Below, one piece after another: positions 1 to 64,000 of a stretch of DNA of 64,000 nucleotides (its first letter is position 1; each line of letters begins with the position of its first letter). The notes below the pieces were generated by a model, which saw only the letters and a program-made list of their open reading frames with translations, ran no database searches and was not told the origin of the DNA. Where the stretch lies: assembly GCA_943736015.1 (NCBI GenBank), contig OX031062.1, positions 32,089,462 to 32,153,461 of the forward strand, read 5' to 3'. The stretch comes from Tridacna crocea. Its lineage: Eukaryota > Mollusca > Bivalvia > Cardiida > Cardiidae. A program made the translations under genes and the position numbers.

Positions 1-155
1 GGTGACTTTAAAAATAACCATTAAACAATGATAAACGAGTTGATTTTGCGACAATGTTTTGAAAAATCGGTAAGCAAGTTTCAAGACCGAAAAGATCGTC
101 TGTTAGAATTTAAGCATCAAGGAACACGATGCTACGACTGCGGTTGACCACCTAC
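1..155 (-). other. Start of GST intron 3 (runs off the window)
   Basis: Sequence downstream of the exon 3 GTAGGT donor. Nothing else is recognisable in it. Confidence 0.6.
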
Positions 156-271
156 CTTTTTCTCTATATCTTTAGCGTGTATCCATTTAGCCACCTCTGC
201 CCTTAAGTCATCCATCGTGTCAACTACCTGTTCGACGAGGGCTTGCTCCCAGTTTGTTTTACCCAATAAAC
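156..271 (-). CDS. Sigma-class glutathione S-transferase, coding exon 3
   Basis: This 116-bp exon lies between an acceptor (TATATATAACAG) and a GTAGGT donor. Two bases complete a Gly codon begun in exon 2, followed by 38 codons starting LLGKTNWEQALVEQ and ending KDIEKK in phase 0. It corresponds to the linker and first helices of the GST C-terminal all-helical domain. Asp103 in VVDTMDD aligns with Asp97 of prostaglandin D synthase, at the dimer interface. The residues normally following in sigma GSTs (roughly the last 80, containing the WLIGN-type segment) are absent and must lie beyond the left edge of the window. No stop codon or polyadenylation signal for this gene is visible here. Confidence 0.88.
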
Positions 272-1174
272 CTGTTATATATAGTATTTATATTGTATAA
301 TGTTGTGAACGAAATTTGGATAGGTATGGTTACAATTTTTTTTGTCCAGTGAGGAAGTTTCCTTTTTCTTGCACACTGTAGGATTTTCGACCTCTCACAA
401 AATATTCTCTGCTATAAAGTATGAATTCCAACCTTGTAGTAGAAAGCTGGAAAACTAACCTTGAGCTTTAGGATTCTAGAAATTACGCTGCATCTAAGAT
501 GAAATTTCAATTTTGCACAAGATAATTTTTAGACTCCATACATGTTTTGATTACTGGGATGATTCATGTGGTGTTTGACGCTGTTCAAATTGCTATTTCA
601 GTTTTGTAATAGATGATCGGTCCTTGATGTTCTGGCGTTCCTCATTACAACTAACATAACAATCTTCCTACGTAATGTTTTGACAGTTCATGGCAGTGTC
701 AGGAGTCCAGAGAATCTTACTTCGAAAAAATCTATTTGAGTTTTTACAGGGATCTTATCAAAAGTATCTTGAATTTTCTAAGGGTTTACTTTGAAAATTG
801 ATTTTGCCGATAAGCAGAATAGAAATAATAATACAGTGCTAACATCCGCGGCAATTGATGTACGTGTATTATGCAGATAATGTAGAACAAGATAAGCCTG
901 TTTGTTCCATCTCTTTTTTTTTTCAATCGGAATGGACATGTATGACATATATGTATAATCGGATAGCCAACGAGTGAGGTTGTCTGTATTACAAAGATAA
1001 TCCAACAAACTCAGTCTCCCTGACCTTTGACTACGTGGACTGATAAAACGTTGTATATGCGATATATTAATATCAAAAAGTAAGCGCTGATTACCTAATT
1101 TATCAGAACTGTGGCATTAATGAAATATTTCTATTATCCGTATGACAAGTTATTAGTGAAAAAATATATCTTAC
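272..1174 (-). other. Intron 2 of the GST gene (903 bp)
   Basis: AT-rich sequence between the exon 2 donor and the exon 3 acceptor. I see no repeat from the families that fill intron 1, and no coding segment. Confidence 0.75.
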
Positions 1175-1267
1175 CGAATTCCTTCGCCAAGAACCTGCAT
1201 ATTGTTAAACTTTGGGAGATACGTTTGCCGTCGACTTCTAAGACTGGTAGCACCTTTTGGGGCATCT
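1175..1267 (-). CDS. Sigma-class glutathione S-transferase, coding exon 2
   Basis: This 93-bp exon is too short for ordinary ORF screens. On the minus strand a pyrimidine-rich acceptor (TTTTTTCTCATTGCAG) precedes it and a GTAAG donor follows. It starts with two bases of a split codon, encodes 30 residues beginning MPQKVLPVLEVDG, and leaves one base for the next exon. Joined after exon 1 it supplies residues 55-85. It holds the cis-Pro of the thioredoxin fold (Pro62 in VLPVLEVDG), the glutathione-binding Gln73-Ser74 pair (SQSLTICRFL), and the end of the N-terminal domain (FLAKEF). Frame, splice phases and protein order all agree with exons 1 and 3. The alternative, that it belongs to a tandem GST paralogue with its own exon 1, cannot be excluded because exon 1 lies 41.6 kb away. 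Confidence 0.9.
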
Positions 1268-1709
1268 CTGCAATGAGAAAAAAATGGTATGTTTAGATGG
1301 CTAAGTCATAATCTTTTTGCAATATTTACATTGAGAGCGCCTACTAAATATCATGGACAATTTCAGACAGTAAACCTAAATACAAATATTTCAACACGTC
1401 ACACAAAGTAGTGCGGTCTGATCAGAATGTATACAAGTCGTAAAAACATCTTGAGTTTTGAATGGCTCTGAAAGACTTAATTCTACAATATGCTGCAAAA
1501 CTCAACTGTTTTCGCAGAAAAAAAATGAATAAATAAGACTTTCTAACTCCAATAAAGCGAAACCGGTGCAAAAAGCATACTTTTGTTTGTCATAGTTTAG
1601 AATCACTCACAAAGGAATAAAAAGGTTGCAATCAGGACTGTCAGTGCTTTGATTGTGATTTCCATTTTTATCTGTCAATCGAATATGAAATGTACATAAA
1701 ATCAGTTTC
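1268..1709. other. Intronic sequence without recognisable feature
   Basis: AT-rich, with A-runs. I see no repeat family member or exon. Confidence 0.4.
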
Positions 1710-1945
1710 ACTTTCGGTTGCCCCGTATAAATAAGTAGACTTTCATCAAATTTTTGGAAGGGTAAAACTTTGCAGTATAATAAATTCCTTGTACGGTCAG
1801 TTGGCAGGGGACGTGAAAACTTGTTCATGGCTATGTCAAATCATGTCGCCAGCTCAGGGCGACATGATCTCGACACAGCCGTGAACAAGTTTCAATGCCC
1901 CTGCCACCTTACCGTGCAACAAATGGATTTAATGTATTTTTGTAA
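1710..1945. repeat. Family O foldback, copy O1
   Basis: Two arms of about 80 bp face each other around 1850 (left CATGTCGCC, right GGCGACATG, then GAACAAGTTTC-type arms outward). Related sequence recurs at 26395-26550 and 58530-58620, so this is a dispersed family. The left flank containing TTGCCCCGTATA also recurs near 58000. Confidence 0.6.
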
Positions 1946-2199
1946 ATTTGATTTCTCACATTTACGTCTTTTTATATAGCTTAATGAATGTGGGTTTGGA
2001 CAGCATATTTTCATTTGTAAATTGAAATAATCGTAACTTCATTAAAGTCTGAACCGATGAAAAAACTTTTCATTTTTTTTTTTGAAAAGTCGGTGGGGAA
2101 TGGGGGAAAGACGAAGTTTGGACATTCAAGCAAAAACTTTTCTTCCATGCAGATTATCATCTGCAGACATCATTTTTGTCCTGTAGCAGACTTATCTTA

Positions 2200-2425
2200 T
2201 TCTTTGTCAGACGAGAAAAGTTTCGACTCATAAAAACTGAAAGCAATTACAGACAACAAATTAAATATAACTCAAATGATTAAATTTTGTCTTTGAATGT
2301 GTAGAAAACATTGTGGGAAAAAGGAGAAAATGCTGGTTACCAGCATTTTCTCCTTTTTTCCACAATGTTTTCAAAAGCCTCTATCCTCAATTCCATTAAA
2401 ACGCAAAACCGTCAGATAAAAGGTT
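2200..2425 (+). mobile_element. Family A hairpin element, diverged copy
   Basis: The central palindrome (2305-2372) is almost intact: GAAAACATTGTGGG, AAAGGAGAAAATGCTGG and their complements. The flanks are strongly diverged and the TTAA ends are lost. It shows the typical pattern of a well-kept hairpin inside decayed arms. Confidence 0.7.
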
Positions 2426-2830
2426 GAGCAAGTTAGGTGAAAAGATAAGAGGAAAGAAAGCGAAAATTTATGCACCAGAAAAGTTGTCAAGCTGATTTTC
2501 TCACATTTGAAAATTTCGGGTTTTTTTTTATGTAACTTGAGAGTTGGACTGGAGTACATAAAGTGCATTTTGATTTATGACATCCCTAGACGAACCTGTT
2601 TAGTTTGCATGGTGTTTCATTCCGTTTTCAAAATGGCTTCAATTATATATCACACCTGCCATTGCACCTTTCTATGCTTCCTCGGAGTTTCTTTTACCCG
2701 CCAATAATGCTGAAATGCGACGTTATTTTCAGGGAACAGTACATATGAGTATGAAAGTTACGAAAAGACGGCCCTTTAGGCATGAGATTGGATTTTCAAA
2801 GCAACTATTGGTCGTGGTACATGTTTCCTT
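2426..2830. other. Intronic sequence, possible SINE scrap
   Basis: Mostly unassigned. A short stretch near 2645-2700 resembles part of the SINE-like region at 35690-35760 (CACC..CTATGCTT..TGGAGTTTCTT), too short to call. Confidence 0.3.
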
Positions 2831-2831
2831 A

Positions 2832-2898
2832 CACTACAATGTAAAACTGCCGCCTGCCGATTTTTAGACATCGGCGGATTCTTTAACTTACACTACGC
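2832..2898 (+). repeat. Partial tandem copy of the foldback outer end
   Basis: The motif GCCGATTTTTAGACATCGG followed by GGATTCTT.AACTTACA occurs here and again at 2918-2955, so the outer end of the left arm is locally duplicated. The right arm has only one copy. Confidence 0.6.
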
Positions 2899-3725
2899 TC
2901 ACAATGTGAAATTGCAGCTTGCCGATTTTTAGACATCGGTGGATTCTTAAACTTACATGCCACCGGCCGATTTATTACAAATCGGTTGGAGTGGTCATGA
3001 ATTACTGCCAGTAAAAGGCCGCCTGACGGGCTACGGGCGGCGACAGGCAGTTTCTTAAGTTCGAGGGATGTGGGACGTCGTCAGGGCGTCGGCCGGTGGC
3101 AGTTACGTGACAGCCCGGCAGCCATCAGATTTTACCTTCCACCGCCTGGTGACCTGGCGGACACTGGCCATTTATACCTGACCCCGGCCGGCGATCGGGC
3201 GCTCAAACTGCCACCGGTCGGCGCCCGCCCGATAATCTGACGGCGGCAGGCTGGTTTACGAGGGATATGTGAACCCAGATTACTTTCGTATCACTCTACA
3301 AAGTCTTCATTATTATTATCAACCACAAGATAAATGGATCTATTTTTTAAGAATTTTTTTCCTTCCACAAGTTGCCCAAAAAGGCAGCGGAAAGGGGAAG
3401 GACAAGGCACCGAAGCGCAAGAGATCAGAACCCAAGTCCCAGCAATACGCAAGTCTCTCAGTCCCTTTGGTGGTATTAGAATCGCCATGTTGACTATTTT
3501 GTATGATGTATGGCCTCGGATTTATTTTCAGGGGCCCCAAAGTCTGCACTCGGCAGATTGCCGACCTGCCACCTACCAACACCGACAGTCGCTTTCCAGC
3601 TGCTTTTCAATCTCCACCCTGCCGCCGGCAGATATTTTGAAATCGTAGGGTGGCATGTCGGTAGCATAACGGCAGCAGGCCGTATGCTGGAGAATGGCAG
3701 TTAGTTCCTCGCGATCGCCGGCCGA

Positions 3726-4870
3726 TGCTTCCCATATTAACATTTGGGGCAGAGATATGGGGATTTGAATATTCTGATATTGTTGAAAACGTCCAAATTC
3801 AATTTTGTAGAGATTTTTTAGGCGTAAACCATACAGTAAATAATAGTGTTGTGTTAGCTGAATGTGGAAGACTGCCTTTATGCGTTACCTACACCACTAA
3901 AACTGTAAAATATTGGTGCAAAATTTTGCGAATGGAGAATCATCGTTACCCGAGACAATGTTTCAATTTACTTAAAGCACATGAGCTAGGAAGAATTAAC
4001 TGGGCAACAAGGGTTAAAAATCTACTTTTTTCATATGGGTTTGGTTATGCATGGGTATTCCAAGATGCAGGTGACATTGATGTTTTTGTTCGATTATTTA
4101 AATCTAGAATTTCAAATTGTTCTCTTCAGAATCTCCAAACAAATATCCAGAGTTCATCTCGTTGCGATTTTTACAAACAAATTTCATCACAATTAAACCC
4201 AGAAAGATATCTTTGTGTAGATGTTTCCCTGAATTTAAGGAGGGCCTTTGCAAGATTCAGATGTTCAAGTCACAAGTTAAACATAGAACTTGGACGCCAT
4301 TTTAATATTGCAAGAGAAGATAGAATATGTCATCATTGTTTATTTCACCATGATCTTTTTATAATTGAAAATGAATATCATTCTTTTTTCCATTGTTCAT
4401 TTTTTGAGGCAGAAAGAAACACTTTATTATTTTCATGGTACAATGGACGAACAGATTTGATATCCTTTTTTAACCTGATGAAATGTAAAAAATATAGTTA
4501 CCATAAGAAAAGTTGCAAAATTTATATCTGTGATTCTCAACAAGAAGGATTTGGAACTTGCATAATTTCATTTTCAGCACATAGCCTTCCTGACTTATAT
4601 ATATGCCCATAAAGGATTTTCTAACCTTATACACACATGAAATACGGATTATGGGAGTCTTACATCATAAGCGGCGCCAGTTTATGCTTTTTCATGAAAA
4701 TTTCTATCTCAGATGCAAGCTAGCATTACAATGATCCTATATGACCCATTTTTCATTATTTTGTAGATGCAACTCATCGTCATTGTTAAAAATGTAATTA
4801 ACATGCTGTATTATGGGCCGGTGGCCTTTCTTTACAAATAAACAGATATTGTATTGTATTGTATTGTATT
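3726..4870 (+). mobile_element. 5'-truncated LINE inserted in the foldback left arm
   Basis: A 1145-bp insertion flanked by a perfect 13-bp target-site duplication, GATCGCCGGCCGA (3713-3725 and 4871-4883). It contains the 3' end of a non-LTR retrotransposon: the C-terminal part of the reverse-transcriptase ORF, then a 3' UTR with GGGCCGGTGGCC, AATAAA and a terminal (ATTGT)n tail. Removing it restores continuity between the two parts of the foldback left arm, so it is younger than the foldback. Confidence 0.92.
3728..4612 (+). pseudogene. LINE reverse-transcriptase polyprotein, C-terminal fragment
   Basis: About 294 codons remain of a LINE ORF2-type protein. The reading frame enters directly from the truncated 5' end (LPILTFGAEIWGFEY), so the ATG at 3725 is a chance product of the insertion junction. 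The segment lies after the reverse-transcriptase catalytic core, which is missing. It shows the ECGRLPL block, a KYWCKIL block and a C-terminal zinc-knuckle-like CHHC...H...C arrangement (around residues 217-242) typical of animal LINE C-termini. The last 40 or so residues look frameshifted. It cannot transpose. Clade assignment (CR1-, I- or RTE-like) is not possible by eye. Confidence 0.85.
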
Positions 4871-6359
4871 GATCGCCGGCCGAAGTTTGAAGGCTCTCGA
4901 ACCCCACGACCGAGTAAAAATCTCGCTGCAGCCCGTCTGCCGCTTGACAGCCACCACGCGACCACGAAATGCGCCCGCTGGGCGCCCTGACGACAGGCGC
5001 AATTGCAAAAAATCGGCCGGTGGCAGTCAGAATTTTAACTTTTTCTTAAAACTTCAGCGGCGTCCTAGCGGCGTCCAAAATGCCGCCTGCCGCCTGCCGA
5101 TTGTGCCTGCCACCGAGGTGCCACCGGGCTGCCACCGGCCGAATTTGAGTGAAAACTGGCAGTTAACACGCCGGCAGGCGGCATTTACTGATTTGTGACC
5201 GTACTATTAGCGATATTTACAGTATACATTCCTCATAGTAGGTCACAAATCAGTAAATGCCGCCTGCCGGCGTGGTAACTGCCAGTTTTCACTCAAATTC
5301 GGCCGGTGGCAGGCACAATCGGCAGGCGGCATTTTAGACGCCGCTAGGAGGGCGCTGAAGTTTTAAGAAAAAAGTTAAAATTCTGACTGCCATCGGCCGA
5401 TTTCTTCCAATCGTGGCTGTCGTCAGGGCGCCGGCCGGGCGTATTTCGTGGTCGCGCGGTGGCAATCAAGCGGCAGACGGGCAGCAGCGACTAACTGCCA
5501 CTCCCCAGCATCCGGCCTGCTACCGTTATGCTACCGACATGCCACCGTACGATTTCAAAATACCTGCCGGCAGCAGGGCGGAGATTGAAAAGCAGCTAGG
5601 AGGCGGCAGTCGGTATTGGTAGGTGGCAGGATAGCGATCTGCCGAGTGCAAACATCCAGGCCCATGCATATAAATCCCAGGCTATTCACAATAAAAATTG
5701 TCGTCATGGCGATTCTAACACCACCAGAGCGACTCAGAGACTTGCATATTGCTGGGTTGGGCATTGTTCTCTTGCACTTCGGTGCTTGCGCTTTGTCTTG
5801 CCCCTTGCCTTTAGGGGGCAACTTGTTGGAAGGAAAAATTTCTTAAAAATTAGATCTATTTATCTTGTGGTTGATAATAATGATGAACACTTTGTAGTGA
5901 TACGAGATCAATCTAGCTATATATATCCCCCGTAAACCAGCCTGCCGCCGTCAGATTATCGGGCGGGCGCCTGTCGGTGGCAGTTCGAACGCCCGATCGC
6001 CGGCCGGTGTCAGTTGTAAATGGTCGGTGTCCGCCAGGTCGCCGGGCGGTGGCAGGGAAAATCTGACGGCTGCCGGACTGTCGCCTAACTGCCACCAGCT
6101 GACACCCTGATGACACCCCACATCCCTCGAACTTAAGAAACTGCCTGCCACCGCTCGGAACCCGCCAGGCGGCCTTTTACTGGCAGTTATTTATGACCAC
6201 TCTCACCGATTTGTAAAAAATCGGCCGGCGGCATGTAATTTTAAGAATCTACCGATGTCTAAAAATCGGCAGGCGCCAGTTTCACATTGTGACCATAGTA
6301 TAACCAGTAAGCCTTGATTGTATCAATATTTCAGCAAGTTTATATAGAAAATAAGGAAA

Positions 6360-6632
6360 TGGTCTGCAACAGGCGAAAAAGGGGCATTCGGACATTTGCG
6401 TAAAGAGTAATCTCGGAACAGCCTGCACAGTCCGCGCAGACTCATAGGAGACAATACTTACCGTTTTGTTGTTTTTATATGAAATCTTCTGTTTTGCGCA
6501 AGTCTACTGTGCCACAAAATCTAATAATATTGTAAAGTGTCGTCTCGAATTAGCCTGCGCGGACTGCGCAGGCTAATCTGGGATAACACTTTATGGAAAT
6601 GTCCTAATGCCCCTTTTCGCGTGTTGCAAACC
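6360..6632. mobile_element. Larger relative of family F, 27-bp terminal inverted repeats
   Basis: Left end GGTCTGCAACAGGCGAAAAA and right end, read on the other strand, GGTTTGCAACACGCGAAAAG match over about 27 bp. It carries two copies of the CCTGCGC..TCCGCGCAGGCT-type palindrome (near 6421-6455 and 6550-6585). No ORF. Possible AAAT duplication at the ends. Confidence 0.7.
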
Positions 6633-7022
6633 AAATGTAAGTTCTCATTTCTGTTCTTTTTCGTAAGTATTCACTTTTTTTTCTTTCTTTCGGTGTATAT
6701 TTTACAAAAGTTAATCGTTTTACAGACAAAAAAAATGAACGAAGCTAGTACCCTCGTGCATTATAACCCAAATATCAAATTTTCGAAGCCACAGGGGCTC
6801 CTTCGTTTCGTTCATTGGCCTTTTTCTATGTTTCTTAAAACGAATAAGACACATGCCTCACACAGAATACAAAAAATTCAAGGGGTCGTCGACACTTTTT
6901 TTTCATTTATTATCTTCCGCTAGGTGGCATTCTTCAAATACATACCCATCTGATTTTGACATTTTAGGTATAGAACCGGACTACTTTTCAAAACTTCAAC
7001 AGTGACTTTGAATTTCAAAATA

Positions 7023-7365
7023 AAACTAGAGCAATCACAAAACGTGATTATACCCCCACCAGCTCCTTATCAGAAAAATCAAGTTTTTGTCAACGAATGC
7101 AGAATGGTTTGGTACAAAAGTAAGAGTTGAAAAAAGATCAAGGGCAGATAACAAATGGCAGCAGGGTCATGAAAATTGCACATGCACTACTTCATATATA
7201 TATATAGGATTCTGTGTGTAAATTCAAGTTCAGTACGGTAAAAAGTGCAGGAGTATTGCTCCAGACAAATTTGTGTCTATGGACAGACAGACGGACGGAC
7301 AGACGGACAGACAGCCATGGTGATTCCAGTATACCCCCTCCACTATACGTTGTGAGGGATATAAT
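7023..7365 (+). mobile_element. Family N copy N1 with (GACAGACG)n segment
   Basis: Matches 53352-54011 from CTAGAGC.ATCAC to the GTGATTCCAGTA segment. The ends carry imperfect inverted repeats (GTGATTATACCCCC against TGTGAGGGATATAAT). A short run of GACAGACGG-like repeats (7278-7315) is part of the family, not an independent microsatellite. Confidence 0.65.
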
Positions 7366-7388
7366 AAACGTTTACTCCATAAAATGCC

Positions 7389-7594
7389 ACCTGGGCCCGT
7401 ATTCACCAACCATTCTTAAGAACGTTTTTTGTCTTACTCTTCAAGATTTTCTGACAGTGAAAGTAACAGAACTTCTGATTGGCTAAACCATAAGGTTTAG
7501 CCAATCAAAAGTTCTGTAACTTTCACACCGACGAAATTCAGAAGAATAAGACTAAGAATGTTCTTAAGAATGGTTGGTGATATGCGGGACCTGG
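7389..7594. mobile_element. Family E element E1, with ACCTGG duplication
   Basis: A foldback of about 195 bp with ends reading GCCCGTATTCACCAACC and its complement, and a centre of CTGATTGGCTAAACC/GGTTTAGCCAATC. It is flanked by ACCTGG at 7389-7394 and 7589-7594, a 5-6-bp target duplication confirmed by the empty site in family M copies. Confidence 0.8.
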
Positions 7595-7785
7595 TGCGAT
7601 TCATTCAGTTATGATCAGTTAGCATACATGTAACCTATGTACCGGCCATTTATTAAAACAGCCCCTACAGAGTTGGTTTATAACGTCCGTGTAAGCCATA
7701 CTTTTCTCCCGTATATGAGAAGGGTGATATTTCATAGCAGACAGGTCGACTCTTCGAAGAATATGACATGGGCAGAAAACAATTA

Positions 7786-8718
7786 TTTATTCAACAATAT
7801 AGTGCATTACATCTATTGATGTATCTAGTTATACAAGGGAACTTGAATAAGATCACAGCACAATGAATGAAGCGTGAAGGTTGAAATGAGTGGAATGGTA
7901 TTCATGCGATAGTGCCAAGAAATTAAAAGCAAGGTGGGGAGAGAAAAAACAAATCGTAAAAATTAATACCTAATGCGTTTGAACTCACTCTCCTTCTCTC
8001 TTTTGTTCTATTTATGTGCTGTAGAAATAAGCTGCTGATTCTCTATATATACTACTCAAACTTTGATAGGGATCACTTACGTATTTCTGTATGGATTTAT
8101 ATGTTACAACAGTTTAGCATAAACTCTTCACCTAGTACAGATAACTGTCCCCAAAGGCGATGTTACTTTTCGACTGGTCGCCTCTGGGTATACAGAGACA
8201 ATCCGGACAAAATCAGTTGAAAGTTCCGCACAGATTTTGTGCGCAAGTTTGAACTCCCATAATTTCGCTAATAGAGCACAAAACTAGGATTTAAATGTAC
8301 CCGTGGCTTGCGCATTCAATATTTCTTCGTTTGACATACAAATATTTTCTATTTAAACGCTGATTGTGAGAAAACACGGTGCATTTCATCAGTAACTCGT
8401 GTTGTTTACGTTCCCGAAAACATACAAAATGGCCGCCACCCACGATAAATTTCGTTCGTGATTTTTCCGAGATAAACATGTTATAAACGACTTCTATAAG
8501 CTCTTTAAGTCATAAATAGTTTAACAATTTGTTCTTGGTCATGTTTATTACTAGAAGTTATTTGCATTCCGCTGCAATACAGATAAAACCGGCGAAACCG
8601 AAAGTCGGTATAGCGCTCTATATTTGCTACCGAAAAATGACGATAGACTTGAGAGGGTACGGTGTACAGTAAATGTCCAAATATGAAAAAGATCACCGGA
8701 GCGTCTCATTATTGAGAC
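7786..8718. other. Intronic sequence without recognisable feature
   Basis: Unassigned AT-rich DNA. No exon-like segment noticed on either strand. Confidence 0.35.
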
Positions 8719-8941
8719 TAACTCTTCACCATACTACAGAATTCTAGATCTGTCCAAGTTGAAAGCATTTTCTGAATAAAACTATATGCAACGTGCACTA
8801 TGCTGTCTGTCATAGGGAAGAAATCATCGTTGGAAAAGGAGAAGATGCTGGTATCCAGCATTTTCTCCTTTTCCAACAATGTTTTCCATAGGCTTCTTTC
8901 TCATTGTCTTTAACAGTCGGCAATGCGAGGTAAAGGCTTAA
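8719..8941 (+). mobile_element. Family A hairpin element
   Basis: Near full length. The hairpin has lost the outermost GAAAACATTGTG on the left side and keeps a CATTGTTGGAAAAGG variant on the right. The right end is GGTAAAGGCTTAA. Confidence 0.75.
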
Positions 8942-9090
8942 AGATCCATTGCCACTGGTCATTTTATTGATCAGTGTGGCATTGTAACATATTGTAACCA
9001 TACATGATACATGCCACATATATATTTAGAATGAATATTTAAGGGTGACCCCTAGCAAATGTTGAGTAGTATATATATACTTTTCATTTC

Positions 9091-9240
9091 AGCCCGGAAC
9101 TACGAAAATGGGGTTTAATGCATCTGCGAAAAGTATCGGCATAGGTAAGGCTGCACAGTCCGCGCAGGCTGACATGGGCCAAAACTTTGCGCTATTGGTC
9201 AATTATTGGTATGTTCAAGGTCCTGACTATCTCATGATTA
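9091..9240 (+). mobile_element. Family F element
   Basis: Full-length F: TTTAATGCATCTGCGAAAAG, then the TCCGCGCAGGCTGACATGGG half palindrome (left arm diverged), then the ATGTTCAAGG..CTATCTCATGATT end. Confidence 0.7.
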
Positions 9241-9286
9241 TGTCGGTTGTTATAAAAAAAAAGCTGCTATGATGGATGGATAATTC

Positions 9287-9476
9287 AGAGCTCCAGATAA
9301 GAGGGAGTGATGGTATTCTAAATCCTTTATTTCTTTTTAAAACCCTATGTTGTGAGTACTCATTAGAATCGTCTCGATGAGACGATTCTAATGAGTACCC
9401 ACAACATAGGGTTTAGTGATGAATAATCAATATTTACGATTTTGAAATCGAAATCTCTCCCTCTATCTGGAGCCCT
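9287..9476. mobile_element. Family H foldback, copy H1
   Basis: Terminal inverted repeats AGAGCTCCAGATA and TATCTGGAGC. The central palindrome arms are CCCTATGTTGTG.GTACTC and complement, meeting at CGTCTCGATGAGACG. Length about 190 bp, non-coding. Confidence 0.85.
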
Positions 9477-10400
9477 GGATAATTATTATCTAATTTCTTG
9501 GTTTGTATAAAGCATCACGGAGAAACATTAATCCCCTTTTTACCAGAACATGGGTTAACTGGTTTCATTCTTTCTTGGTGCACTTATTAGCCCGCGCGAA
9601 CATTCCAGGGAAGAGTGTAAAACAACGGAAAAATTCCGCCGAAACGGTTACCGAGATCGTCTTCTCGCTTGTGAACTAGAAACAATACATCTGTAAGCGA
9701 ATACTACAAAACTATTCCGCACTCGTAAATGCCACCCAAATAGTGGTACCTATTGCTTCGCTTTGAGCTTTTTGACGGTATCATGGTCAAAATATCTTTA
9801 AAAGTGAATTCGAAAAGAAAATACAAGATTTACTGGTGATTTAGTAAAATATGAAAATAACAAGGATTTTAAGCAGTTTATTCTGTTAATTTTCCCCGTT
9901 TTTCTGCACACTTTTAAAAGATATAGATTATACGGCCAACGTAAAATGCATCCACAGAATGGATGTTGCAAGGGTAAGACTAACAATTCTTAGAATTCGC
10001 CAAAGAAGCAGATCGTTACGAACTCCCCGAACTGATCGAACTGTGGGAGTTTTTGTATTTTCTAGTTATTTTTAAATCATCTTATCTTCTGCCTGTCATC
10101 AGCGATGAGATGCGTTAGAAAAAGATACCAAAGTCAGGTGTTTTGACGGCGCCATATGGACCGACGCAATCTTGGCTTTGACTGACAATATCAGTCGTAT
10201 TTGTTCGGTGGAATTAACCATTAGCTCTAAATATTGCCCCCTCTTTCTGAATTCAAATATGTGAACCATCACGCATGAAAGGGACCATCTAGGAATTCTG
10301 TACATCAATTAGATGAAAACAGATCAATAACAGTGAAGGTCTGTTTAAGGTGTTAATTAAAAAATGATTGTTAACAAGGTACAATGACCACTTTTCATAC
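9477..10400. other. Intronic sequence without recognisable feature
   Basis: Unassigned. No repeat family member recognised. Confidence 0.35.
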
Positions 10401-10515
10401 AGAAAATGTCATTAAAGCGAAAAGTGTCAACCCTGGTCAGCCTGCGCAATTCGGGCAGGCTGACCGAGGTTGACACTTTTCGCAGTTCCCAGAAGGTCCA
10501 TTTTTGCGTGATGCC
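10401..10515. mobile_element. Family F element, short copy
   Basis: A clean palindrome: GCGAAAAGTGTCAACC.TGGTC on the left meets GACC.AGGTTGACACTTTTCGC on the right. The outer F ends are missing. Confidence 0.6.
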
Positions 10516-10644
10516 GGGTCACATGTGCTTGAAATTATAAATTAGAATCGAAATCATAACGAACGATAAATAAAGCATCATGTCTATAGATTCTATCCTT
10601 TTTGTAGGTAATCGAATCGGCTCCTAACGATTAACCCCTGACCC

Positions 10645-10862
10645 TAGCCTGGCATTCAGGCCCTGCATTTATATAAGTCATTCTAATAAACAAGGTAGAC
10701 AACTACAGCAAAGTCACTGACATATGTGTTGTTACTTGCCCTTCTTCTGAAATTAAGTCAGACATTCAGAAGAGTTGGAACACAGACTTTTCGTTTTTTA
10801 TTTTTACTTGATGATTATGTTTTAATGAAAAGGGTCCATTTAACGGACTGACACCAGTCTGC
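10645..10862 (+). mobile_element. Family G copy G1, empty at the A insertion site
   Basis: Runs from TAGCCTGGCATTCAGG to ACACCAGTCTGCC. At the place where other G copies carry a family A element it reads GCATTTATATAAGTC instead of the simple TTAA, four extra bases. Confidence 0.75.
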
Positions 10863-10990
10863 CCCTGACCCCTAAGCTGCTAAGCGCAACTCACTGTCCT
10901 TTTGCGAACAGTGTAGATCAAGATCAGATTGCACCGAACGTGCAATCTGATCTTCAATCTACACTGTTCGTTAAAGAAACACTGATTTTA
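10863..10990 (-). mobile_element. Family D hairpin element, partial
   Basis: Carries the AAGCTGCTAAGCGC end and a complete hairpin AACAGTGTAGATCAAGATCA with complement. The far end is lost. It lies between two G copies in opposite orientation. Confidence 0.65.
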
Positions 10991-11097
10991 GAAAAAAAAA
11001 AAGTTTGAATTAACATTATTGGTTTTTTTTTGTCTATCAGTCCGATTGCATGCAGGTTGCCTTCTTTTCTAGATTTCTTCTAATTTTTATTTCGCAC

Positions 11098-11430
11098 AGT
11101 ATTTCAGAAGAAGGGCAAGTAACAACACATATTTCTGTGACTTTACTATAGTTGTGTACCTTGCTTGTTAGAATGACTTAACCCTTTCCCAAACAATCCC
11201 TGGTTTTTACGGGTCAGGAACAGAAGCCTTTTGAAAACATTGTGGGAAAAGGAGAAAATGCTGGTTACCAGCATTTTCTCCTTTTCCCACAATGTTTTCT
11301 ACCCTATCATATAGAAAAATCATCCTTTTAGCAACTGTTAATTTGTCATCTGCAAAATGCTTTCATTTTGGTCTGGTCCAAAATTTGCTGTTTGGGAAAG
11401 GGTTAAATGCAGGGCCCGAATGGCAGGCTA
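11098..11430 (-). mobile_element. Family G copy G2, carrying a family A insertion
   Basis: G sequence in reverse (TTACTTGCCCTTCTTCTGAAAT seen as its complement) from 11098 to the TTAA, resuming after the A element at AATGCAGGGCCCG. The distal third of G is missing. Confidence 0.75.
11178..11406 (-). mobile_element. Family A hairpin element, full length, inserted in G2
   Basis: Reference copy for the family: 229 bp from TTAA to TTAA, ends TTAACCCTTTCCCAAAC. The central 66-bp palindrome is perfect over GAAAACATTGTGGGAAAAGG and AGAAAATGCTGG on each side. The terminal CCC next to TTAA and the TTAA target suggest mobilisation by a piggyBac-type transposase; this is inference, as no transposase is present. 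Subtype with CCTGACCCGTAAAAACCAGG. Confidence 0.9.
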
Positions 11431-11689
11431 ACCTAGTGCCTGTGTAATGCAAAGAAATGACCCTCCCCTGAAAAATGACTCTACGTAGAGAAATGACCCA
11501 TGGGTCATTTTGTAAGGAGGGTCATTTCTTTTCATTACACCCGCTGAATTTTCACATATTCTTGCTATTTTATTTTGCCCCAATAAACTTTATTATTTTA
11601 CACCGATTGCGAAAAGCTGTAAATACGGCCACATCTCATTAATCAATTTCGACCGTTGTTTCCTTGCCCCATATTCGTCCACAAATCTA

Positions 11690-11905
11690 CTCCATTAAAG
11701 TTCCATCTTAAGTCTCATTCTAGAGTTGAAAGTAACGCAGTTTCTGATTGGCTAGACCTTTTGGGTAAAACAAACAGAAGCTGCGTAACTTCTGAATTTG
11801 AAGTCACATCTGAATAAGACTTAGAATTTGAAAGTTAGACGATTTCTGATTTGCTACACCATTTTGGTTTGGCCTATCAAAAGTCACGTTACTTTGAAAT
11901 TAAGA
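11690..11905. repeat. Family E, old diverged copy
   Basis: Contains CTTCTGATTGGCTA-like arms facing TAGCCAATCAGAAG-like arms with mismatches; the outer ends are decayed. Confidence 0.5.
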
Positions 11906-11964
11906 AAATTCTTTTGAAGATTACACAAGAACAACTATTCATAAACTGAAACAAGGTTTATATT

Positions 11965-12265
11965 CAGGATCAGTATTCACCAACCATTTTTGAGAATATT
12001 CTTTGTCTTTTTCTGCATTATTTTCTAAATTTGTGAGTAGCACAGCTTCTGATTGGCTAAACCGAATGGTTTAGCCAATCAGAAGCTGTTGTATTTTCAA
12101 ATATAGAAAATTGATAATTTTTCTACATTTTTAAGTAACATAACTTTTGATTGGCTAAATCGAATGATTTAGCCAATCAGAAACTATGTTACTTTCAAGT
12201 ATAGAAATTCTGTGAAACATGTCAAAGAACGTCTCTAAGAATTAATGATTGGTGAATACAAGCCC
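11965..12265. mobile_element. Family E element with duplicated core
   Basis: The ends AGTATTCACCAACC and TTGGTGAATACAAGC face each other. Inside are two successive palindromes (12040-12095 and 12137-12192), each of GATTGGCTAAA.CGA type, so the core is doubled relative to other E copies. Confidence 0.7.
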
Positions 12266-12535
12266 GGTTTAGTCGGTGGAAAGAGGTAATGAATTTCGGC
12301 ATTTCTTCTCTTCTCGTTAGATTATTTGCCAGGTCGCATCAAGGTACTACATTCATGAAATTAACAACCCGTCATTTTCAATTTATAATGAAATCTTTTT
12401 AACAAGAGGGGGGGGGGGAGATCTTTATTTTCCACCCTTGTCCTTTTCAGATAAGGTAGATCTACCAAAGCATTTCTTTTTTTTTTAACGTAATATATTT
12501 TTGGCAAAGGCCGATTCTAGCAGTTTCATAAGCCA

Positions 12536-12608
12536 AGTATAGTGATAAGTCACGATCAGATTGAACACAATATGCAGTCTGATTCTAGATGTACGCTGTC
12601 TGATACCT
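12536..12608. mobile_element. Family D hairpin, degenerate
   Basis: Remnant of the AGATCAGACTGCACA/TGCAGTCTGAT core immediately left of a family A TTAA. Confidence 0.45.
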
Positions 12609-12838
12609 TTAACCCTTTCCCAAATGACAAATTTTTAGACTGTCCCAAACTCAAAGTGTTTGCAGATGACAGTTTTGAATTTCATGAGATGGCAGAAAGT
12701 TTTCCGAGAGGCTAGAAAACACTGTGGAAAAAGGAGAAATTGCTCGTTACGAACAATTTCTCCTTTTCCCACAGTGTTTTTTCCTAAGACTTGTACTGCA
12801 GACACGTAAAAACCAGGGCTTGTTTGGGAAAGATTTAA
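12609..12838 (+). mobile_element. Family A hairpin element, full length
   Basis: TTAA to TTAA. The hairpin centre is of the alternative GAAATTGCTCGTTACGAaCAATTTC type, with one mismatch, and the outer stem uses ACACTGTGG, matched by CCACAGTGT. Confidence 0.85.
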
Positions 12839-12849
12839 ACATAATTGTG

Positions 12850-13042
12850 TCACTCTTTGAAAAAAAATAGACTGGTCCAAAGTGAAATTTTCTCGGACAA
12901 CAAATTACATGTTACTGAAAAGATGGGAAAAGCTGAAAATACTGGTTACAAGCATTTTCTTCCTTTTCCAAAATGTTTTCAAAAGTTTTCTTCTTCGACC
13001 ATTCTTCATTGTCATTAAAACTCGAGATTGTGTTTTAAAGTA
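12850..13042 (+). mobile_element. Family A element, diverged
   Basis: Directly follows the preceding A copy. Recognised by TAGACTGGTCCAAA, a worn hairpin (CTGGTTACAAGCATTTTCTTCC) and ATTAAAACTCGAGATTGTG. Confidence 0.6.
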
Positions 13043-13171
13043 TTAAAAGCTTTCAATATGCACGCCCAAAAAAAATGGGCTTATTTCACTTTTAATATTG
13101 CGCTCTGAGGTTTTATAAATATCAGATTCACTTTGTAAAATTTTAATGACTCATTGTTTAAAAAAAAAAGT

Positions 13172-13394
13172 TTAACCCATCATCACACAATCTCTACTTT
13201 TGACGCCCCTGAGAAAGAAGCCTTTAGAAAACACTGTGGGAAAAGGAGAAAATGCTGGTAACCAGCATTTTCTCCTTTTTCCACAATGCTTTCTACCCTT
13301 CACAATTTCAAATTTTCAGTCACTTTTCTTTTGTCGTCTGCAAATGCTTTCGATTTAGACAAACCGAAAATTTTGTCGTTTGGCAATGAGTTAA
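13172..13394 (-). mobile_element. Family A hairpin element, full length
   Basis: Ends TTAACCCATCATCACAC and GGCAATGAGTTAA. Subtype with TTTTGACGCCCCTGAGAAAG. Hairpin arms differ at only a few positions. Confidence 0.85.
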
Positions 13395-13444
13395 AAAGCC
13401 GTCGATGTAACATTTTGAAAATCGTTATACCTTTAGGTTTATTG

Positions 13445-13535
13445 CTTGAATAACTATGAAAACATTGTGGTGAAAGATTAAATTGCTCGTTAAGACCAGT
13501 TTCTCCCGTTGCCATAATGTTTTCAGAATTAGACT
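13445..13535. mobile_element. Family A hairpin remnant
   Basis: A degenerate palindrome, GAAAACATTGTGGTGAAAG to GTTGCCATAATGTTTTC, with a TTGCTCGTTA-type centre that no longer pairs. Confidence 0.5.
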
Positions 13536-13599
13536 ACTTCAAAACTGAAAAATGTCGTAGGCATTACTTTTACTCTTTTTTTTTAATAATGTAGACGAT

Positions 13600-13725
13600 A
13601 CCAGAATCTTTTGTAGACAATGTAGATCTAGATCAGACTGCACAGAAGTGCAGTTTGGTTTATGATCAACACTGTCCAGTTCTTCATAGTAGATTATGAA
13701 CGAACTGCCTCTTGATTTAACAGCG
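13600..13725 (+). mobile_element. Family D hairpin, diverged
   Basis: The TGTAGATCTAGATCAGACTGC arm faces GCAGTTTGGTTTATGATCA with mismatches; flanks as in the 14180 pair. Confidence 0.6.
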
Positions 13726-14180
13726 GAAATATATTTGTAACATTTGAGAAAGTGCATTTTATTTATTCAGTAATGAAAAAAGTTAATGGATAAAATAAGA
13801 GCAAATCAGGCGGTCGATTTAGTGAATGAGCATTTCCAGTGAATTACGGAGCGAACTACTTTTTTTTGCTATATCGGAAAAAAAAAAGCAAGATGTCGCC
13901 CGTTTAAAAAGGCGGTCAACTGCTATACATACGCGGGAAAAGAGTACGATGTACCTGTTAGGAAAATAAAGATGCTAATAAGAGATGACATTCGTTGGGG
14001 TCACGCGGTACAATTTAGCGAGACAACAATAAAAAAAAAATCTCAACAGGGTTCACTGCGTTCACTTTGGCTCGAATCCTGGAGCCATTAATATCTGGGC
14101 CTTCATGGATTCGGTTTTTTTTTTTGGGAAAAGACAGCGTTTTAAAAAAAAAGAGATGTTGTACTATTTTCATATCATAG

Positions 14181-14470
14181 ACGACACCAAAAGCTTTTGT
14201 GGACAGTGTAGATCGAGATCAGACTGCACAGAACGTGCAGTCTGATCTCTGATCTACGCTGTCCACTGCCGAACTATCATTATAACCGAATTGTCTCTTG
14301 ATCCTGCTCTCTTTTTATACTATGGACGACACCAGAAGCTTTTGTGGACAGTGTAGATCAAGATCAGACTGCACCGAACGTGCAATCTGATCTTTGATCT
14401 GCACTGTCCATTGCCGGACTATCATTATGACCAAATTGTTTCTTGATCCTGCAGCGTAGCTGTCACGATG
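14181..14470 (+). mobile_element. Two family D elements in 145-bp tandem
   Basis: ACGACACCA.AAGCTTTTGTGG begins at 14181 and again at 14326, and the following hairpin and ATCATTAT.ACC.AATTG flank repeat as well. This is a direct duplication of one D fragment, with a few differences between units. Confidence 0.8.
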
Positions 14471-14529
14471 ACGAGTATATAGCCTTTGAGAAAATGCACT
14501 TGGTATTCACTCGGTAATGAAAGAAGCAA

Positions 14530-14655
14530 TGTATGTGCGAAAAATATCGGCTTACTTCAGACTGCGCAGTTAGTGCAAGCTGACATGAGTCGAAAGTTTT
14601 TGCTCTGGGTCAGATTTATGCACTTGAAAGGACCGTTCTACTTCATGATTCAGTG
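14530..14655 (+). mobile_element. Family F element, diverged
   Basis: GTGCGAAAAATATCGG, ACTGCGCAGTTAGTGCAAGC and TACTTCATGATTC mark an F copy with a decayed palindrome. Confidence 0.55.
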
Positions 14656-14887
14656 GATGTTTTGACAAAATGGATCCACAATTTGAGACGACTTCGTTGC
14701 CTGTTGCAATGCGTTTTATACGGAGATGCATCGAATCTGGGTTTTTTTTTTCACAACGCCGTTGATATATCAGTTTCCTTTGCAAATTTTGCATCTTTAC
14801 TTTTTTCAACCCAACGCCGTTCATTTATCAGTTTTCTTTGCAAAATTTTGCATCTTTTATATTTACAACACAAGTGTTTCAGGGCCC

Positions 14888-15085
14888 GTATTCACCAACC
14901 ATGCATTCTTTAGACCAGTCTTAGTCTTACTCCCCAGAACTTTCTATGTTTGTAAGTAACACAACTTCTGATTGGCTAAACCATTCGGTTTAGCCAATCA
15001 GAAGTTGTGTTACTTACAAATTCAGAAAACCATGGAGAATAAGACTATGAATAGTCATCAAGAATGATTGGTGAATACGGGCCAT
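14888..15085. mobile_element. Family E element, well preserved
   Basis: GGGCCCGTATTCACCAACC at the left and GGTGAATACGGGCC at the right. The central arms AACACAACTTCTGATTGGCT and complement are perfect over more than 30 bp. No clear target duplication. Confidence 0.85.
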
Positions 15086-15298
15086 CTTCGCAGAATGTCA
15101 TTTCTTACTGTCACAATACCACAAAACTAAGACTTTATAAACTTTCTTCGGCTTGCTGTTTAGGAATAATATAAATCAACTGCCCCTGCAGTATTTTTCA
15201 TAGTAGTTCACAAAAGAGCACACATGTACTTGTTTTCCTTTAGTTCAAAAGTTCCTAATCCAGGGTCTTTAAAAGTCGGATGGTGTGGTACAAAACGG

Positions 15299-15512
15299 TT
15301 AAAGTCTTTACCGCACAGTCCTGCCTTTTAGAGACCCTGAAGAGAGAAGACTTTTAAAAACATGTTTGGAAAAGGAAAACATGCTGGAAACCAGTATTTT
15401 CTCCTTTTCACACAATGTTTTTTACCCTATCAATTAACAAGGTTTAAGTTGTTATCTGAAGATGCTTTGAATTTGGCTGAGTCTAAAAATTTGTCGTTTG
15501 GTTAAGAGTTAA
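15299..15512 (-). mobile_element. Family A hairpin element, diverged
   Basis: TTAA to TTAA. Hairpin arms carry several unpaired changes (ACATGTTTGGAAAAGG against CCTTTTCACACAATG). Confidence 0.75.
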
Positions 15513-15613
15513 TAGGTTTTGATAAATTAATGCCAGTCCGGTAAATTTAGCTTCAGATTTTGAAACGCCAAGAGACTATTTTGCCATCTTAACAGACTTT
15601 AAACCTTGATTTG

Positions 15614-15905
15614 TTAACCTTTTGCAAGGTAATACCTTGGCTCACGACCCAGAAGAAGAAGGGATTCGAAAACATTGCTGGCATAATCAATTTTACCCTT
15701 TCCCACAATGTTTCTACCGTTCCAGTTTCTATTCCCTTCTCTAGAGCTATGGTTAGTCTGTCGTTTGCAAAATACTTTCAGTATATCGTCGGTTTACTCC
15801 AAAAACCTCGTAACTACAGCTTGTTTCAAGCTGTAGTTACGAGGTTTTTGAAGTAAACCGACGATATACAAATTTAAGATTTTGTTTCTGGTAAAGACTC
15901 GATTA
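15614..15905 (-). mobile_element. Family A element carrying a second palindrome
   Basis: A-type flanks (TTAACCTTTTGC.., TTTGCAAAATACTTTCA, AAATTTAAGATTTTGT) surround a damaged A hairpin and an 89-bp insertion at 15781-15869. Confidence 0.65.
15781..15869. repeat. 89-bp near-perfect mini-palindrome
   Basis: Two 43-bp arms beginning GTATATCGTCGGTTTACT pair with a single mismatch around a TTT loop. It is inserted in the right flank of a family A element, and I see no second copy in this window. Confidence 0.9.
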
Positions 15906-16085
15906 ATTCATTCTTGTGCAATGACGACTTTTGAAATTTAAACTCAGAAAATCTGCATCTACGAAAATCTTTATGTTTTTTTTTTTGCAATAGGAGCATT
16001 GAAATTGCTGACACAATGTCACAAACCCATGTTCGAATTCACAACCCCGTCACGTGACCACTATGATTACCAGGGTTTGTCAAAG

Positions 16086-16219
16086 AATAATAATAATAAT
16101 AATAATAATATCTTTATTTAGTGAAGGTTAAACATTAAGACACATTGCAAAGTCTTTTTTTACAGTGTTGCCTTCAAGATGAGTGGAACAACGACATTAA
16201 CCATAATAATTAGGAGAAC

Positions 16220-16250
<31 letters not shown>

Positions 16251-16380
16251 TCTTTATTTAGTGAAGGTTAAAACATTAAGACACATTGCAAAGTCTTTTT
16301 TACAGTGTTGCCTTCAAGATGAGTGGAACAACGATAGTAACCATGATAATTAGGATAATAATAATAATGATGATGATTGG
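16086..16380 (-). repeat. LINE 3' end with (ATT)n tail, tandemly duplicated
   Basis: Two units of about 137 bp begin with (AAT)n followed by ATCTTTATTTAGTGAAGG and end near GATAATTAGGA. Read on the minus strand this is a retrotransposon 3' UTR with an AATAAAGAT(ATT)n tail. Only the 3' end is duplicated. Confidence 0.75.
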
Positions 16381-16489
16381 TGATACTGATGATTGTTGTG
16401 TATGAAAATAAAGAAGATAAATTAATGGCAAAATAATGTTGGAATATGAGTTATACGGACAGACACACGTTTTTTTTTATAGATGTATA

Positions 16490-16740
16490 ATTACGTAACT
16501 ATAATGAGGACTGTACGATCAATAAATGCTGTTTGAACTGTTTTTGAAGCTAATTATTGATTTCGCATCTCTGATGGAAGTAGGAATTTCATTCCACACA
16601 TCCATGCTGAAATACGGGAATGCCCGTTTCTTGTACGATGTATTGAATATAAAGTTTACGATGTCACTGACCTTAAATTATAATTTGTGTTACTCGAAAA
16701 CGAAATAATGTCACTCATAATATATCTAAGAGATAGGTTA
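16490..16740 (-). pseudogene. Decayed LINE protein C-terminus
   Basis: On the minus strand, broken frames give NTNYNLRS, then TRNG, FQHGC and SIRDAKSIISFKNS-type pieces, the usual tail of LINE ORF2 proteins (a Y.LR...W...P..IR....SF pattern). Several frameshifts and stops. It belongs with the (ATT)n 3' end to its left. Confidence 0.55.
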
Positions 16741-16753
16741 TCACATCTGTAAT

Positions 16754-16982
16754 TTAACCCTTTACCAAACGACAAAATTTTAGACTGGTTCAAATTGAAA
16801 GCATTTGCAGACGAAAAAATAAAGGTGACTAAAAAATTGAAATTCGTTCTGGAAAGGATAGAAAACACTGTGGGAAAAGGAGAAAATGCTGGTTACCAGC
16901 ATTTTCTCCTTTTCCCAGAGTGTTTTCAAAAGGCTTCTTTCTCAGGGGAGTCAAAAGTAGGGAGTGTGTGGTAATGGGTTAA
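16754..16982 (+). mobile_element. Family A hairpin element, full length
   Basis: 229 bp, TTAACCCTTTACCAAACGAC to TGTGGTAATGGGTTAA, with an almost perfect hairpin (one outer change, CCCAGAGTG). Confidence 0.9.
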
Positions 16983-17165
16983 ACGCCGGTGTGATATTTA
17001 CATCTGTTAGCGTATGTTAACCACTTACAAGCGTAAGTTGAGAAAAAAGATTTTTCGAAAATTGAAAACTATATGAACAACATTAGTTTTTCCATTGTTT
17101 TTAAGAAAGCATATCCTCTTTCAGAATTCTAAAAACAACTAGAGCAACAATAGAAAGCATGCGGT

Positions 17166-17362
17166 CAGGATCCATATTCATCAACCGTTCTTCGGAGTAT
17201 TCTTGGCCTTATTATCAAGAATTTTCTAAATTTGAAAGTAACATACCTTCTGATTGGCTAAACCATATGGTTCAGCCAATCAGAAGTTGTATAACTTTTA
17301 AAATCCAGATTTACACCAAGAAAACCCTTAATTAAGAATCATGGTTGGTGAATGCAGGCCCC
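17166..17362. mobile_element. Family E element
   Basis: Arms ACCTTCTGATTGGCTAAACC and GGTTCAGCCAATCAGAAG; ends diverged (TCCATATTCATCAACC, GGTTGGTGAATGCAGGCC). Confidence 0.75.
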
Positions 17363-17384
17363 GATTTTGATTTCTAGAAAGCTA

Positions 17385-17500
17385 TGGGGGTCCTTGCGCA
17401 AGACAAACTTAGCACCCTTGCCTGGTGCTTGTGAGCAATAAAATCAGGGAAACAAACAAACAAGTCAGCTGTTACCGTGACATTACTGAAGTAATTTCGA
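17385..17500 (+). repeat. SINE tail relic
   Basis: CCTTGCGCAAGACAAACTTAGC and GTTACCGTGACATTACTGAA match the 3' half of the tRNA-headed SINEs seen at 32440 and 52540. No head. Confidence 0.45.
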
Positions 17501-17541
17501 GAAATGAAAAAAAAAAATACAGCTTGAAAACACAGAATTCG

Positions 17542-18088
17542 TTAAAGGTGGGTATTAAGAATTTTCACATCACACCAAATTAAAAAAAGTATATGTCAAT
17601 GAAATTTATATGAAAAAACAATGCAAATCATCAGTAATTAAGAATCATAAAATAACAAAAAAAATTTTTTTTTGGTGGTATTCCCTTAAAAGGCTACGTA
17701 GGCTCTTAAGCTATTTTTAGATTTCCCGCCAAAAAAAAGCATTGTGGGAATGTTAAGTGACTTGCACGTGACTAATGACTATCAAATTCCATAACATAAC
17801 AAACATGTAATTATTTTCCATAGTGTCTAGAACTTCGGACGCTACGTTTGAAGCTTCGTCTGTGTATTTCCGGCATGTAAATGTGCGAGTTTGCTCATGT
17901 AAAAATAGACTATTTTTCCCTTCAAAGACGATCTGAGCTGTAGTAAATCTCTAATTTATCTAGTTGTCGGATGGTTTTCGACTACTGGGGTTTAATGAAT
18001 GAAAATTATAAGGCTTTGGGAGTATAAGGATGATTGTTTTTGTATTTTTGTAAAAATTTCGTCCCAAAATCTGAAGGGCCACCTTTAA
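17542..18088. mobile_element. Family K element, 547 bp
   Basis: Ends TTAAAGGTGG and CCACCTTTAA are inverted repeats. The whole length matches 38708-39259 in order. No ORF; probably a non-autonomous DNA transposon using TTAA. Confidence 0.75.
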
Positions 18089-18224
18089 GATACAAATTTG
18101 TTATCACAGGGTAAAGATGCAACTATATCGTTGGGTACGAAAAGTCGCGACTGTACTATCATAAAGTAAACAACAAAAACTATCCACTCTTTGACCTCCC
18201 ATGGCAATTTAAGATATCTTTGCC

Positions 18225-18295
18225 AATAGTTTAGATCAAGATCAGACTGCCCTGAACTGCAATCTAATCTAGGATTGCCTACTCTTTCCGACAAT
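18225..18295. mobile_element. Family D hairpin, degenerate
   Basis: TTTAGATCAAGATCAGACTGC faces a decayed GCAATCTAATCTAGGAT. Confidence 0.5.
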
Positions 18296-18377
18296 TGGTG
18301 ACATAATTACTTTGTCCCAAAATCGCTTGACAATAAATTAAGTTTTCTTGCAGCCAATACTTTAAAACATCTGTGTA

Positions 18378-18602
18378 CCATTTTGACCAAACGACAAACT
18401 TTTATAGATTTACCTATGTTGATAACATTTGCAGACGACAAATTAAAACTGGTTTAGATACTGGAACTTACTCCGAATGTAGAGAAATCATTGTGGAAAA
18501 AGGAGAAAATGCTTGTAACCAGCATTTTCTCCTTTTCCAACAATGTTTTCAATTTTCTTCTTGCCTAATTATCATAAAAACACGGAATCATTTCGTAAAG
18601 GT
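18378..18602 (+). mobile_element. Family A hairpin element
   Basis: GACCAAACGACAAACTTTTA start, ATTGTGGAAAAAGGAGAAAA hairpin, TTTCGTAAAGG right end without TTAA. Confidence 0.75.
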
Positions 18603-18880
18603 CTATATATTTGGCTTATTTTTGGGGCTTCAAAGTGTAACAAAAACAAGCAATTTCGTTGAAATGACATCCCCCGCCGAAGAAGACCTTTTTTGATACA
18701 AACGTATAAGAGGTATTGTGCTTTGCATGTACATGTGGCCTTTTTGTTATTGGTCCACAGTTGTGACAAGTTCAATGTAAAAACTTTGTATAGTTTTGAA
18801 GAGAAGACTCCAAACATCAAAAGTGTACTAAAGTGTTACTCAAGTGAAACTTAAAATCGCTCCCAGTCGGCCATTTTGCA
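18603..18880. other. Intronic sequence without recognisable feature
   Basis: No repeat or coding signal noticed. Confidence 0.3.
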
Positions 18881-18904
18881 TCGAATCAAAAAAACAAAAA
18901 AAGT

Positions 18905-19075
18905 GTCGCGGGGGAATGGGTCATTGTACATGTGTATAAAGTTTCACGAAATTCCGTCCAATGGTATTGGAGATATTTGCCGGGATGGACAAACGGACGG
19001 ACGGACGGACGGACGGAAGGGCGGACGGACGGACAACACTAAAACTATATCCCTGCGCCTACGGCGGGGGATAAA
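18905..19075 (+). repeat. Interspersed repeat with (GGAC)n core
   Basis: GTTTCACGAAATTCCGTCCAATGG, then about 45 bp of GGACGGAC repeats (18988-19035), then ACACTAAAACTATATCCC and CGGCGGGGGATAA. The fixed flanks mark a dispersed element rather than a plain microsatellite. Confidence 0.55.
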
Positions 19076-19079
19076 AAAA

Positions 19080-19737
19080 AGAAGAGCTCGCGTGATGACA
19101 AAGTACTGAAATGACCTTGGACTTCTTTACGCCATCAAGAATTCCTCACATACCATCTGCTTTGACACGAGACAACGGACAGTGGTCATTGTAAATGGCC
19201 CGGAGATGTCACCGACCGTTTCAATTAACATTCTATTAGCAGTTAAAACTGACCAACGCCATCAGGCAGCCAGATTGACTACAATGGTCCCCGTTCGACA
19301 TCAAGCTACACAGTTTAGCTGTTTAAGGCCGGGAAACCAATCTACCGGATATCTCCAATTTTAAATTTAGTGCCCGTATGTTCACAGCCTCGTTTTCACG
19401 TTCCGTCGGGGGCATTTACGTACGAATCCATTCTATGTTTAATCAAGGCTGAACTTTTTACTGGCTAATTTTCCCCGCAGGTACGGAGGAATAAATTATA
19501 ATTTCCGACATAATTTCATTCCGGTTACAACCTCTTTTTCTCATTTCAGAGCCTACGCCTTTTTTCCCCCGTCACTCTTCATTATAGCTTGTCAACAACA
19601 GAAAATTAGCGCCTAACTACCGTCCGCGCAAATGAACTGTTACCAGTACAAGTTTCTGACATCGAGAAAGTACCCGTATAAAAGGTCATTCAAATCTTCA
19701 CAACTTTTTAAGAGATGGAGAAAGAATTTAACCCTTT
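19080..19737. other. Intronic sequence without recognisable feature
   Basis: Slightly higher GC than its surroundings, but no convincing exon or repeat on either strand. Confidence 0.3.
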
Positions 19738-19956
19738 CCCAAACAATCCCTGGCTTTCACGACCCCGAGAAAGAAGCCGTCTGAAAACATTGTGGGAAAA
19801 GAAAAAAATGCTGGTAACCAGCATTTTCTCCTTTTCCCACATTGTTTGCTTCCCTTCCCCAAACAAATTTCAGGTTTTGAGTCGCATGAATTTTATCGTC
19901 TGCAAATGCTTCCAATTTGGACTAGTTTGAAATTATGTCGTTTGGTAAGGAGTTAA
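19738..19956 (-). mobile_element. Family A hairpin element
   Basis: TTAACCCTTTCCCAAACAATC to GTAAGGAGTTAA. Hybrid of subtypes: CCCTGGCTTTCACG with CCCGAGAAAGAAGCC. Confidence 0.85.
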
Positions 19957-20130
19957 CCTTTACGAAAAGAGAAAGTTTTCGACTGACACGTACTGACAGC
20001 AGTTTCCAGATGAGAGATTAAATGTGGCTCAAATGTTGGGTTACCGCCATTTCCTCCTTTTCCCACAATGTTTTCAAAAACCTAAATCCGCAAAGTTGTA
20101 AAACCATGGTACTGTTTTGTCAAAGATTAA
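19953..20130 (+). mobile_element. Family A element lacking the left hairpin arm
   Basis: Shares the TTAA at 19953-19956 with the previous copy. The sequence passes from the left flank straight into GGTTACCGCCATTTCCTCC, so the left half of the palindrome is deleted. Confidence 0.65.
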
Positions 20131-20144
20131 ATCTTCACAGCATT

Positions 20145-20340
20145 TAGAGATGCAGATAGCGGGATTGATTTTGATTTCAGAATTGAAAATATTAATCATT
20201 CTCAACTAAACCCTCTGCTATGGGTACATATTAAAATGGCCTCACCGAGACGATAATAATGAGTATCAACAACATATACGATTTCGAATAGAAATAATTG
20301 ATTTAGAATACAATCACCTCCTCTTATTTGGAGTCCTGAA
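20145..20340. mobile_element. Family H foldback, diverged copy H2
   Basis: Aligns with H1 throughout (AACCCTCTGCTATGGGTAC, CTCACCGAGACGATAATAATGAG, CTCTTATTTGGAGTCCT), but palindrome pairing is largely lost. Confidence 0.65.
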
Positions 20341-20540
20341 ATAATTATATCAGAGATGGAAAGAGCATTCAACTTTCCAGTGCCAAGTATCAATATAAAC
20401 TAGACCGATAAGTTCACTGAACCTGTGCATAAAAGAAAAGAACATATGTCACTATTTTGACAAAATGTTAAGACTGTGCGATTCCAAAATTAAATCGCAC
20501 AGAATGTGTAAAATATAGAGGATATTTGGGGGGTTTTTTT

Positions 20541-20980
20541 TGTGAAAGGTCGAAATTTATTTCATCGAGTGGTCATCATCGGTAATATTTTCAGGAGTGG
20601 CGCAGCCACGGGTGAAAATATTACCGATGGTGTTCACGAGATGAAATAAATTTCGATCTTTAACCGAAGCAAAAAAACAAAATATTCTATTTATATCATG
20701 CTTTTATCCCTTTCTGGGAAGAACTTTATCAAAATCCAGTACAGTTCTTTTCAGTTTTTCCCCTTGGCGTACCCTTCCCGCATGGCAACGCATTACAATA
20801 TTACGCCAAGCGCGAGAAATGTAAAGTAAATGATGTCATATTTCCATCCGGTTGTGAATCCAGAGCAATTTACCCAGGTAACTAGAATGTAGAAATCGGT
20901 ATTTTCTCTGGTCGTACCTTGGAATATCGAAAAATCTTTTCACTGCTATTTCTCGATATCCTACCGGAAAGCATGAAATA
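20541..20980 (+). mobile_element. Family I composite: foldback plus TTTCATG module
   Basis: A palindrome of GTCGAAATTTATTTCATCGAG type (20541-20667) is followed by a ~290-bp module from ATTTATATCATGCTTTT to GGAAAGCATGAAAT. The module holds ATGATGTCATATTTCC and ATATTTTCACTGCTATTTCTC. Non-coding. Confidence 0.75.
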
Positions 20981-21058
20981 AGATCTTAATCTTCACTGTC
21001 CACATGGGAATATAATCACATCGCCAATGGTTCTGAACAAGGCTACCGTTGAAGAGAA

Positions 21059-21256
21059 CAGGGCCTGTAATCACCAACCATTCTTGAGATTATTCTTAGT
21101 CTCAATCGTCGAGATTTTCAAAATTTGTAAGTGACACAACTTCTGATTGGATAATACTTTAGCCAATCAGAAGTTGTGTTACTTACCATTATAGAAAATT
21201 CTGGAGAATGAGACAGAGAACGTTCTTAACAATAGCTAATGAATACGAGCCCCGAT
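21059..21256. mobile_element. Family E element
   Basis: CACAACTTCTGATTGG and CCAATCAGAAGTTGTG pair around a short ATAATACTTTAG-like centre; ends GGGCCTGTAATCACCAACC and ATGAATACGAGCCC. Confidence 0.8.
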
Positions 21257-21359
21257 TGTGTGCCCATAAACTGCTGCTTGAATTAAGAGCAAAATTTACA
21301 GCCAACAAAAACCGGCAAAAGGAGCAAATAAGCATACTTTCCTTGGAAAAAAATCACAC

Positions 21360-21440
21360 CGAATCGGACAGTGCAGATCAAAGATCAGACAGCACGTTCT
21401 GTGCAGTCTGATCTTGATCTGCACTCTCTGCAAAAGGTCA
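21360..21440 (+). mobile_element. Family D hairpin core
   Basis: GGACAGTGCAGATCAAAGAT with a well-paired complement; outer parts of D are absent. Confidence 0.65.
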
Positions 21441-21905
21441 AATGTCCCCAAATTAGTTGTAATTAACATCTAAAAGGGTGCCAAACCGATTGACATGTGG
21501 CAGTTACTAACGATCTCACGGTGTGGGAAAGTTGTACGTCACGCCCCTTCAACTTTTACAGCTTTGAATTAATGAATGAAATAAGCATTGTCAGTCAGTA
21601 CAATAACCGCATCTATCGTTAAATCGCACTGTCGTTTATTTTTTGAAAATTTCTCACTATTTACCAGACATGGGAGACATTTAGATATCTAAATGACTTC
21701 AGTTTTGCGTTTGAGATAGAGCCACGAAAATGGAAGAGCCTTGACCGACATAATTCAACATTTATTTTTTTTTCTCGACGGGTTTAATGAACTTTTTATC
21801 TAAAACGTCAATGAATGGCAGACTCTTTTAATCTTATAAATGCATCTCAAGAATTATCTTAAAAGTCATCAAATCTGTGAGAGATATTGAGGATAGATCT
21901 ATTTG
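21441..21905. other. Intronic sequence without recognisable feature
   Basis: No repeat or coding signal noticed. Confidence 0.3.
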
Positions 21906-21917
21906 TTTTTTTTTTTG

Positions 21918-22265
21918 GGTGAAAGATCGAAATTTATTTTATCGAGTGAAAATATAACCGATGGTGTTCACTCGATGAAATAAATTTCGATCTTTCTGAG
22001 AGGAGCTTTATCAAAATCCATTACAGTTCTTTTCCGTCAATTCCTGTGGCGCACCCCTCCCGCATAGCAACACATTACAATATTACGTCAAGCACTAGAA
22101 ATGTAAGGTATATGACGTCATAATTTCTATTCTGGTTGTGAGGCATGCTCAATTTACCTAGGCAACAAGAACGTGAAAATCGGTATTTTCACTGGTGGTA
22201 CCAGTGTAAGATCGAAAAATATTTTCACTGCTATTTCTCGGTATCCTACCGGAAAACATGAAATA
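21918..22265 (+). mobile_element. Family I composite, shortened
   Basis: A short palindrome (GAAAGATCGAAATTTATTTT.. and complement) runs directly into GAGAGGAGCTTTATC. The left end of the TTTCATG module is missing, so the two parts are fused. Contains TATGACGTCATA. Confidence 0.7.
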
Positions 22266-23456
22266 AACGTCTTCATAAACGATTTCAACCCATTCCTCCG
22301 ACATAGATCTAGATCTATGCATGTTCAAAATTTAAGAAAAAAAGTTCCAAAGAACCTGACAAAAAATTGTTTGTTTTTTTGTTACATGAACTAATCATAC
22401 AAATCCTTAGCTTTTCCACAGTTATCCACTTCACAGTTAAACTGACCGGAAAGTTCCCTATAAAGTAAGAAACGGAGCCGAAACGAAACGCAACGAAACG
22501 AAACGTTGAGTTTGGAAATAACGAGCAATAAATACATTTTTTAACAAATGACGTCACAGCGCGCCTATGACGTCACAAAACCGTATCTCAAACATGTGTA
22601 AGATAAGAAAAAGTCGTGATTGCTATATACTACATTGAAAACACAGACGGTTATGTGATTTATAAAAAGAATGACATGTGGGTACCAGTTCCAGGCTACG
22701 CTTAACTTTTTAGTGTTTTTTTTTTTTTGCGGAAAAGGTGCAAAACTTTGTCAAAAATAATTAAACGTTACTTGCGTTTGCTGTATTGATTTCCATTTGG
22801 ATAATTAAGAATTTGCACTAGATTGATGTACATGTTTTTAGCAATGACAAAAATATATGACATAATGCTCTGTGAAAAGGCGTTTTTTATGCATCTGTGA
22901 ACCAGGAACCTAAGTTTTTTTTTCTTTCAGCTTTACGTATTCTCACAAAATGTAGAAAAGTAATTTTACTTCATGACGTGACAGTCGTCAAAAAAGTGTT
23001 TGGTGTCTCGATCAGGAGAACTCTTTAGATAGAAAAGCTGAGACTTCGAAAATGATAGGAACTTATAATTTCTAGTCTTCCAGTTTCGCCGAAAGTACGA
23101 AATATCACCAATTTATTTATTTTTTTTTTAAAAGATGAAAAGTCGACGTAAACCTCCCTGTAGGAAAGTCGGACATTTTTGTCGCATGAAAAACAAAAAC
23201 TATTCACCTCAGTAGTAAAGTCAAAATTAGAGCCCGTAATATTCGACTTTTCGAGTAAAAGTCAGCGTTACAAAAAGGGGGAGAAAGTCGACAGTTATTT
23301 GACAAATGTCCAGACAAAAACTTCTAACATTCCGACTTTTTGAAAGGACTAATTTACTTGTCAAAATCAAAATAATGGTGATTAGTTATTAGCATCATCA
23401 TGACTTCTGCTTATGCCTGAAAGTCGACGACGGGACCTTGGTTTCGTACTTTAATA
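22266..23456. other. Intronic sequence; short CGAAA-rich stretch and two TGACGTCA sites
   Basis: A run of ACGAAACG-type repeats at 22474-22506 and two ATGACGTCAC motifs at 22548-22576. Otherwise unassigned. Confidence 0.4.
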
Positions 23457-23697
23457 TCAACCCTTTCCCAATCGAAAATTACTAGTATTAGACCCTGCCA
23501 AAATTGAAAGCTAAGGTAGACGTCAAAATTAATTCAAATGAACCGAAGTTCTCCAATAGAGTAGGCCTACAAAACATTATGGGAAAAGGAGAAAATGCTG
23601 GTTACCAGCATTTTCTCGTTTTCCCACGATGTTTTCAAGAGTCCTCTTCCTATGGACTGGCATTGTTTAAATACGGGACCGTGTTTTGAATATCAAA
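23457..23697 (+). mobile_element. Family A hairpin element, diverged flanks
   Basis: Hairpin GGGAAAAGGAGAAAATGCTGG nearly perfect; left flank carries an insertion (CTAGTATTAGACC) and the right flank is rewritten before the poly-C run. Confidence 0.75.
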
Positions 23698-23718
23698 CCC
23701 CCCCCCCCCCCCCCCCCC
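23698..23718 (+). repeat. Poly-C run of 21
   Basis: Uninterrupted C tract immediately after a family A element. Confidence 0.95.
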
Positions 23719-24430
23719 AAGTTCGAATTTTCTTGAAAATAAACAGACGATAATGATATGCCATTTAGAAGTTTTTTTATCCACTGAAATAAATTACCAC
23801 CAACACCTTCGAACGGTGCTATAGCTTAGAAAATACGTCGAGTTATATTTGTGGAGGCTGGTTTGACAGCCAAGCTGATAAGCCCAGGTGTCTGAGTGCG
23901 AACCACATCTAACAATCTTTGGCGCACATTCCAAATTTTCATTTATCCTTCGAACCTAAAACAAACCTAGCTTTCATTTTTATTCCGGAAACAAAAGCCA
24001 AAAAAGCCAAAAAATTGGCAATTTTAAAGGTGGAATTAGTCCAGCTTGTCTAAACAAAGTGGGCAGTTCATATCAAAGATCGGACTGTATATCCTTTGCT
24101 CTCTGAGCTTGACCCTTTTACTTGACCCAATGAGAATCCAACTTGTAGAAACTGCTTGAAGGGTAGATACTTACGGTTGAAATTGATTAAGTGGAAATGA
24201 AAACCATCAAACTCTTGAGATGAAATAATAAATCAGCAATAGGCTGTTTTGCACTCGATGTTTTTTTTTTTTAATTACGATAACTTGATGAAATAAATGA
24301 GATCGATCTTAGAATCTCATTTAATAACTTAAAAAGACTTTTAATGTATTTCACTGGTATTAATAATTATTTAACAATATTATGATTATGCATGGAGACC
24401 TAAAATCCACCCGTATGACATAACCTAAAC
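23719..24430. other. Intronic sequence; D fragment near 24045-24090
   Basis: A short GGGCAGTTCATATCAAAGATC stretch resembles half of a D hairpin. The remainder is unassigned. Confidence 0.35.
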
Positions 24431-24620
24431 AGAGCTCCAGATAGAGGGAGTGATTTTGATTTCAAAATTAAATATATTACTTATTCTCCATCAAAACCTA
24501 TGTTGTGGGTACTCATTAGAATCGTCTCGATGAGACGATTCTAATGAGTACCCACAACATAGGGTTTTGAAGAGAAATAATGGATTTAGAAAACAATCAC
24601 TCCCTCTTATCTGGAGCTCT
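24431..24620. mobile_element. Family H foldback, best-preserved copy H3
   Basis: 190 bp with AGAGCTCCAGATA and TATCTGGAGCTCT ends. The centre pairs perfectly over 30 bp per arm (GTGGGTACTCATTAGAATCG and complement). Confidence 0.9.
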
Positions 24621-24666
24621 GCTCAATATAATGTCGGTTTAAAGTAACCCACAAGATACCGTGCAG

Positions 24667-24881
24667 TTAACGCTTTGGCTGCTAAGCGCGGCTTGATGGC
24701 CTTTCTCGGACAGTGTAGATCAAGATCAGACTGCATAGACTGTGCAGTCTCATCTTTGATTTACACTGTCCGATAAGGCGATATCATTACCCCCAAAACA
24801 CGACCTTGGAATAGCAATATCATGGGTTATTAATATCGAACTGCACAGATAATTTTAGTCGTTGAGCAGGATAAGGGTTAA
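24667..24881 (-). mobile_element. Family D hairpin element, full length
   Basis: Reference copy: 215 bp from TTAA to TTAA, the right end AGCAGGATAAGGGTTAA reading, on the other strand, TTAACCCTTATCCTGCT. Hairpin GGACAGTGTAGATCAAGATC with complement. TTAA plus CCCT ends put it in the same broad class as family A. Confidence 0.85.
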
Positions 24882-25049
24882 CCCATTACCAAACGACAAA
24901 ATTTTAGACCAGTCCAAATCGAAAATCATTTGCAGACGAAAAAAATAAAAGTGACTGACCATTTGAAATTTATTTTGTGAAGGGTTACCAGCATTTTCTC
25001 CTTTTCCCACAATGTTTTCAAAAGTCGTCATTGTGTGGTAAAGGGTTAA
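24878..25049 (+). mobile_element. Family A element lacking the left hairpin arm
   Basis: Begins at the very TTAA that ends the D element. GTGAAGGG joins directly to TTACCAGCATTTTCTCC, so about 35 bp of left arm is gone; the right arm is intact. Confidence 0.8.
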
Positions 25050-25118
25050 GACGGAAAAAAAGGTCATAAAACACATTCTGTAATCAAAGATCATTACTAT
25101 AAAGCCTAATTTTAATCT

Positions 25119-25365
25119 AAGTGAGTCCACTCGAGTAGCTCTGTGGTAAGCGTATCCGACCCGTAAAGTGGTGGTTGTAAGCTCGATACCCGATTGAGAC
25201 AAACTTTCTCCTTTTCGGCGATTTTTCGCCTCTCATATCTGATTGCATGTGAGAAAAGTAGTCAGTAGCTTGGGAAAGAAAGTTGTGTTAGAACCGGTAT
25301 AAGTAAGTCAGGAGGAAAAACAAGCACAGGTGCACTGGTCGTCGTGATATGATCTAGGCTGATCA
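25119..25365 (+). repeat. tRNA-headed SINE
   Basis: A-box-like TAGCTCTGTGGTAAGC and a B-box-like GGTTGTAAGCTCGATACC, then the bivalve SINE body (CGCCTCTCATATCTGATTGC, GTCGTCGTGATAT). Not a functional tRNA: the B box is split and no acceptor stem is formed. Confidence 0.65.
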
Positions 25366-25572
25366 CGCTTATCCTGCTAAATAGCTGAATTTAATTTTCA
25401 ATTCGACATCAACAACCCAAATGTTGCTGATTCAAAGTTATGCTTTGGGACATAATATCTCCTTATCGGACAGTGCAGATCAAAGATCAGACTGCACGTT
25501 CTGTGCAGTCTGATCTTGATCTACACTGTCCGCAAAAGGTCGTAAAGTCGCGCTTAGCAGTCTAAGGGTTAA
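25366..25572 (+). mobile_element. Family D hairpin element, near full length
   Basis: CTTATCCTGCTAAATAGCTG at the left and AGTCTAAGGGTTAA at the right; a well-paired hairpin with CACGTTCTGTGCAGTCTGATC centre. Left TTAA lost against the SINE. Confidence 0.8.
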
Positions 25573-25929
25573 AAAGGCGTAAAATTCCATTATAACAAGA
25601 ACTGAATCAACGTTGTCCGAAAAATCAACTGTAGATAATTCCTGGCACTGTAAAGGTTAACAAGTAAGGCCCGTCTTAGGTTAAATAAACTAAGTGCATT
25701 ATTACTTGTCAAACTCGATCTTGGCATTTTTAGACCAACTGATTACAAGAAAAAATAGACCTGGGGCGTTCTATTACAAGGTCGGGTCGGTACAGCGGTA
25801 AAATACGGGCTGAGGTCGTTCCAGAAAAAGTCAGAAGATTTATTTATGTACATACCGCGTTATTTATTTAGCTTTTTCCCTGCCATGAAAGCCGACCGGT
25901 TCGTCGAATGAATGGGTAGAACTACTAAT

Positions 25930-25985
25930 AGTTTGTTTGTTTATATTGGGATGTAACGGCGTTTTTCAGTATTGGAATAGTATTG
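25930..25985 (-). repeat. SINE tail relic
   Basis: GTTTATATTGGGATGTAACGGCG resembles the complement of the CGGCGTTAAACACC SINE tail. Confidence 0.35.
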
Positions 25986-26002
25986 TACGAAAAACTAACT
26001 AT

Positions 26003-26218
26003 TGTAACCATTTTCCTGCCAAATACTATTTAAAATGAAAGTTTTAATTCGACAGTAAAAACCAAGATATCATTATTCAAAAGTTATATTTTAGGGAATG
26101 AAATCTCCTTACCGAACAGTGTAAAGCCAAGATCGGACTACACGTCCTGTGCAGTCTGATCTTGACCTACACTGTCCGCATAAAGTCAATGAGTCGTGCT
26201 TGGCAGCCAAAAGGTTAA
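26003..26218 (+). mobile_element. Family D hairpin element, diverged
   Basis: TTTTCCTGCCAAATACT left, CTTGGCAGCCAAAAGGTTAA right. Arms carry several unpaired changes (GTGTAAAGCCAAGATCGG). Confidence 0.75.
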
Positions 26219-26394
26219 GAAAGACATAAAATGATTCCTGTCACAATGACTAGAGTACAATCGAACCTCGGATAGGAATTTGGAGAACTTAAGATTCGAA
26301 CCAACGACTCCCTCGTTCCAAGTCTTGTGCCATTCCATAAACTTATGAATTGATGATGTACATTGTTTACAAACCTTTGGGCCTCGGCCCATAC

Positions 26395-26550
26395 CATGAG
26401 AGAACACGGGTTGTAACTTCGACAGCCGAAGGCGATATGGTGATATGATTCGCCACAACCTTGAACAAGTTTCCAAGTTCCCAGCCATCTAACCGTACAA
26501 TGAATTTATTATAGATCTACTGCAAAGTTTTACCATTCAAACTTGTTTCT
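26395..26550 (-). repeat. Family O foldback, copy O2
   Basis: GAACAAGTTTCC, ACCGTACAATGAATTTATTAT and GCAAAGTTTTACC match O1 on the opposite strand. Palindrome decayed. Confidence 0.5.
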
Positions 26551-27731
26551 AGCGAAATTTTCCGGTTGTAAAATATGTTCTCACGAATTAGTAGGCTGAC
26601 GAAATCGAACTTCCTTTCTTAGTGTCCAACTTCACTGAAAACTGACGTCACTGAGAAATGACGTCACTGAAACCTTGGTAAAACGTGCAGTTTGTGCATG
26701 AACTTGGTGGTGTCAAGTGCTGCGATAAGCATTCGACTTATTTTTATTCAAACGTGGATTTAAACAGCTTCAATGTAAGTATCGTGGATTATAGTGATTT
26801 GTTAACAAACGTAAACGACAAAAGGTTGCATGAGTTTTCAAATATGACACTTTGCCTACATTCCTATGGATTGGCTCGTTTAAATCCCGTGTAGATCTAT
26901 CTAACTAGAGTCTATTTGTTTCAGAATAACAACAACCGATAATAGATCTATAGTGTAACTATATTCATTTATTTTCAGAAATTATCCATTCCTTTCCTTT
27001 CATTTCAATGGTGCAAAGAAACTAGTAATACTATGGTGCAGGCTAGCTACTCAGTATTTGTCATATGGGCGGCTCTTATCGTTTGACGCCGCCGGTTTTG
27101 GTTTTGTGGTCAAAGTGCAGTTTTGTATACGGGGTTTCCGAAAGCGAAACTGCTTGTACCAGGATCCTGCAAGAGTACAGCAGTATATGTTCGAAAATAT
27201 CGTCTTATCAGATCGCGAGAAATTTCTTTGCAGTACAATAAAAGATACAGCCTGGTCTGGGATGTAGATCTAGATCTAGAAAATCCGAATTTTTTAGGGG
27301 TGGGAGTATGGGTGGTGGGAGGAATACTAGTAATCGATTGAATCGATAAAGCATTTTACTCTGCACTTCATAAGTAGAATGAAAATTACCCATTCCATTC
27401 ATATGGAGATACTAATGAAATTTCCCATTACATATCATGGAGGTACATTAAGCTCCTTTTTCATAAAGCATGGCTCAGTTATACCTATCTTGACATTGGG
27501 TTGAAAGTTCAGGTAGCTCTGTTAGAACCGTTTTGAAATTTTATTTCAAATATGGGTTTTATTTTTTAAAAAAATCATGGTTCTAACATAGTTCATAATT
27601 ATTACCATGAAAGAATCTATCTAGAGGTATTGTAATAAAATGACTTGACATCCTTTCTATGGTAAATTGTACTTGTCATTTTACACCATTGTTAGATTGT
27701 GTTGCTGACAGTAGATAGATAAAATTGCATC
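26551..27731. other. Intronic sequence; two TGACGTCA sites
   Basis: Two TGACGTCACTGA repeats at 26643-26668. The rest, including the short open frames at 26685-26894 and 27058-27341, shows no recognisable domain. Confidence 0.35.
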
Positions 27732-27970
27732 TTAACTCTTAACAAAGCGACAAAATTGTAGATTAGTTCAAATTGAAAGCGTTTGAAGACGACATTATAA
27801 ATATGGCTCAAATGCTGTAATTTTTATTTGATAGGGTAAAAAAAAAAACCACACACATTAGGAAAAGGAGAAAATGCTGGTTACTAGCATTTTATCCTGT
27901 TCCCATAATTTTTTCAAAAGACTTCCATTTCAGGGTTGTTAAATCTCGGGATCGCATGGTAAAGGGTTAA
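27732..27970 (+). mobile_element. Family A hairpin element
   Basis: TTAA to TTAA with an A-run expansion before the hairpin. The stem keeps AGGAAAAGGAGAAAATGCTGG, but the outer part reads ACACACATT. Confidence 0.8.
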
Positions 27971-28004
27971 ACAGGTGTCATGTTTGTACTTTACCCTGTA
28001 TTTC

Positions 28005-28150
28005 TTGAGCAGACACCACAATTTTAGACCCGTCCATAGTGAAAGTATTTCCTGTCAACAATTCAAATGTAACTCACAGGAATGAATTTGTCTTGAAAAA
28101 AAAAAAAAACTGTTGGAATTGAAATGAAAAAAAGGAGATAAATCTTATAG
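28005..28150 (+). mobile_element. Family A remnant
   Basis: ACAATTTTAGACCCGTCC and a GAGATAAATCTTATAGATTT hairpin with a rewritten centre lie directly after the preceding copy. Confidence 0.4.
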
Positions 28151-28930
28151 ATTTATGTTTTATCTCAATTTGAGATCTTAATATAGAAAAATAGAACTGC
28201 ACCAGGGATTACATTTTCTGACATACCGAGTGACTTGAAAGAGACATAAAATTTTCGTCTTGTGTCAAAACATTTCTTCATTTAGCATTTTCGAAGTTTC
28301 GATTAAACAACACAAGATTGATTATGATATTCGTTAATGGCTCGTGTATTATGATCATTAATTTTGCAATCATTCATTTGTCTGCTCGTCCATCTATTCA
28401 ACTTCCAACAAAACTGTGAGTCATGCCCTAAGAATAGAGGTTTACATCTGTAGCTGCAGAAAAAAAAAAACATCGACCTAGGACAGTCTTTGCAGGTCGA
28501 GGGGCGAGAAATGGCCTAAGCCTAAAGCCCAGAAGAGAAAAAAAGTGCTTAAAAATGTGGTGCATACAGTATCACGCAAACTTAATGTTTTGTATTTTAT
28601 ATATAAAAAAAAATCCTTGAAACAGTTATCACAATATAGTTACTATCAGGCAGTGCTGAAAGGCTAGAAATACGACGAAGGTTTAGAATGCAAGAACACA
28701 TGTTAATTCACGATGTTATGTAATTGACGGCTGTAGCAACAGAACGTGCGGTCTGATATTGGTCGCGTACTGTCCTATTCTTTTGTCAAGCCTATAGGTC
28801 AACGGTCTGCCTTAGTTCCAATGACTGCATGTTATTTCTTTCACTCCAACTATGTAAGCTCGACTTCTTTCCAAAGAGAGTAAAATGCATCTCCGTAATG
28901 CATTGTACCAAGAAAGACATCACATAATCA
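28151..28930. other. Intronic sequence; D half-hairpin near 28738-28775
   Basis: AGAACGTGCGGTCTGAT matches one arm of family D. The remainder is unassigned. Confidence 0.35.
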
Positions 28931-29169
28931 TACAGGGTGTCCAAAAAGTCCTGCACCATCCGAAAAATCTGTTCCTCCACGCTCTCTTGGCGAATTGAGA
29001 CTTCTCATCACAACTGAGTGTCACATAATCCCACCAGTTATGGAATAATCAAAACAGCTTTTTTTTGCGGAGAGTACCGCGTTGTATTACTGAAAATGGT
29101 GCTCAATTTGAGCATCTGTAACCATGAATGTGTTTCCGGGGTGGTGCATGACTTTTTGGACACCCTGTA
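28931..29169. mobile_element. P: mariner-like non-autonomous element
   Basis: Terminal inverted repeats of 29 bp (CAGGGTGTCCAAAAAGTC, 27 matches) flanked by TA on both sides. Internal 180 bp is non-coding. Ends of this type are widespread among Tc1/mariner elements. Confidence 0.85.
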
Positions 29170-29327
29170 GCTGAGTCATTAGGTAAACTGGTCCTTGGAC
29201 CAGCTGGAAATATACAAATACAAAAACGTTTCGACCCATGTCAGCATGCGCGGACTGCGCAGGCTGACATGGGTCGATATATTTTTTTGCATATGCATTA
29301 AACCCCTTTTTCACTATGCATGACTTG
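29170..29327 (-). mobile_element. Family F element
   Basis: Abuts P. The palindrome CGACCCATGTCAGC.TGCGC and complement is nearly perfect; the end CCCCTTTTTCACTATGCATG is typical of F. Confidence 0.8.
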
Positions 29328-30034
29328 TACAGTTTTGTTGACTAACAAAGACTCCGAGTGAAGAGCATACCTTGACCATCGAAACGCCTCCAAACATAGG
29401 TGAACGAGTTAAATTATTATTTTTATTACTATGAACCGATATAAACTGTAAAATTTGTAAGGGTAATGTCCCATCCCGGGGGTAGGGGGTGTACATTTGA
29501 CCATTTTCCAAACTTTTATTCGACTAAATTGATAGATTGGAAATTAATTGAAATCATCAAGTACATTGTGATGAAAGTCTGGTCATTCGAATAAATATGC
29601 ACTTAAGCGACGCGTACCACCCCTTTCTCGTCCCTAGTCAATAAAAATACGTTGCTTCCTCTTTTGAACAAAGGTCTGTCGAAACTGCAAGACAGAAAAA
29701 TGGAAATTTTATGATAAATCACGACATGACGAAACCAATTCAGGAAAATAAAACCATTGCTCTTCATAAGTATTGCCTTTTCTTATGACAGAATTTCGAA
29801 CTAGATCGAGTGAGCCATCGTTTTCCACTGAACATATCGAGGACAAGGGTTGGTAACTGAATGAACTAAATAACCTCTTGTCAAAGTGGACATCCTTTTT
29901 TACTGTGTATAAAAAGAGATGAGCGGATATAAAAACTGTACAGACACAAGCTTAGAGGGCGCTCACACCCATAAACCCTTGGACCGCCGTAAGATCCCAA
30001 CCGTGATTTTCTATTTTGCTCTTGTCCACAGAGA
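29328..30034. other. Intronic sequence without recognisable feature
   Basis: No repeat or exon noticed. Confidence 0.3.
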
Positions 30035-30130
30035 GTCTCAACAAAGTGGACAGTGTATATCAAAGATCAGACTGCACGTTTTGTGAGGTCTGATCTTGAT
30101 CTATATTGGCAATTATGAAAGGTGCATAAC
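30035..30130 (+). mobile_element. Family D hairpin core
   Basis: GGACAGTGTATATCAAAGAT faces ATCTTGATCTATATTGGCAA; flanks not recognisable. Confidence 0.6.
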
Positions 30131-30276
30131 GGTAAATCTCTTGTACAGTTGCATCCTAGTGCCAACTGCAAAACAGACCATTTAAATTGTCCTCTGAAGC
30201 AAATTTGAGGCTGGAGTCTTGAAACAACCTGCTATGTACAACACTGTATTTCGGCACGTTCAAATCGATTTAATGT

Positions 30277-30481
30277 TTAACCCTTTACCACACAATTTCG
30301 AGTCTTTGCGACCTTAAGAAGAAGCATTTTGAAAATATCGTAGAAAAAGAGAAAAAATGATGGTTACTAGTACCAGCCTTTCCTCTTTTCTCTCCCCAAA
30401 AGTTTTCTATCCATTCTTAGGTAAAATCAGGTCATTCCAATTTCTACAAGTTTAAAATCTTATCGTTTGGAAGAGACTTAA
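30277..30481 (-). mobile_element. Family A element, diverged
   Basis: TTAACCCTTTACCACACAATT to AAGAGACTTAA. The hairpin is worn (ATCGTAGAAAAAGAG against CTCTTTTCTCTCC). Confidence 0.75.
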
Positions 30482-30706
30482 CCCATTACCACACAATCCC
30501 AACTTTTGACGCCCCTGAGAAAGAAGCCTTTAGAAAACATTGTGGGAAAAGGAGAAAATGCTGGTAACCAGCATTTTCTCCTTTTCCCACATTGTTTTCT
30601 GCCCTTCACAAAACAAATTTCAAATTTTCAGTCACTTTTATTTTGTCGTCTGCAAATGCTTTCAGTCTGGATCAGTTCAAAATATTGTCGTTTGGTAATG
30701 AGTTAA
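30478..30706 (-). mobile_element. Family A hairpin element, full length
   Basis: 229 bp, sharing its left TTAA with the older copy. Hairpin perfect except one outer base (CACATTG). Confidence 0.9.
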
Positions 30707-30948
30707 GACAATGACATTGTCTGTGAGATATGGCAGTAGAAGCATTGCTCGAAACAAGTAAGGGTCCTGAAAGACGTGAACTTAAACCACATGAAGTTTA
30801 AATCGGATGAGAAGAATGTTTCTGTATGTTTGTGCGACTAGTTGCTGTCATTTTTAAAAGTACTTTTAATTCAAGTTATCACGCGAATTTCATTTTTCCA
30901 CTTAGTGTTTTTCTTTCTTCGCACTTATGTGTTTATGATTTTCCTCAT

Positions 30949-31322
30949 GGTAAGACCTGTGTAATGGAAAACAGCTATTTCCACTAAAATATCATCCTGC
31001 AAAATTAACTATAATTAAAAATGAGTAGTATTGAACTACTTTCACCTTGTCATTTTTTCCATTTTTTCATTATTTGAATAATTATTTATAAATCTAAAAC
31101 CGCTATATTCTCAATTGAAAAAGAAATAATAATTACCTCCCTTTTTAGAAAACAAACAAAAGTATCAAAAAAAAGTTTCAAGATAGACATAAAGGGAATT
31201 TCTGATCCATTAGAAATGTGCAAAAACATTATTTCGGCATAAATCCTTATTTATCCTTAGTTAACTACTAATTATCATTTTTGCCCAATGTTCAACAGAA
31301 GTGCATTACACAGGTCTTACCT
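30949..31322. mobile_element. Family L element, full length
   Basis: Inverted ends GGTAAGACCTGTGTAATG and its complement over 18 bp, 374 bp in all, AT-rich and non-coding. The right end is followed by TTAA, which would fit a TTAA target. Confidence 0.8.
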
Positions 31323-31387
31323 TAAAACTTGTTTTACAAAATTAATTTTCACGTTGACCCGTGTCGGCTTTCGTCCCTATGAGAATA

Positions 31388-31570
31388 TTAACCATTCACG
31401 AAACACTTTTGTTATAATGGTGTTGAAAAATGGTAACCAGGGTAATTGCATTTTCCCCAAATGTTTTCTACGCTATCAAAGAAAAATTGTACCATTCCGG
31501 CAACATGAATATGATTTGTCGCCTGCAAATGCATTCGTTGTGACCAGTCTGAAATGTTGAAGGAAAATGA
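31388..31570 (-). mobile_element. Family A element, degenerate
   Basis: AATATTAACCATTCACG, GGTAACCAG..GCATTTTCC and GCCTGCAAATGCATTC are recognisable; one hairpin arm is missing. Confidence 0.55.
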
Positions 31571-31935
31571 GCGCTTGATATTATTCGATAAAAAAATATT
31601 TTTAAGTATACCGTAGGCGCAGGCTAATGGCAAACGCTTGTAACATTGACTTTGTTAACACATTAAATATGAACGACGTACGACTTGTGTTTCCCGTTGT
31701 ATTTTTGCACACATGGTCAACTTTGATTGTGTGTTACTCTCAGGGCATGTGACAGTTCACGTGTATCTCCATGGAAACTATGACTGCCAATGCCAGTTAT
31801 GATTATGATCCCGAAAAGGGATATAACGTCCGCTGGCGATCCCATAGAAAACGACACCGTGAAAAGTATAACGGTGTTTTATATATGGTTTTAGGCCACT
31901 TTTAAGCAGAGACCGTATATATACACCAAACGTGG
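31571..31935. other. Intronic sequence without recognisable feature
   Basis: No repeat or exon noticed. Confidence 0.3.
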
Positions 31936-31944
31936 TTATGCGGT

Positions 31945-32041
31945 TCTGCTAATTTTCAGGAATGTTCCAAATCTTAAAGTAACACTATTTCTGATTGGCT
32001 AAACCAAATAATTTATCAAGTCAGAAATGCTGTCACTTTTC
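31945..32041. repeat. Family E, partial
   Basis: AGTAACACTATTTCTGATTGGCTAAACC with a decayed second arm, cut by the following A element. Confidence 0.5.
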
Positions 32042-32269
32042 TGAACTCATTACCGGGCGCCAAAATTTCAGACTGGTCCCAATTCAAGCATTTGCAGACG
32101 GCAAAATAAAAGTGACTGAAAATTTGAAATTTGTTTTGGGAAGGATAGAAAACATTGTGGGAAAAGGAGAAAATGTTGGTTACCAGCATTTTCTCATTTT
32201 CCCACAATGTTTTCAAAAGGCTTCTTTCTCAGGGTCATTAAAAATCGAGATTGTGTGATAATGGGTTAA
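32042..32269 (+). mobile_element. Family A hairpin element
   Basis: Left TTAA changed to TGAA, right TAATGGGTTAA. Hairpin AAAATGTTGGTTACCAGCATTTT has one G:T-type mismatch near the tip. Confidence 0.85.
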
Positions 32270-32434
32270 TGCTGCACAGGACTTGGAATAAACTTATGAA
32301 TCTTGGTGAATATAAACCTAAGAAGTTATTGAATTAAAATGTAGCACCGGAAGCAATGGTCCTGTGTAATTAAGTGATGATAGTGTAGGAATCGTAAGCT
32401 GCAGGCACAAAGTTTCATCTTCACTCTGATGGTG

Positions 32435-32580
32435 GGTTTTGCACGGGAATGTCCTTGGGCAAGACACTTCAGAGCTCTAGCCTGGTAAAACCCAAGACAT
32501 ACCTGAGTATATGAGCTGTCGCCGATATGACTGAAATACTGTTGATAGCGGCGTTAAGCATCAATTAATCAATCAGTCGA
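32435..32580 (+). repeat. SINE 3' part
   Basis: GGGAATGTCCTTGGGCAAGACAC, ATATGACTGAAATACTGTTG and GCGGCGTTAAGCATCAATT form the usual SINE tail with an (AATC)n-like end; no tRNA head. Confidence 0.6.
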
Positions 32581-32831
32581 CCACAAGTATTGAGTCACGT
32601 TGTACCCTTTCTCATCTAATTTACATGCATTTGGCTTTAACGTGGTTTGAAATATGGATAGAAAAGTTTCAGATAACTCGTATTTCTATCTCCGACAGAA
32701 AAAAAAAACCCTCCAAAACCCTAAATTAAGTGTTAAGTGCGCAATAAAGTTAAAGTACCCGTGGCCAATTAAATTAGAAAACCCTGACGAAATTCACACG
32801 ATCTGCATTTGGTGTGCCACTTTTTAAACGA

Positions 32832-32905
32832 ACCCTTTCGGTGCATTAAGCAACTTCAGTTGTGCTTCACGGACAGTGTAGCCTAAGATCGAACTGAAAA
32901 AAAAA
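32832..32905 (+). mobile_element. Family D, left part only
   Basis: ACCCTTTCGGTGCATTAAGC and GGACAGTGTAGCCTAAGATCG, then an A-run; the second arm is missing. Confidence 0.5.
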
Positions 32906-32965
32906 ACGTTTACTCTTAAGCTTGTTTTCGACACTACCCATAACGTGACGGGAATAGTTAATTCA

Positions 32966-33120
32966 GATCTCTAGAAAAGAGGGACTGAGGGAGTGATGGT
33001 AATCTAAATCCATTATTTCTCTTCGAAACCCTATGTTGTGGGTTGACTTGGACTGGCTGACCTGAGTCGATACTTTATGCAGATCAATTAAACCCGCTTT
33101 TCATACATGTAATTAAGCCT
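32966..33120. mobile_element. Chimera: H left half joined to F right half
   Basis: AAACCCTATGTTGTGGGT (H, up to its palindrome centre) joins at about 33044 to TGGCTGACCTGAGTCGATAC and the F right end. Both partners are cut near their centres. Confidence 0.7.
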
Positions 33121-33314
33121 ATGGCTCATATTTAATGTCCAAAGAATTAAGTAAGAAAATTCTACATTAGGAAATACGCTGGTAGCCAACTGGGTAGAAA
33201 TCTGAGCGAAAAGCCAAGGAAATGCCACCAATTTGTATTTGAAAAAGCTACCAAAAACAGTGACTTTTTTCTAATTGTGGAAATTCATATCCGTGTTTTA
33301 GAGTATAAATCGCA

Positions 33315-33500
33315 ACTGCAATGTTTTTACGACCCTAAGAAAGATGGCTTTTGCAAAAACTGCGGGAAAATGAGAAAATGCTGGTGACCAGCATTTTCTC
33401 CTTTTCCCGAATGTTTTTTTTTTACCATTTTAAAGAATATTTCCTCTTTAGCAAAATTCATTTTGTATTCTGTAAGTTACGCCTTCAACATGTACTTTTC
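33315..33500 (-). mobile_element. Family A element, diverged
   Basis: Core GAGAAAATGCTGGTGACCAGC with perfect inner arms; outer stem eroded (AAACTGCGGGAAAATG). Confidence 0.7.
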
Positions 33501-33884
33501 TATAAAACTTTCTTATGCTAAAGTTTTAGAACAAAATATCTCACGTTCAAAATGATATGGATTTTCGGCGCCCACGAAAAAAAATCTATGTCGCCTACTT
33601 CTGTGAAAGATTTTATGGAATATAGCTTTTATCACATAACTTCTCTTGTATTCAGTGTATAACTGTTATTATGAATTTTCTATTCTTACACACGTGTGAG
33701 ATGAATAATGTCACATTATGTGTGACGTCACTGTACTCGTATACTATCTATAGAATTGGGCATGTTTTTTCACATGGAAATACCCAGTTTTCCGTGTTAT
33801 ACAGTCAATACTAGTTTGAGTTAAGTTTTTACAATTTGACGTCATCTATGACGTCATCTTATTACTATTCTTTAGAGAAAAGAT
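33501..33884. other. Intronic sequence with three TGACGTCA sites
   Basis: TGACGTCA occurs at 33722-33729, 33838-33845 and 33849-33856. No other feature. Confidence 0.4.
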
Positions 33885-34230
33885 TCTCATTTTCTTTCGC
33901 TAGGTTGCATTCTTCAAATAGATCTACACATCTATCTGATTCGGGTATTTTCGGCACAGAACAGGACTACTTTTAAAAACGACAATTAGGCCTACTTTGA
34001 ATTTCAAAATCAAATAATCGTTACTCAATAAAACGCTACCATGTGCGATTCATCCAGCTATGATCAGCTAACATGAAACCTGTGCACCGCCCTCTTACTA
34101 AAACAGCCCCTACAGGCTTGCGTAATAGCATCAGTACAAGTCCTACTTTTCCCGTGTACGTGAGATGGGTGATGCGTCATAGCAGACAGGTCAAATCTTC
34201 GAAGAATATGACATGCGCAGACAACGAAAA
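33885..34230 (-). repeat. Family M, uninterrupted copy M2
   Basis: Matches M1 pieces and, on the other strand, 38290-38640 and 62826-63190. Serves as the empty-site reference for the N1 and E1 insertions. Confidence 0.7.
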
Positions 34231-34593
34231 GAGTATGGTTTTTTTTTCTTAAGGAAATAGGTTCCACAATAAGGTCTTGTGAATTCTGACCTGTTGCTTG
34301 TGCTACATAGCTTATGTGGTAGATAGAATCGCGTATTTTATTGGCTTTTGAGAAATATTTCATTGAACTCGTTATATGCATGCAAGAAGCTTGCCCGAAA
34401 ACATTTGCATGGCGCGTTTAATTGAATTCAATCAGAAATGCCAATTTAAATGTCAGATCCTATCGAAAATGGTGTTATTACAACATTTGTCACTTTCAAA
34501 AAGCTTCAGGATTCACCATGCCAAACCGCAGAGCAGGAAAGCCCTCGAAAATAGAACTTACGATGAGTGTAAATAATTCACTTACAGAAGCTA

Positions 34594-34812
34594 AATTACA
34601 GATGACAATTTCAAGATATGTCCAGTGAAGATGTAAGCAGGCGACAAGTTAAATGTGACTAAAATGTTCGTATATGTTTTATCTTAAAGAATACAAAACA
34701 TCGTGGGAAAAGGAGAAAATGCTGGTTGCCAGCATTTTCTCCTTTTTCCACGATGTTTTCAAATGCCTTCTCGCATGGGGGTCGAATAACCACGAGGTCG
34801 AATGGTAAAGGG
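34594..34812 (+). mobile_element. Family A hairpin element
   Basis: Diverged flanks with a good hairpin whose stem carries ATCGTGGG matched by CCACGAT, a paired change relative to the family norm (CATTGTGG). Confidence 0.75.
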
Positions 34813-34994
34813 AGATTTAAGATTGTACAAGCGGTTAACCGCGGATTGCTGTTTCCCTGACTTGGGTTTAACCCACAAATAACCGAGGCGTGTAAGTAGC
34901 GTTAAAACACCGTGTTAAGCCTTTGATTTATATTTTGTAGACTCGGGAGTTAAAAGCAAACGAGTGTCACTTTTAATTTCTTCATGATATTCAG

Positions 34995-35188
34995 TTGTTG
35001 TTGGTTGGTTGTATTGGGGTTTAACGCCACTAAGGTCATATCATGGCGGTCGGTGACGCACATGTGTTTCCTGGCTTTCTCACACCAGTACTAACACAAT
35101 TTTTTTTCCAAAGCCACCGACTACTTTTATCACTAGCTTCAGCAGAAGTGAGAGGCGAAAATACGCCACTGAGCCACCCGGGCTGGCC
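34995..35188 (-). repeat. SINE, minus strand
   Basis: On the minus strand: GGTGGCTCAGTGGCGTATTTTCGCC head remnant, body with GTGTTAGTACTGGTGTGAG, tail GATATGACC.TAGTGGCGTTAAACCCC. The head lacks a clear B box. Confidence 0.65.
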
Positions 35189-35218
35189 ATGATATATAGA
35201 GGAAATTTTGTTTTTTTC

Positions 35219-35560
35219 GGTGAAAGATCGAAATTTATTTCATCGAGTGGACACCATCGGTAATATTTTCTATTTATTTCATGCGTTTTATCCTTTCTGG
35301 GAGGAGCTTTATCAAAATTCAATACAGTTCTTTGCCCTTATTCCCCGTGGCGTACCCCTTCCGCATAGCAACGTTACGTCAAGCGCGAGAAATGTAAGGT
35401 ATATGACGTCATATTTCCCATCTGGTTGTTATATAGGCACGCGCAATTTACCTAGGCAACAAGAACGTGAAAATCGGTATTTTCACTGGTGGTACCAGTG
35501 TAAGATCGAAAAATATTTTCACTGCTATTTCTCGATATCCTACCGGAAAGCATGAAATAA
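35219..35560 (+). mobile_element. Family I composite with half foldback
   Basis: Only the left arm of the foldback (GAAAGATCGAAATTTATTTC) precedes a complete TTTCATG module (35270-35560) with TATGACGTCATA. Confidence 0.75.
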
Positions 35561-35689
35561 TCAGTGTATCTTTGTCGAAAAAATGTACACTGATCGCGTT
35601 ATGCGTATCTTTCTTGCACTGGGTCTGTCTTTGGCTCCTTGATTGTTTAATGCCGTTTTCAACATAATTCCGGTTACTAGTATATCGCA

Positions 35690-35925
35690 GCGGCCAGTGC
35701 ACCTATCCATGCTTTCCTGGAGTTTCTTAACACCTGTGTTCTGCACAATATTCTTTGCAAGCTACTGCTTGCTTTCCCTTATAAACATCGTCGCTGCAAT
35801 GGTCACTGGTCGCAATGACTATCATCAAACCTCGGAAAGAAATCGACCCAGCCAGAGATCGAACCGGCGACCCCTCTTTCTTTAGGACCTATACCCTACC
35901 CATTGAGCTACCGGGGCTCAGCTCT
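35690..35925 (-). repeat. SINE with clear tRNA-like head, minus strand
   Basis: The minus strand gives GGTAGCTCAATGGGTAGGG (A box) and GCCGGTTCGATCTCTGGC (B box, GGTTCGATCTC). The spacing suits an internal RNA polymerase III promoter. The tRNA fold is incomplete, so a tRNA gene is not called. Confidence 0.65.
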
Positions 35926-36004
35926 GGCAAAATTGAAGCTAGATTTAGTTTTTAGTTTAAACATATTTTATTATAAAAAATTACTTAGAATTTCATAGAA
36001 AAAC

Positions 36005-36402
36005 AGACCAAATTGAAACTAATTGACTACTTCAGCAGCTTAAGATACAATTCACTGAAATTATTGTATTTTTTTTTTATTTTGAGCTACACTAAACAAG
36101 AGAATGGCAAAGATCCAGGATCAGACCGCACGTTCTGTACGTTTTACCGCCCACCCTAAAATGCCCCTGTCACAGTTTAGCAAATGGCGAGGACAAATGG
36201 CGAGTTAGATGTGACTTTGACATATAATGTAAATTATGTCCTGGATTTTAATTACATTTTCTTCTGGAGTCTGATTACATTATAATCTACCTGTGTTGTC
36301 ACGACCAATTTCGAAAGTATTTTTTGTTACATATTGTTTCTTTGAGAAGGTCTGTTTCTTATAGATTTGTGTGAAGCTGTGTCTGATACGAAGACATAGA
36401 GG
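36005..36402. other. Intronic sequence; half D hairpin near 36105-36150
   Basis: GGATCAGACCGCACGTTCTGT matches one D arm. Otherwise unassigned. Confidence 0.35.
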
Positions 36403-36760
36403 ATAATCAACTGGTTGTTTTTGATATGAAAAATATCTCACGAGGAGGCGTTGTAAGGCGTTGAAAAAACGAGTGCGCAACACGAGTTTTTTTTAACGCC
36501 TTACGACACGTCCGAGTGAGATATTTTTCATATAAAAATAACCAGTTGATTATTCTATTTATATTATACCTTATTAACATCATTATTTGTAATTTTGCGT
36601 TTGAAAGTCGAAGAAAATGTAGTCGAAAAAAAAAAGTAGTTCCCAAATTACGCCAGGAAGTGAAAGTGAAAGTTGATAATGTCACTAGTGATGATATCAA
36701 AATTTATTACACTGGGAAATTCCAGGATTTCACTGCTAGGTATATAATAAAGTGAAATAA
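36403..36760. mobile_element. J: foldback followed by TTCTATTTAT module
   Basis: Arms starting TAATCAACTGGTTGTTTTTG (36403-36476) pair imperfectly with 36482-36552, which ends AACCAGTTGATTA. The next bases are TTCTATTTATATTATACC, so the layout (foldback, then an ATTCTATTTAT-starting module) copies family I with unrelated sequence. Confidence 0.6.
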
Positions 36761-36870
36761 CACATGAGACTGGTTTCCTACATGTTGATTTCCGCCTCCA
36801 AATGTTGCCTAGCAATACGTGACTATCAAAACATTTTCCCACTGTTATACATTTGTAGAAAAACATATGA

Positions 36871-37010
36871 CCCATACCCTATGAAAAGGGCGTTGTTTAG
36901 TGCACGTGCTCAAACTATCGACTCGGATCAGCCTGCGCAGTCACCCAGGCTGACGTGTGTTGAAATTCTTTCAATGATAAATTCATCTGCATGTGCAAGG
37001 AGCAATCAGC
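36871..37010 (+). mobile_element. Family F element
   Basis: CTATGAAAAGGGCGTTGTTTAG and ATCAGCCTGCGCAGTC.CCCAGGCTGA; right end diverged. Confidence 0.6.
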
Positions 37011-37051
37011 ATTCTACAACAATATTAGGTTGGTTGTAAGACAAACAAATA

Positions 37052-37350
37052 TTCTATTTATTTCATGCTTTTAACCCTTTCTGGGAGGAGCTTGATCAAA
37101 ATCCAGTACAGTTCTTTTCCGTTTTTTTCCCGTGGCGTACTCCTCCCGCATAGCAACGCATTACGATAATATGTCACTCGCGATAAATGTACTGTAAATG
37201 ACGTCATATTTCCATCTGGTTGTGAGGCACGTGTAACTTACCTAGGCAACAACAACATGAAAATTGATATTTTCACTGGTGGTACAAGGATAATATCGAA
37301 AAATATTTTCACTGCTATTTCCCGATATCCTACCGGAAAGCATGAAATAA
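37052..37350 (+). mobile_element. Family I module without foldback
   Basis: ATTCTATTTATTTCATGCTTTT to CCGGAAAGCATGAAATAA, the module alone, with AATGACGTCATATTTCC. Shows the module exists separately from the foldback. Confidence 0.75.
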
Positions 37351-37619
37351 ATTCTGGTTGTTATATGATAGCACACTTGGTTTAAATGTTTTACGGAGAT
37401 GTTTCAAAGCCCCCGTTTTGGCAGAGCATGGCACATTATAGTCATCGAAAAAAAAAAAAGAGCCGTTTACAGAACAATTTTTTTCTCCTTTCACTCGTAT
37501 TCTTTTTTTTTTTAATTTCTTAAAAAAAGAAAAGATGCTATTGCGTTATGTTTATGAATAAATTAGAAAGCAATATATTTGAGCCTTGTCCTGGCAAAAG
37601 GAGATTTAATGCATGGACC
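37351..37619. other. Intronic sequence with A and T runs
   Basis: No element recognised. Confidence 0.3.
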
Positions 37620-37800
37620 AGATCTCCAGATAGTGGGAGTGATTTAGATTTCAAAATTGAAAATAAATAATTCTTCACTAAACCCTATGTTATGGGTACT
37701 CATTGGAATCGTCTCATCGAGACGATTCCAATGAGTACCCACATCATAGGGTTTGGTAGAGAAATAAAAGATTTAACATAAGATTATTCCCTACAGCTCT
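37620..37800. mobile_element. Family H foldback, copy H5
   Basis: The centre GTACTCATTGGAATCGTCTC pairs with GAGACGATTCCAATGAGTAC. The T-to-G change shared by both arms is a paired substitution relative to H1 and H3. Confidence 0.85.
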
Positions 37801-37930
37801 GATCTCTGTGATGCACGATAGCAGCTAAAATCATCACACACTGTTCAGCAGAACGTGGATTAACGAATAAAACTGCAATTTTCATAAGATAAGCCGCCTT
37901 CTAGATGCGTTTTATCTTACAACCTACGGA

Positions 37931-38080
37931 ATCATGAGGTAGTCTATTACTTGGACATACAGAAAATTGACACATTGCGAAGAGTTTCGGCCCAGGTCAG
38001 CCTGCGTGAACTGCGCAGGCTGACCTGGGTCGATACTTTTCGCAGATGCATAAAGCCCCCTTTTCACACAGCACGGCTTA
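37931..38080 (-). mobile_element. Family F element, full length
   Basis: 150 bp: ATCATGAGGTAGTC..ACTTGGACAT, palindrome CCCAGGTCAGCCTGCG and complement, then GCATAAAGCCCCCTTTTCAC. Confidence 0.8.
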
Positions 38081-38284
38081 TAAATAGATTCTCTGTAGTT
38101 ATTCATTTTAAGACCTAAGATTATATAGAAAGATTAGCAAAAAAGTTCTTCAAAAATGTGATAAAAATATTTTTGGCACAAAAACATGGATAGATCTAGA
38201 TTTATGCAAGAGTAAATGAAAGCCTGAAGATCTGAGGTAATGTAAAGCGCCCTGGCTGCATTTCATCGACTTTCACTGAGTTTC

Positions 38285-38640
38285 ACAGCTCTGGCGCGTT
38301 GTCTGCGCATGTCATATTCTTCAAAGATTCGACCTGTGTTATATGACGCATCACTCCCCCAATATTGGGGGTGGGGATTGTATAGAACTACGCGCTGTAA
38401 AGTAGCAATGGAGAAAATGGCTTTTATCAATACCTTTAAGGAAAAAATCGGGCCTGTTTTAGTTCCAGATTTCTCTAAACTTCTGATCATAGATGAATGA
38501 ATCGCAACAGTCAGCGTTTTATTGAGTAAACTTTTATTTTAGTTCGAAATTCAAAGTAACGGTTGTCGCGTAGAAAAGAAGTCCGGTGGTGCACCCAGGA
38601 TGTTTAAATTAGATAAGTATTTGTACATAATGAGCTTTGG
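38285..38640 (+). repeat. Family M, copy M3
   Basis: GCATGTCATATTCTTCAAAGA to CACCCAGGATGTTTAAATTAGA, plus orientation. Confidence 0.7.
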
Positions 38641-38707
38641 CGTTTTTTTTTTTTTTCATTTTTGTTTTCTTTTAAATTTCACTTGTAACATTCTAGTTTA
38701 TTTTACC

Positions 38708-39259
38708 TTAAAGGTGGGTATTTAGAATTTTCCCATCTCACCAAATTAAAAGATATACATATCACTGAAATTTATGTGAAAAAAAAAATCAATACAAATT
38801 ATCAATAATTAAGAATCATAAAATTACAAAAAAAATTTTTTTGATGGTATTCCCTTAAAAGGCTACGTAGCCTCTTAAGATATTTTTAGATTTCGCCCCA
38901 AAAATAAAAAAAAAACATTGTGGGAATGTAAAGTTACTGGCACGTGACTAATGACGCTTAAATTCCGTAACATAACAAACATGTAATTATTTACCATAAT
39001 TTCATCTTTGGACGCTATGTTTGAAGCGTCATTTGTGTATTTCCGGTATGTAAATGAGCAAGTTGCTCATCTAAAAATAGACCGTGGTTCCCGTCGGTGT
39101 CGACTTGGGCTGTAGTAAATCTATTATTTCTCTTGTTGTCGGATGATTGTCGACTACTGGGGTTTTATTGGTGAAAATTAAAAGGTCTTGGGAGTATAAG
39201 GTTGAACTTTTTGTATTGTTGTAAAAATTTCGCCCCAATATCTGAAAGGCCACCTTTAA
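38708..39259. mobile_element. Family K element, 552 bp
   Basis: TTAAAGGTGG and CCACCTTTAA ends. Aligns end to end with 17542-18088; small indels in A/T runs. Confidence 0.75.
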
Positions 39260-39394
39260 CTACGAAAACCAGAGTTTAAATAACCCCAAAAAAGAACGCT
39301 TTTTCACCTTTTACCACAAAGACTTTTTGTATGTGAAAAACTTCAATACTAAGTTGATAACTTTGAAAATTTGCTGTGTGGTAAAGTTCACGTT

Positions 39395-39621
39395 TTAACC
39401 CTTTACTCCATAGATACTCATTTTGACACATCAACAACAGACAGCTTTTGAAAACATTGTGGGAAAAGGAGAAATTGCTCGTTACGAGCAATTTCTCCTT
39501 TTCCCACAATGTTCTCCACTCAGATATTTGTATCCTCATTAGTCCGTATTTTTGACATCATATCTTTATTTGCTGCTAAAATGGAAGAGCCTTTAAATTG
39601 GAATATAAGGAAAAGGGTTAA
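39395..39621 (-). mobile_element. Family A element, ACTCCATAG subtype
   Basis: TTAACCCTTTACTCCATAG to GGAAAAGGGTTAA. The hairpin centre is GAAATTGCTCGTTACGAGC, fully paired, in place of AAAATGCTGGTTACCAGC. Confidence 0.9.
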
Positions 39622-39931
39622 AATAATATACAAAATATAATATTTTGGGGAAAAATGAAAATAACATACTCGTAAAAAGTAAACTTGTATATCTCCTTCA
39701 GCACGCGATGGACATTTTTCCAGTTAGTAAACAAAAAATGCAATTTCAAGGTTAGTTATATGAAAGGAGAAACGTTTAAATTACTATTGTTTCAAGATTG
39801 GAGGAAAAAAAAGTAAGCCAATTTTCTACTGTCGAGAGCATTTACATGTAGTTTCTTGCAAGTTTCATGTGCGCTTGCACAATGTGTTTCTATATCTGAA
39901 AGATTCCTAATGACGAGTATATTTTTGTTTT
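39622..39931. other. Intronic sequence without recognisable feature
   Basis: No element recognised. Confidence 0.3.
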
Positions 39932-40157
39932 TTACAACAAACGACAAAACTTTTAGACTTGTCCATATGGCGAAATGTTTGCAAAGGTTTTATATTTGCA
40001 GAGGACATATCTAGCGTTTCACGAATGACTAGATTGGGCTTTGAAAATGTGGAAAACAATGTGGTAAACGTAGAAAACTCTGGTTGCCATAATGATTTCA
40101 AACGCTTTCCAAGAATCATAAAAACCTCAAAATTGTCGGGTAAATGATGAAGGTTAA
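39932..40157 (+). mobile_element. Family A element, degenerate
   Basis: ACAAACGACAAAACTTTTAGAC start and an eroded hairpin (AACAATGTGGTAAACG); right end GGTTAA shared with the next copy. Confidence 0.6.
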
Positions 40158-40405
40158 CCCTCTAAAACAAAATCCTGAGATTTAAATACCCTTCAGTAGA
40201 TGCCCTTTTTAAAACATTGTGGAAAAAGGGGATGAAACAATGTGGGAAAAATAGAAAATGCTGGTTACCAGCATTTTCTATTTTTCCTACAATGTTTTCT
40301 ACCCTGTCATAGAACTTCATTTCATTTGTAACATTTTAGGACTTCCCTTTAGCAAATTCTTTCAATTTGGAAGAGTCTAAAAATTATCGTTTGAGAGGAT
40401 GTTAA
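40154..40405 (-). mobile_element. Family A element with extended outer stem
   Basis: TTAACCCTCTAAAAC to GAGGATGTTAA. Inner hairpin uses ATAGAAAATGCTGG paired with CCAGCATTTTCTAT, and the left stem start is partly repeated (ACATTGTGGAAAAAGG then ACAATGTGGGAAAAA). Confidence 0.75.
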
Positions 40406-40524
40406 TAAATCATTGTGATTAATCATGATTCGTTCAACCGATTAGGATAATGTGCCGCATCCAATAGTAAAGTTGTAACTAAAAATAAATGATTGCAAAA
40501 TATTCATCACTTCGTTCGATCATT

Positions 40525-40562
40525 AAGGGTAGTGGACCCATGATAGCAAACAGCTATTTCCA
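40525..40562 (+). repeat. Family L scrap
   Basis: GCAAACAGCTATTTCCATT matches the left part of L; cut by the following A element. Confidence 0.4.
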
Positions 40563-40805
40563 TTAACTCATTACCACACGATCCCGTTTTTTTTTTTTTA
40601 ACAACCCCGTACGTATATAGAAAGAAGCCTTTTGAAAACATTGTGGGAAAAGGAGAAAGTGCTGGTAACCAGCATTTTCTCCTTTTCCCACAATGTTTTC
40701 TACTTTATCAAAGACATTCTATCATTTCAGCTATGTTTAAATTTTCGTCTGCAAATACTTTCAATTTGGACAAGTCTATTATTAGATTATGCAGTAAAGA
40801 GTTAA
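40563..40805 (-). mobile_element. Family A hairpin element
   Basis: TTAA to TTAA with an internal T/A-run expansion. Hairpin perfect except AAAGTGCTGG against CCAGCATTTT. Confidence 0.85.
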
Positions 40806-40817
40806 ATCCAACAGTAC

Positions 40818-41257
40818 TTAAACCCTTGTCCTGCTAAATACCTAAACTTAAATTTTCGGTTCGATATTAACAACACAAATATTTGCTGTTTAACCCTTTA
40901 CTCCATAGATACTCATTTCTACGCATTGCTTGTAGATGCCTTTGGAAAACATTGTGGCAAAAGGTGAAATTGCTCGTGACGAGCAATTTCACCTTTTGTC
41001 ACAATGTTTTCTATGCTATCAAAAGATGTCATATACACATAAGAAACTGCTTCATCCTTGCTGTTATTTAGGGTCAATTAGAGATACCATAGAAACGTCT
41101 TATGGGGTAAAGGGTTAAAAGTTATGTATTGGAGAATCATATCTACTTATCGGACAGTGTAGATCAAAGATCAGACTGCACCTTCTGTGCAGTCTGATCT
41201 TGATCTGCACTGACCGCAAAAGGTCAGTGAGTCGAGCTTAGCATGTAAAAGGGATAA
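40818..41257 (+). mobile_element. Family D element carrying a nested family A element
   Basis: TTAAACCCTTGTCCTGCTAAA to GTAAAAGGGATAA, interrupted after TATTTGCTGT by the A copy at 40890-41118 and resuming with AAAGTTATGTATTGG. Hairpin CACCTTCTGTGCAGTCTGATC well paired. Confidence 0.85.
40890..41118 (-). mobile_element. Family A element, ACTCCATAG subtype, inside D
   Basis: 229 bp. Hairpin stem reads GGCAAAAGGTGAAATTGCTCG, paired with its full complement: three positions differ from the common A stem and all three are compensated. Confidence 0.9.
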
Positions 41258-41400
41258 GTTTTGACACCAATGGTCGAAAAAAAAAACATATACACACATA
41301 CCATTTGACCCTGCTCATGATACAAAATTACTGAAATAATTTTACAAACTGATGTCAGTGACTGAGTTAGATAGCCTTTTCACCACTTTCTATTGTGGGC

Positions 41401-41836
41401 CTAGACTGGTGTCAGTCCGTTAAATAGAGGCTTTTCATTAAAGGAAATCATCAAGTAAAAATGCAAAACCAAACTTCTGTGTTCTCATTGTTCTAAATGT
41501 CTGTATTTCAGACGATGGGTAAATAACAACACATATTTCTGTGACTTTGCTGTAGTTGTGTTCCTTGTTTATTAGAATGGCTTAACTCATTACCAAACGA
41601 CAAAATTTTTGGCTTGTCCAAATCAAAAGCATTTGCAGACAACAAAATGAAAGTGACTGAAAATTTAAAATTTGTTTTGTGAAGGGTAGAAAACATTGTG
41701 GGAAAAGGAGAAAATGCTGAATACCAGCATTTTCTCCTTTTCCCACAATTTTTTCTAAAAGCTTTTTTCTCAGGGTCGTCAAAAGTAGGGATTGTGTGGT
41801 AATGGGTTAAATGCAGAGCCTGAATGCCAGGCTATT
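41401..41836 (-). mobile_element. Family G copy G3, carrying a family A insertion
   Basis: CTAGACTGGTGTCAGTCCG to GAATGCCAGGCTA on the plus strand, complete on both sides of the A element at the same TTAA as G2 and G4. Confidence 0.8.
41582..41810 (+). mobile_element. Family A hairpin element, inserted in G3
   Basis: 229 bp, TTAACTCATTACCAAACGAC to TAATGGGTTAA. Orientation relative to G is opposite to the A copies in G2 and G4; subtype with GTCAAAAGTAGGG. Confidence 0.9.
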
Positions 41837-42128
41837 GTGGACCGTGCAAACACAGATCAGACTACGCAATACGTGCATGCTTTATGGTACACACCCAGCA
41901 AATAGAACATCGCCGTGACGACCAAATACCAGAAGACACTTCTCTACCGCAAAGCTTATCAAAACCATTTTTTTGCTCTCGAAGAGCTAACCGATTTATA
42001 CATGCAGGTTTTAAGGACAAGATCAAGGATCAAACTATATTAAATGTTGAGTTTGATCCCTGGGGTACACCATCTGCTACCCTTCTACTTGTTTTCTATA
42101 CACCACTGTATGACCAGTCCACGTTATA

Positions 42129-42362
42129 TTAACTCATTACCACACAATCCCTATATACTTTTGACGACCCTGAGAAAAAAACATTCAGAAAAAAATTGTG
42201 GGAAAAGAAGAAAATACTGGGAAAAAAAAAAGCATTTTCCCCTTTTCCCACCATGTTTTCTACTCTTCACACAACGAATTTAAAATTTTAAGTCACCTTT
42301 ATTTTGTTGTCTGCAAATGCTTTCAATTCGGACAAGCCTACAATAGTGTCGTTTAATAAAAA
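42129..42362 (-). mobile_element. Family A element with disrupted hairpin tip
   Basis: TTAACTCATTACCACAC start. An A-run replaces the tip (AAAATACTGGGAAAAAAAAA), and the right end is decayed (GTCGTTTAATAAA). Confidence 0.7.
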
Positions 42363-42366
42363 TCTT

Positions 42367-42561
42367 AGAGCTCCAGATAAGAGGGAGTGATGGTATCCTA
42401 AAGTCATTATTTCTCTTTAAAAACCTATGTTGTGGGTACTTATTAGAATCGTCTCTTTGAGACGATTCTAATGAGTACCCACAACATAGGGTTTAGTGGA
42501 GAATTATTAATACTGTATTTTCAATTTTAAAATCAAAACCACTTCCTCTATCTGCAGCTCT
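42367..42561. mobile_element. Family H foldback, copy H6
   Basis: AGAGCTCCAGATA and TCTGCAGCTCT ends; the palindrome is nearly perfect, with CGTCTCTTTGAGACG at the tip. Confidence 0.85.
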
Positions 42562-42664
42562 TTAAAGTCATGCTCTGGAAAATAGGAGGGAGTGTGCATT
42601 ATACCAAGAAAGTTATCACGTGATATTGGCTGTATAAAATTCAAATTTTCTAACAACCAATGTA

Positions 42665-42811
42665 ATTATGAGGTAGACTGGTCCTTGCAGGTGCAGAAAA
42701 TTTACAGACAGCAAAAAGTTTCGACACAGGTCAGCCTGCGCAGACTGCGCAGGCTGACCTGAGTCGACACTTTTTGCAGACACATGTAACACCCTTGGCA
42801 TAGAGCATGTC
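42665..42811 (-). mobile_element. Family F element, full length
   Basis: Palindrome TCGACACAGGTCAGCCTGCG and complement nearly perfect. It lies just downstream of GST exon 1, inside intron 1. Confidence 0.8.
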
Positions 42812-42847
42812 TAGATTTGAATTATGGTTATTTATCGATGTACTCAC

Positions 42848-43010
42848 GATATTTCAGTTTTGTAAACCACTCTTCTTCGTTATCAATGCGCACATCTTCA
42901 AATTCCTCTTTCGCAGCATGGAAAAGCAGCCGTGGGATTTCTCCACGACCTCGAATGTCAAAGTAGGTCAGTTTGTATTTTTGTGATTTTTCTTGAGTTT
43001 TTCCGCTCAT
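42848..43010 (-). CDS. Sigma-class glutathione S-transferase, coding exon 1
   Basis: This exon encodes residues 1-54 and starts at an ATG at 43010 in a fair Kozak context (CAAAGATGA). The protein shows the sigma GST signature KYKLTYFDIRGRGE. By comparison with haematopoietic prostaglandin D synthase, Tyr16 matches the catalytic Tyr that activates glutathione, Arg22 the conserved Arg of RGR, and Trp48 the glutathione-contacting Trp. The first ten residues (Lys, Ser and Gln rich) form a short N-terminal extension. The exon ends in phase 1 at a GTGAGT donor (42842-42847); the open frame runs only five more codons before a stop, as expected for intron. Exon 2 completes the split codon as CAG. Sigma GSTs are cytosolic dimers that conjugate glutathione to electrophiles; some isomerise prostaglandin H2. 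Which activity applies here cannot be told. The family call is near certain. Confidence 0.92.
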
Positions 43011-43532
43011 CTTTGATTGTCTTTAATTGTCATAAGAACAGCAGTTTTTTGAAGAAAAATGAAATGAGGGTTCTCGGAAACCAGAATTTATTAGAGTACC
43101 GTAAATTATTGGACACTCAAATTCAAGCATAAAACCTCTATCATTTCTTTTATTTTTCAAAATTAATACAATTAATTTCAATCTACAATCCCGGAAACAA
43201 AAACACGGATTTTTATTCTATTTTAAATCGACGTTTTCGTTTCACTTGTAAATCCGTTTTAATTGCACCATTTTCAGATTCCGCACTACTTTTATTCCAA
43301 ACCATCAAAGGTCCTCCCCTTTGATAGAGTAAGCCAATCAAATCCCTTGTCCAGGTTAACCTCTCGCTTAGTACACACTTGCCCAGAGTTACATACTTTA
43401 TGAAAAGTTAAAGGGTTATTTAGTTTAGTGCGATACGGTCTGATGGCCTCCGTTCAGTGAACTGCCTACAGTTGAAGCATGATCATTTAATTTGCAGCTC
43501 CAGTTTTATGTACAGCATCTAGTAGTAGTGCG
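43011..43532 (-). other. 5' flank of the GST start codon
   Basis: Upstream sequence read on the minus strand. An inverted CCAAT motif (GCCAATCA on the plus strand, about 43333-43340) is the only promoter-like element I see. No TATA box or antioxidant-response element is convincing, and a 5' UTR intron is possible. Confidence 0.35.
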
Positions 43533-43725
43533 TCTAACTCTCTATCAGACGACAAACATTTTGACATGCAAAATCCAAAGTGGTTGCAGACGATATATCA
43601 AATGCGTCTCAAAATGTGGAATTTATCAGTGAAAGAGTAAAAATGTTGTTTGAAAAGGAGAAAATGTCGACCAAAAGCCTTCTTTCTGTCTCTGAAACTT
43701 GGGATCGTGAAGTAAAGGGTTTTTA
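43533..43725 (+). mobile_element. Family A element lacking the right hairpin arm
   Basis: CAGACGACAAACATTTTGAC start; GAAAAGGAGAAAATG then jumps to CCAAAAGCCTTCTTTCTG, so the second arm is missing. Confidence 0.65.
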
Positions 43726-44486
43726 ATGAAAAATATCGCCTACGAGATAGCAGGTACAGAACCATACTATACAGCGTCAGAATTATTTTTTTCCGGCTGA
43801 GATTTGTCTTGAACCATGCTTTTGCTTTACTTCCAATGTTACGTGAAAATGATATTTAGCCGAAATGATTGTATTGAACAAAAAAAAAAAAGCTAGAGAA
43901 ATCATTTCTTACATCCGGATTTCAATGCTTGACGAATTTGGTTCAAATGTATCCATTCATAAGGTTGAAATGTGAGAAATATTCGGTGATAAATGAACAT
44001 TATCCGAAAGCTCAGAGATTTGAATAGAATGGCAATAACATTACCAGTACATAGACCTACTCAGAAACAGAAATTACCCGTAGCGACAAGAAGATATGTT
44101 CTGTCAGTCAGTGTATATATTTGATATCGAATAATCTTTAACTCTTCAACACTATTTTTCGTATGCGACAGAAAATACATTGTATCCATCTACGTTGTTT
44201 ATGATCGATTGTATTTTAGAGCACTATGAGCGATTTAGATGACATTACAAGTATTATGCGATATACACACACGTACTTTTTTGTGTAATTTTGTGAAGAT
44301 ACGACGATAGATCTAGCTGCAAATAGATCAAACTTTATACATTGCATTTGTTTGATATAGCCATTTATACTAAAAAAAATCTGTGACATCAATAAACGTT
44401 ACTATCAGAGACAAATCCACAAAAAGGACGAAAACAACAACAAATAAAAAACATTTACCTAATCTTCAATGTAAAGCTAAAACATT
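43726..44486. other. Upstream sequence without recognisable feature
   Basis: AT-rich, unassigned. Confidence 0.3.
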
Positions 44487-44693
44487 TTAACTCATTACCA
44501 AACGACAATATTTTAGGTTTGTCCAAATCAAAAGCACTTGCAGCCAACAAAATAAAAGTGACTGAAAATTTGAAATTTGTTTTGTGAAGGGTAGAAAAAC
44601 TGGTAACCAGCATTTTCTCCTTTCCCCACAATGTTTTCTAAAGGCTTCTTTCTCAGGGGCGTCAAAAGTAGGGATTGTGTGGTAATGGGTTAA
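44487..44693 (+). mobile_element. Family A element with left-arm deletion
   Basis: TTAA to TTAA. GGGTAGAAAA joins CTGGTAACCAGCATTTTC, so most of the left arm is deleted while the flanks are nearly identical to intact copies. Confidence 0.85.
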
Positions 44694-45206
44694 AGAGGTT
44701 TTATAAAGTTATTATTTCTTTTTTTAAAGAAGTTTTTAGTACAGCTACATAGTGTGGTAAAATAATGCGACTTTTCCCGTGTATGTAGCTTAGAATAAAA
44801 GTGCTTTATAATGTTAAGAGGCACATCCAGTTAAATTTCTGTTCAAGTAAGCACTAAATGTTATATCGCGCCTGTACTATAGTTTCAACAAATCAGCTTA
44901 TATAGATTTAAAAACAATTACCGCTGCTTAACAGAAAGGTCATGCCTTAACCTACGGTTCAGAAATATCTGTAATTGTACGTTTTTAAAAGTTATAAAAC
45001 ATTGCTGGACCTAGGTTTCTGAAAAGAAATTAGCCGTCAAAGTTCTTGTCATGATAAAGTTGTTAAATTAATCACTGTTAGACTCAAACAAAAATCAATA
45101 TTATGCAAGTTTCTTCGGAACTATTTTCGTTCGTAATGTACCTGTCAAAGTAAGTGCTAAGGCTTCATGTAAATTTCACTACACATGATACATGTAAGCC
45201 ACTGGT
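44694..45206. other. Upstream sequence without recognisable feature
   Basis: AT-rich, unassigned. Confidence 0.3.
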
Positions 45207-45429
45207 TTAATCCTTTCTCAAACAATCCCTGGTTTTTACGGGTCTGGAATAGTAGCCTTTTGAAAACATTGTGGGAAAAGGAGAAACTGCTGGTAACCAG
45301 CATTTTCTCCTTTTCCCACAATGTTTTCTACCCTATCATAGACAGAAATGATCTTTTCAGGAAGAATTGTTGTTGTAAATGCTTTCAATTTGGTGTAGTC
45401 CAAAACTTTGTCGTTTGGGAAAGGGTTAA
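45207..45429 (-). mobile_element. Family A hairpin element, full length
   Basis: TTAATCCTTTCTCAAACAATC to GGGAAAGGGTTAA; subtype as 11178-11406. One unpaired change (AAACTGCTGG). Confidence 0.85.
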
Positions 45430-46822
45430 CACATTTTGGACTATAATCTGTGTTAATCAGTAATATTATAAAAAGAATCTGACACTCGTTGGTTTATGAG
45501 GTAAAAATTTATCAAACTCATCCCCCCAAAAAATTATTAAGGTAGCCAAAGGCTCGCTTATTAACATTTTTGTAGACTGGTTTGATAACTTTTTATCTCA
45601 AAAACCAGCTCATGTCAGATCCTATACATCTGTAACTACATGTATATACATAATCATATAAACATCAGTGCAAACTATTGGTTCTCTATCTAGCTGTTAT
45701 CCATAAATCTCTATTGAAATGTAAGGTAAATGAATGCTGGAATCGAACATATATATATGCAAAAGTTTTAAATATAGAGGGTATAATTAAAACCAGAATA
45801 TCATTTTTCCGTGTTTGCCTGTTAAAGAGAAATTTAAGAAAAATAAATCGAGTGCAATTTGTCGGCAGCAATAAATGAATAAAGAAAATTGAGGGAAAGG
45901 AAGAAAAAATATCTTCATTTGAAAATTCATGTATTACATGTATCTTATTTAAGAATATAATCTAACAAATGACCTTTTTATGTCGAACTGTTACGAACAA
46001 ATGAATGTGGAATAAAATGCATTAAATTGATCAACCATTCTAATTATACTTTGCATTTTTGTCCCTAGCCAATCATTAGCTGGCGGATGACCTGTTGCTG
46101 TATTTTTATGCGCACTGTATATCTTTTTGTTTTATTTCAAAGACCTACTAAAAATGTAGTGATATGTCAGACATTGTGTACTCTAAATTCTTCGTTCACC
46201 GACCCTGCAGAGTATTCCTATGTCAGCCTCTTACTTGAAATAATGCAATTGTATACGTGCGCAAATAAAGTGTTTTGATTCATTTATAAGTCTTCATGAA
46301 AACTCGTGTTCTATTGATGTATTCTAAAAAAAAAACAGATTAAAAAATGTATATGGATGTGTACTCCTTTTAAAGCGAAATCGCTGTAAGGAAAGACTCA
46401 CCATCTATTTGCAATTCTGTCACCAAGTGATTTCATGTGAGAATGTACATGTATATAAATACCTACATGTGCTACTGATTCAATATACATGTTGTTTATG
46501 ATAAGGATGCGTGGATAAGTAAGCGAGAGTTTTACTCTTTCTTTTGTTACACTAAAAATTGCATGTCAACTTATACTCTTCTACTACATAATTATAGATT
46601 CCGTTCACGTAATGATCTTTCTTATAATGCCTGTAAGCATTAGATATCTCAACTAGCTTGAAAGCTTATGAATCAATAGTAAAGTGTCAAAAGAACTGTT
46701 CACAACTTCCGGTATAGATAAAAAGGTCATTTATCAAATATTAAGAAATTCGGGACTTTCAGGCCTTTGATTTTTTTTTACTGTTTACTCGACGATAATA
46801 TTTTATCAGTCAGTATTAAAAA
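45430..46822. other. Upstream sequence, no recognised repeat
   Basis: One of the longest stretches free of the repeat families. Short open frames at 45678-45878 and 46087-46278 have no recognisable domain or splice context. Confidence 0.35.
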
Positions 46823-47062
46823 TTAAATCTTTTCCAAAGGAGAACATTTTATGAACTACTGGTCAAAACTGAAAGCGTTTGAAGACGAAAAAATAAATGA
46901 GACTATATAGAAATTTGAAATTTATTTGGATTAAAGGGTAGAAAACATTGTCGGAAATGGAGAAAATGCTGGCACAGCATTTTCTCCTTTTCCCACAATG
47001 TTTTCAATAGGCTTCCTTCAAAGGGTTGTTTAACCCGAGTCTGGATTGTGTGGTACATGGTA
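46823..47062 (+). mobile_element. Family A hairpin element, diverged
   Basis: The hairpin centre is GCTGGCACAGC, a shortened tip; right flank TTGTGTGGTACATGGTAAA. Confidence 0.75.
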
Positions 47063-47305
47063 AAAAGCATTCACAGTTGACAATATATAAAGGCTGAAAT
47101 TATCCGCTTCGTATCTCAGTATGCAAAGAAAAAAAACAGAAGTAAAACTAGAAAATTTTACAAAATTTCCCAAATTTAAAAAGCGTACCTAGACGGGGTC
47201 TCGAAACAAAACAGTAATTTGGTGAAGGGTTTAACTGACTCTAAATAAGTTTAGTTGAATTCGATTTGCTACCACATTTGCACTAAATGAACTTCACACC
47301 CCTTC

Positions 47306-47535
47306 TTAACCCTTTACCAAACAGCAAATTTTGGACCAGACTAAATTGAAAGCATTTTGCAAATGATAAATTAACAGTTGCTAAAAGAAGATTTTTCTAT
47401 ATGGTGGGGTAGAAAACATGGTGGGAAAAGGAGAAAATGCTGGTTACCAGCATTTTCTCCTTTTCCCACAATGTTTTCAAAAGGCTTCTATATTCCTGAC
47501 CCGTAAAAACCAGGGATTGTTTGGGAAAGGGTTAA
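47306..47535 (+). mobile_element. Family A hairpin element, full length
   Basis: TTAACCCTTTACCAAACAGC to GGGAAAGGGTTAA, with ACCCGTAAAAACCAGG. Hairpin perfect but for ACATGGTGGG. Confidence 0.9.
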
Positions 47536-47614
47536 TCGCTAATCCTGGTATATCATCTTCCTCAATTCTAAAGATAGAAATTTTCCTGGAATGAGAGATT
47601 TTTACTTTTGATTC

Positions 47615-47998
47615 GAGCTATGTTCTGTGAAAATAGGATTTAACTCATTACCAAAAGACAATTTTTTGGGCTTGTCCAAATCGAAAGCATTTGCAAAGTA
47701 AAAGTGACTGAAAATTTGAAATTTGTTTAGTGAAGAGTAGACAACATCGTGGGTAAAAGGGGTACCCCACGGGTACCAGCATTTTGTCCTTTTCCCTCAA
47801 TGTTTTCTAAAGGCTTCTTTCTGAGAGTCGTCAAAAGTAGGGATTATGTGGTAATGGGTTAATGTATCGGCAAACATTGGGGACTTAGGTCAGCTTGCGC
47901 AGTCTATTTGGGCAGACCTTTGTCGGAACTATTTGTTCTGGGTCAAATTTTCTACATGTCAAAGAATCGTTTTACCTCATGATTCTAGCGGTTGTTAG
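47615..47998 (+). mobile_element. Family F element split by a family A insertion
   Basis: GAGCTATGTTCTGTGAAAATAGG (F left end) leads to the TTAA of the F motif TTTAATGCATC, where A sits. F resumes at TTAATGTATCGGCAAAC and ends ACCTCATGATTC. Confidence 0.8.
47640..47862 (+). mobile_element. Family A element inserted in F, damaged hairpin
   Basis: TTAACTCATTACCAAAAGAC to TAATGGGTTAA. The left arm has been replaced by GTAAAAGGGGTACCCCACGG, which forms a small palindrome of its own. Confidence 0.8.
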
Positions 47999-48066
47999 AT
48001 AAAATGTTCTCTAGAGATCAATGATTATTTCACAACTTTTTTGGTGTAATGCGTCACGGCCATACA

Positions 48067-48294
48067 TTAACCCTTTCCCAGACGGCAAATTTTGGACCAG
48101 ACCAAATTGGAAGCATTTTGCAGATGACAAATTAACAGTTGCTGAAAAGATGATTTTTTATATGATAGGGTAGAAAACATTGCGGGAAAAGGAGAAAATG
48201 CTGGTTACCAGCATTTTCTCCTTTTCCCACTATGTTTTCAAAAGGCTTCTATTCCTGACCCGTAAAAACCAGGGATTGTTTGGGAAAGGTTTAA
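48067..48294 (+). mobile_element. Family A hairpin element, full length
   Basis: TTAACCCTTTCCCAGACGGC to GGGAAAGGTTTAA. Hairpin with two outer mismatches. Its right TTAA abuts a family L copy. Confidence 0.88.
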
Positions 48295-48604
48295 GGTAAT
48301 ACCATTCTAATGGAAAACAGCTATTTCCTATATAATATTATCCTAAAAAAGTTGCTATGATTGAAAATGAGTATAATTGTACTACTGTGACCGACCCACT
48401 TTTTTTCCCATTTTTTCCCTTGAATTATCATTTATAAATCTAGCGCCACTTTTTTCTCATTACAAAGGGAGATAATAATTACCTCCCTTTTCAGAAAAAA
48501 ACTAACAAAAATATCAACAAATAAATTCAAGATTGACAGCAATGGAGTGAGATTCTGGTCGGTTAGAAATGTGCAAAAATATTATATCAGTATAAATCCT
48601 TATT
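48295..48604. mobile_element. Family L, right end cut by family I
   Basis: GGTAATACCATTCTAATGGAA start, AATTACCTCCCTTTTCAG middle; the right terminal repeat is replaced by a family I element. Confidence 0.7.
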
Positions 48605-49042
48605 TTATGCTTTGGTAGGATATCGAGAAATAGCAGTGAAAATATTTTTCGATCTTACACTGGGAATACCAGTGAAGTTAACCGATTTTCATGTTCTTGT
48701 TGCCTAGGTTAAATTTTGCGCGTGCCTCGCGACCAGATGGAAAATATGACGTCATTTACCTTATATTTCTCTCGCTTGACGTAATATTGCAAATAGCGGA
48801 AAAGAACTGTACTGGATTTTGATAAAACTCCTCCAAGAAAGGGTAAAAAGCATGAAATAAATAGAAAATTTGTTTTTTTGGGTGAAAGATCAAAATTTAT
48901 TTCATCTCGTGAACACCATCGGTATTATTTTCACAAGTGGAGCAGCCACTCGTGAAAATATAACCGATGGTGTTCACGATGCGCCACTCGTGAAAATATT
49001 ACCGATGGTGTTCACGAGATGAAATAAATTCCAATCTTTCCC
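48605..49042 (-). mobile_element. Family I composite with repeated foldback arm
   Basis: Minus-strand module (48605-48870, with ATATGACGTCATTT) followed by the foldback. The right part of the palindrome (GTGAAAATAT.ACCGATGGTGTTCACGA) occurs twice, at 48951 and 48988. Confidence 0.75.
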
Positions 49043-50170
49043 GAAAAAAAGAAAACCCCAAATATCCTCCATTTATTTATCAACAAATGAGAAATTTCAT
49101 CACATGTTGCACTAGAAGTGTTAGGATGGTAATACCTTAAACCCCCTTCAGCCAGAGCGTTGCTTATATAATTATAGACGTTATCGTTTTATCACAGATT
49201 ATTCAAATATATTGTTTTTTTTTTTTACTTCCTAGTTAAAATCAAAGTACTGATAGAACTGAAGGCCAGGAAATTGAGGATACGAAACAATACAAGAGGT
49301 CAATTTCAATTAATACAAACAAGTAGACGGACAGGTATACAAGCGGATTCCACTAAGCCCCTGGAATTCTTGGTTTCAACAGGAAATTTTGAACTGATAC
49401 AAGAAAGCACCAGCCAGAAACTAATTAAGCCAGAGCTAGGCATGTGCTCACAGTTATGGGTTGCTTGACAATGGCTTAGAATACTTAGTAATTTGTCGTG
49501 CTTTTAAACAATCTCAAGTCAAAATTGAACTATTCAATCCGTGCAATACCAACTTTGGTTATCTAAATTTTCTGAAAACATGTGAAGTCCTGAATGACGT
49601 TATTTTTCGCATTTATGAGTCGTATATTAACAGTAGCATGTTTTCCCCCCAAAATTTATCCTAATCAAATTTCTTTTTTTGTCAATTATGTCACACATAG
49701 ATTGTATACATGTATTAAAAATGTTTTATCACTATTTTAATTGCCAAATCAACTATCTCTATTTAATTTCCACTGACGACCCACATGAAAATAGTAATCA
49801 CTTCATGAGAGATTATAGGCCAACATATAATTACAATTAAAAACTGAGATTTATAAGCAATTTTTACAGATGATAAATTAAGGTGGTTCATAAGAAGCAA
49901 AATTTAACATGGTGTTAGCCGAAAGAGCCTTGAAAAACATTGTGATTTTGTCTCAAAATCAGGATGCCCTGTGGACAACACGCTTTTTAAATCAGCCTGG
50001 CTGGTGTAACGTAATTTTGAGAGAGATAGAAAATAGGCTGTTTGAAAGATATTTGTAGCTTGCACTAGTCAGTATGCCTCCAATCCCCAGATTTTCAGAA
50101 TTATCAACATTGAAAGTATCTTGCAGACAACTGAAGTGTTGCTAAAATGATGGTTTTATCAGTGGAATAT
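49043..50170. other. Upstream sequence; possible A scrap near 49860-49945
   Basis: CCTTGAAAAACATTGTGATTTTG resembles one side of an A hairpin. The open frame at 49274-49468 is repeat-poor but has no recognisable domain. Confidence 0.35.
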
Positions 50171-50174
50171 AGTT

Positions 50175-50295
50175 CAGTTGGTAGCGAAGTACACTTTAAG
50201 AGTCCAAAAGCTCGGTCAATTTCCTATTGAGGATTGATGATAGGTATTATGATAGGGTACAATTCTCTCTCATCACATACTAAACATACAGGTCT
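50175..50295 (+). repeat. SINE head relic
   Basis: ATAGTTCAGTTGGTAGCGAAG resembles a tRNA A-box region and TTGAGGATTGATGATAGGTA the following SINE body; the B box is degraded. Confidence 0.45.
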
Positions 50296-50367
50296 CTGAA
50301 ATCTAAGTCCTTTGAATATCTGTAAATAAGTGGGGTTTTTTTTTGTTTTTGTTTTTCAAAAATCTCC

Positions 50368-50520
50368 CTTAACCAAAATACATTTTTTTCTGGAAAAAAA
50401 GTTGAAAGCAGTTGCAGAACACAAATCAAATGTTAATTAAAAAAGTAACATGTTCATTCGTCTTTCAAATGCTAGAAAATATTGTGGGAAAAGGAGAAAA
50501 TGCTTTTGTGGAAAAGGGTT
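50368..50520 (+). mobile_element. Family A element lacking the right hairpin arm
   Basis: ATATTGTGGGAAAAGGAGAAAATG breaks off into CTTTTGTGGAAAAGGG; flanks worn. Confidence 0.6.
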
Positions 50521-50533
50521 TCAATATACAGTA

Positions 50534-50780
50534 ACGAGAGATGTGATTCAATAAAACACTTTTTGGGATCGAACTGGTGACTTCACGATCGACGGCTGGA
50601 CATGAATCTCGTATAGGGTGATGGAAAATGTACAAGTAGGAAAGGGCAGGAAAATTTACGAGAGATGTGATTAAATAAAACACTTTTTGGGATCGAACTG
50701 GTGACTTCACGATCGACGGCTGGACATGAATCTCGTTTAGGGTGATGGAAAATGTACAAGTAGGAAAGGGCAGGAAAATT

Positions 50781-50781
<1 letters not shown>
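50534..50781 (-). repeat. Tandem duplication of a 124-bp unit with tRNA-like piece
   Basis: ACGAGAGATGTGATT begins at 50534 and 50658, and the intervening 124 bp repeats with only two changes seen. On the minus strand each unit contains CCAGTTCGATCCC, a B-box match from a SINE head. Confidence 0.85.

Positions 50782-50824
<43 letters not shown>
50782..50824 (+). repeat. (GA)n microsatellite
   Basis: About 20 GA repeats that start at the same ACGAGAG sequence that opens each 124-bp unit. Confidence 0.95.
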
Positions 50825-50828
<4 letters not shown>

Positions 50829-51176
50829 AAAAAAAAATATTCATACAATAAATCAAAATAATGGGCATATATGAATATTACAAAAAAAAAAATACATTAA
50901 ATGACAAGCGAACCACTACAGAAAAATATAAGCATTTATTTGGTTTCAAATTAAAGTCAATCAAATAGATATTTTAAGAATCACGCAGGTGTAATCTATT
51001 TGTGACAGGTGTAAAAGGTGTGAAATACATCCTACCAGTGTGAAATAGGCAGTTATAAACAATGGCAAAACTACCAAATAACTCTTGGATAAAGGTAACT
51101 AATACACATAATGTGCATACTAAAGACAACGAAGTTTCAAAAATAATTTTTATAGATAACTTGAATAACGATAGGG
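50825..51176. other. Upstream sequence without recognisable feature
   Basis: AT-rich, unassigned. Confidence 0.3.
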
Positions 51177-51184
51177 ATGAAATT

Positions 51185-51300
51185 TGATGTTGGGGTCGAT
51201 TTCTCTAAAATTTTATTTGGGGACGATTTCACCAGATTTCTCCGGAGAAATCGTCTCCAAGCAGTTGGGGGACGATTTTTCCAGGGGCCGTTTTATCCAG
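51185..51300. repeat. Cluster of GGGGACGATTT-like motifs with palindrome
   Basis: GGGGTCGATTTCTC, GGGGACGATTTCACCAG, GGGGACGATTTTTCCAG and GGGGCCGTTTTATCCAG recur, and GATTTCTCCGGAGAAATC (about 51234-51251) is a perfect palindrome. May be the end of a transposon with subterminal repeats. Confidence 0.5.
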
Positions 51301-51887
51301 CAGTCGGAAATTGCTATCACAATGTTCAGCGGGTGTTATGCAGAGAAGTGGACACTCTAGTGGGAAATAATTTATCGGTGTAGAAAGCAGCACAGTCAAA
51401 GTACCTTAGATTTAGTCGATATACATAAGAAAAAGTGATAAACGTAACACGGGTCAATATTCTATAAGTAGTTGCTTTATTTACAATCGCATTTTAACAG
51501 CGGAGACACGTTTTGTGACACATATGTTCAAATGTCAACACAACGTTATAGATATTAACCTTATATCGCGTAGGAATACACAACTGCCAGATAAAGCTAA
51601 GTTCATTAGGTTACCCCTTTATTAGGACAATGTTAATGACGAAAACGGGATAAAAAACACACACTCGTCAGTTATTTAAGGGTCGTAATACCCTTGCTAT
51701 TCAGTGGCACTTTGCAGATGAAAGCTTTGAGGGAAACTAGTTGTTTTGGCGGACTCAGCGATATCAAGTGGACACACCGTTCAACATTTTGTCTGAAAGT
51801 AGTCCGGAAAAGGTAGCTTACGATCCCTATAGGCAACGGAATCCCTTGAGAGGGATTCCCTGGCCTAAAAACACATTAGTAATGCTT
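51301..51887. other. Upstream sequence without recognisable feature
   Basis: No repeat family member or exon noticed. Confidence 0.3.
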
Positions 51888-52029
51888 TTTTGAAAAAAGG
51901 AGTTTAATGCATCTGCGATAAGTATCGACACAGGTCAGCCTGCGCAATACGCGCAGGCTGATCTGGGTCGAAACTTTTCGCTATCGGTCAGTTTTTCTGT
52001 ATGTCCAAGGACCAGTCTATCTCATGATT
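51888..52029 (+). mobile_element. Family F element
   Basis: AGTTTAATGCATCTGCGATAAG, palindrome CAGGTCAGCCTGCGCAATAC and complement, end ACCAGTCTATCTCATGATTA. Confidence 0.8.
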
Positions 52030-52137
52030 AATTCAATTGCAATACGAAACAAATATATTTATATAGGTTATCGCTCTGTCACAGATTTTTCACACAGGCC
52101 TATTTCTTCCACTATAACTAGAAAAAATAGCACATTA

Positions 52138-52220
52138 GCTATGCTCTGTAAAAAGGGCGTTCTCTGCATCTGCAGACAGTATCATCTGAGGTAAGCCTGT
52201 GCAGTACGCAGTTTTTTTTT
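52138..52220 (+). mobile_element. Family F, left part
   Basis: GCTATGCTCTGTAAAAAGGGCG to CCTGTGCAGTACGCAG; continues into an A hairpin scrap (CCTTTCCCCACAATGTTTTC). Confidence 0.55.
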
Positions 52221-52255
52221 TATCCTTTCCCCACAATGTTTTCCAAGATCTCTTT

Positions 52256-52590
52256 TTTCAAGCCTAAACCCGCCGGTAGCGAGCAGGACTTGAGAACCCT
52301 GAGACCTTGAGAACTAGGGTTCGATCCATGGTCACGACTTCTGGCTCGGCAAATTTCTTTCTGAGGATTGATGACAGTCACTGCGACAGGATTCATTCCT
52401 CTCCCACCGCTGACCATTGTTTTAGACGATGGATATGTGGGAAAGCAGCTAGTGGTTTGTAAAGAAAATTGTTAGAAGTACTAGTAAAAGTTACTCCAGG
52501 GACGCATGATACGTGCACTTGCCGCCGTGATATTACTGAAATAATGTTGAAAACGGCGTTAAACACCATACAATCAATCGATCAATCTCT
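52256..52590 (+). repeat. tRNA-headed SINE, near full length
   Basis: A perfect B-box core GGTTCGATCC at 52318-52327, body with CTGAGGATTGATGACAGTC, and tail GATATTACTGAAATAATGTTG..GGCGTTAAACACC with an (AATC)n end (CAATCAATCGATCAATC). The head does not fold as a tRNA. Confidence 0.75.
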
Positions 52591-53040
52591 TTTCTCAAGG
52601 TCGCTAAGACCCGAAGTAGAGTGGTAAAGGGTCACGATAACGAAGTTTTTATTGAAGAAAGGTAGATGCCGAATTGTTAGTACAAAGTCATTAACCTAGC
52701 ACGTCATATACGTACTCATTTAACAAAATTAATGGGAAAATTCTTAAGAAACGAAGTTATCATGATAATCATATTGAAATAAATTTTTGATGAATTTCGG
52801 GGTCGGTAACAACATTATGATCTTTTTTTTTTATCATTTATCACAATGTTTTCAGTAAATATTCTATTACAGATGGGTCAAACTATTTTCACATGAAAGA
52901 ACTTCTCTTCTTTACATTTGTACAAGTATTTGAAAGAAAACTGTAGTTATGAAACATATTTAGATATTTTGCCATCTAGTCTAAGAACGTTAATTTTTAA
53001 GTTAAGAACTTCATCTCATTGAATTCGTATTCAAACTGGT
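52591..53040. other. Upstream sequence; A hairpin scrap at 52835-52860
   Basis: TTTATCACAATGTTTTCAG is one side of an A stem. The remainder is unassigned. Confidence 0.35.
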
Positions 53041-53185
53041 AGGTTTGGTCCAAACAGAATTCTTAGAAACGAACGGATTTGTCTTATATGTAACTCTGGC
53101 TACATTCACATTCATTTTGTCGTATGCAATTTTAATTTGGACAAGTCTAAAATCTTGTCATTTGGTAAAAGAATTAAAAGAAAGC
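53041..53185 (-). mobile_element. Family A right-end scrap
   Basis: TTTTGTCGTATGCAATTTTAATTTGGACAAGTCTAAAATC and TTTGGTAAAAGAATTAA match the hairpin-distal third of A. Confidence 0.5.
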
Positions 53186-53536
53186 AATACAATAGGTTTT
53201 TCAGAAAAAGACAAGCTGCGAGGTACCATAATTTCATTATTGATGAGAAATCTTGAAAAGTAATTCCATCAGCAATTGCCTCTTTTCCCCCATTGTTGAA
53301 AGATGAACTTTATGATTCGGCATATCTTCCGTGATCATAACGTTAATTCAAACTAGAGCTATCACTAAACGTGATTATACCCCCCACCAGCCCCTTTTCA
53401 CAAAAACAGGTCTTTGTCACAGAATGCAGAATGGTTCAGTACACAAGTAAGAGTTGAAAAAAAGGTCAAGGGAAGATAATTCCTCCACAAATCGCAGCAT
53501 GGTCATGAAAATTGCAAATGCAGAACTTCATATATA

Positions 53537-53797
53537 CAGTCAGACATAAGTTAAGCATCACTCGAACAAATTTAGTCATACTTTCTTTTTTAATGGATAA
53601 CCTTTTCTTTGGTATATTTCATTCTATGCATGCACCAACTAGACTAGTAACAGGCTGTTTTATAAGCCAAATGAAAGGATGGCTACGAGAAAACTTTCCG
53701 AAGCCCAGAAATGGCAAATTGTGGGAATGAGTATAATGCTGGTCTAAGCACATGGGCTATTGTTGGTCAGTTTTGGTGATGCTTATGTCTGTACAAT
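53537..53797 (+). mobile_element. Q: Tc1/mariner deletion derivative in N2
   Basis: CAGTCAGACATAAGTTAAGCA at the left and TGATGCTTATGTCTGTAC at the right are inverted repeats in a TATATA context. About 260 bp remain, so most of the transposase is deleted. Confidence 0.75.
53679..53790 (+). pseudogene. Tc1-like transposase N-terminus, frameshifted
   Basis: ATG at 53679 opens MATRKLSEAQKWQIVGM, the start of a Tc1-type helix-turn-helix DNA-binding domain. A small insertion then ends the frame at about 53747, and the continuation NAGLSTWAIVGQFW is readable in another frame. The catalytic DDE domain is absent. Confidence 0.7.
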
Positions 53798-54018
53798 TAT
53801 ATAGGAATACTGTGTGTAAATCTAAGTTCAGTGCCTTAAAAAAAGTCTTGAGTATTTCGCAGCACAAATTTGTGTCTACGGACAGACGGACACACCGAAT
53901 GACAGACGAAAGGACGGACAGACGGACGACGGAGGGATGGACAAACGGACAGACAGTAATGGTGATTCCAGTACACCCCGCTCCACTTTGTTGTGGGGGT
54001 AAAATGATCGCAGGAATG

Positions 54019-54150
54019 AGCCATGCCCTGTTAAAAAGGGGGCGTATCGATTCAGGTCAGCCTGTCCAGTCCGGGTAGGCTGATCTGGACCGAAACATTT
54101 TGTTATCAGTGTATTTTCTGCATGTCAAAGGACCTGGCGTTATTCATGCT
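54019..54150 (+). mobile_element. Family F element
   Basis: GCCATGCCCTGTTAAAAAGGG, GGTCAGCCTGTCCAGTCCGG, GGCTGATCTGGACCGAAAC, CATGTCAAAGGACCTGG. Abuts G4. Confidence 0.7.
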
Positions 54151-54151
54151 T

Positions 54152-54597
54152 TAGCCTGGCATTCAGGCCCTGCATTTAACTCTTTACCACACGACAAAAT
54201 TTTAGACTGGTTCAAATTGAAAGCATTTGTAGACAACAGAATAGAAGTGACTGAAAATTTGAAATTTGCTTTGTGAAGGGTAGAAAACATTGTGGGAAAA
54301 GAAGAAAATGCTGGTTACCAGCATTTTCTTCTTTTCCTACAGTGTTTTCAAGAGGCTTCTTACTCAGGGGCGTCAAAAGTAGGGATTGTGTGGTAATGGG
54401 TTAAGTCATTCTAATAATCAAGGTACACAACTGCAGCAAAGTCATAGAAATATGTGTTATTATTTGCCCTTCATTTGGAATACACGTTATATCAGACATT
54501 CAGAACATTGAGAACACAGACTTTTTATTCTTGCAGTTTTACTTGATGATTTTTGTTTTAATGAAAAGACTCTACTTAACGGACTGACACCAGTCTA
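54152..54597 (+). mobile_element. Family G copy G4, carrying a family A insertion
   Basis: TAGCCTGGCATTCAGGCC up to the TTAA, then, after the A element, AAGTCATTCTAATAATCAAGG to GACACCAGTCTA. Complete on both sides. Confidence 0.8.
54176..54404 (+). mobile_element. Family A hairpin element, inserted in G4
   Basis: 229 bp, TTAACTCTTTACCACACGAC to TAATGGGTTAA. The stem uses AAAAGAAGAAAATGC paired with GCATTTTCTTCTTTT, a compensated G-to-A pair relative to the usual AAAAGGAG. Confidence 0.9.
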
Positions 54598-54631
54598 CTT
54601 ATGCTTCAGTAGCTTGTTATACAAAACGGAT

Positions 54632-54840
54632 TTAACCCATTACCACACAATCCCTACTTTTCACCACCCTGAGAGAAAAGCCTGTTGAAAACATTGTTGG
54701 AAAAGGAGAACCAGCATTTTCTCATTTTTCCATAATGTTTTCTACTCTTTACAAAAATCAGTTTCAAATTTTCAGTCCCTTCTTTCTTGTCGATTGCAAA
54801 TGTTTTCGATTTGTATAAAAATGTAATGACTTTCTTTGTA
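54632..54840 (-). mobile_element. Family A element with left-arm deletion
   Basis: GTTGGAAAAGGAGAA joins CCAGCATTTTCTCATTTTTCC, so the tip of the left arm is gone; the far end is decayed. Confidence 0.7.
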
Positions 54841-55650
54841 TCATGCACCACAGAGATCTTGGTCAACACGCTCCGCGAACCAAATATATTTCGATAAATC
54901 TATGCCAATGACGTTCTTGCAGCAGAAGTTCTGGTCTGAATATCACCCTAACCCATTCGATTGAATAAGAAGGTAAAGAAAATTAACCGATAGGAAAAGG
55001 GTACTTTTTGCGGATATATCAAGTCCCCATTTCGTAGAGCATGGCTAAAATTTATTTAAACCTTTCCTGACGGTTAACCATATAATTATAATCGAAGCAA
55101 GTTTGAAGTCGACACCAATACCATATAGCTCAAATTGTTTCCATGAAAAAGATACCGATAAGACCTCTAGTTCTCACAGAATAATAGAAAGGAATAATTC
55201 TTTACTTCAGGTAGAAAAAAAAAAGAAAATAATTATGCTATTTACAAAAAGACAAAGAGAAATGTACGGTGCGGTTTTCGTTTTTTTCTTTTGCTCTGTA
55301 GATCTATATACTATATAGGCACTTTAAAGATTACCTCGCACACCAATATCTCTTTGGGAAAAGAACTATACAAGCAAGTGAAAGTTGAACACTATACGTC
55401 TAATCCGCAGAACATTTGGGTTTGTTATTTCTCCTATGTTCGTATTGACTATAATTATGTTTATTTACAAATGCATAAAACGAGAGGTCAGCTAGATCGG
55501 TTTTTGTTTGAAATTCCGGGAATTCTGGAATTAGTGAGAGAAAGGCGAATCAAGTGCGCCCTTTTCATTGCTGTGTTTGATTCCACCCGTCAGTTTTGTT
55601 TAACACGTTATTGAAGTCAGGAGAGTCCTTGAAACGTTTTGCTGCAGACC
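54841..55650 (+). other. Upstream sequence with an orphan open frame (55291-55614)
   Basis: The 107-codon open frame has a normal-looking composition (NIWVCYFSYVRIDYNYVYLQ in its middle) but I recognise no domain, and no good splice sites bracket it. Could be chance or an unknown lineage-specific exon. Confidence 0.25.
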
Positions 55651-55652
55651 AG

Positions 55653-55726
55653 CGTTGAAAACATTGTTGCAAAAGGAGAGTCTGCTCTTCAGAGCAAACT
55701 TTTCTTTAGCAACAATGTTTTCATTT
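55653..55726. mobile_element. Family A-like hairpin with different tip
   Basis: GAAAACATTGTTGCAAAAGGAG and TTTAGCAACAATGTTTTC pair; the tip is CTGCTCTTCAGAGCA. Recognisable A flanks are missing. Confidence 0.6.
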
Positions 55727-56765
55727 CTTTCATGTAATTAAACCTTCATTTATATCTCTCTTTTTCATTTCAAAACGAAATTCTTAAGGCAGCCTGCCTC
55801 ACATTTGTTTTAACAGGAGGGTAACGAGTCTGTGTTAATACTGTTTACAATCTCCTTGCCAGAAACACTTAAGCTGAACCTTTTATCCGGTGTTTGTCTT
55901 AACCCTGTACTCATGTCTCTCTTGAAATAAATAATAAATACCCTAAGTCCCCTGAGAGAGGGATAAATAAATCCTGTCGTGATGGCTTTCATTAATCTAC
56001 AAGAAGAAACTTGATATAAGATCGACAATGCTTTTTGTCATTCTATATCAAAAGGTTGATCACTAAACAAATATATATTTTTTAATCATGAAGGACATTT
56101 CATTATATCTATACCCAAAGCTTCAACCACTAAAAGCCGGTTGAGCATATTTGCATACGGTAAAATATGCATAAAGGGACGTAACTGCATGATACACAAC
56201 AAGGTCATTTAATTGGTTTTCAACTTCTTTTGAACGTTTTAACATATCTTCTGCAGGATAAGGGTTAATTGACTTGTCGCGTGCAAATGTTCTTAAAATG
56301 GCCTTTTTCCTTTTAATTTGCTGATATCAGCCAGTGTGTATGTATGCGTGTGGGGTGGGGGAGAGAGGTGAGGGGTAAAATAGATGCACTCTATGCAATG
56401 TTATGTAACGATTTGCCCTTTTTGTCAGATGATATAATTTTACAAGCGTCGAAGTGCAAAAGGTTTTAGTTGAAAATGATCGTCTACCTCCCCACACGAA
56501 ATATACTGAACGGCCCCCGTGGTACCAGTTTGTGAGCACTGTACAGAGAAATAATAAAGCAACATCGTGGATTCTTTCAAATATCACTACATAACTCATT
56601 GATTGTACCTCTTGAAACCAATTTGTAGAAACTATAAAAGCAATGGTTTGTGAAAACTGGTGGGAGTGGGGGGTGGGGGCAGGGTTTATGCATGTCATTG
56701 ATGCATGTAAATAAGCAAGTCATTACATAACCATTGATACATAGAAAACATTTTGTTTGAAAAAT
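55727..56765. other. Upstream sequence without recognisable feature
   Basis: No family member noticed; a GTGGGGTGGGGGAG-rich patch at 56348-56375 and another near 56660. Confidence 0.3.
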
Positions 56766-56769
56766 AAAC

Positions 56770-56900
56770 CGAGTCACGAGGTAGACTGGTCCTTTGACAT
56801 GCAGAAAAATGTTTAACAACAAAAATTAGCCTGCTGGAATACGCAGGCCGATCTTAGTCACAAGTTTTTGCTCATGCAAAAAGTCTGAAACCGCATCTAA
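56770..56900 (-). mobile_element. Family F element, diverged
   Basis: GTCACGAGGTAGACTGGTCC and TAGCCTGCTGGAATACGCAGG. Confidence 0.6.
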
Positions 56901-56915
56901 AGTTACCTTAGCATT

Positions 56916-57138
56916 GTTACCCTTGTCCTGCCAAATACTAGTAACTTTAAGGAAACTCTGAAAGTTAATGGTAAAAAATCGAATTACTCTTCTACCGATT
57001 TTTTTTTTTTTTTGAAAAAACATCTCAAAAGCTGACAGTGTAGATTCAAGATCAGACTGCACGGAACGTGCAGTCTGATCTTGATCTACACTGTCAGTAA
57101 AGGAACAGTGACTCGGGGCTTAGCAGGCTCAGAGTAAA
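56916..57138 (+). mobile_element. Family D hairpin element, near full length
   Basis: TTACCCTTGTCCTGCCAAATAC to GCTTAGCAGGCTCAGAGTAA. The stem CTGACAGTGTAGATTCAAGATC pairs with ATCTTGATCTACACTGTCAG, one bulged base. Confidence 0.8.
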
Positions 57139-57540
57139 CTCACAAAAATATGTTGGAATTGATATTAAATCGTTCTTATTAGATCCGCCAGATAGAAACA
57201 GTACGTTACTTGTTATAAGCTGGCTTGACGAGGTTATTATTTTTTTTTACTGTAATATGGAATTGTGAATGAATTAGGAAAGAAAATCACGAATTACACA
57301 AAGAAAATTCGCATGAGGAAAGAAAAATATTGTTTTCAACATGGAAATGACAACCATTAATGTAAGGTTACAGATATGTAGATTCTTTCGTGTTAACCGT
57401 TCATCCAACTCCAAATATCTTTATTTAGATAGGTCTAGTCTTGTTTTTTTTTATGGCACTGTTTTTGTCTAATAAAGATATTCGTTTACAGATATTTTAA
57501 CTATATTAGAAGAATACAGACTGTTTTATCTTTGTGGAGG
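57139..57540. other. Upstream sequence without recognisable feature
   Basis: No family member noticed. Confidence 0.3.
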
Positions 57541-57543
57541 CAT

Positions 57544-57756
57544 TTATTGGTGGTTTGTTTCAGTGGAGTCAAATAAACACAGTTTACATCCCTGCAAAAC
57601 GTAATAAACTATTGATAGACCATTCACTGTCTCAAAGAGTCTGGCCAATTCAATGCCAGTAAGATTGCCTGAAGGCAGCTTGTGCCACTTTGATAGACAC
57701 TTTTCTCCAAGTTCATACCTAACAGAACCTACGATCTGAATTTGAAATACGTCCAC
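57544..57756 (-). other. Orphan minus-strand open frame, possible terminal exon
   Basis: 70 codons (containing GIELARLFETVNGLS), ending in a stop that overlaps AATAAA. A TTTCAAATTCAG acceptor-like site lies just inside the frame at about 57739. No domain recognised; an in-frame stop lies seven codons before the ATG. It may be the last exon of an unseen gene, a transposon fragment, or chance. Confidence 0.25.
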
Positions 57757-57779
57757 ATGGGTGTTGTGTTATAGGCCTA

Positions 57780-58528
57780 CTCGTACCGATAAAACATAGG
57801 AACTGAAAAATTCTCTTTACAACAGAAATTCCCATACCAAATACATGTAGATAAATTTAAGGTAAATGCTCTCGACGCAAAAAGTTTTAGTGGTCATTAT
57901 TATACTGAAAAGAAATTTCTCGTGATCTGGTTGGATTGTATGCCGCAAGCATGTATATCATGTGTACTGGCAAAACCTACGTAAAAGCAGTTTCCCTTTC
58001 GGAAGCCCCGTATACATGACTACACTTTCAAAACAACATCTAAAATGGCGGCATCGATCGACTGATAGCCCACAAGACATAGACGTAGCCTGCACCATAT
58101 CATTTCTAGTTTCCCTTCATGGTTGTCATTATATCGGAAAGAATTTTTGCATGTATTGTCGATTTGAATTGTCGAAACTCGTATACCTTGTGCAGAACGT
58201 TAAAAGGATTTATAACCTAGCTTATTTGAGGTCTAATGGTCGTTTACTTTAGGGAACAACTCATTAAAATTCATAGTGACTGACTTAAGTTATTTAAATC
58301 CATGTTTGAATAAAAATACGACGAATGTCTTTGGCAGTTAGATCATCAAGTTTATGCAACAAACAGTTTTTTCAGCTAGTGACGTCACTACCCAGTAACA
58401 TCACTTTTCATTGAATTGGGGCACTCAGAAGGAAAACTCTATTCATCAGCGTACTCAATTTTTGAGGCCATTAAAAGGTGAATTTAGCATTATAATAAAT
58501 CATACTCCATTATATAAGTTTTAATAAT
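57780..58528. other. Upstream sequence; family O flank near 57995-58035
   Basis: CCCTTTCGGAAGCCCCGTATA matches the left flank of O1. A TGACGTCAC site lies at 58380-58388. Remainder unassigned. Confidence 0.35.
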
Positions 58529-58529
58529 A

Positions 58530-58620
58530 GAAAACTTGGCAGTATAATAAATTCGTTCTACGGTAAGGTGGTAGGAAACTTGTTCACGGCTGCGGCGAAT
58601 AATGTCTCCACCGCCTACGA
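58530..58620 (+). repeat. Family O, copy O3, partial
   Basis: GCAGTATAATAAATTCGTTCTACGGTAAGG and GAAACTTGTTCACGGCTG match one arm of O1. Confidence 0.55.
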
Positions 58621-58718
58621 AACATTTCTGAAGGTAAAAAAACCTGTGAAAACGCAAAAGCAGGATATAGTAATAAAGAGCAATACACCAGTTGAAAAGG
58701 GCCTTATTGCATCTCCGT

Positions 58719-58912
58719 TATAACTCATTACCAAACGACAAAATTTTAGATTTGTGCAAATTGAAAGCACTTGCAGACGACAAAATAAATGTGGCTCAAA
58801 CATTGAAATTTGTTTTTAGAAGGGTAGAAAATATAGTGGGAAAAGGAGAAAATGCTGGTTACCAGCATTTTATCCTTTTTCCCACAATGTTTTCGAGAGG
58901 CTTCTTTACACC
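58719..58912 (+). mobile_element. Family A hairpin element, right end cut
   Basis: TAACTCATTACCAAACGAC start and good hairpin; the sequence leaves A after GAGAGGCTTCTTT. Confidence 0.8.
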
Positions 58913-58999
58913 AATTGAAAAACAAGTTCTTACAACTTATACCTCTCTCGATTCTTCTTCTTGGGAACTACACCAGTACTCGCGCCGAATGTGTGGGCT

Positions 59000-59100
59000 A
59001 TGAAAAATCCCGAAGTTGACACCCGCTCCCTGGTATCGAACTCGGGACTTTTAGGTTATGAGACCGACGCTCTACCTCACGACCACTGACACCACACAAT
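59000..59100 (-). repeat. SINE head, minus strand
   Basis: The minus strand gives GTCGTGAGGTAGAGCGTCGG (A-box-like) and AAGTCCCGAGTTCGATACCA (B-box-like GAGTTCGATACC). Confidence 0.55.
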
Positions 59101-59238
59101 CAAAATTTCATAAAATGGCTCGGTTATAGTAATATAATAATACTCATTCTTGATAGTAGCACATTTTGTAAAATAATATTAAATAGCGGAAATAGCTGGT
59201 TTTTTTTTTACGGGTCCATTACGTTAAGTCTCCTTTTC

Positions 59239-59774
59239 AGGCGCAGGACATTTGAGCGAAATTGAAAATTTTTGTAGTGGACATTTGAGCGACAGCTTTG
59301 GTGGTCATTTGAGCGACGGATTTTAACGTCAACCTGTTTTTGCAGGTGGACATTTGAGCGAACGATTTTCACTGGTTAAAAGATGTATTTCAAAGGGATG
59401 TAAAGCAAGAATATGCACTGATTTTTCTGCAAGTATGATCTTACAACAAAAAAATTCACATGATCATGAAACAGACGATAAACAAATCGAGAGGTATGTA
59501 CTCCGAGTTAGCGCCAAATGTAAAAAAAAATTATCCTGCTCAGACTTTGTCTGGCTGACGGAAGAGGTACAAATCCAATAAATTTGTCCGAGAATCTCTT
59601 AAAGAAAAAGCTCAAATGGGGTAAAAACCTGTCGCTCAAATGTCCACCCCGAATTTGAAATGTCGCTCAAATGGGTTAAAAATTTGTCGCACAAATGTAC
59701 ACTATTTTGTCGCTCTAACGTACTATTTTTTTCGCTCATTTGTCCTGCGGGTTCGCTCAAATGTCCAACGCCGT
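59239..59774 (+). mobile_element. R: transposon remnant with repeated GGACATTTGAGCG ends
   Basis: GGACATTTGAGCGA occurs repeatedly at the left and its complement CGCTCAAATGTCC repeatedly at the right, including an outer 21-bp inverted repeat pair (GGCGCAGGACATTTGAGCGA). Between them lies a FLYWCH-type coding fragment. Multiple subterminal motif copies and this zinc finger suggest a Mutator-like (MULE) element, by inference. Confidence 0.65.
59354..59581 (+). pseudogene. FLYWCH-type zinc-finger fragment
   Basis: 75 codons. SKGCKARICTDFSASMI followed by HDHETD fits the Cys-Cys...His-x-His zinc-finger of the FLYWCH family, with the usual basic GCKARI.TD core. Such domains often sit N-terminal of MULE transposases in animals. 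No transposase core follows, so the protein is a fragment. The open frame is intact over this short length, which may mean recent decay or chance. Confidence 0.55.
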
Positions 59775-60017
59775 CCTTGTCTATGTATATGTATACGTAA
59801 TAAAGTATGCCTATGTCTATGTCTATTTCGAAAATTAATCAGCGCAATAATAATTGTATCAAACTGCACATGGGCAATGAAACTGATTAATACAGTACTC
59901 TTTAACGGGTTTCCTTTCTTTTCCCCCAGATTTCTTCAAGACCTCTTTGTAAAAACGCGGAATACTGGGAAAAATGGTAGTAATTAACGTTACCTCATTT
60001 AATCGCAGTTTTGTTTT

Positions 60018-60033
60018 CTTTTTGACAATTTAT

Positions 60034-60073
<40 letters not shown>

Positions 60074-60165
60074 TTTCACTTGTACATAATAATGTACATC
60101 ATGTTACAAAAAGTTACATGAACAAATCAGCAATAGTCACAGTGACATCTTTTTGACAATTTATG
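60018..60165 (-). mobile_element. LINE 3' fragment with (TATC)n tail and 17-bp duplication
   Basis: The 17-bp sequence CTTTTTGACAATTTATG occurs at 60018-60034 and 60149-60165. Between them, on the minus strand, are about 75 bp of retrotransposon 3' end followed by a (TATC)n tail (about 9 units). Confidence 0.85.
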
Positions 60166-60171
60166 CACGTA

Positions 60172-60406
60172 TTAACTCTTTGGCAAACGGGAAAAAAATT
60201 GTACTGGCCTCAACAGGGAGTATTTGCAGACGGCAATTTAAACGAAGTTCAAATGAACAGAATTTGTCTTTGATAGAGAAGAAAACATTGCTGGAAAAGG
60301 AGAAAATGCTGCATGGTTACCAGCATTTTCTCCTTTTCCAACAATGTTTTCAAAATTCCTTTTTGTCAGGGTCGTCAAAACTCGGGAGTGCATGGTCAAA
60401 GGTTAA
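60172..60406 (+). mobile_element. Family A hairpin element
   Basis: TTAACTCTTTGGCAAAC to GGTCAAAGGTTAA. The hairpin tip carries an extra CAT (GCTGCATGGTTACC); stem has CATTGCTGGAAAAGG against CCTTTTCCAACAATG. Confidence 0.82.
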
Positions 60407-60488
60407 ACCTAAGTGTAGATTATTTGTATTTTACATAAGTATTTTCAAAGTCGTCTGCTAAAATTTTGGTACATGAGGTACGGAATAC

Positions 60489-60668
60489 ACACTTTACCAT
60501 ACGACAATATTTTGAGACTATTGACCAAATTGAGAGCATTTGCAGACGAAAAATAGATAAAGTCCTAAGATGAAGAGATTTGCCTCAGACAAGGTAGAAA
60601 ACATTGTAAGAAAAAGGGAAATGTTGGTTACCAGCATTTTCTCTTGTTCAGACCATGTTTTTTACTGG
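60489..60668 (+). mobile_element. Family A element, diverged
   Basis: CTTTACCATACGACAATATTTTG start and a worn hairpin (AAAAAGGGAAATGTTGG). Confidence 0.65.
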
Positions 60669-60877
60669 CTTTTTTCCTCTCATGGATTCGCTAAAACATA
60701 AAACAGTGGTAACGGAATAATATGCAAGAACCACAGCAATAATAATTGGCGATCGCCCACACAATAGCAAAAAAATGCCGCAAAATAAACTGCAAAACGG
60801 CAGGTGGAATTGCCGTAACCTTTTGTTATTTGTATTTTCAGATCTATAGATGACCTTTTCACTCTAAGTGCACAACG

Positions 60878-61086
60878 TAACCCATAGGGAGCCAGCGCAA
60901 CTCTCTGACTTTTTGCGGACAGTGTAGATCAAGATCAGACTGCACAGAACGTGCAGTCTGATCTTTGATCTGCACCGTCCGATAAGGACGGATGCCTTCC
61001 CCAAAAGAATACCTGACATAGCAAATTTTGGAATTGTACAACTTGCTTGAAAGTTCATTTCGCATATTTGGCAGGAGAAGAGTTAA
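60878..61086 (-). mobile_element. Family D hairpin element, near full length
   Basis: GGAGCCAGCGCAACTCTCTGAC left, hairpin GGACAGTGTAGATCAAGATC nearly perfect, right end GGCAGGAGAAGAGTTAA. Confidence 0.8.
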
Positions 61087-61137
61087 TAGTTTCCCAGAAA
61101 AGGTCAAAGACTAATTAGATAAATGTACAGGTAGGAA

Positions 61138-61180
61138 TTCCCCTCCCCCCTCCCCCTACAACCCCCCCGCCCCCTCAAAC
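61138..61180 (+). repeat. C-rich low-complexity tract
   Basis: Runs of 5-7 C interrupted by T and A. Confidence 0.8.
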
Positions 61181-61206
61181 CGAGGACTTTTGTTGCATTG
61201 TTGATA

Positions 61207-61440
61207 TCAACCTTTAGTGAGTCGAGGCCTGAGTGGCTCGGTGGTGAGCGTACAGGATTCGTAACTCGGGGGTTTTGGGTTTTATACTCACTCCGGGTAC
61301 TGACTCTATATAGATTGGATAAGATACCTCAGAACCCCGATATAGTACTGGTGACACACATAACCGTTAAAGTGTTGCCGCCATGTTACTGAACTAATGT
61401 TGAAAGCGGACTAAAACCATCCAGTCACTTAATCTTACTT
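61207..61440 (+). repeat. tRNA-headed SINE
   Basis: CCTGAGTGGCTCGGTGGTGAGCG (A-box region), a weak B box (GGGTTTTATACTC) and tail GCCATGTTACTGAACTAATGTTG..GCGGACTAAAACC. Confidence 0.65.
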
Positions 61441-61973
61441 ATTTGGATTATACCAACCAATGACAGTTACATGCACTTTTCCTACGTTCTTGAGGCCGGG
61501 TTCAAACTCGGTTCAAACTCATATTAAATTATGTTATTTCAGAAGGTATAGAGTGAAACCAATCCGCCCGTAAAAAGGAGCCTTTTTGGACTTATTTGCT
61601 GTAAATCAAAATTTCGTCTAAAATCTGATAAATACTACAATACATTTATTTCTATATGCAGGCGTAACAAGAAATATCTTTATAATAATGATAAAAGAAT
61701 GTAAACGCCAAAATAAAGCTGAACAGTTACAGTGTGAATAATCAAAGCGCTGACGCACTGAAGGCAGCAGATTTGTTTTCTGGCTCCGAATATATGCTAC
61801 TAATTGTTGTGATCTATGATTTTTTTCCCCTAAACTAATATAAATCAAAACGGGGAGTTCTCCAAAGAGTTCTTGCCCTTAATATTAGGGTATGAGTTTA
61901 CCGGGGGCCATGTTATTATATTTATGTGCCAGATGGTGGAAAGGTATTAAACTCAGCACGGTTTTTGTTTTAT
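61441..61973. other. Upstream sequence without recognisable feature
   Basis: No family member or exon noticed. Confidence 0.3.
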
Positions 61974-62127
61974 TCAACTCTTTCCAAACGTCAAAATTTT
62001 AGACTTGTCAAAATTGAAAGCATTTGCAGACAATAAATAAACAAAATAATAATAGCGTTACTCAAAAACTGAAGTTTAATTTTGATGGGATAGAAAACAT
62101 AGTGGGAAAAGGAGAAAATGCTGGTGT
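61974..62127 (+). mobile_element. Family A element, right half missing
   Basis: TTCAACTCTTTCCAAACGTC to AGGAGAAAATGCTGGTG, ending at the hairpin tip where a family L copy begins. Confidence 0.7.
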
Positions 62128-62444
62128 CTCAGTCTTTCTTTTTCTTTTTACTTTTCACGACATTTAATTCTTTTTCTTTTTTTTTTTTTCCTTCTTTGAA
62201 TTATCATTTATGATTTAAAACCACTATATTCTCAATTCAAAAAGATATAATAATTACCTCCCTTTTCAGAAAACTAACAAAAGTATCAAAAAATAATTTC
62301 AAGATACACATAAACAGAATTTCCGATCCATTAGAAATGTGCAAAATATTATTTCTGAATAAATTCTTATTTATCCTTATTTATCAACCAATTAGAATGT
62401 TTGCCCCATGTTCACTGGAAGTGCATTACACAGGTCTTACCTTA
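62128..62444. mobile_element. Family L, left end missing
   Basis: Matches 31060-31322, ending GTGCATTACACAGGTCTTACC followed by TTAA. Confidence 0.75.
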
Positions 62445-62502
62445 ATATGGATAGATAAACGATGTATACTGCTTAAAAAAACTGAAGGAATTTGTCTTCG
62501 AT

Positions 62503-62732
62503 TTAACCCTTTACCTAATATATCAATTTGATGCTCTTCCATTTCAGCAGCAAATAACGATATGATGTCAAAAGTATGGACAAATGAGGCTACAAATATC
62601 TGATTGAGTGGAAAACATTGTGGGAAAAGGAGAAATTGCTCGTAACGAGCAATTTCTCCTTTTCTCACAATGTTTTCAAAGGCTGTCTGTTGTTGATACG
62701 TCAAAATGAGTATCTATGGAGTAAAGGGTTAA
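62503..62732 (+). mobile_element. Family A element, ACTCCATAG subtype
   Basis: Opposite orientation to 39395-39621. Hairpin centre GAAATTGCTCGTAACGAGC fully paired; right end TATGGAGTAAAGGGTTAA. Confidence 0.88.
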
Positions 62733-62825
62733 AACCGGAAATGACATCAGGGCTTCCTTCGATGGCCTCAAAGAATCAAATGCAAATTCCATTTATCGTA
62801 ATCTGTGCCACATTGAGACCATTAT

Positions 62826-63190
62826 CGTTGTCTGGGCATGTCATATTCTTAGAAGATTCGACATGTCTGATATGACGAATCACTTCCCAAAGTGGGGGAG
62901 GGGGGGGAGATTGTAGTAATACGCGCTTTAAAGTAACAATGGAGAAAATGGCTTTTATCAATACGTTTGAGGAGAAATCAGGCCTGTTTTAGCTCCAGAT
63001 TTCTCTAAACTGCTGATCATAGCTGAATGAATCGCACCAGGTAGCGTTTATCGAATAAACGTTAATTTTGGTTGGAAATTCAAAGTAAGGATTGTCGCGT
63101 AGAAAAGTAGTCCGGTTCTGTACCCAGAATGCCCAAATTAGATAGATGTGTAATTGTAGAATGCCATCTAGCGGGAGATAATGGACCATC
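62826..63190 (+). repeat. Family M, copy M4
   Basis: GGGCATGTCATATTCTTAGAAGA to AATGCCATCTAGCGGGAGATAA; most complete right end of the family. Confidence 0.7.
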
Positions 63191-63515
63191 AGAGGCAAAA
63201 TTTGGCATGGCGATACAAGACGAGTTAGTGTCATTTAAAAAAGAAAGACGATGAAATAGGTTGAAAAAAACAAACAACCCTGGCTGAAAACGAGTAGAGA
63301 TGTATTTTTAAAATTCGAATGATGCTTTCAGTTATACTACTCTTTTGACTTATTCCAATATTATATACCACCACCATTTTTAAAAAGTACTGAACGCCCC
63401 CTTTTTTTTTTGTGGGTTAATGTCTTTTTTCCCGCTGATTGTCAGTGCCTACTTTTTTCACAACTTTAAATATGATCAGTATATATTTGAATAAGTTAAT
63501 ATTTGTTTACGTGAA
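63191..63515. other. Upstream sequence without recognisable feature
   Basis: AT-rich, unassigned. Confidence 0.3.
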
Positions 63516-63747
63516 TTAACCCTTTACAACGCTGCAAATCTTTACACATAATCATAATGAGAGCATTTAAAGAACATATTCAGTGAATATCGATGATAAG
63601 GTGGGATTTTTCTCAGAAATGGTAGAAAACATCGTGGGAAAAGGAGAAAATGCTGGTCACCAGCATTTTCTCCTTTTCTCACAATGTTTTCAATAGACGT
63701 CTTCTTTGGGCTTGTTGGAAATTTGGGGTTGTGTGTTAAAATGTTAA
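63516..63747 (+). mobile_element. Family A hairpin element, full length
   Basis: TTAACCCTTTACAACGCTGC to TTAAAATGTTAA. Inner hairpin perfect, centre GCTGGTCACCAGC, a paired change from GGTTACC. Confidence 0.85.
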
Positions 63748-64000
63748 ACCCGGGGTAAAACTGATAATGATACGGTACTTAAGTAACACAGCCCTCGTGT
63801 CTTATATTCTGCCCCCCAAAGGTACTAAACGCCCTCTTTTTACGGGTTACTTGGGTTTGATTATACGTAAAAAAAAAAAGGTGTTAAATAATTCACGGTA
63901 AATACATAAAAAAATAAGTTAAATAGTTTTGATTTCGTGATATTCTGTAGTACTTAACCTTTGACCTAGCGAATTCATATCGTTGACATTTAAAAAAAAA

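Follow-up and report, generated by a model that had tools for sequence, protein, structure and literature searches.

Separate insertions of a piggyBac-type TTAA MITE at the same sites of another MITE in the genome of Tridacna crocea

A stretch of 64,000 nucleotides of the Tridacna crocea genome (hereafter the window; C7:32089462-32153461) contains four copies of a short repeat, element G, three of which are interrupted at the same TTAA (site 1) by another repeat, element A. This raises the question of whether G offers A a preferred target, whether the two elements have spread together as a compound, or whether the site has been filled several times by separate insertions.

The two elements and their arrangement in the window

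The features concerned, in window coordinates, are the following:

10645-10861, + strand: G1, a G element without A; TTATATAA at 10669-10676 replaces the consensus TTAA
11099-11430, - strand: G2, G split by A at site 1; its far end (lower coordinates) is degenerate
11178-11406, - strand: A in G2 (L044), TTAA at both ends, CCCTTTCCC subtype; "+" relative to G
41402-41834, - strand: G3, G split by A at site 1; flank duplication GGTCCACAA/GGCCCACAA
41582-41810, + strand: A in G3 (G3win), TTAA at both ends; "-" relative to G
54152-54597, + strand: G4 (L045), G split by A at site 1
54176-54404, + strand: A in G4 (L045), TTAA at both ends; "+" relative to G
54283-54349, no strand: 67-bp palindrome within A, two 32-nt arms and a 3-nt centre

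The corresponding palindromes of the other two A copies lie at 11233-11299 and 41689-41755. The initial annotation had placed A at an identical TTAA of G2, G3 and G4, and this was confirmed, as the same two halves of G flank each 221-bp A together with its duplicated TTAA; the G part of G2 was aligned over 140 of the 221 consensus positions. The reversal of A in G3 was also borne out. The statement that the inserted copies are of different subtypes holds for A of G2, which has 77.5% identity with A of G4 and 76.6% with A of G3, but not for the latter two, which share 88% identity and therefore fall into a single broad subgroup; relative to G, they point in opposite directions. G1, described as empty, indeed contains no A, but its site reads TTATATAA where 28 of 30 aligned G copies have TTTAAG, so that it has no intact empty TTAA.

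The genome searched comprises 1.05 Gb in 31 contigs. The G alignment was made of the 30 top-scoring G1 loci; scoring covered 40 of the 1,651 first-look candidates, which biases the set to empty copies similar to G1. It delineates an element of 205-225 bp with the ends TAGCCTGGCATTCAGG ... CACCAGTCTA and four TTAAs, three of which (sites 1, 3 and 4) were counted genome-wide. Target duplications were sought in 27 loci, with three tandem near-duplicates omitted; among the 23 loci parsed, the flanks carried 12 exact 9-mer duplications, three exact 10-mers and five duplications with one mismatch, and three loci had none. The 9-bp target site duplication is the mark of a Mutator-like MITE, and judging by it G appears to be one. 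The available passages of PMC2774946 describe a duplication of this length for maize Mu. G has it in common with Mutator-like (MULE) MITEs, but differs from them in that the inverted repeats at its ends are only partial. Four near-identical G copies (L011, L012, L013 and L022) form a tandem array with a spacing of about 14.8 kb at C2 74139354-74184069.

The insert at site 1 is mostly 225 bp including one TTAA, A itself being 221 bp. Comparison of filled sites (GCATTTAA...TTAAGTCATTCT) with the empty one (GCATTTAAGTCATTCT) shows that TTAA is duplicated, as in piggyBac/TTAA MITEs. The terminal motif CC[C/T]T given for these MITEs in the available part of PMC2872659 is found in the consensus ends of A (CCCTTTACC in both groups of A described below), but some single copies start with CTC or CCCATT, so the motif is not universal. 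The element is also short and, as its length implies, non-coding. Because the TTAA duplication and the CCC-type ends fit the features listed in the available text of that paper, A is a piggyBac-type TTAA MITE. Assignment to Kolobok was considered and rejected: the passages available from PMC6004289 give RR next to TTAA for Kolobok ends, and AGGRR for T2-MITE, while A ends with CCC or CTC and has no RR/AGG termini next to TTAA.

The 52 A elements from sites 1 and 4 comprise a main group (44 elements, with subdivisions in the tree) and a smaller one of eight, whose arms differ from those of the main group, with equal length and the palindrome at the corresponding offset. Within the main group, the palindrome (conservation 0.92-0.97, versus 0.76-0.92 for the arms) is the best conserved interior part. 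In single-strand DNA folding it forms a near-perfect hairpin (z of -12.4, -16.6 and -12.8 for the three window copies). Paired double changes were found in 233 cells of 281 A palindromes, versus 69 in shuffles (maximum 91 in 200 shuffles), 156 of the 233 being at five positions, in part a subtype effect; there are 1,488 broken cells, and 30 of the 281 palindromes are perfect. Central palindromes are also present in the window repeat families D11/D17, D12 and D20.

Independence of the insertions

The filling of three copies at the same site and the long palindrome of A could suggest that G and A spread as one unit, the reversed A of G3 being due to an inversion within the palindrome. This is exceedingly improbable. 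Over 31 composites, in some of which the G part is truncated, a Mantel test of G against A distances gave a rho of -0.02, a value reached or exceeded in 566 of 999 permutations. The comparison of G and A trees, which the initial annotation had proposed as a check, was run on the 23 composites with a long enough G and revealed no shared splits among the 20 in each tree. A near-identical pair of composites is absent, the most alike A elements among the 31 having 94.8% identity, and 666 G copies are empty at site 1. Besides, a mere flip leaves the subtype unaltered. Orientations are balanced: 225 pairs of composites have the same orientation and 240 the opposite one, and the ratio at site 1 is 14:14 among 28 main-group elements, with a second ratio of 8:9. 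For the 31 composites examined, the compound element is thus refuted by the trees, the Mantel test and the orientations.

Gene conversion between G copies, carrying A from one copy to another, found no direct evidence in its favour and has next to no probability, since it predicts near-identical A elements of the same orientation, while the closest pair and the balanced orientations are as given above. In the tree of 45 main-group A elements, sites and orientations are mixed as much as shuffled labels are (14 changes of orientation versus 15.5 +/- 1.7 in shuffles, and 15 changes of site versus 13.9 +/- 1.6). A duplication flanking G was seen in 16 of the 31 composites, each time a different one. 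The view that the A copies are independent rather than one compound copied three times is upheld by the discordant trees, the balanced orientations and the mixed subtypes, and the fillings of G sites by A are supported as separate insertion events.

Occupancy of the TTAA sites of G

Counts at the G sites were obtained with exact-anchor patterns over the genome, with equal anchors for filled and empty copies. The tally of filled and empty G copies that had been proposed along with the trees gave 33 filled copies out of 699 (4.7%) at site 1, the empty copies rising to 1,068 when up to three mismatches over 35 bases were allowed; the reversed filled pattern, used as a control, had no matches. Thirty of the 33 fillings were fetched and are A, and the remaining three are A-like by their first 80 bases. 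At site 4, 22 of 487 copies (4.5%) are filled by A (24 pattern rows, 465 empty), and at site 3, judged on the first 80 bases, eight of 397 (2.0%; nine rows, one of them not A, 389 empty). In two of the site-4 rows (L070 and L071), G adjoins G and there is no A within G. Thus, the repeated use of a single TTAA of G, as originally described, is real for site 1 but not peculiar to it, as A is present at both other tested sites. On C3, sites 1 and 4 of a single G copy are both occupied, each by a different A element (L034 and L063).

The left-junction pattern of site 1 gave 68 rows, 37 with C as the next base, 20 of which were already among the 33 filled copies; the 17 further ones, when fetched, were 13 A elements and four empty copies with a base change. 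Twenty of the 31 junctions without C were fetched and included 13 base changes, three insertions of another TTAA element (AGGTGGG end), one A with an odd junction, one TTAATTAA and two other sequences. This second TTAA family, with the end AGGTGGGTA and Kolobok-like by that end, occupies the same TTAA of G in L107, L108 and L109, and is present in the window as well, at 17542 and 38708 (+).

TTAATTAA, seen at site 1 of one G copy (L091:21-34), matches the footprint that an excised insert should leave behind when both TTAAs are retained. Four additional bases at site 1 are likewise seen in L017 (TTTTTAAAA) and in G1; TTATATAA in G1, though two changes away from TTAATTAA, may possibly be an excision footprint.

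For the background, TTAAs were drawn from DNA near G copies and from the window, which is not a random genome sample. In a first version (the window and 78 loci, with centres masked), intact A occupied 116 of 1,629 TTAAs (7.1%). After masking of the four G loci of the window, widening of the masks and removal of L034/L063, it occupied 92 of 1,377 TTAAs outside G (6.7%), the share of the window being 24 of 422. Repeated independent insertion at G therefore stands, but not a preference for it: occupancy at the G sites (4.7, 4.5 and 2.0%) is not above the sampled background. Judged by palindrome mismatches, A elements in G are younger (median 1.5 versus 3 in the background); with only young A counted (up to four such mismatches), occupancy is 4.4% in the background, 4.0% at site 1 and 3.9% at site 4. 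Occupancy of site 3 is lower than that of site 1 (Fisher P 0.03; the three sites jointly, chi-square P 0.07) and than the background (P 1.7e-4), hence TTAAs are not all equal.

It is very unlikely, then, that G holds a preferred target of A, by an extended motif, structure or chromatin, with site 1 as a true hotspot, although three of the four window copies are filled and a rough log-odds score derived from filled sites ranks the flanks of site 1 at the 95th percentile among empty TTAAs. Site 3 has an equal flank score yet the lowest occupancy, and site 4 is filled as often as site 1 despite an unremarkable score. The enrichment of C at +3 and +9 in the flanks agrees with neighbouring A ends and may reflect the adjacency of A copies. 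Special targeting of G by A is largely refuted by the occupancy.

The probability of at least three of four copies being filled at one site is 4.1e-4 at the genome-wide rate of site 1, 9.3e-4 at the TTAA occupancy of the window and 1.4e-3 at the sampled background, each value applying to a single site and being uncorrected for how many sites and repeat families were inspected visually. Since A is so common, the three filled copies of four in the window are a chance cluster, a local fluctuation. The 32-nt palindrome arm of A has 203,566 exact matches genome-wide, one element being able to yield two, and seven in the window, where there are about 50 A hits. A crude extrapolation from A hits per arm match gives about 1.0 to 1.5 million A hits in the genome, fragments counted. 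Coverage by A amounts to about 15% in the window and 25% in the locus flanks. With such abundance, nested insertions at the same site are to be expected; the nested pattern itself is ordinary, and the abundance of A is the striking part.

Origin, relatives and significance of element A

The data are, with high confidence, best explained by an older MITE, G, and a later mass mobilisation of A, which hit TTAAs with little preference and filled G sites independently. G, of roughly 205-225 bp, would have spread first, leaving 9-bp target duplications. A, a 221-bp piggyBac-type MITE whose insertion at TTAA duplicates that target, would have been mobilised later and in very large numbers, with little preference beyond TTAA. 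The TTAAs of G would thus each have been hit in separate events, a few percent of the G copies receiving an A, in one orientation or the other and of differing subtypes. G probably preceded A, as A interrupts G and the flank duplications of G, where found, lie outside the composite.

The mover of A was probably a transposase of the piggyBac family, as indicated by TTAA, the CCC-type ends and the piggyBac genes in the genome, where 118 matches to the piggyBac domain (PF13843) were found, many with open frames. A transposase bordered by the terminal repeats of A was not found in the six loci read out of these 118 matches. One locus, L086:176-2940, is a piggyBac-type element with TTAA-CCCTTTATATAC ends on either side of a transposase match whose open frame spans 624 aa, and three other matches score nearly the same. 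It shows little sign of being the autonomous partner of A, its ends having only CCCTTTA in common with A; in both L086 and L087, the TTAA-flanked inverted ends match nothing of A beyond CCCTT/CCCTTTA.

Among known systems, the closest printed parallel found, as far as the available part of PMC2872659 goes, is the work on CMITEs, families of piggyBac/TTAA MITEs in Acropora corals; they measure about 100 bp, and A. millepora is estimated to contain 1,600 copies. Compared by features, A resembles the CMITEs described there in its TTAA duplication and CCCTTTCCC-type ends, in having several families that differ in their ends and share a conserved internal region, and in tandem arrays. The insertion of A into G is similar to CMITE-IN, in which, according to the same passages, the TTAA of a different small element had received a CMITE. 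Unlike the CMITEs as described in that text, A is 221 bp long, has a 67-bp palindrome as its conserved interior and is hundreds of times more abundant. The T2-MITE/Kolobok elements of Xenopus, as portrayed in the accessible portion of PMC6004289, are likewise very abundant MITEs with a TTAA target but differ from A in their ends, as given above. A published case of insertions of one transposable element into another at one site had no match in the literature searched, and the available passages of PMC10294476 and PMC8905726 do not contain element A.

A many-copy repeat provides hundreds of replicate target sites, so that reuse of a site and preference for it can be separated by counting; in this way, a measured rate takes the place of a suspected site targeting. 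The results point to an unusually abundant palindromic piggyBac-type MITE. It is possible, if rather doubtful, that A, at a crude million copies or so, ranks among the animal DNA-transposon MITEs with the highest copy numbers, filling several percent of the sampled TTAAs, and that matched changes in the two arms preserve the pairing of its 67-bp palindrome, either because amplification benefits from the hairpin or because the arms correct each other. If this is true, multi-copy repeats like G would be natural replicate targets for gauging how close a transposon has come to saturating its sites.
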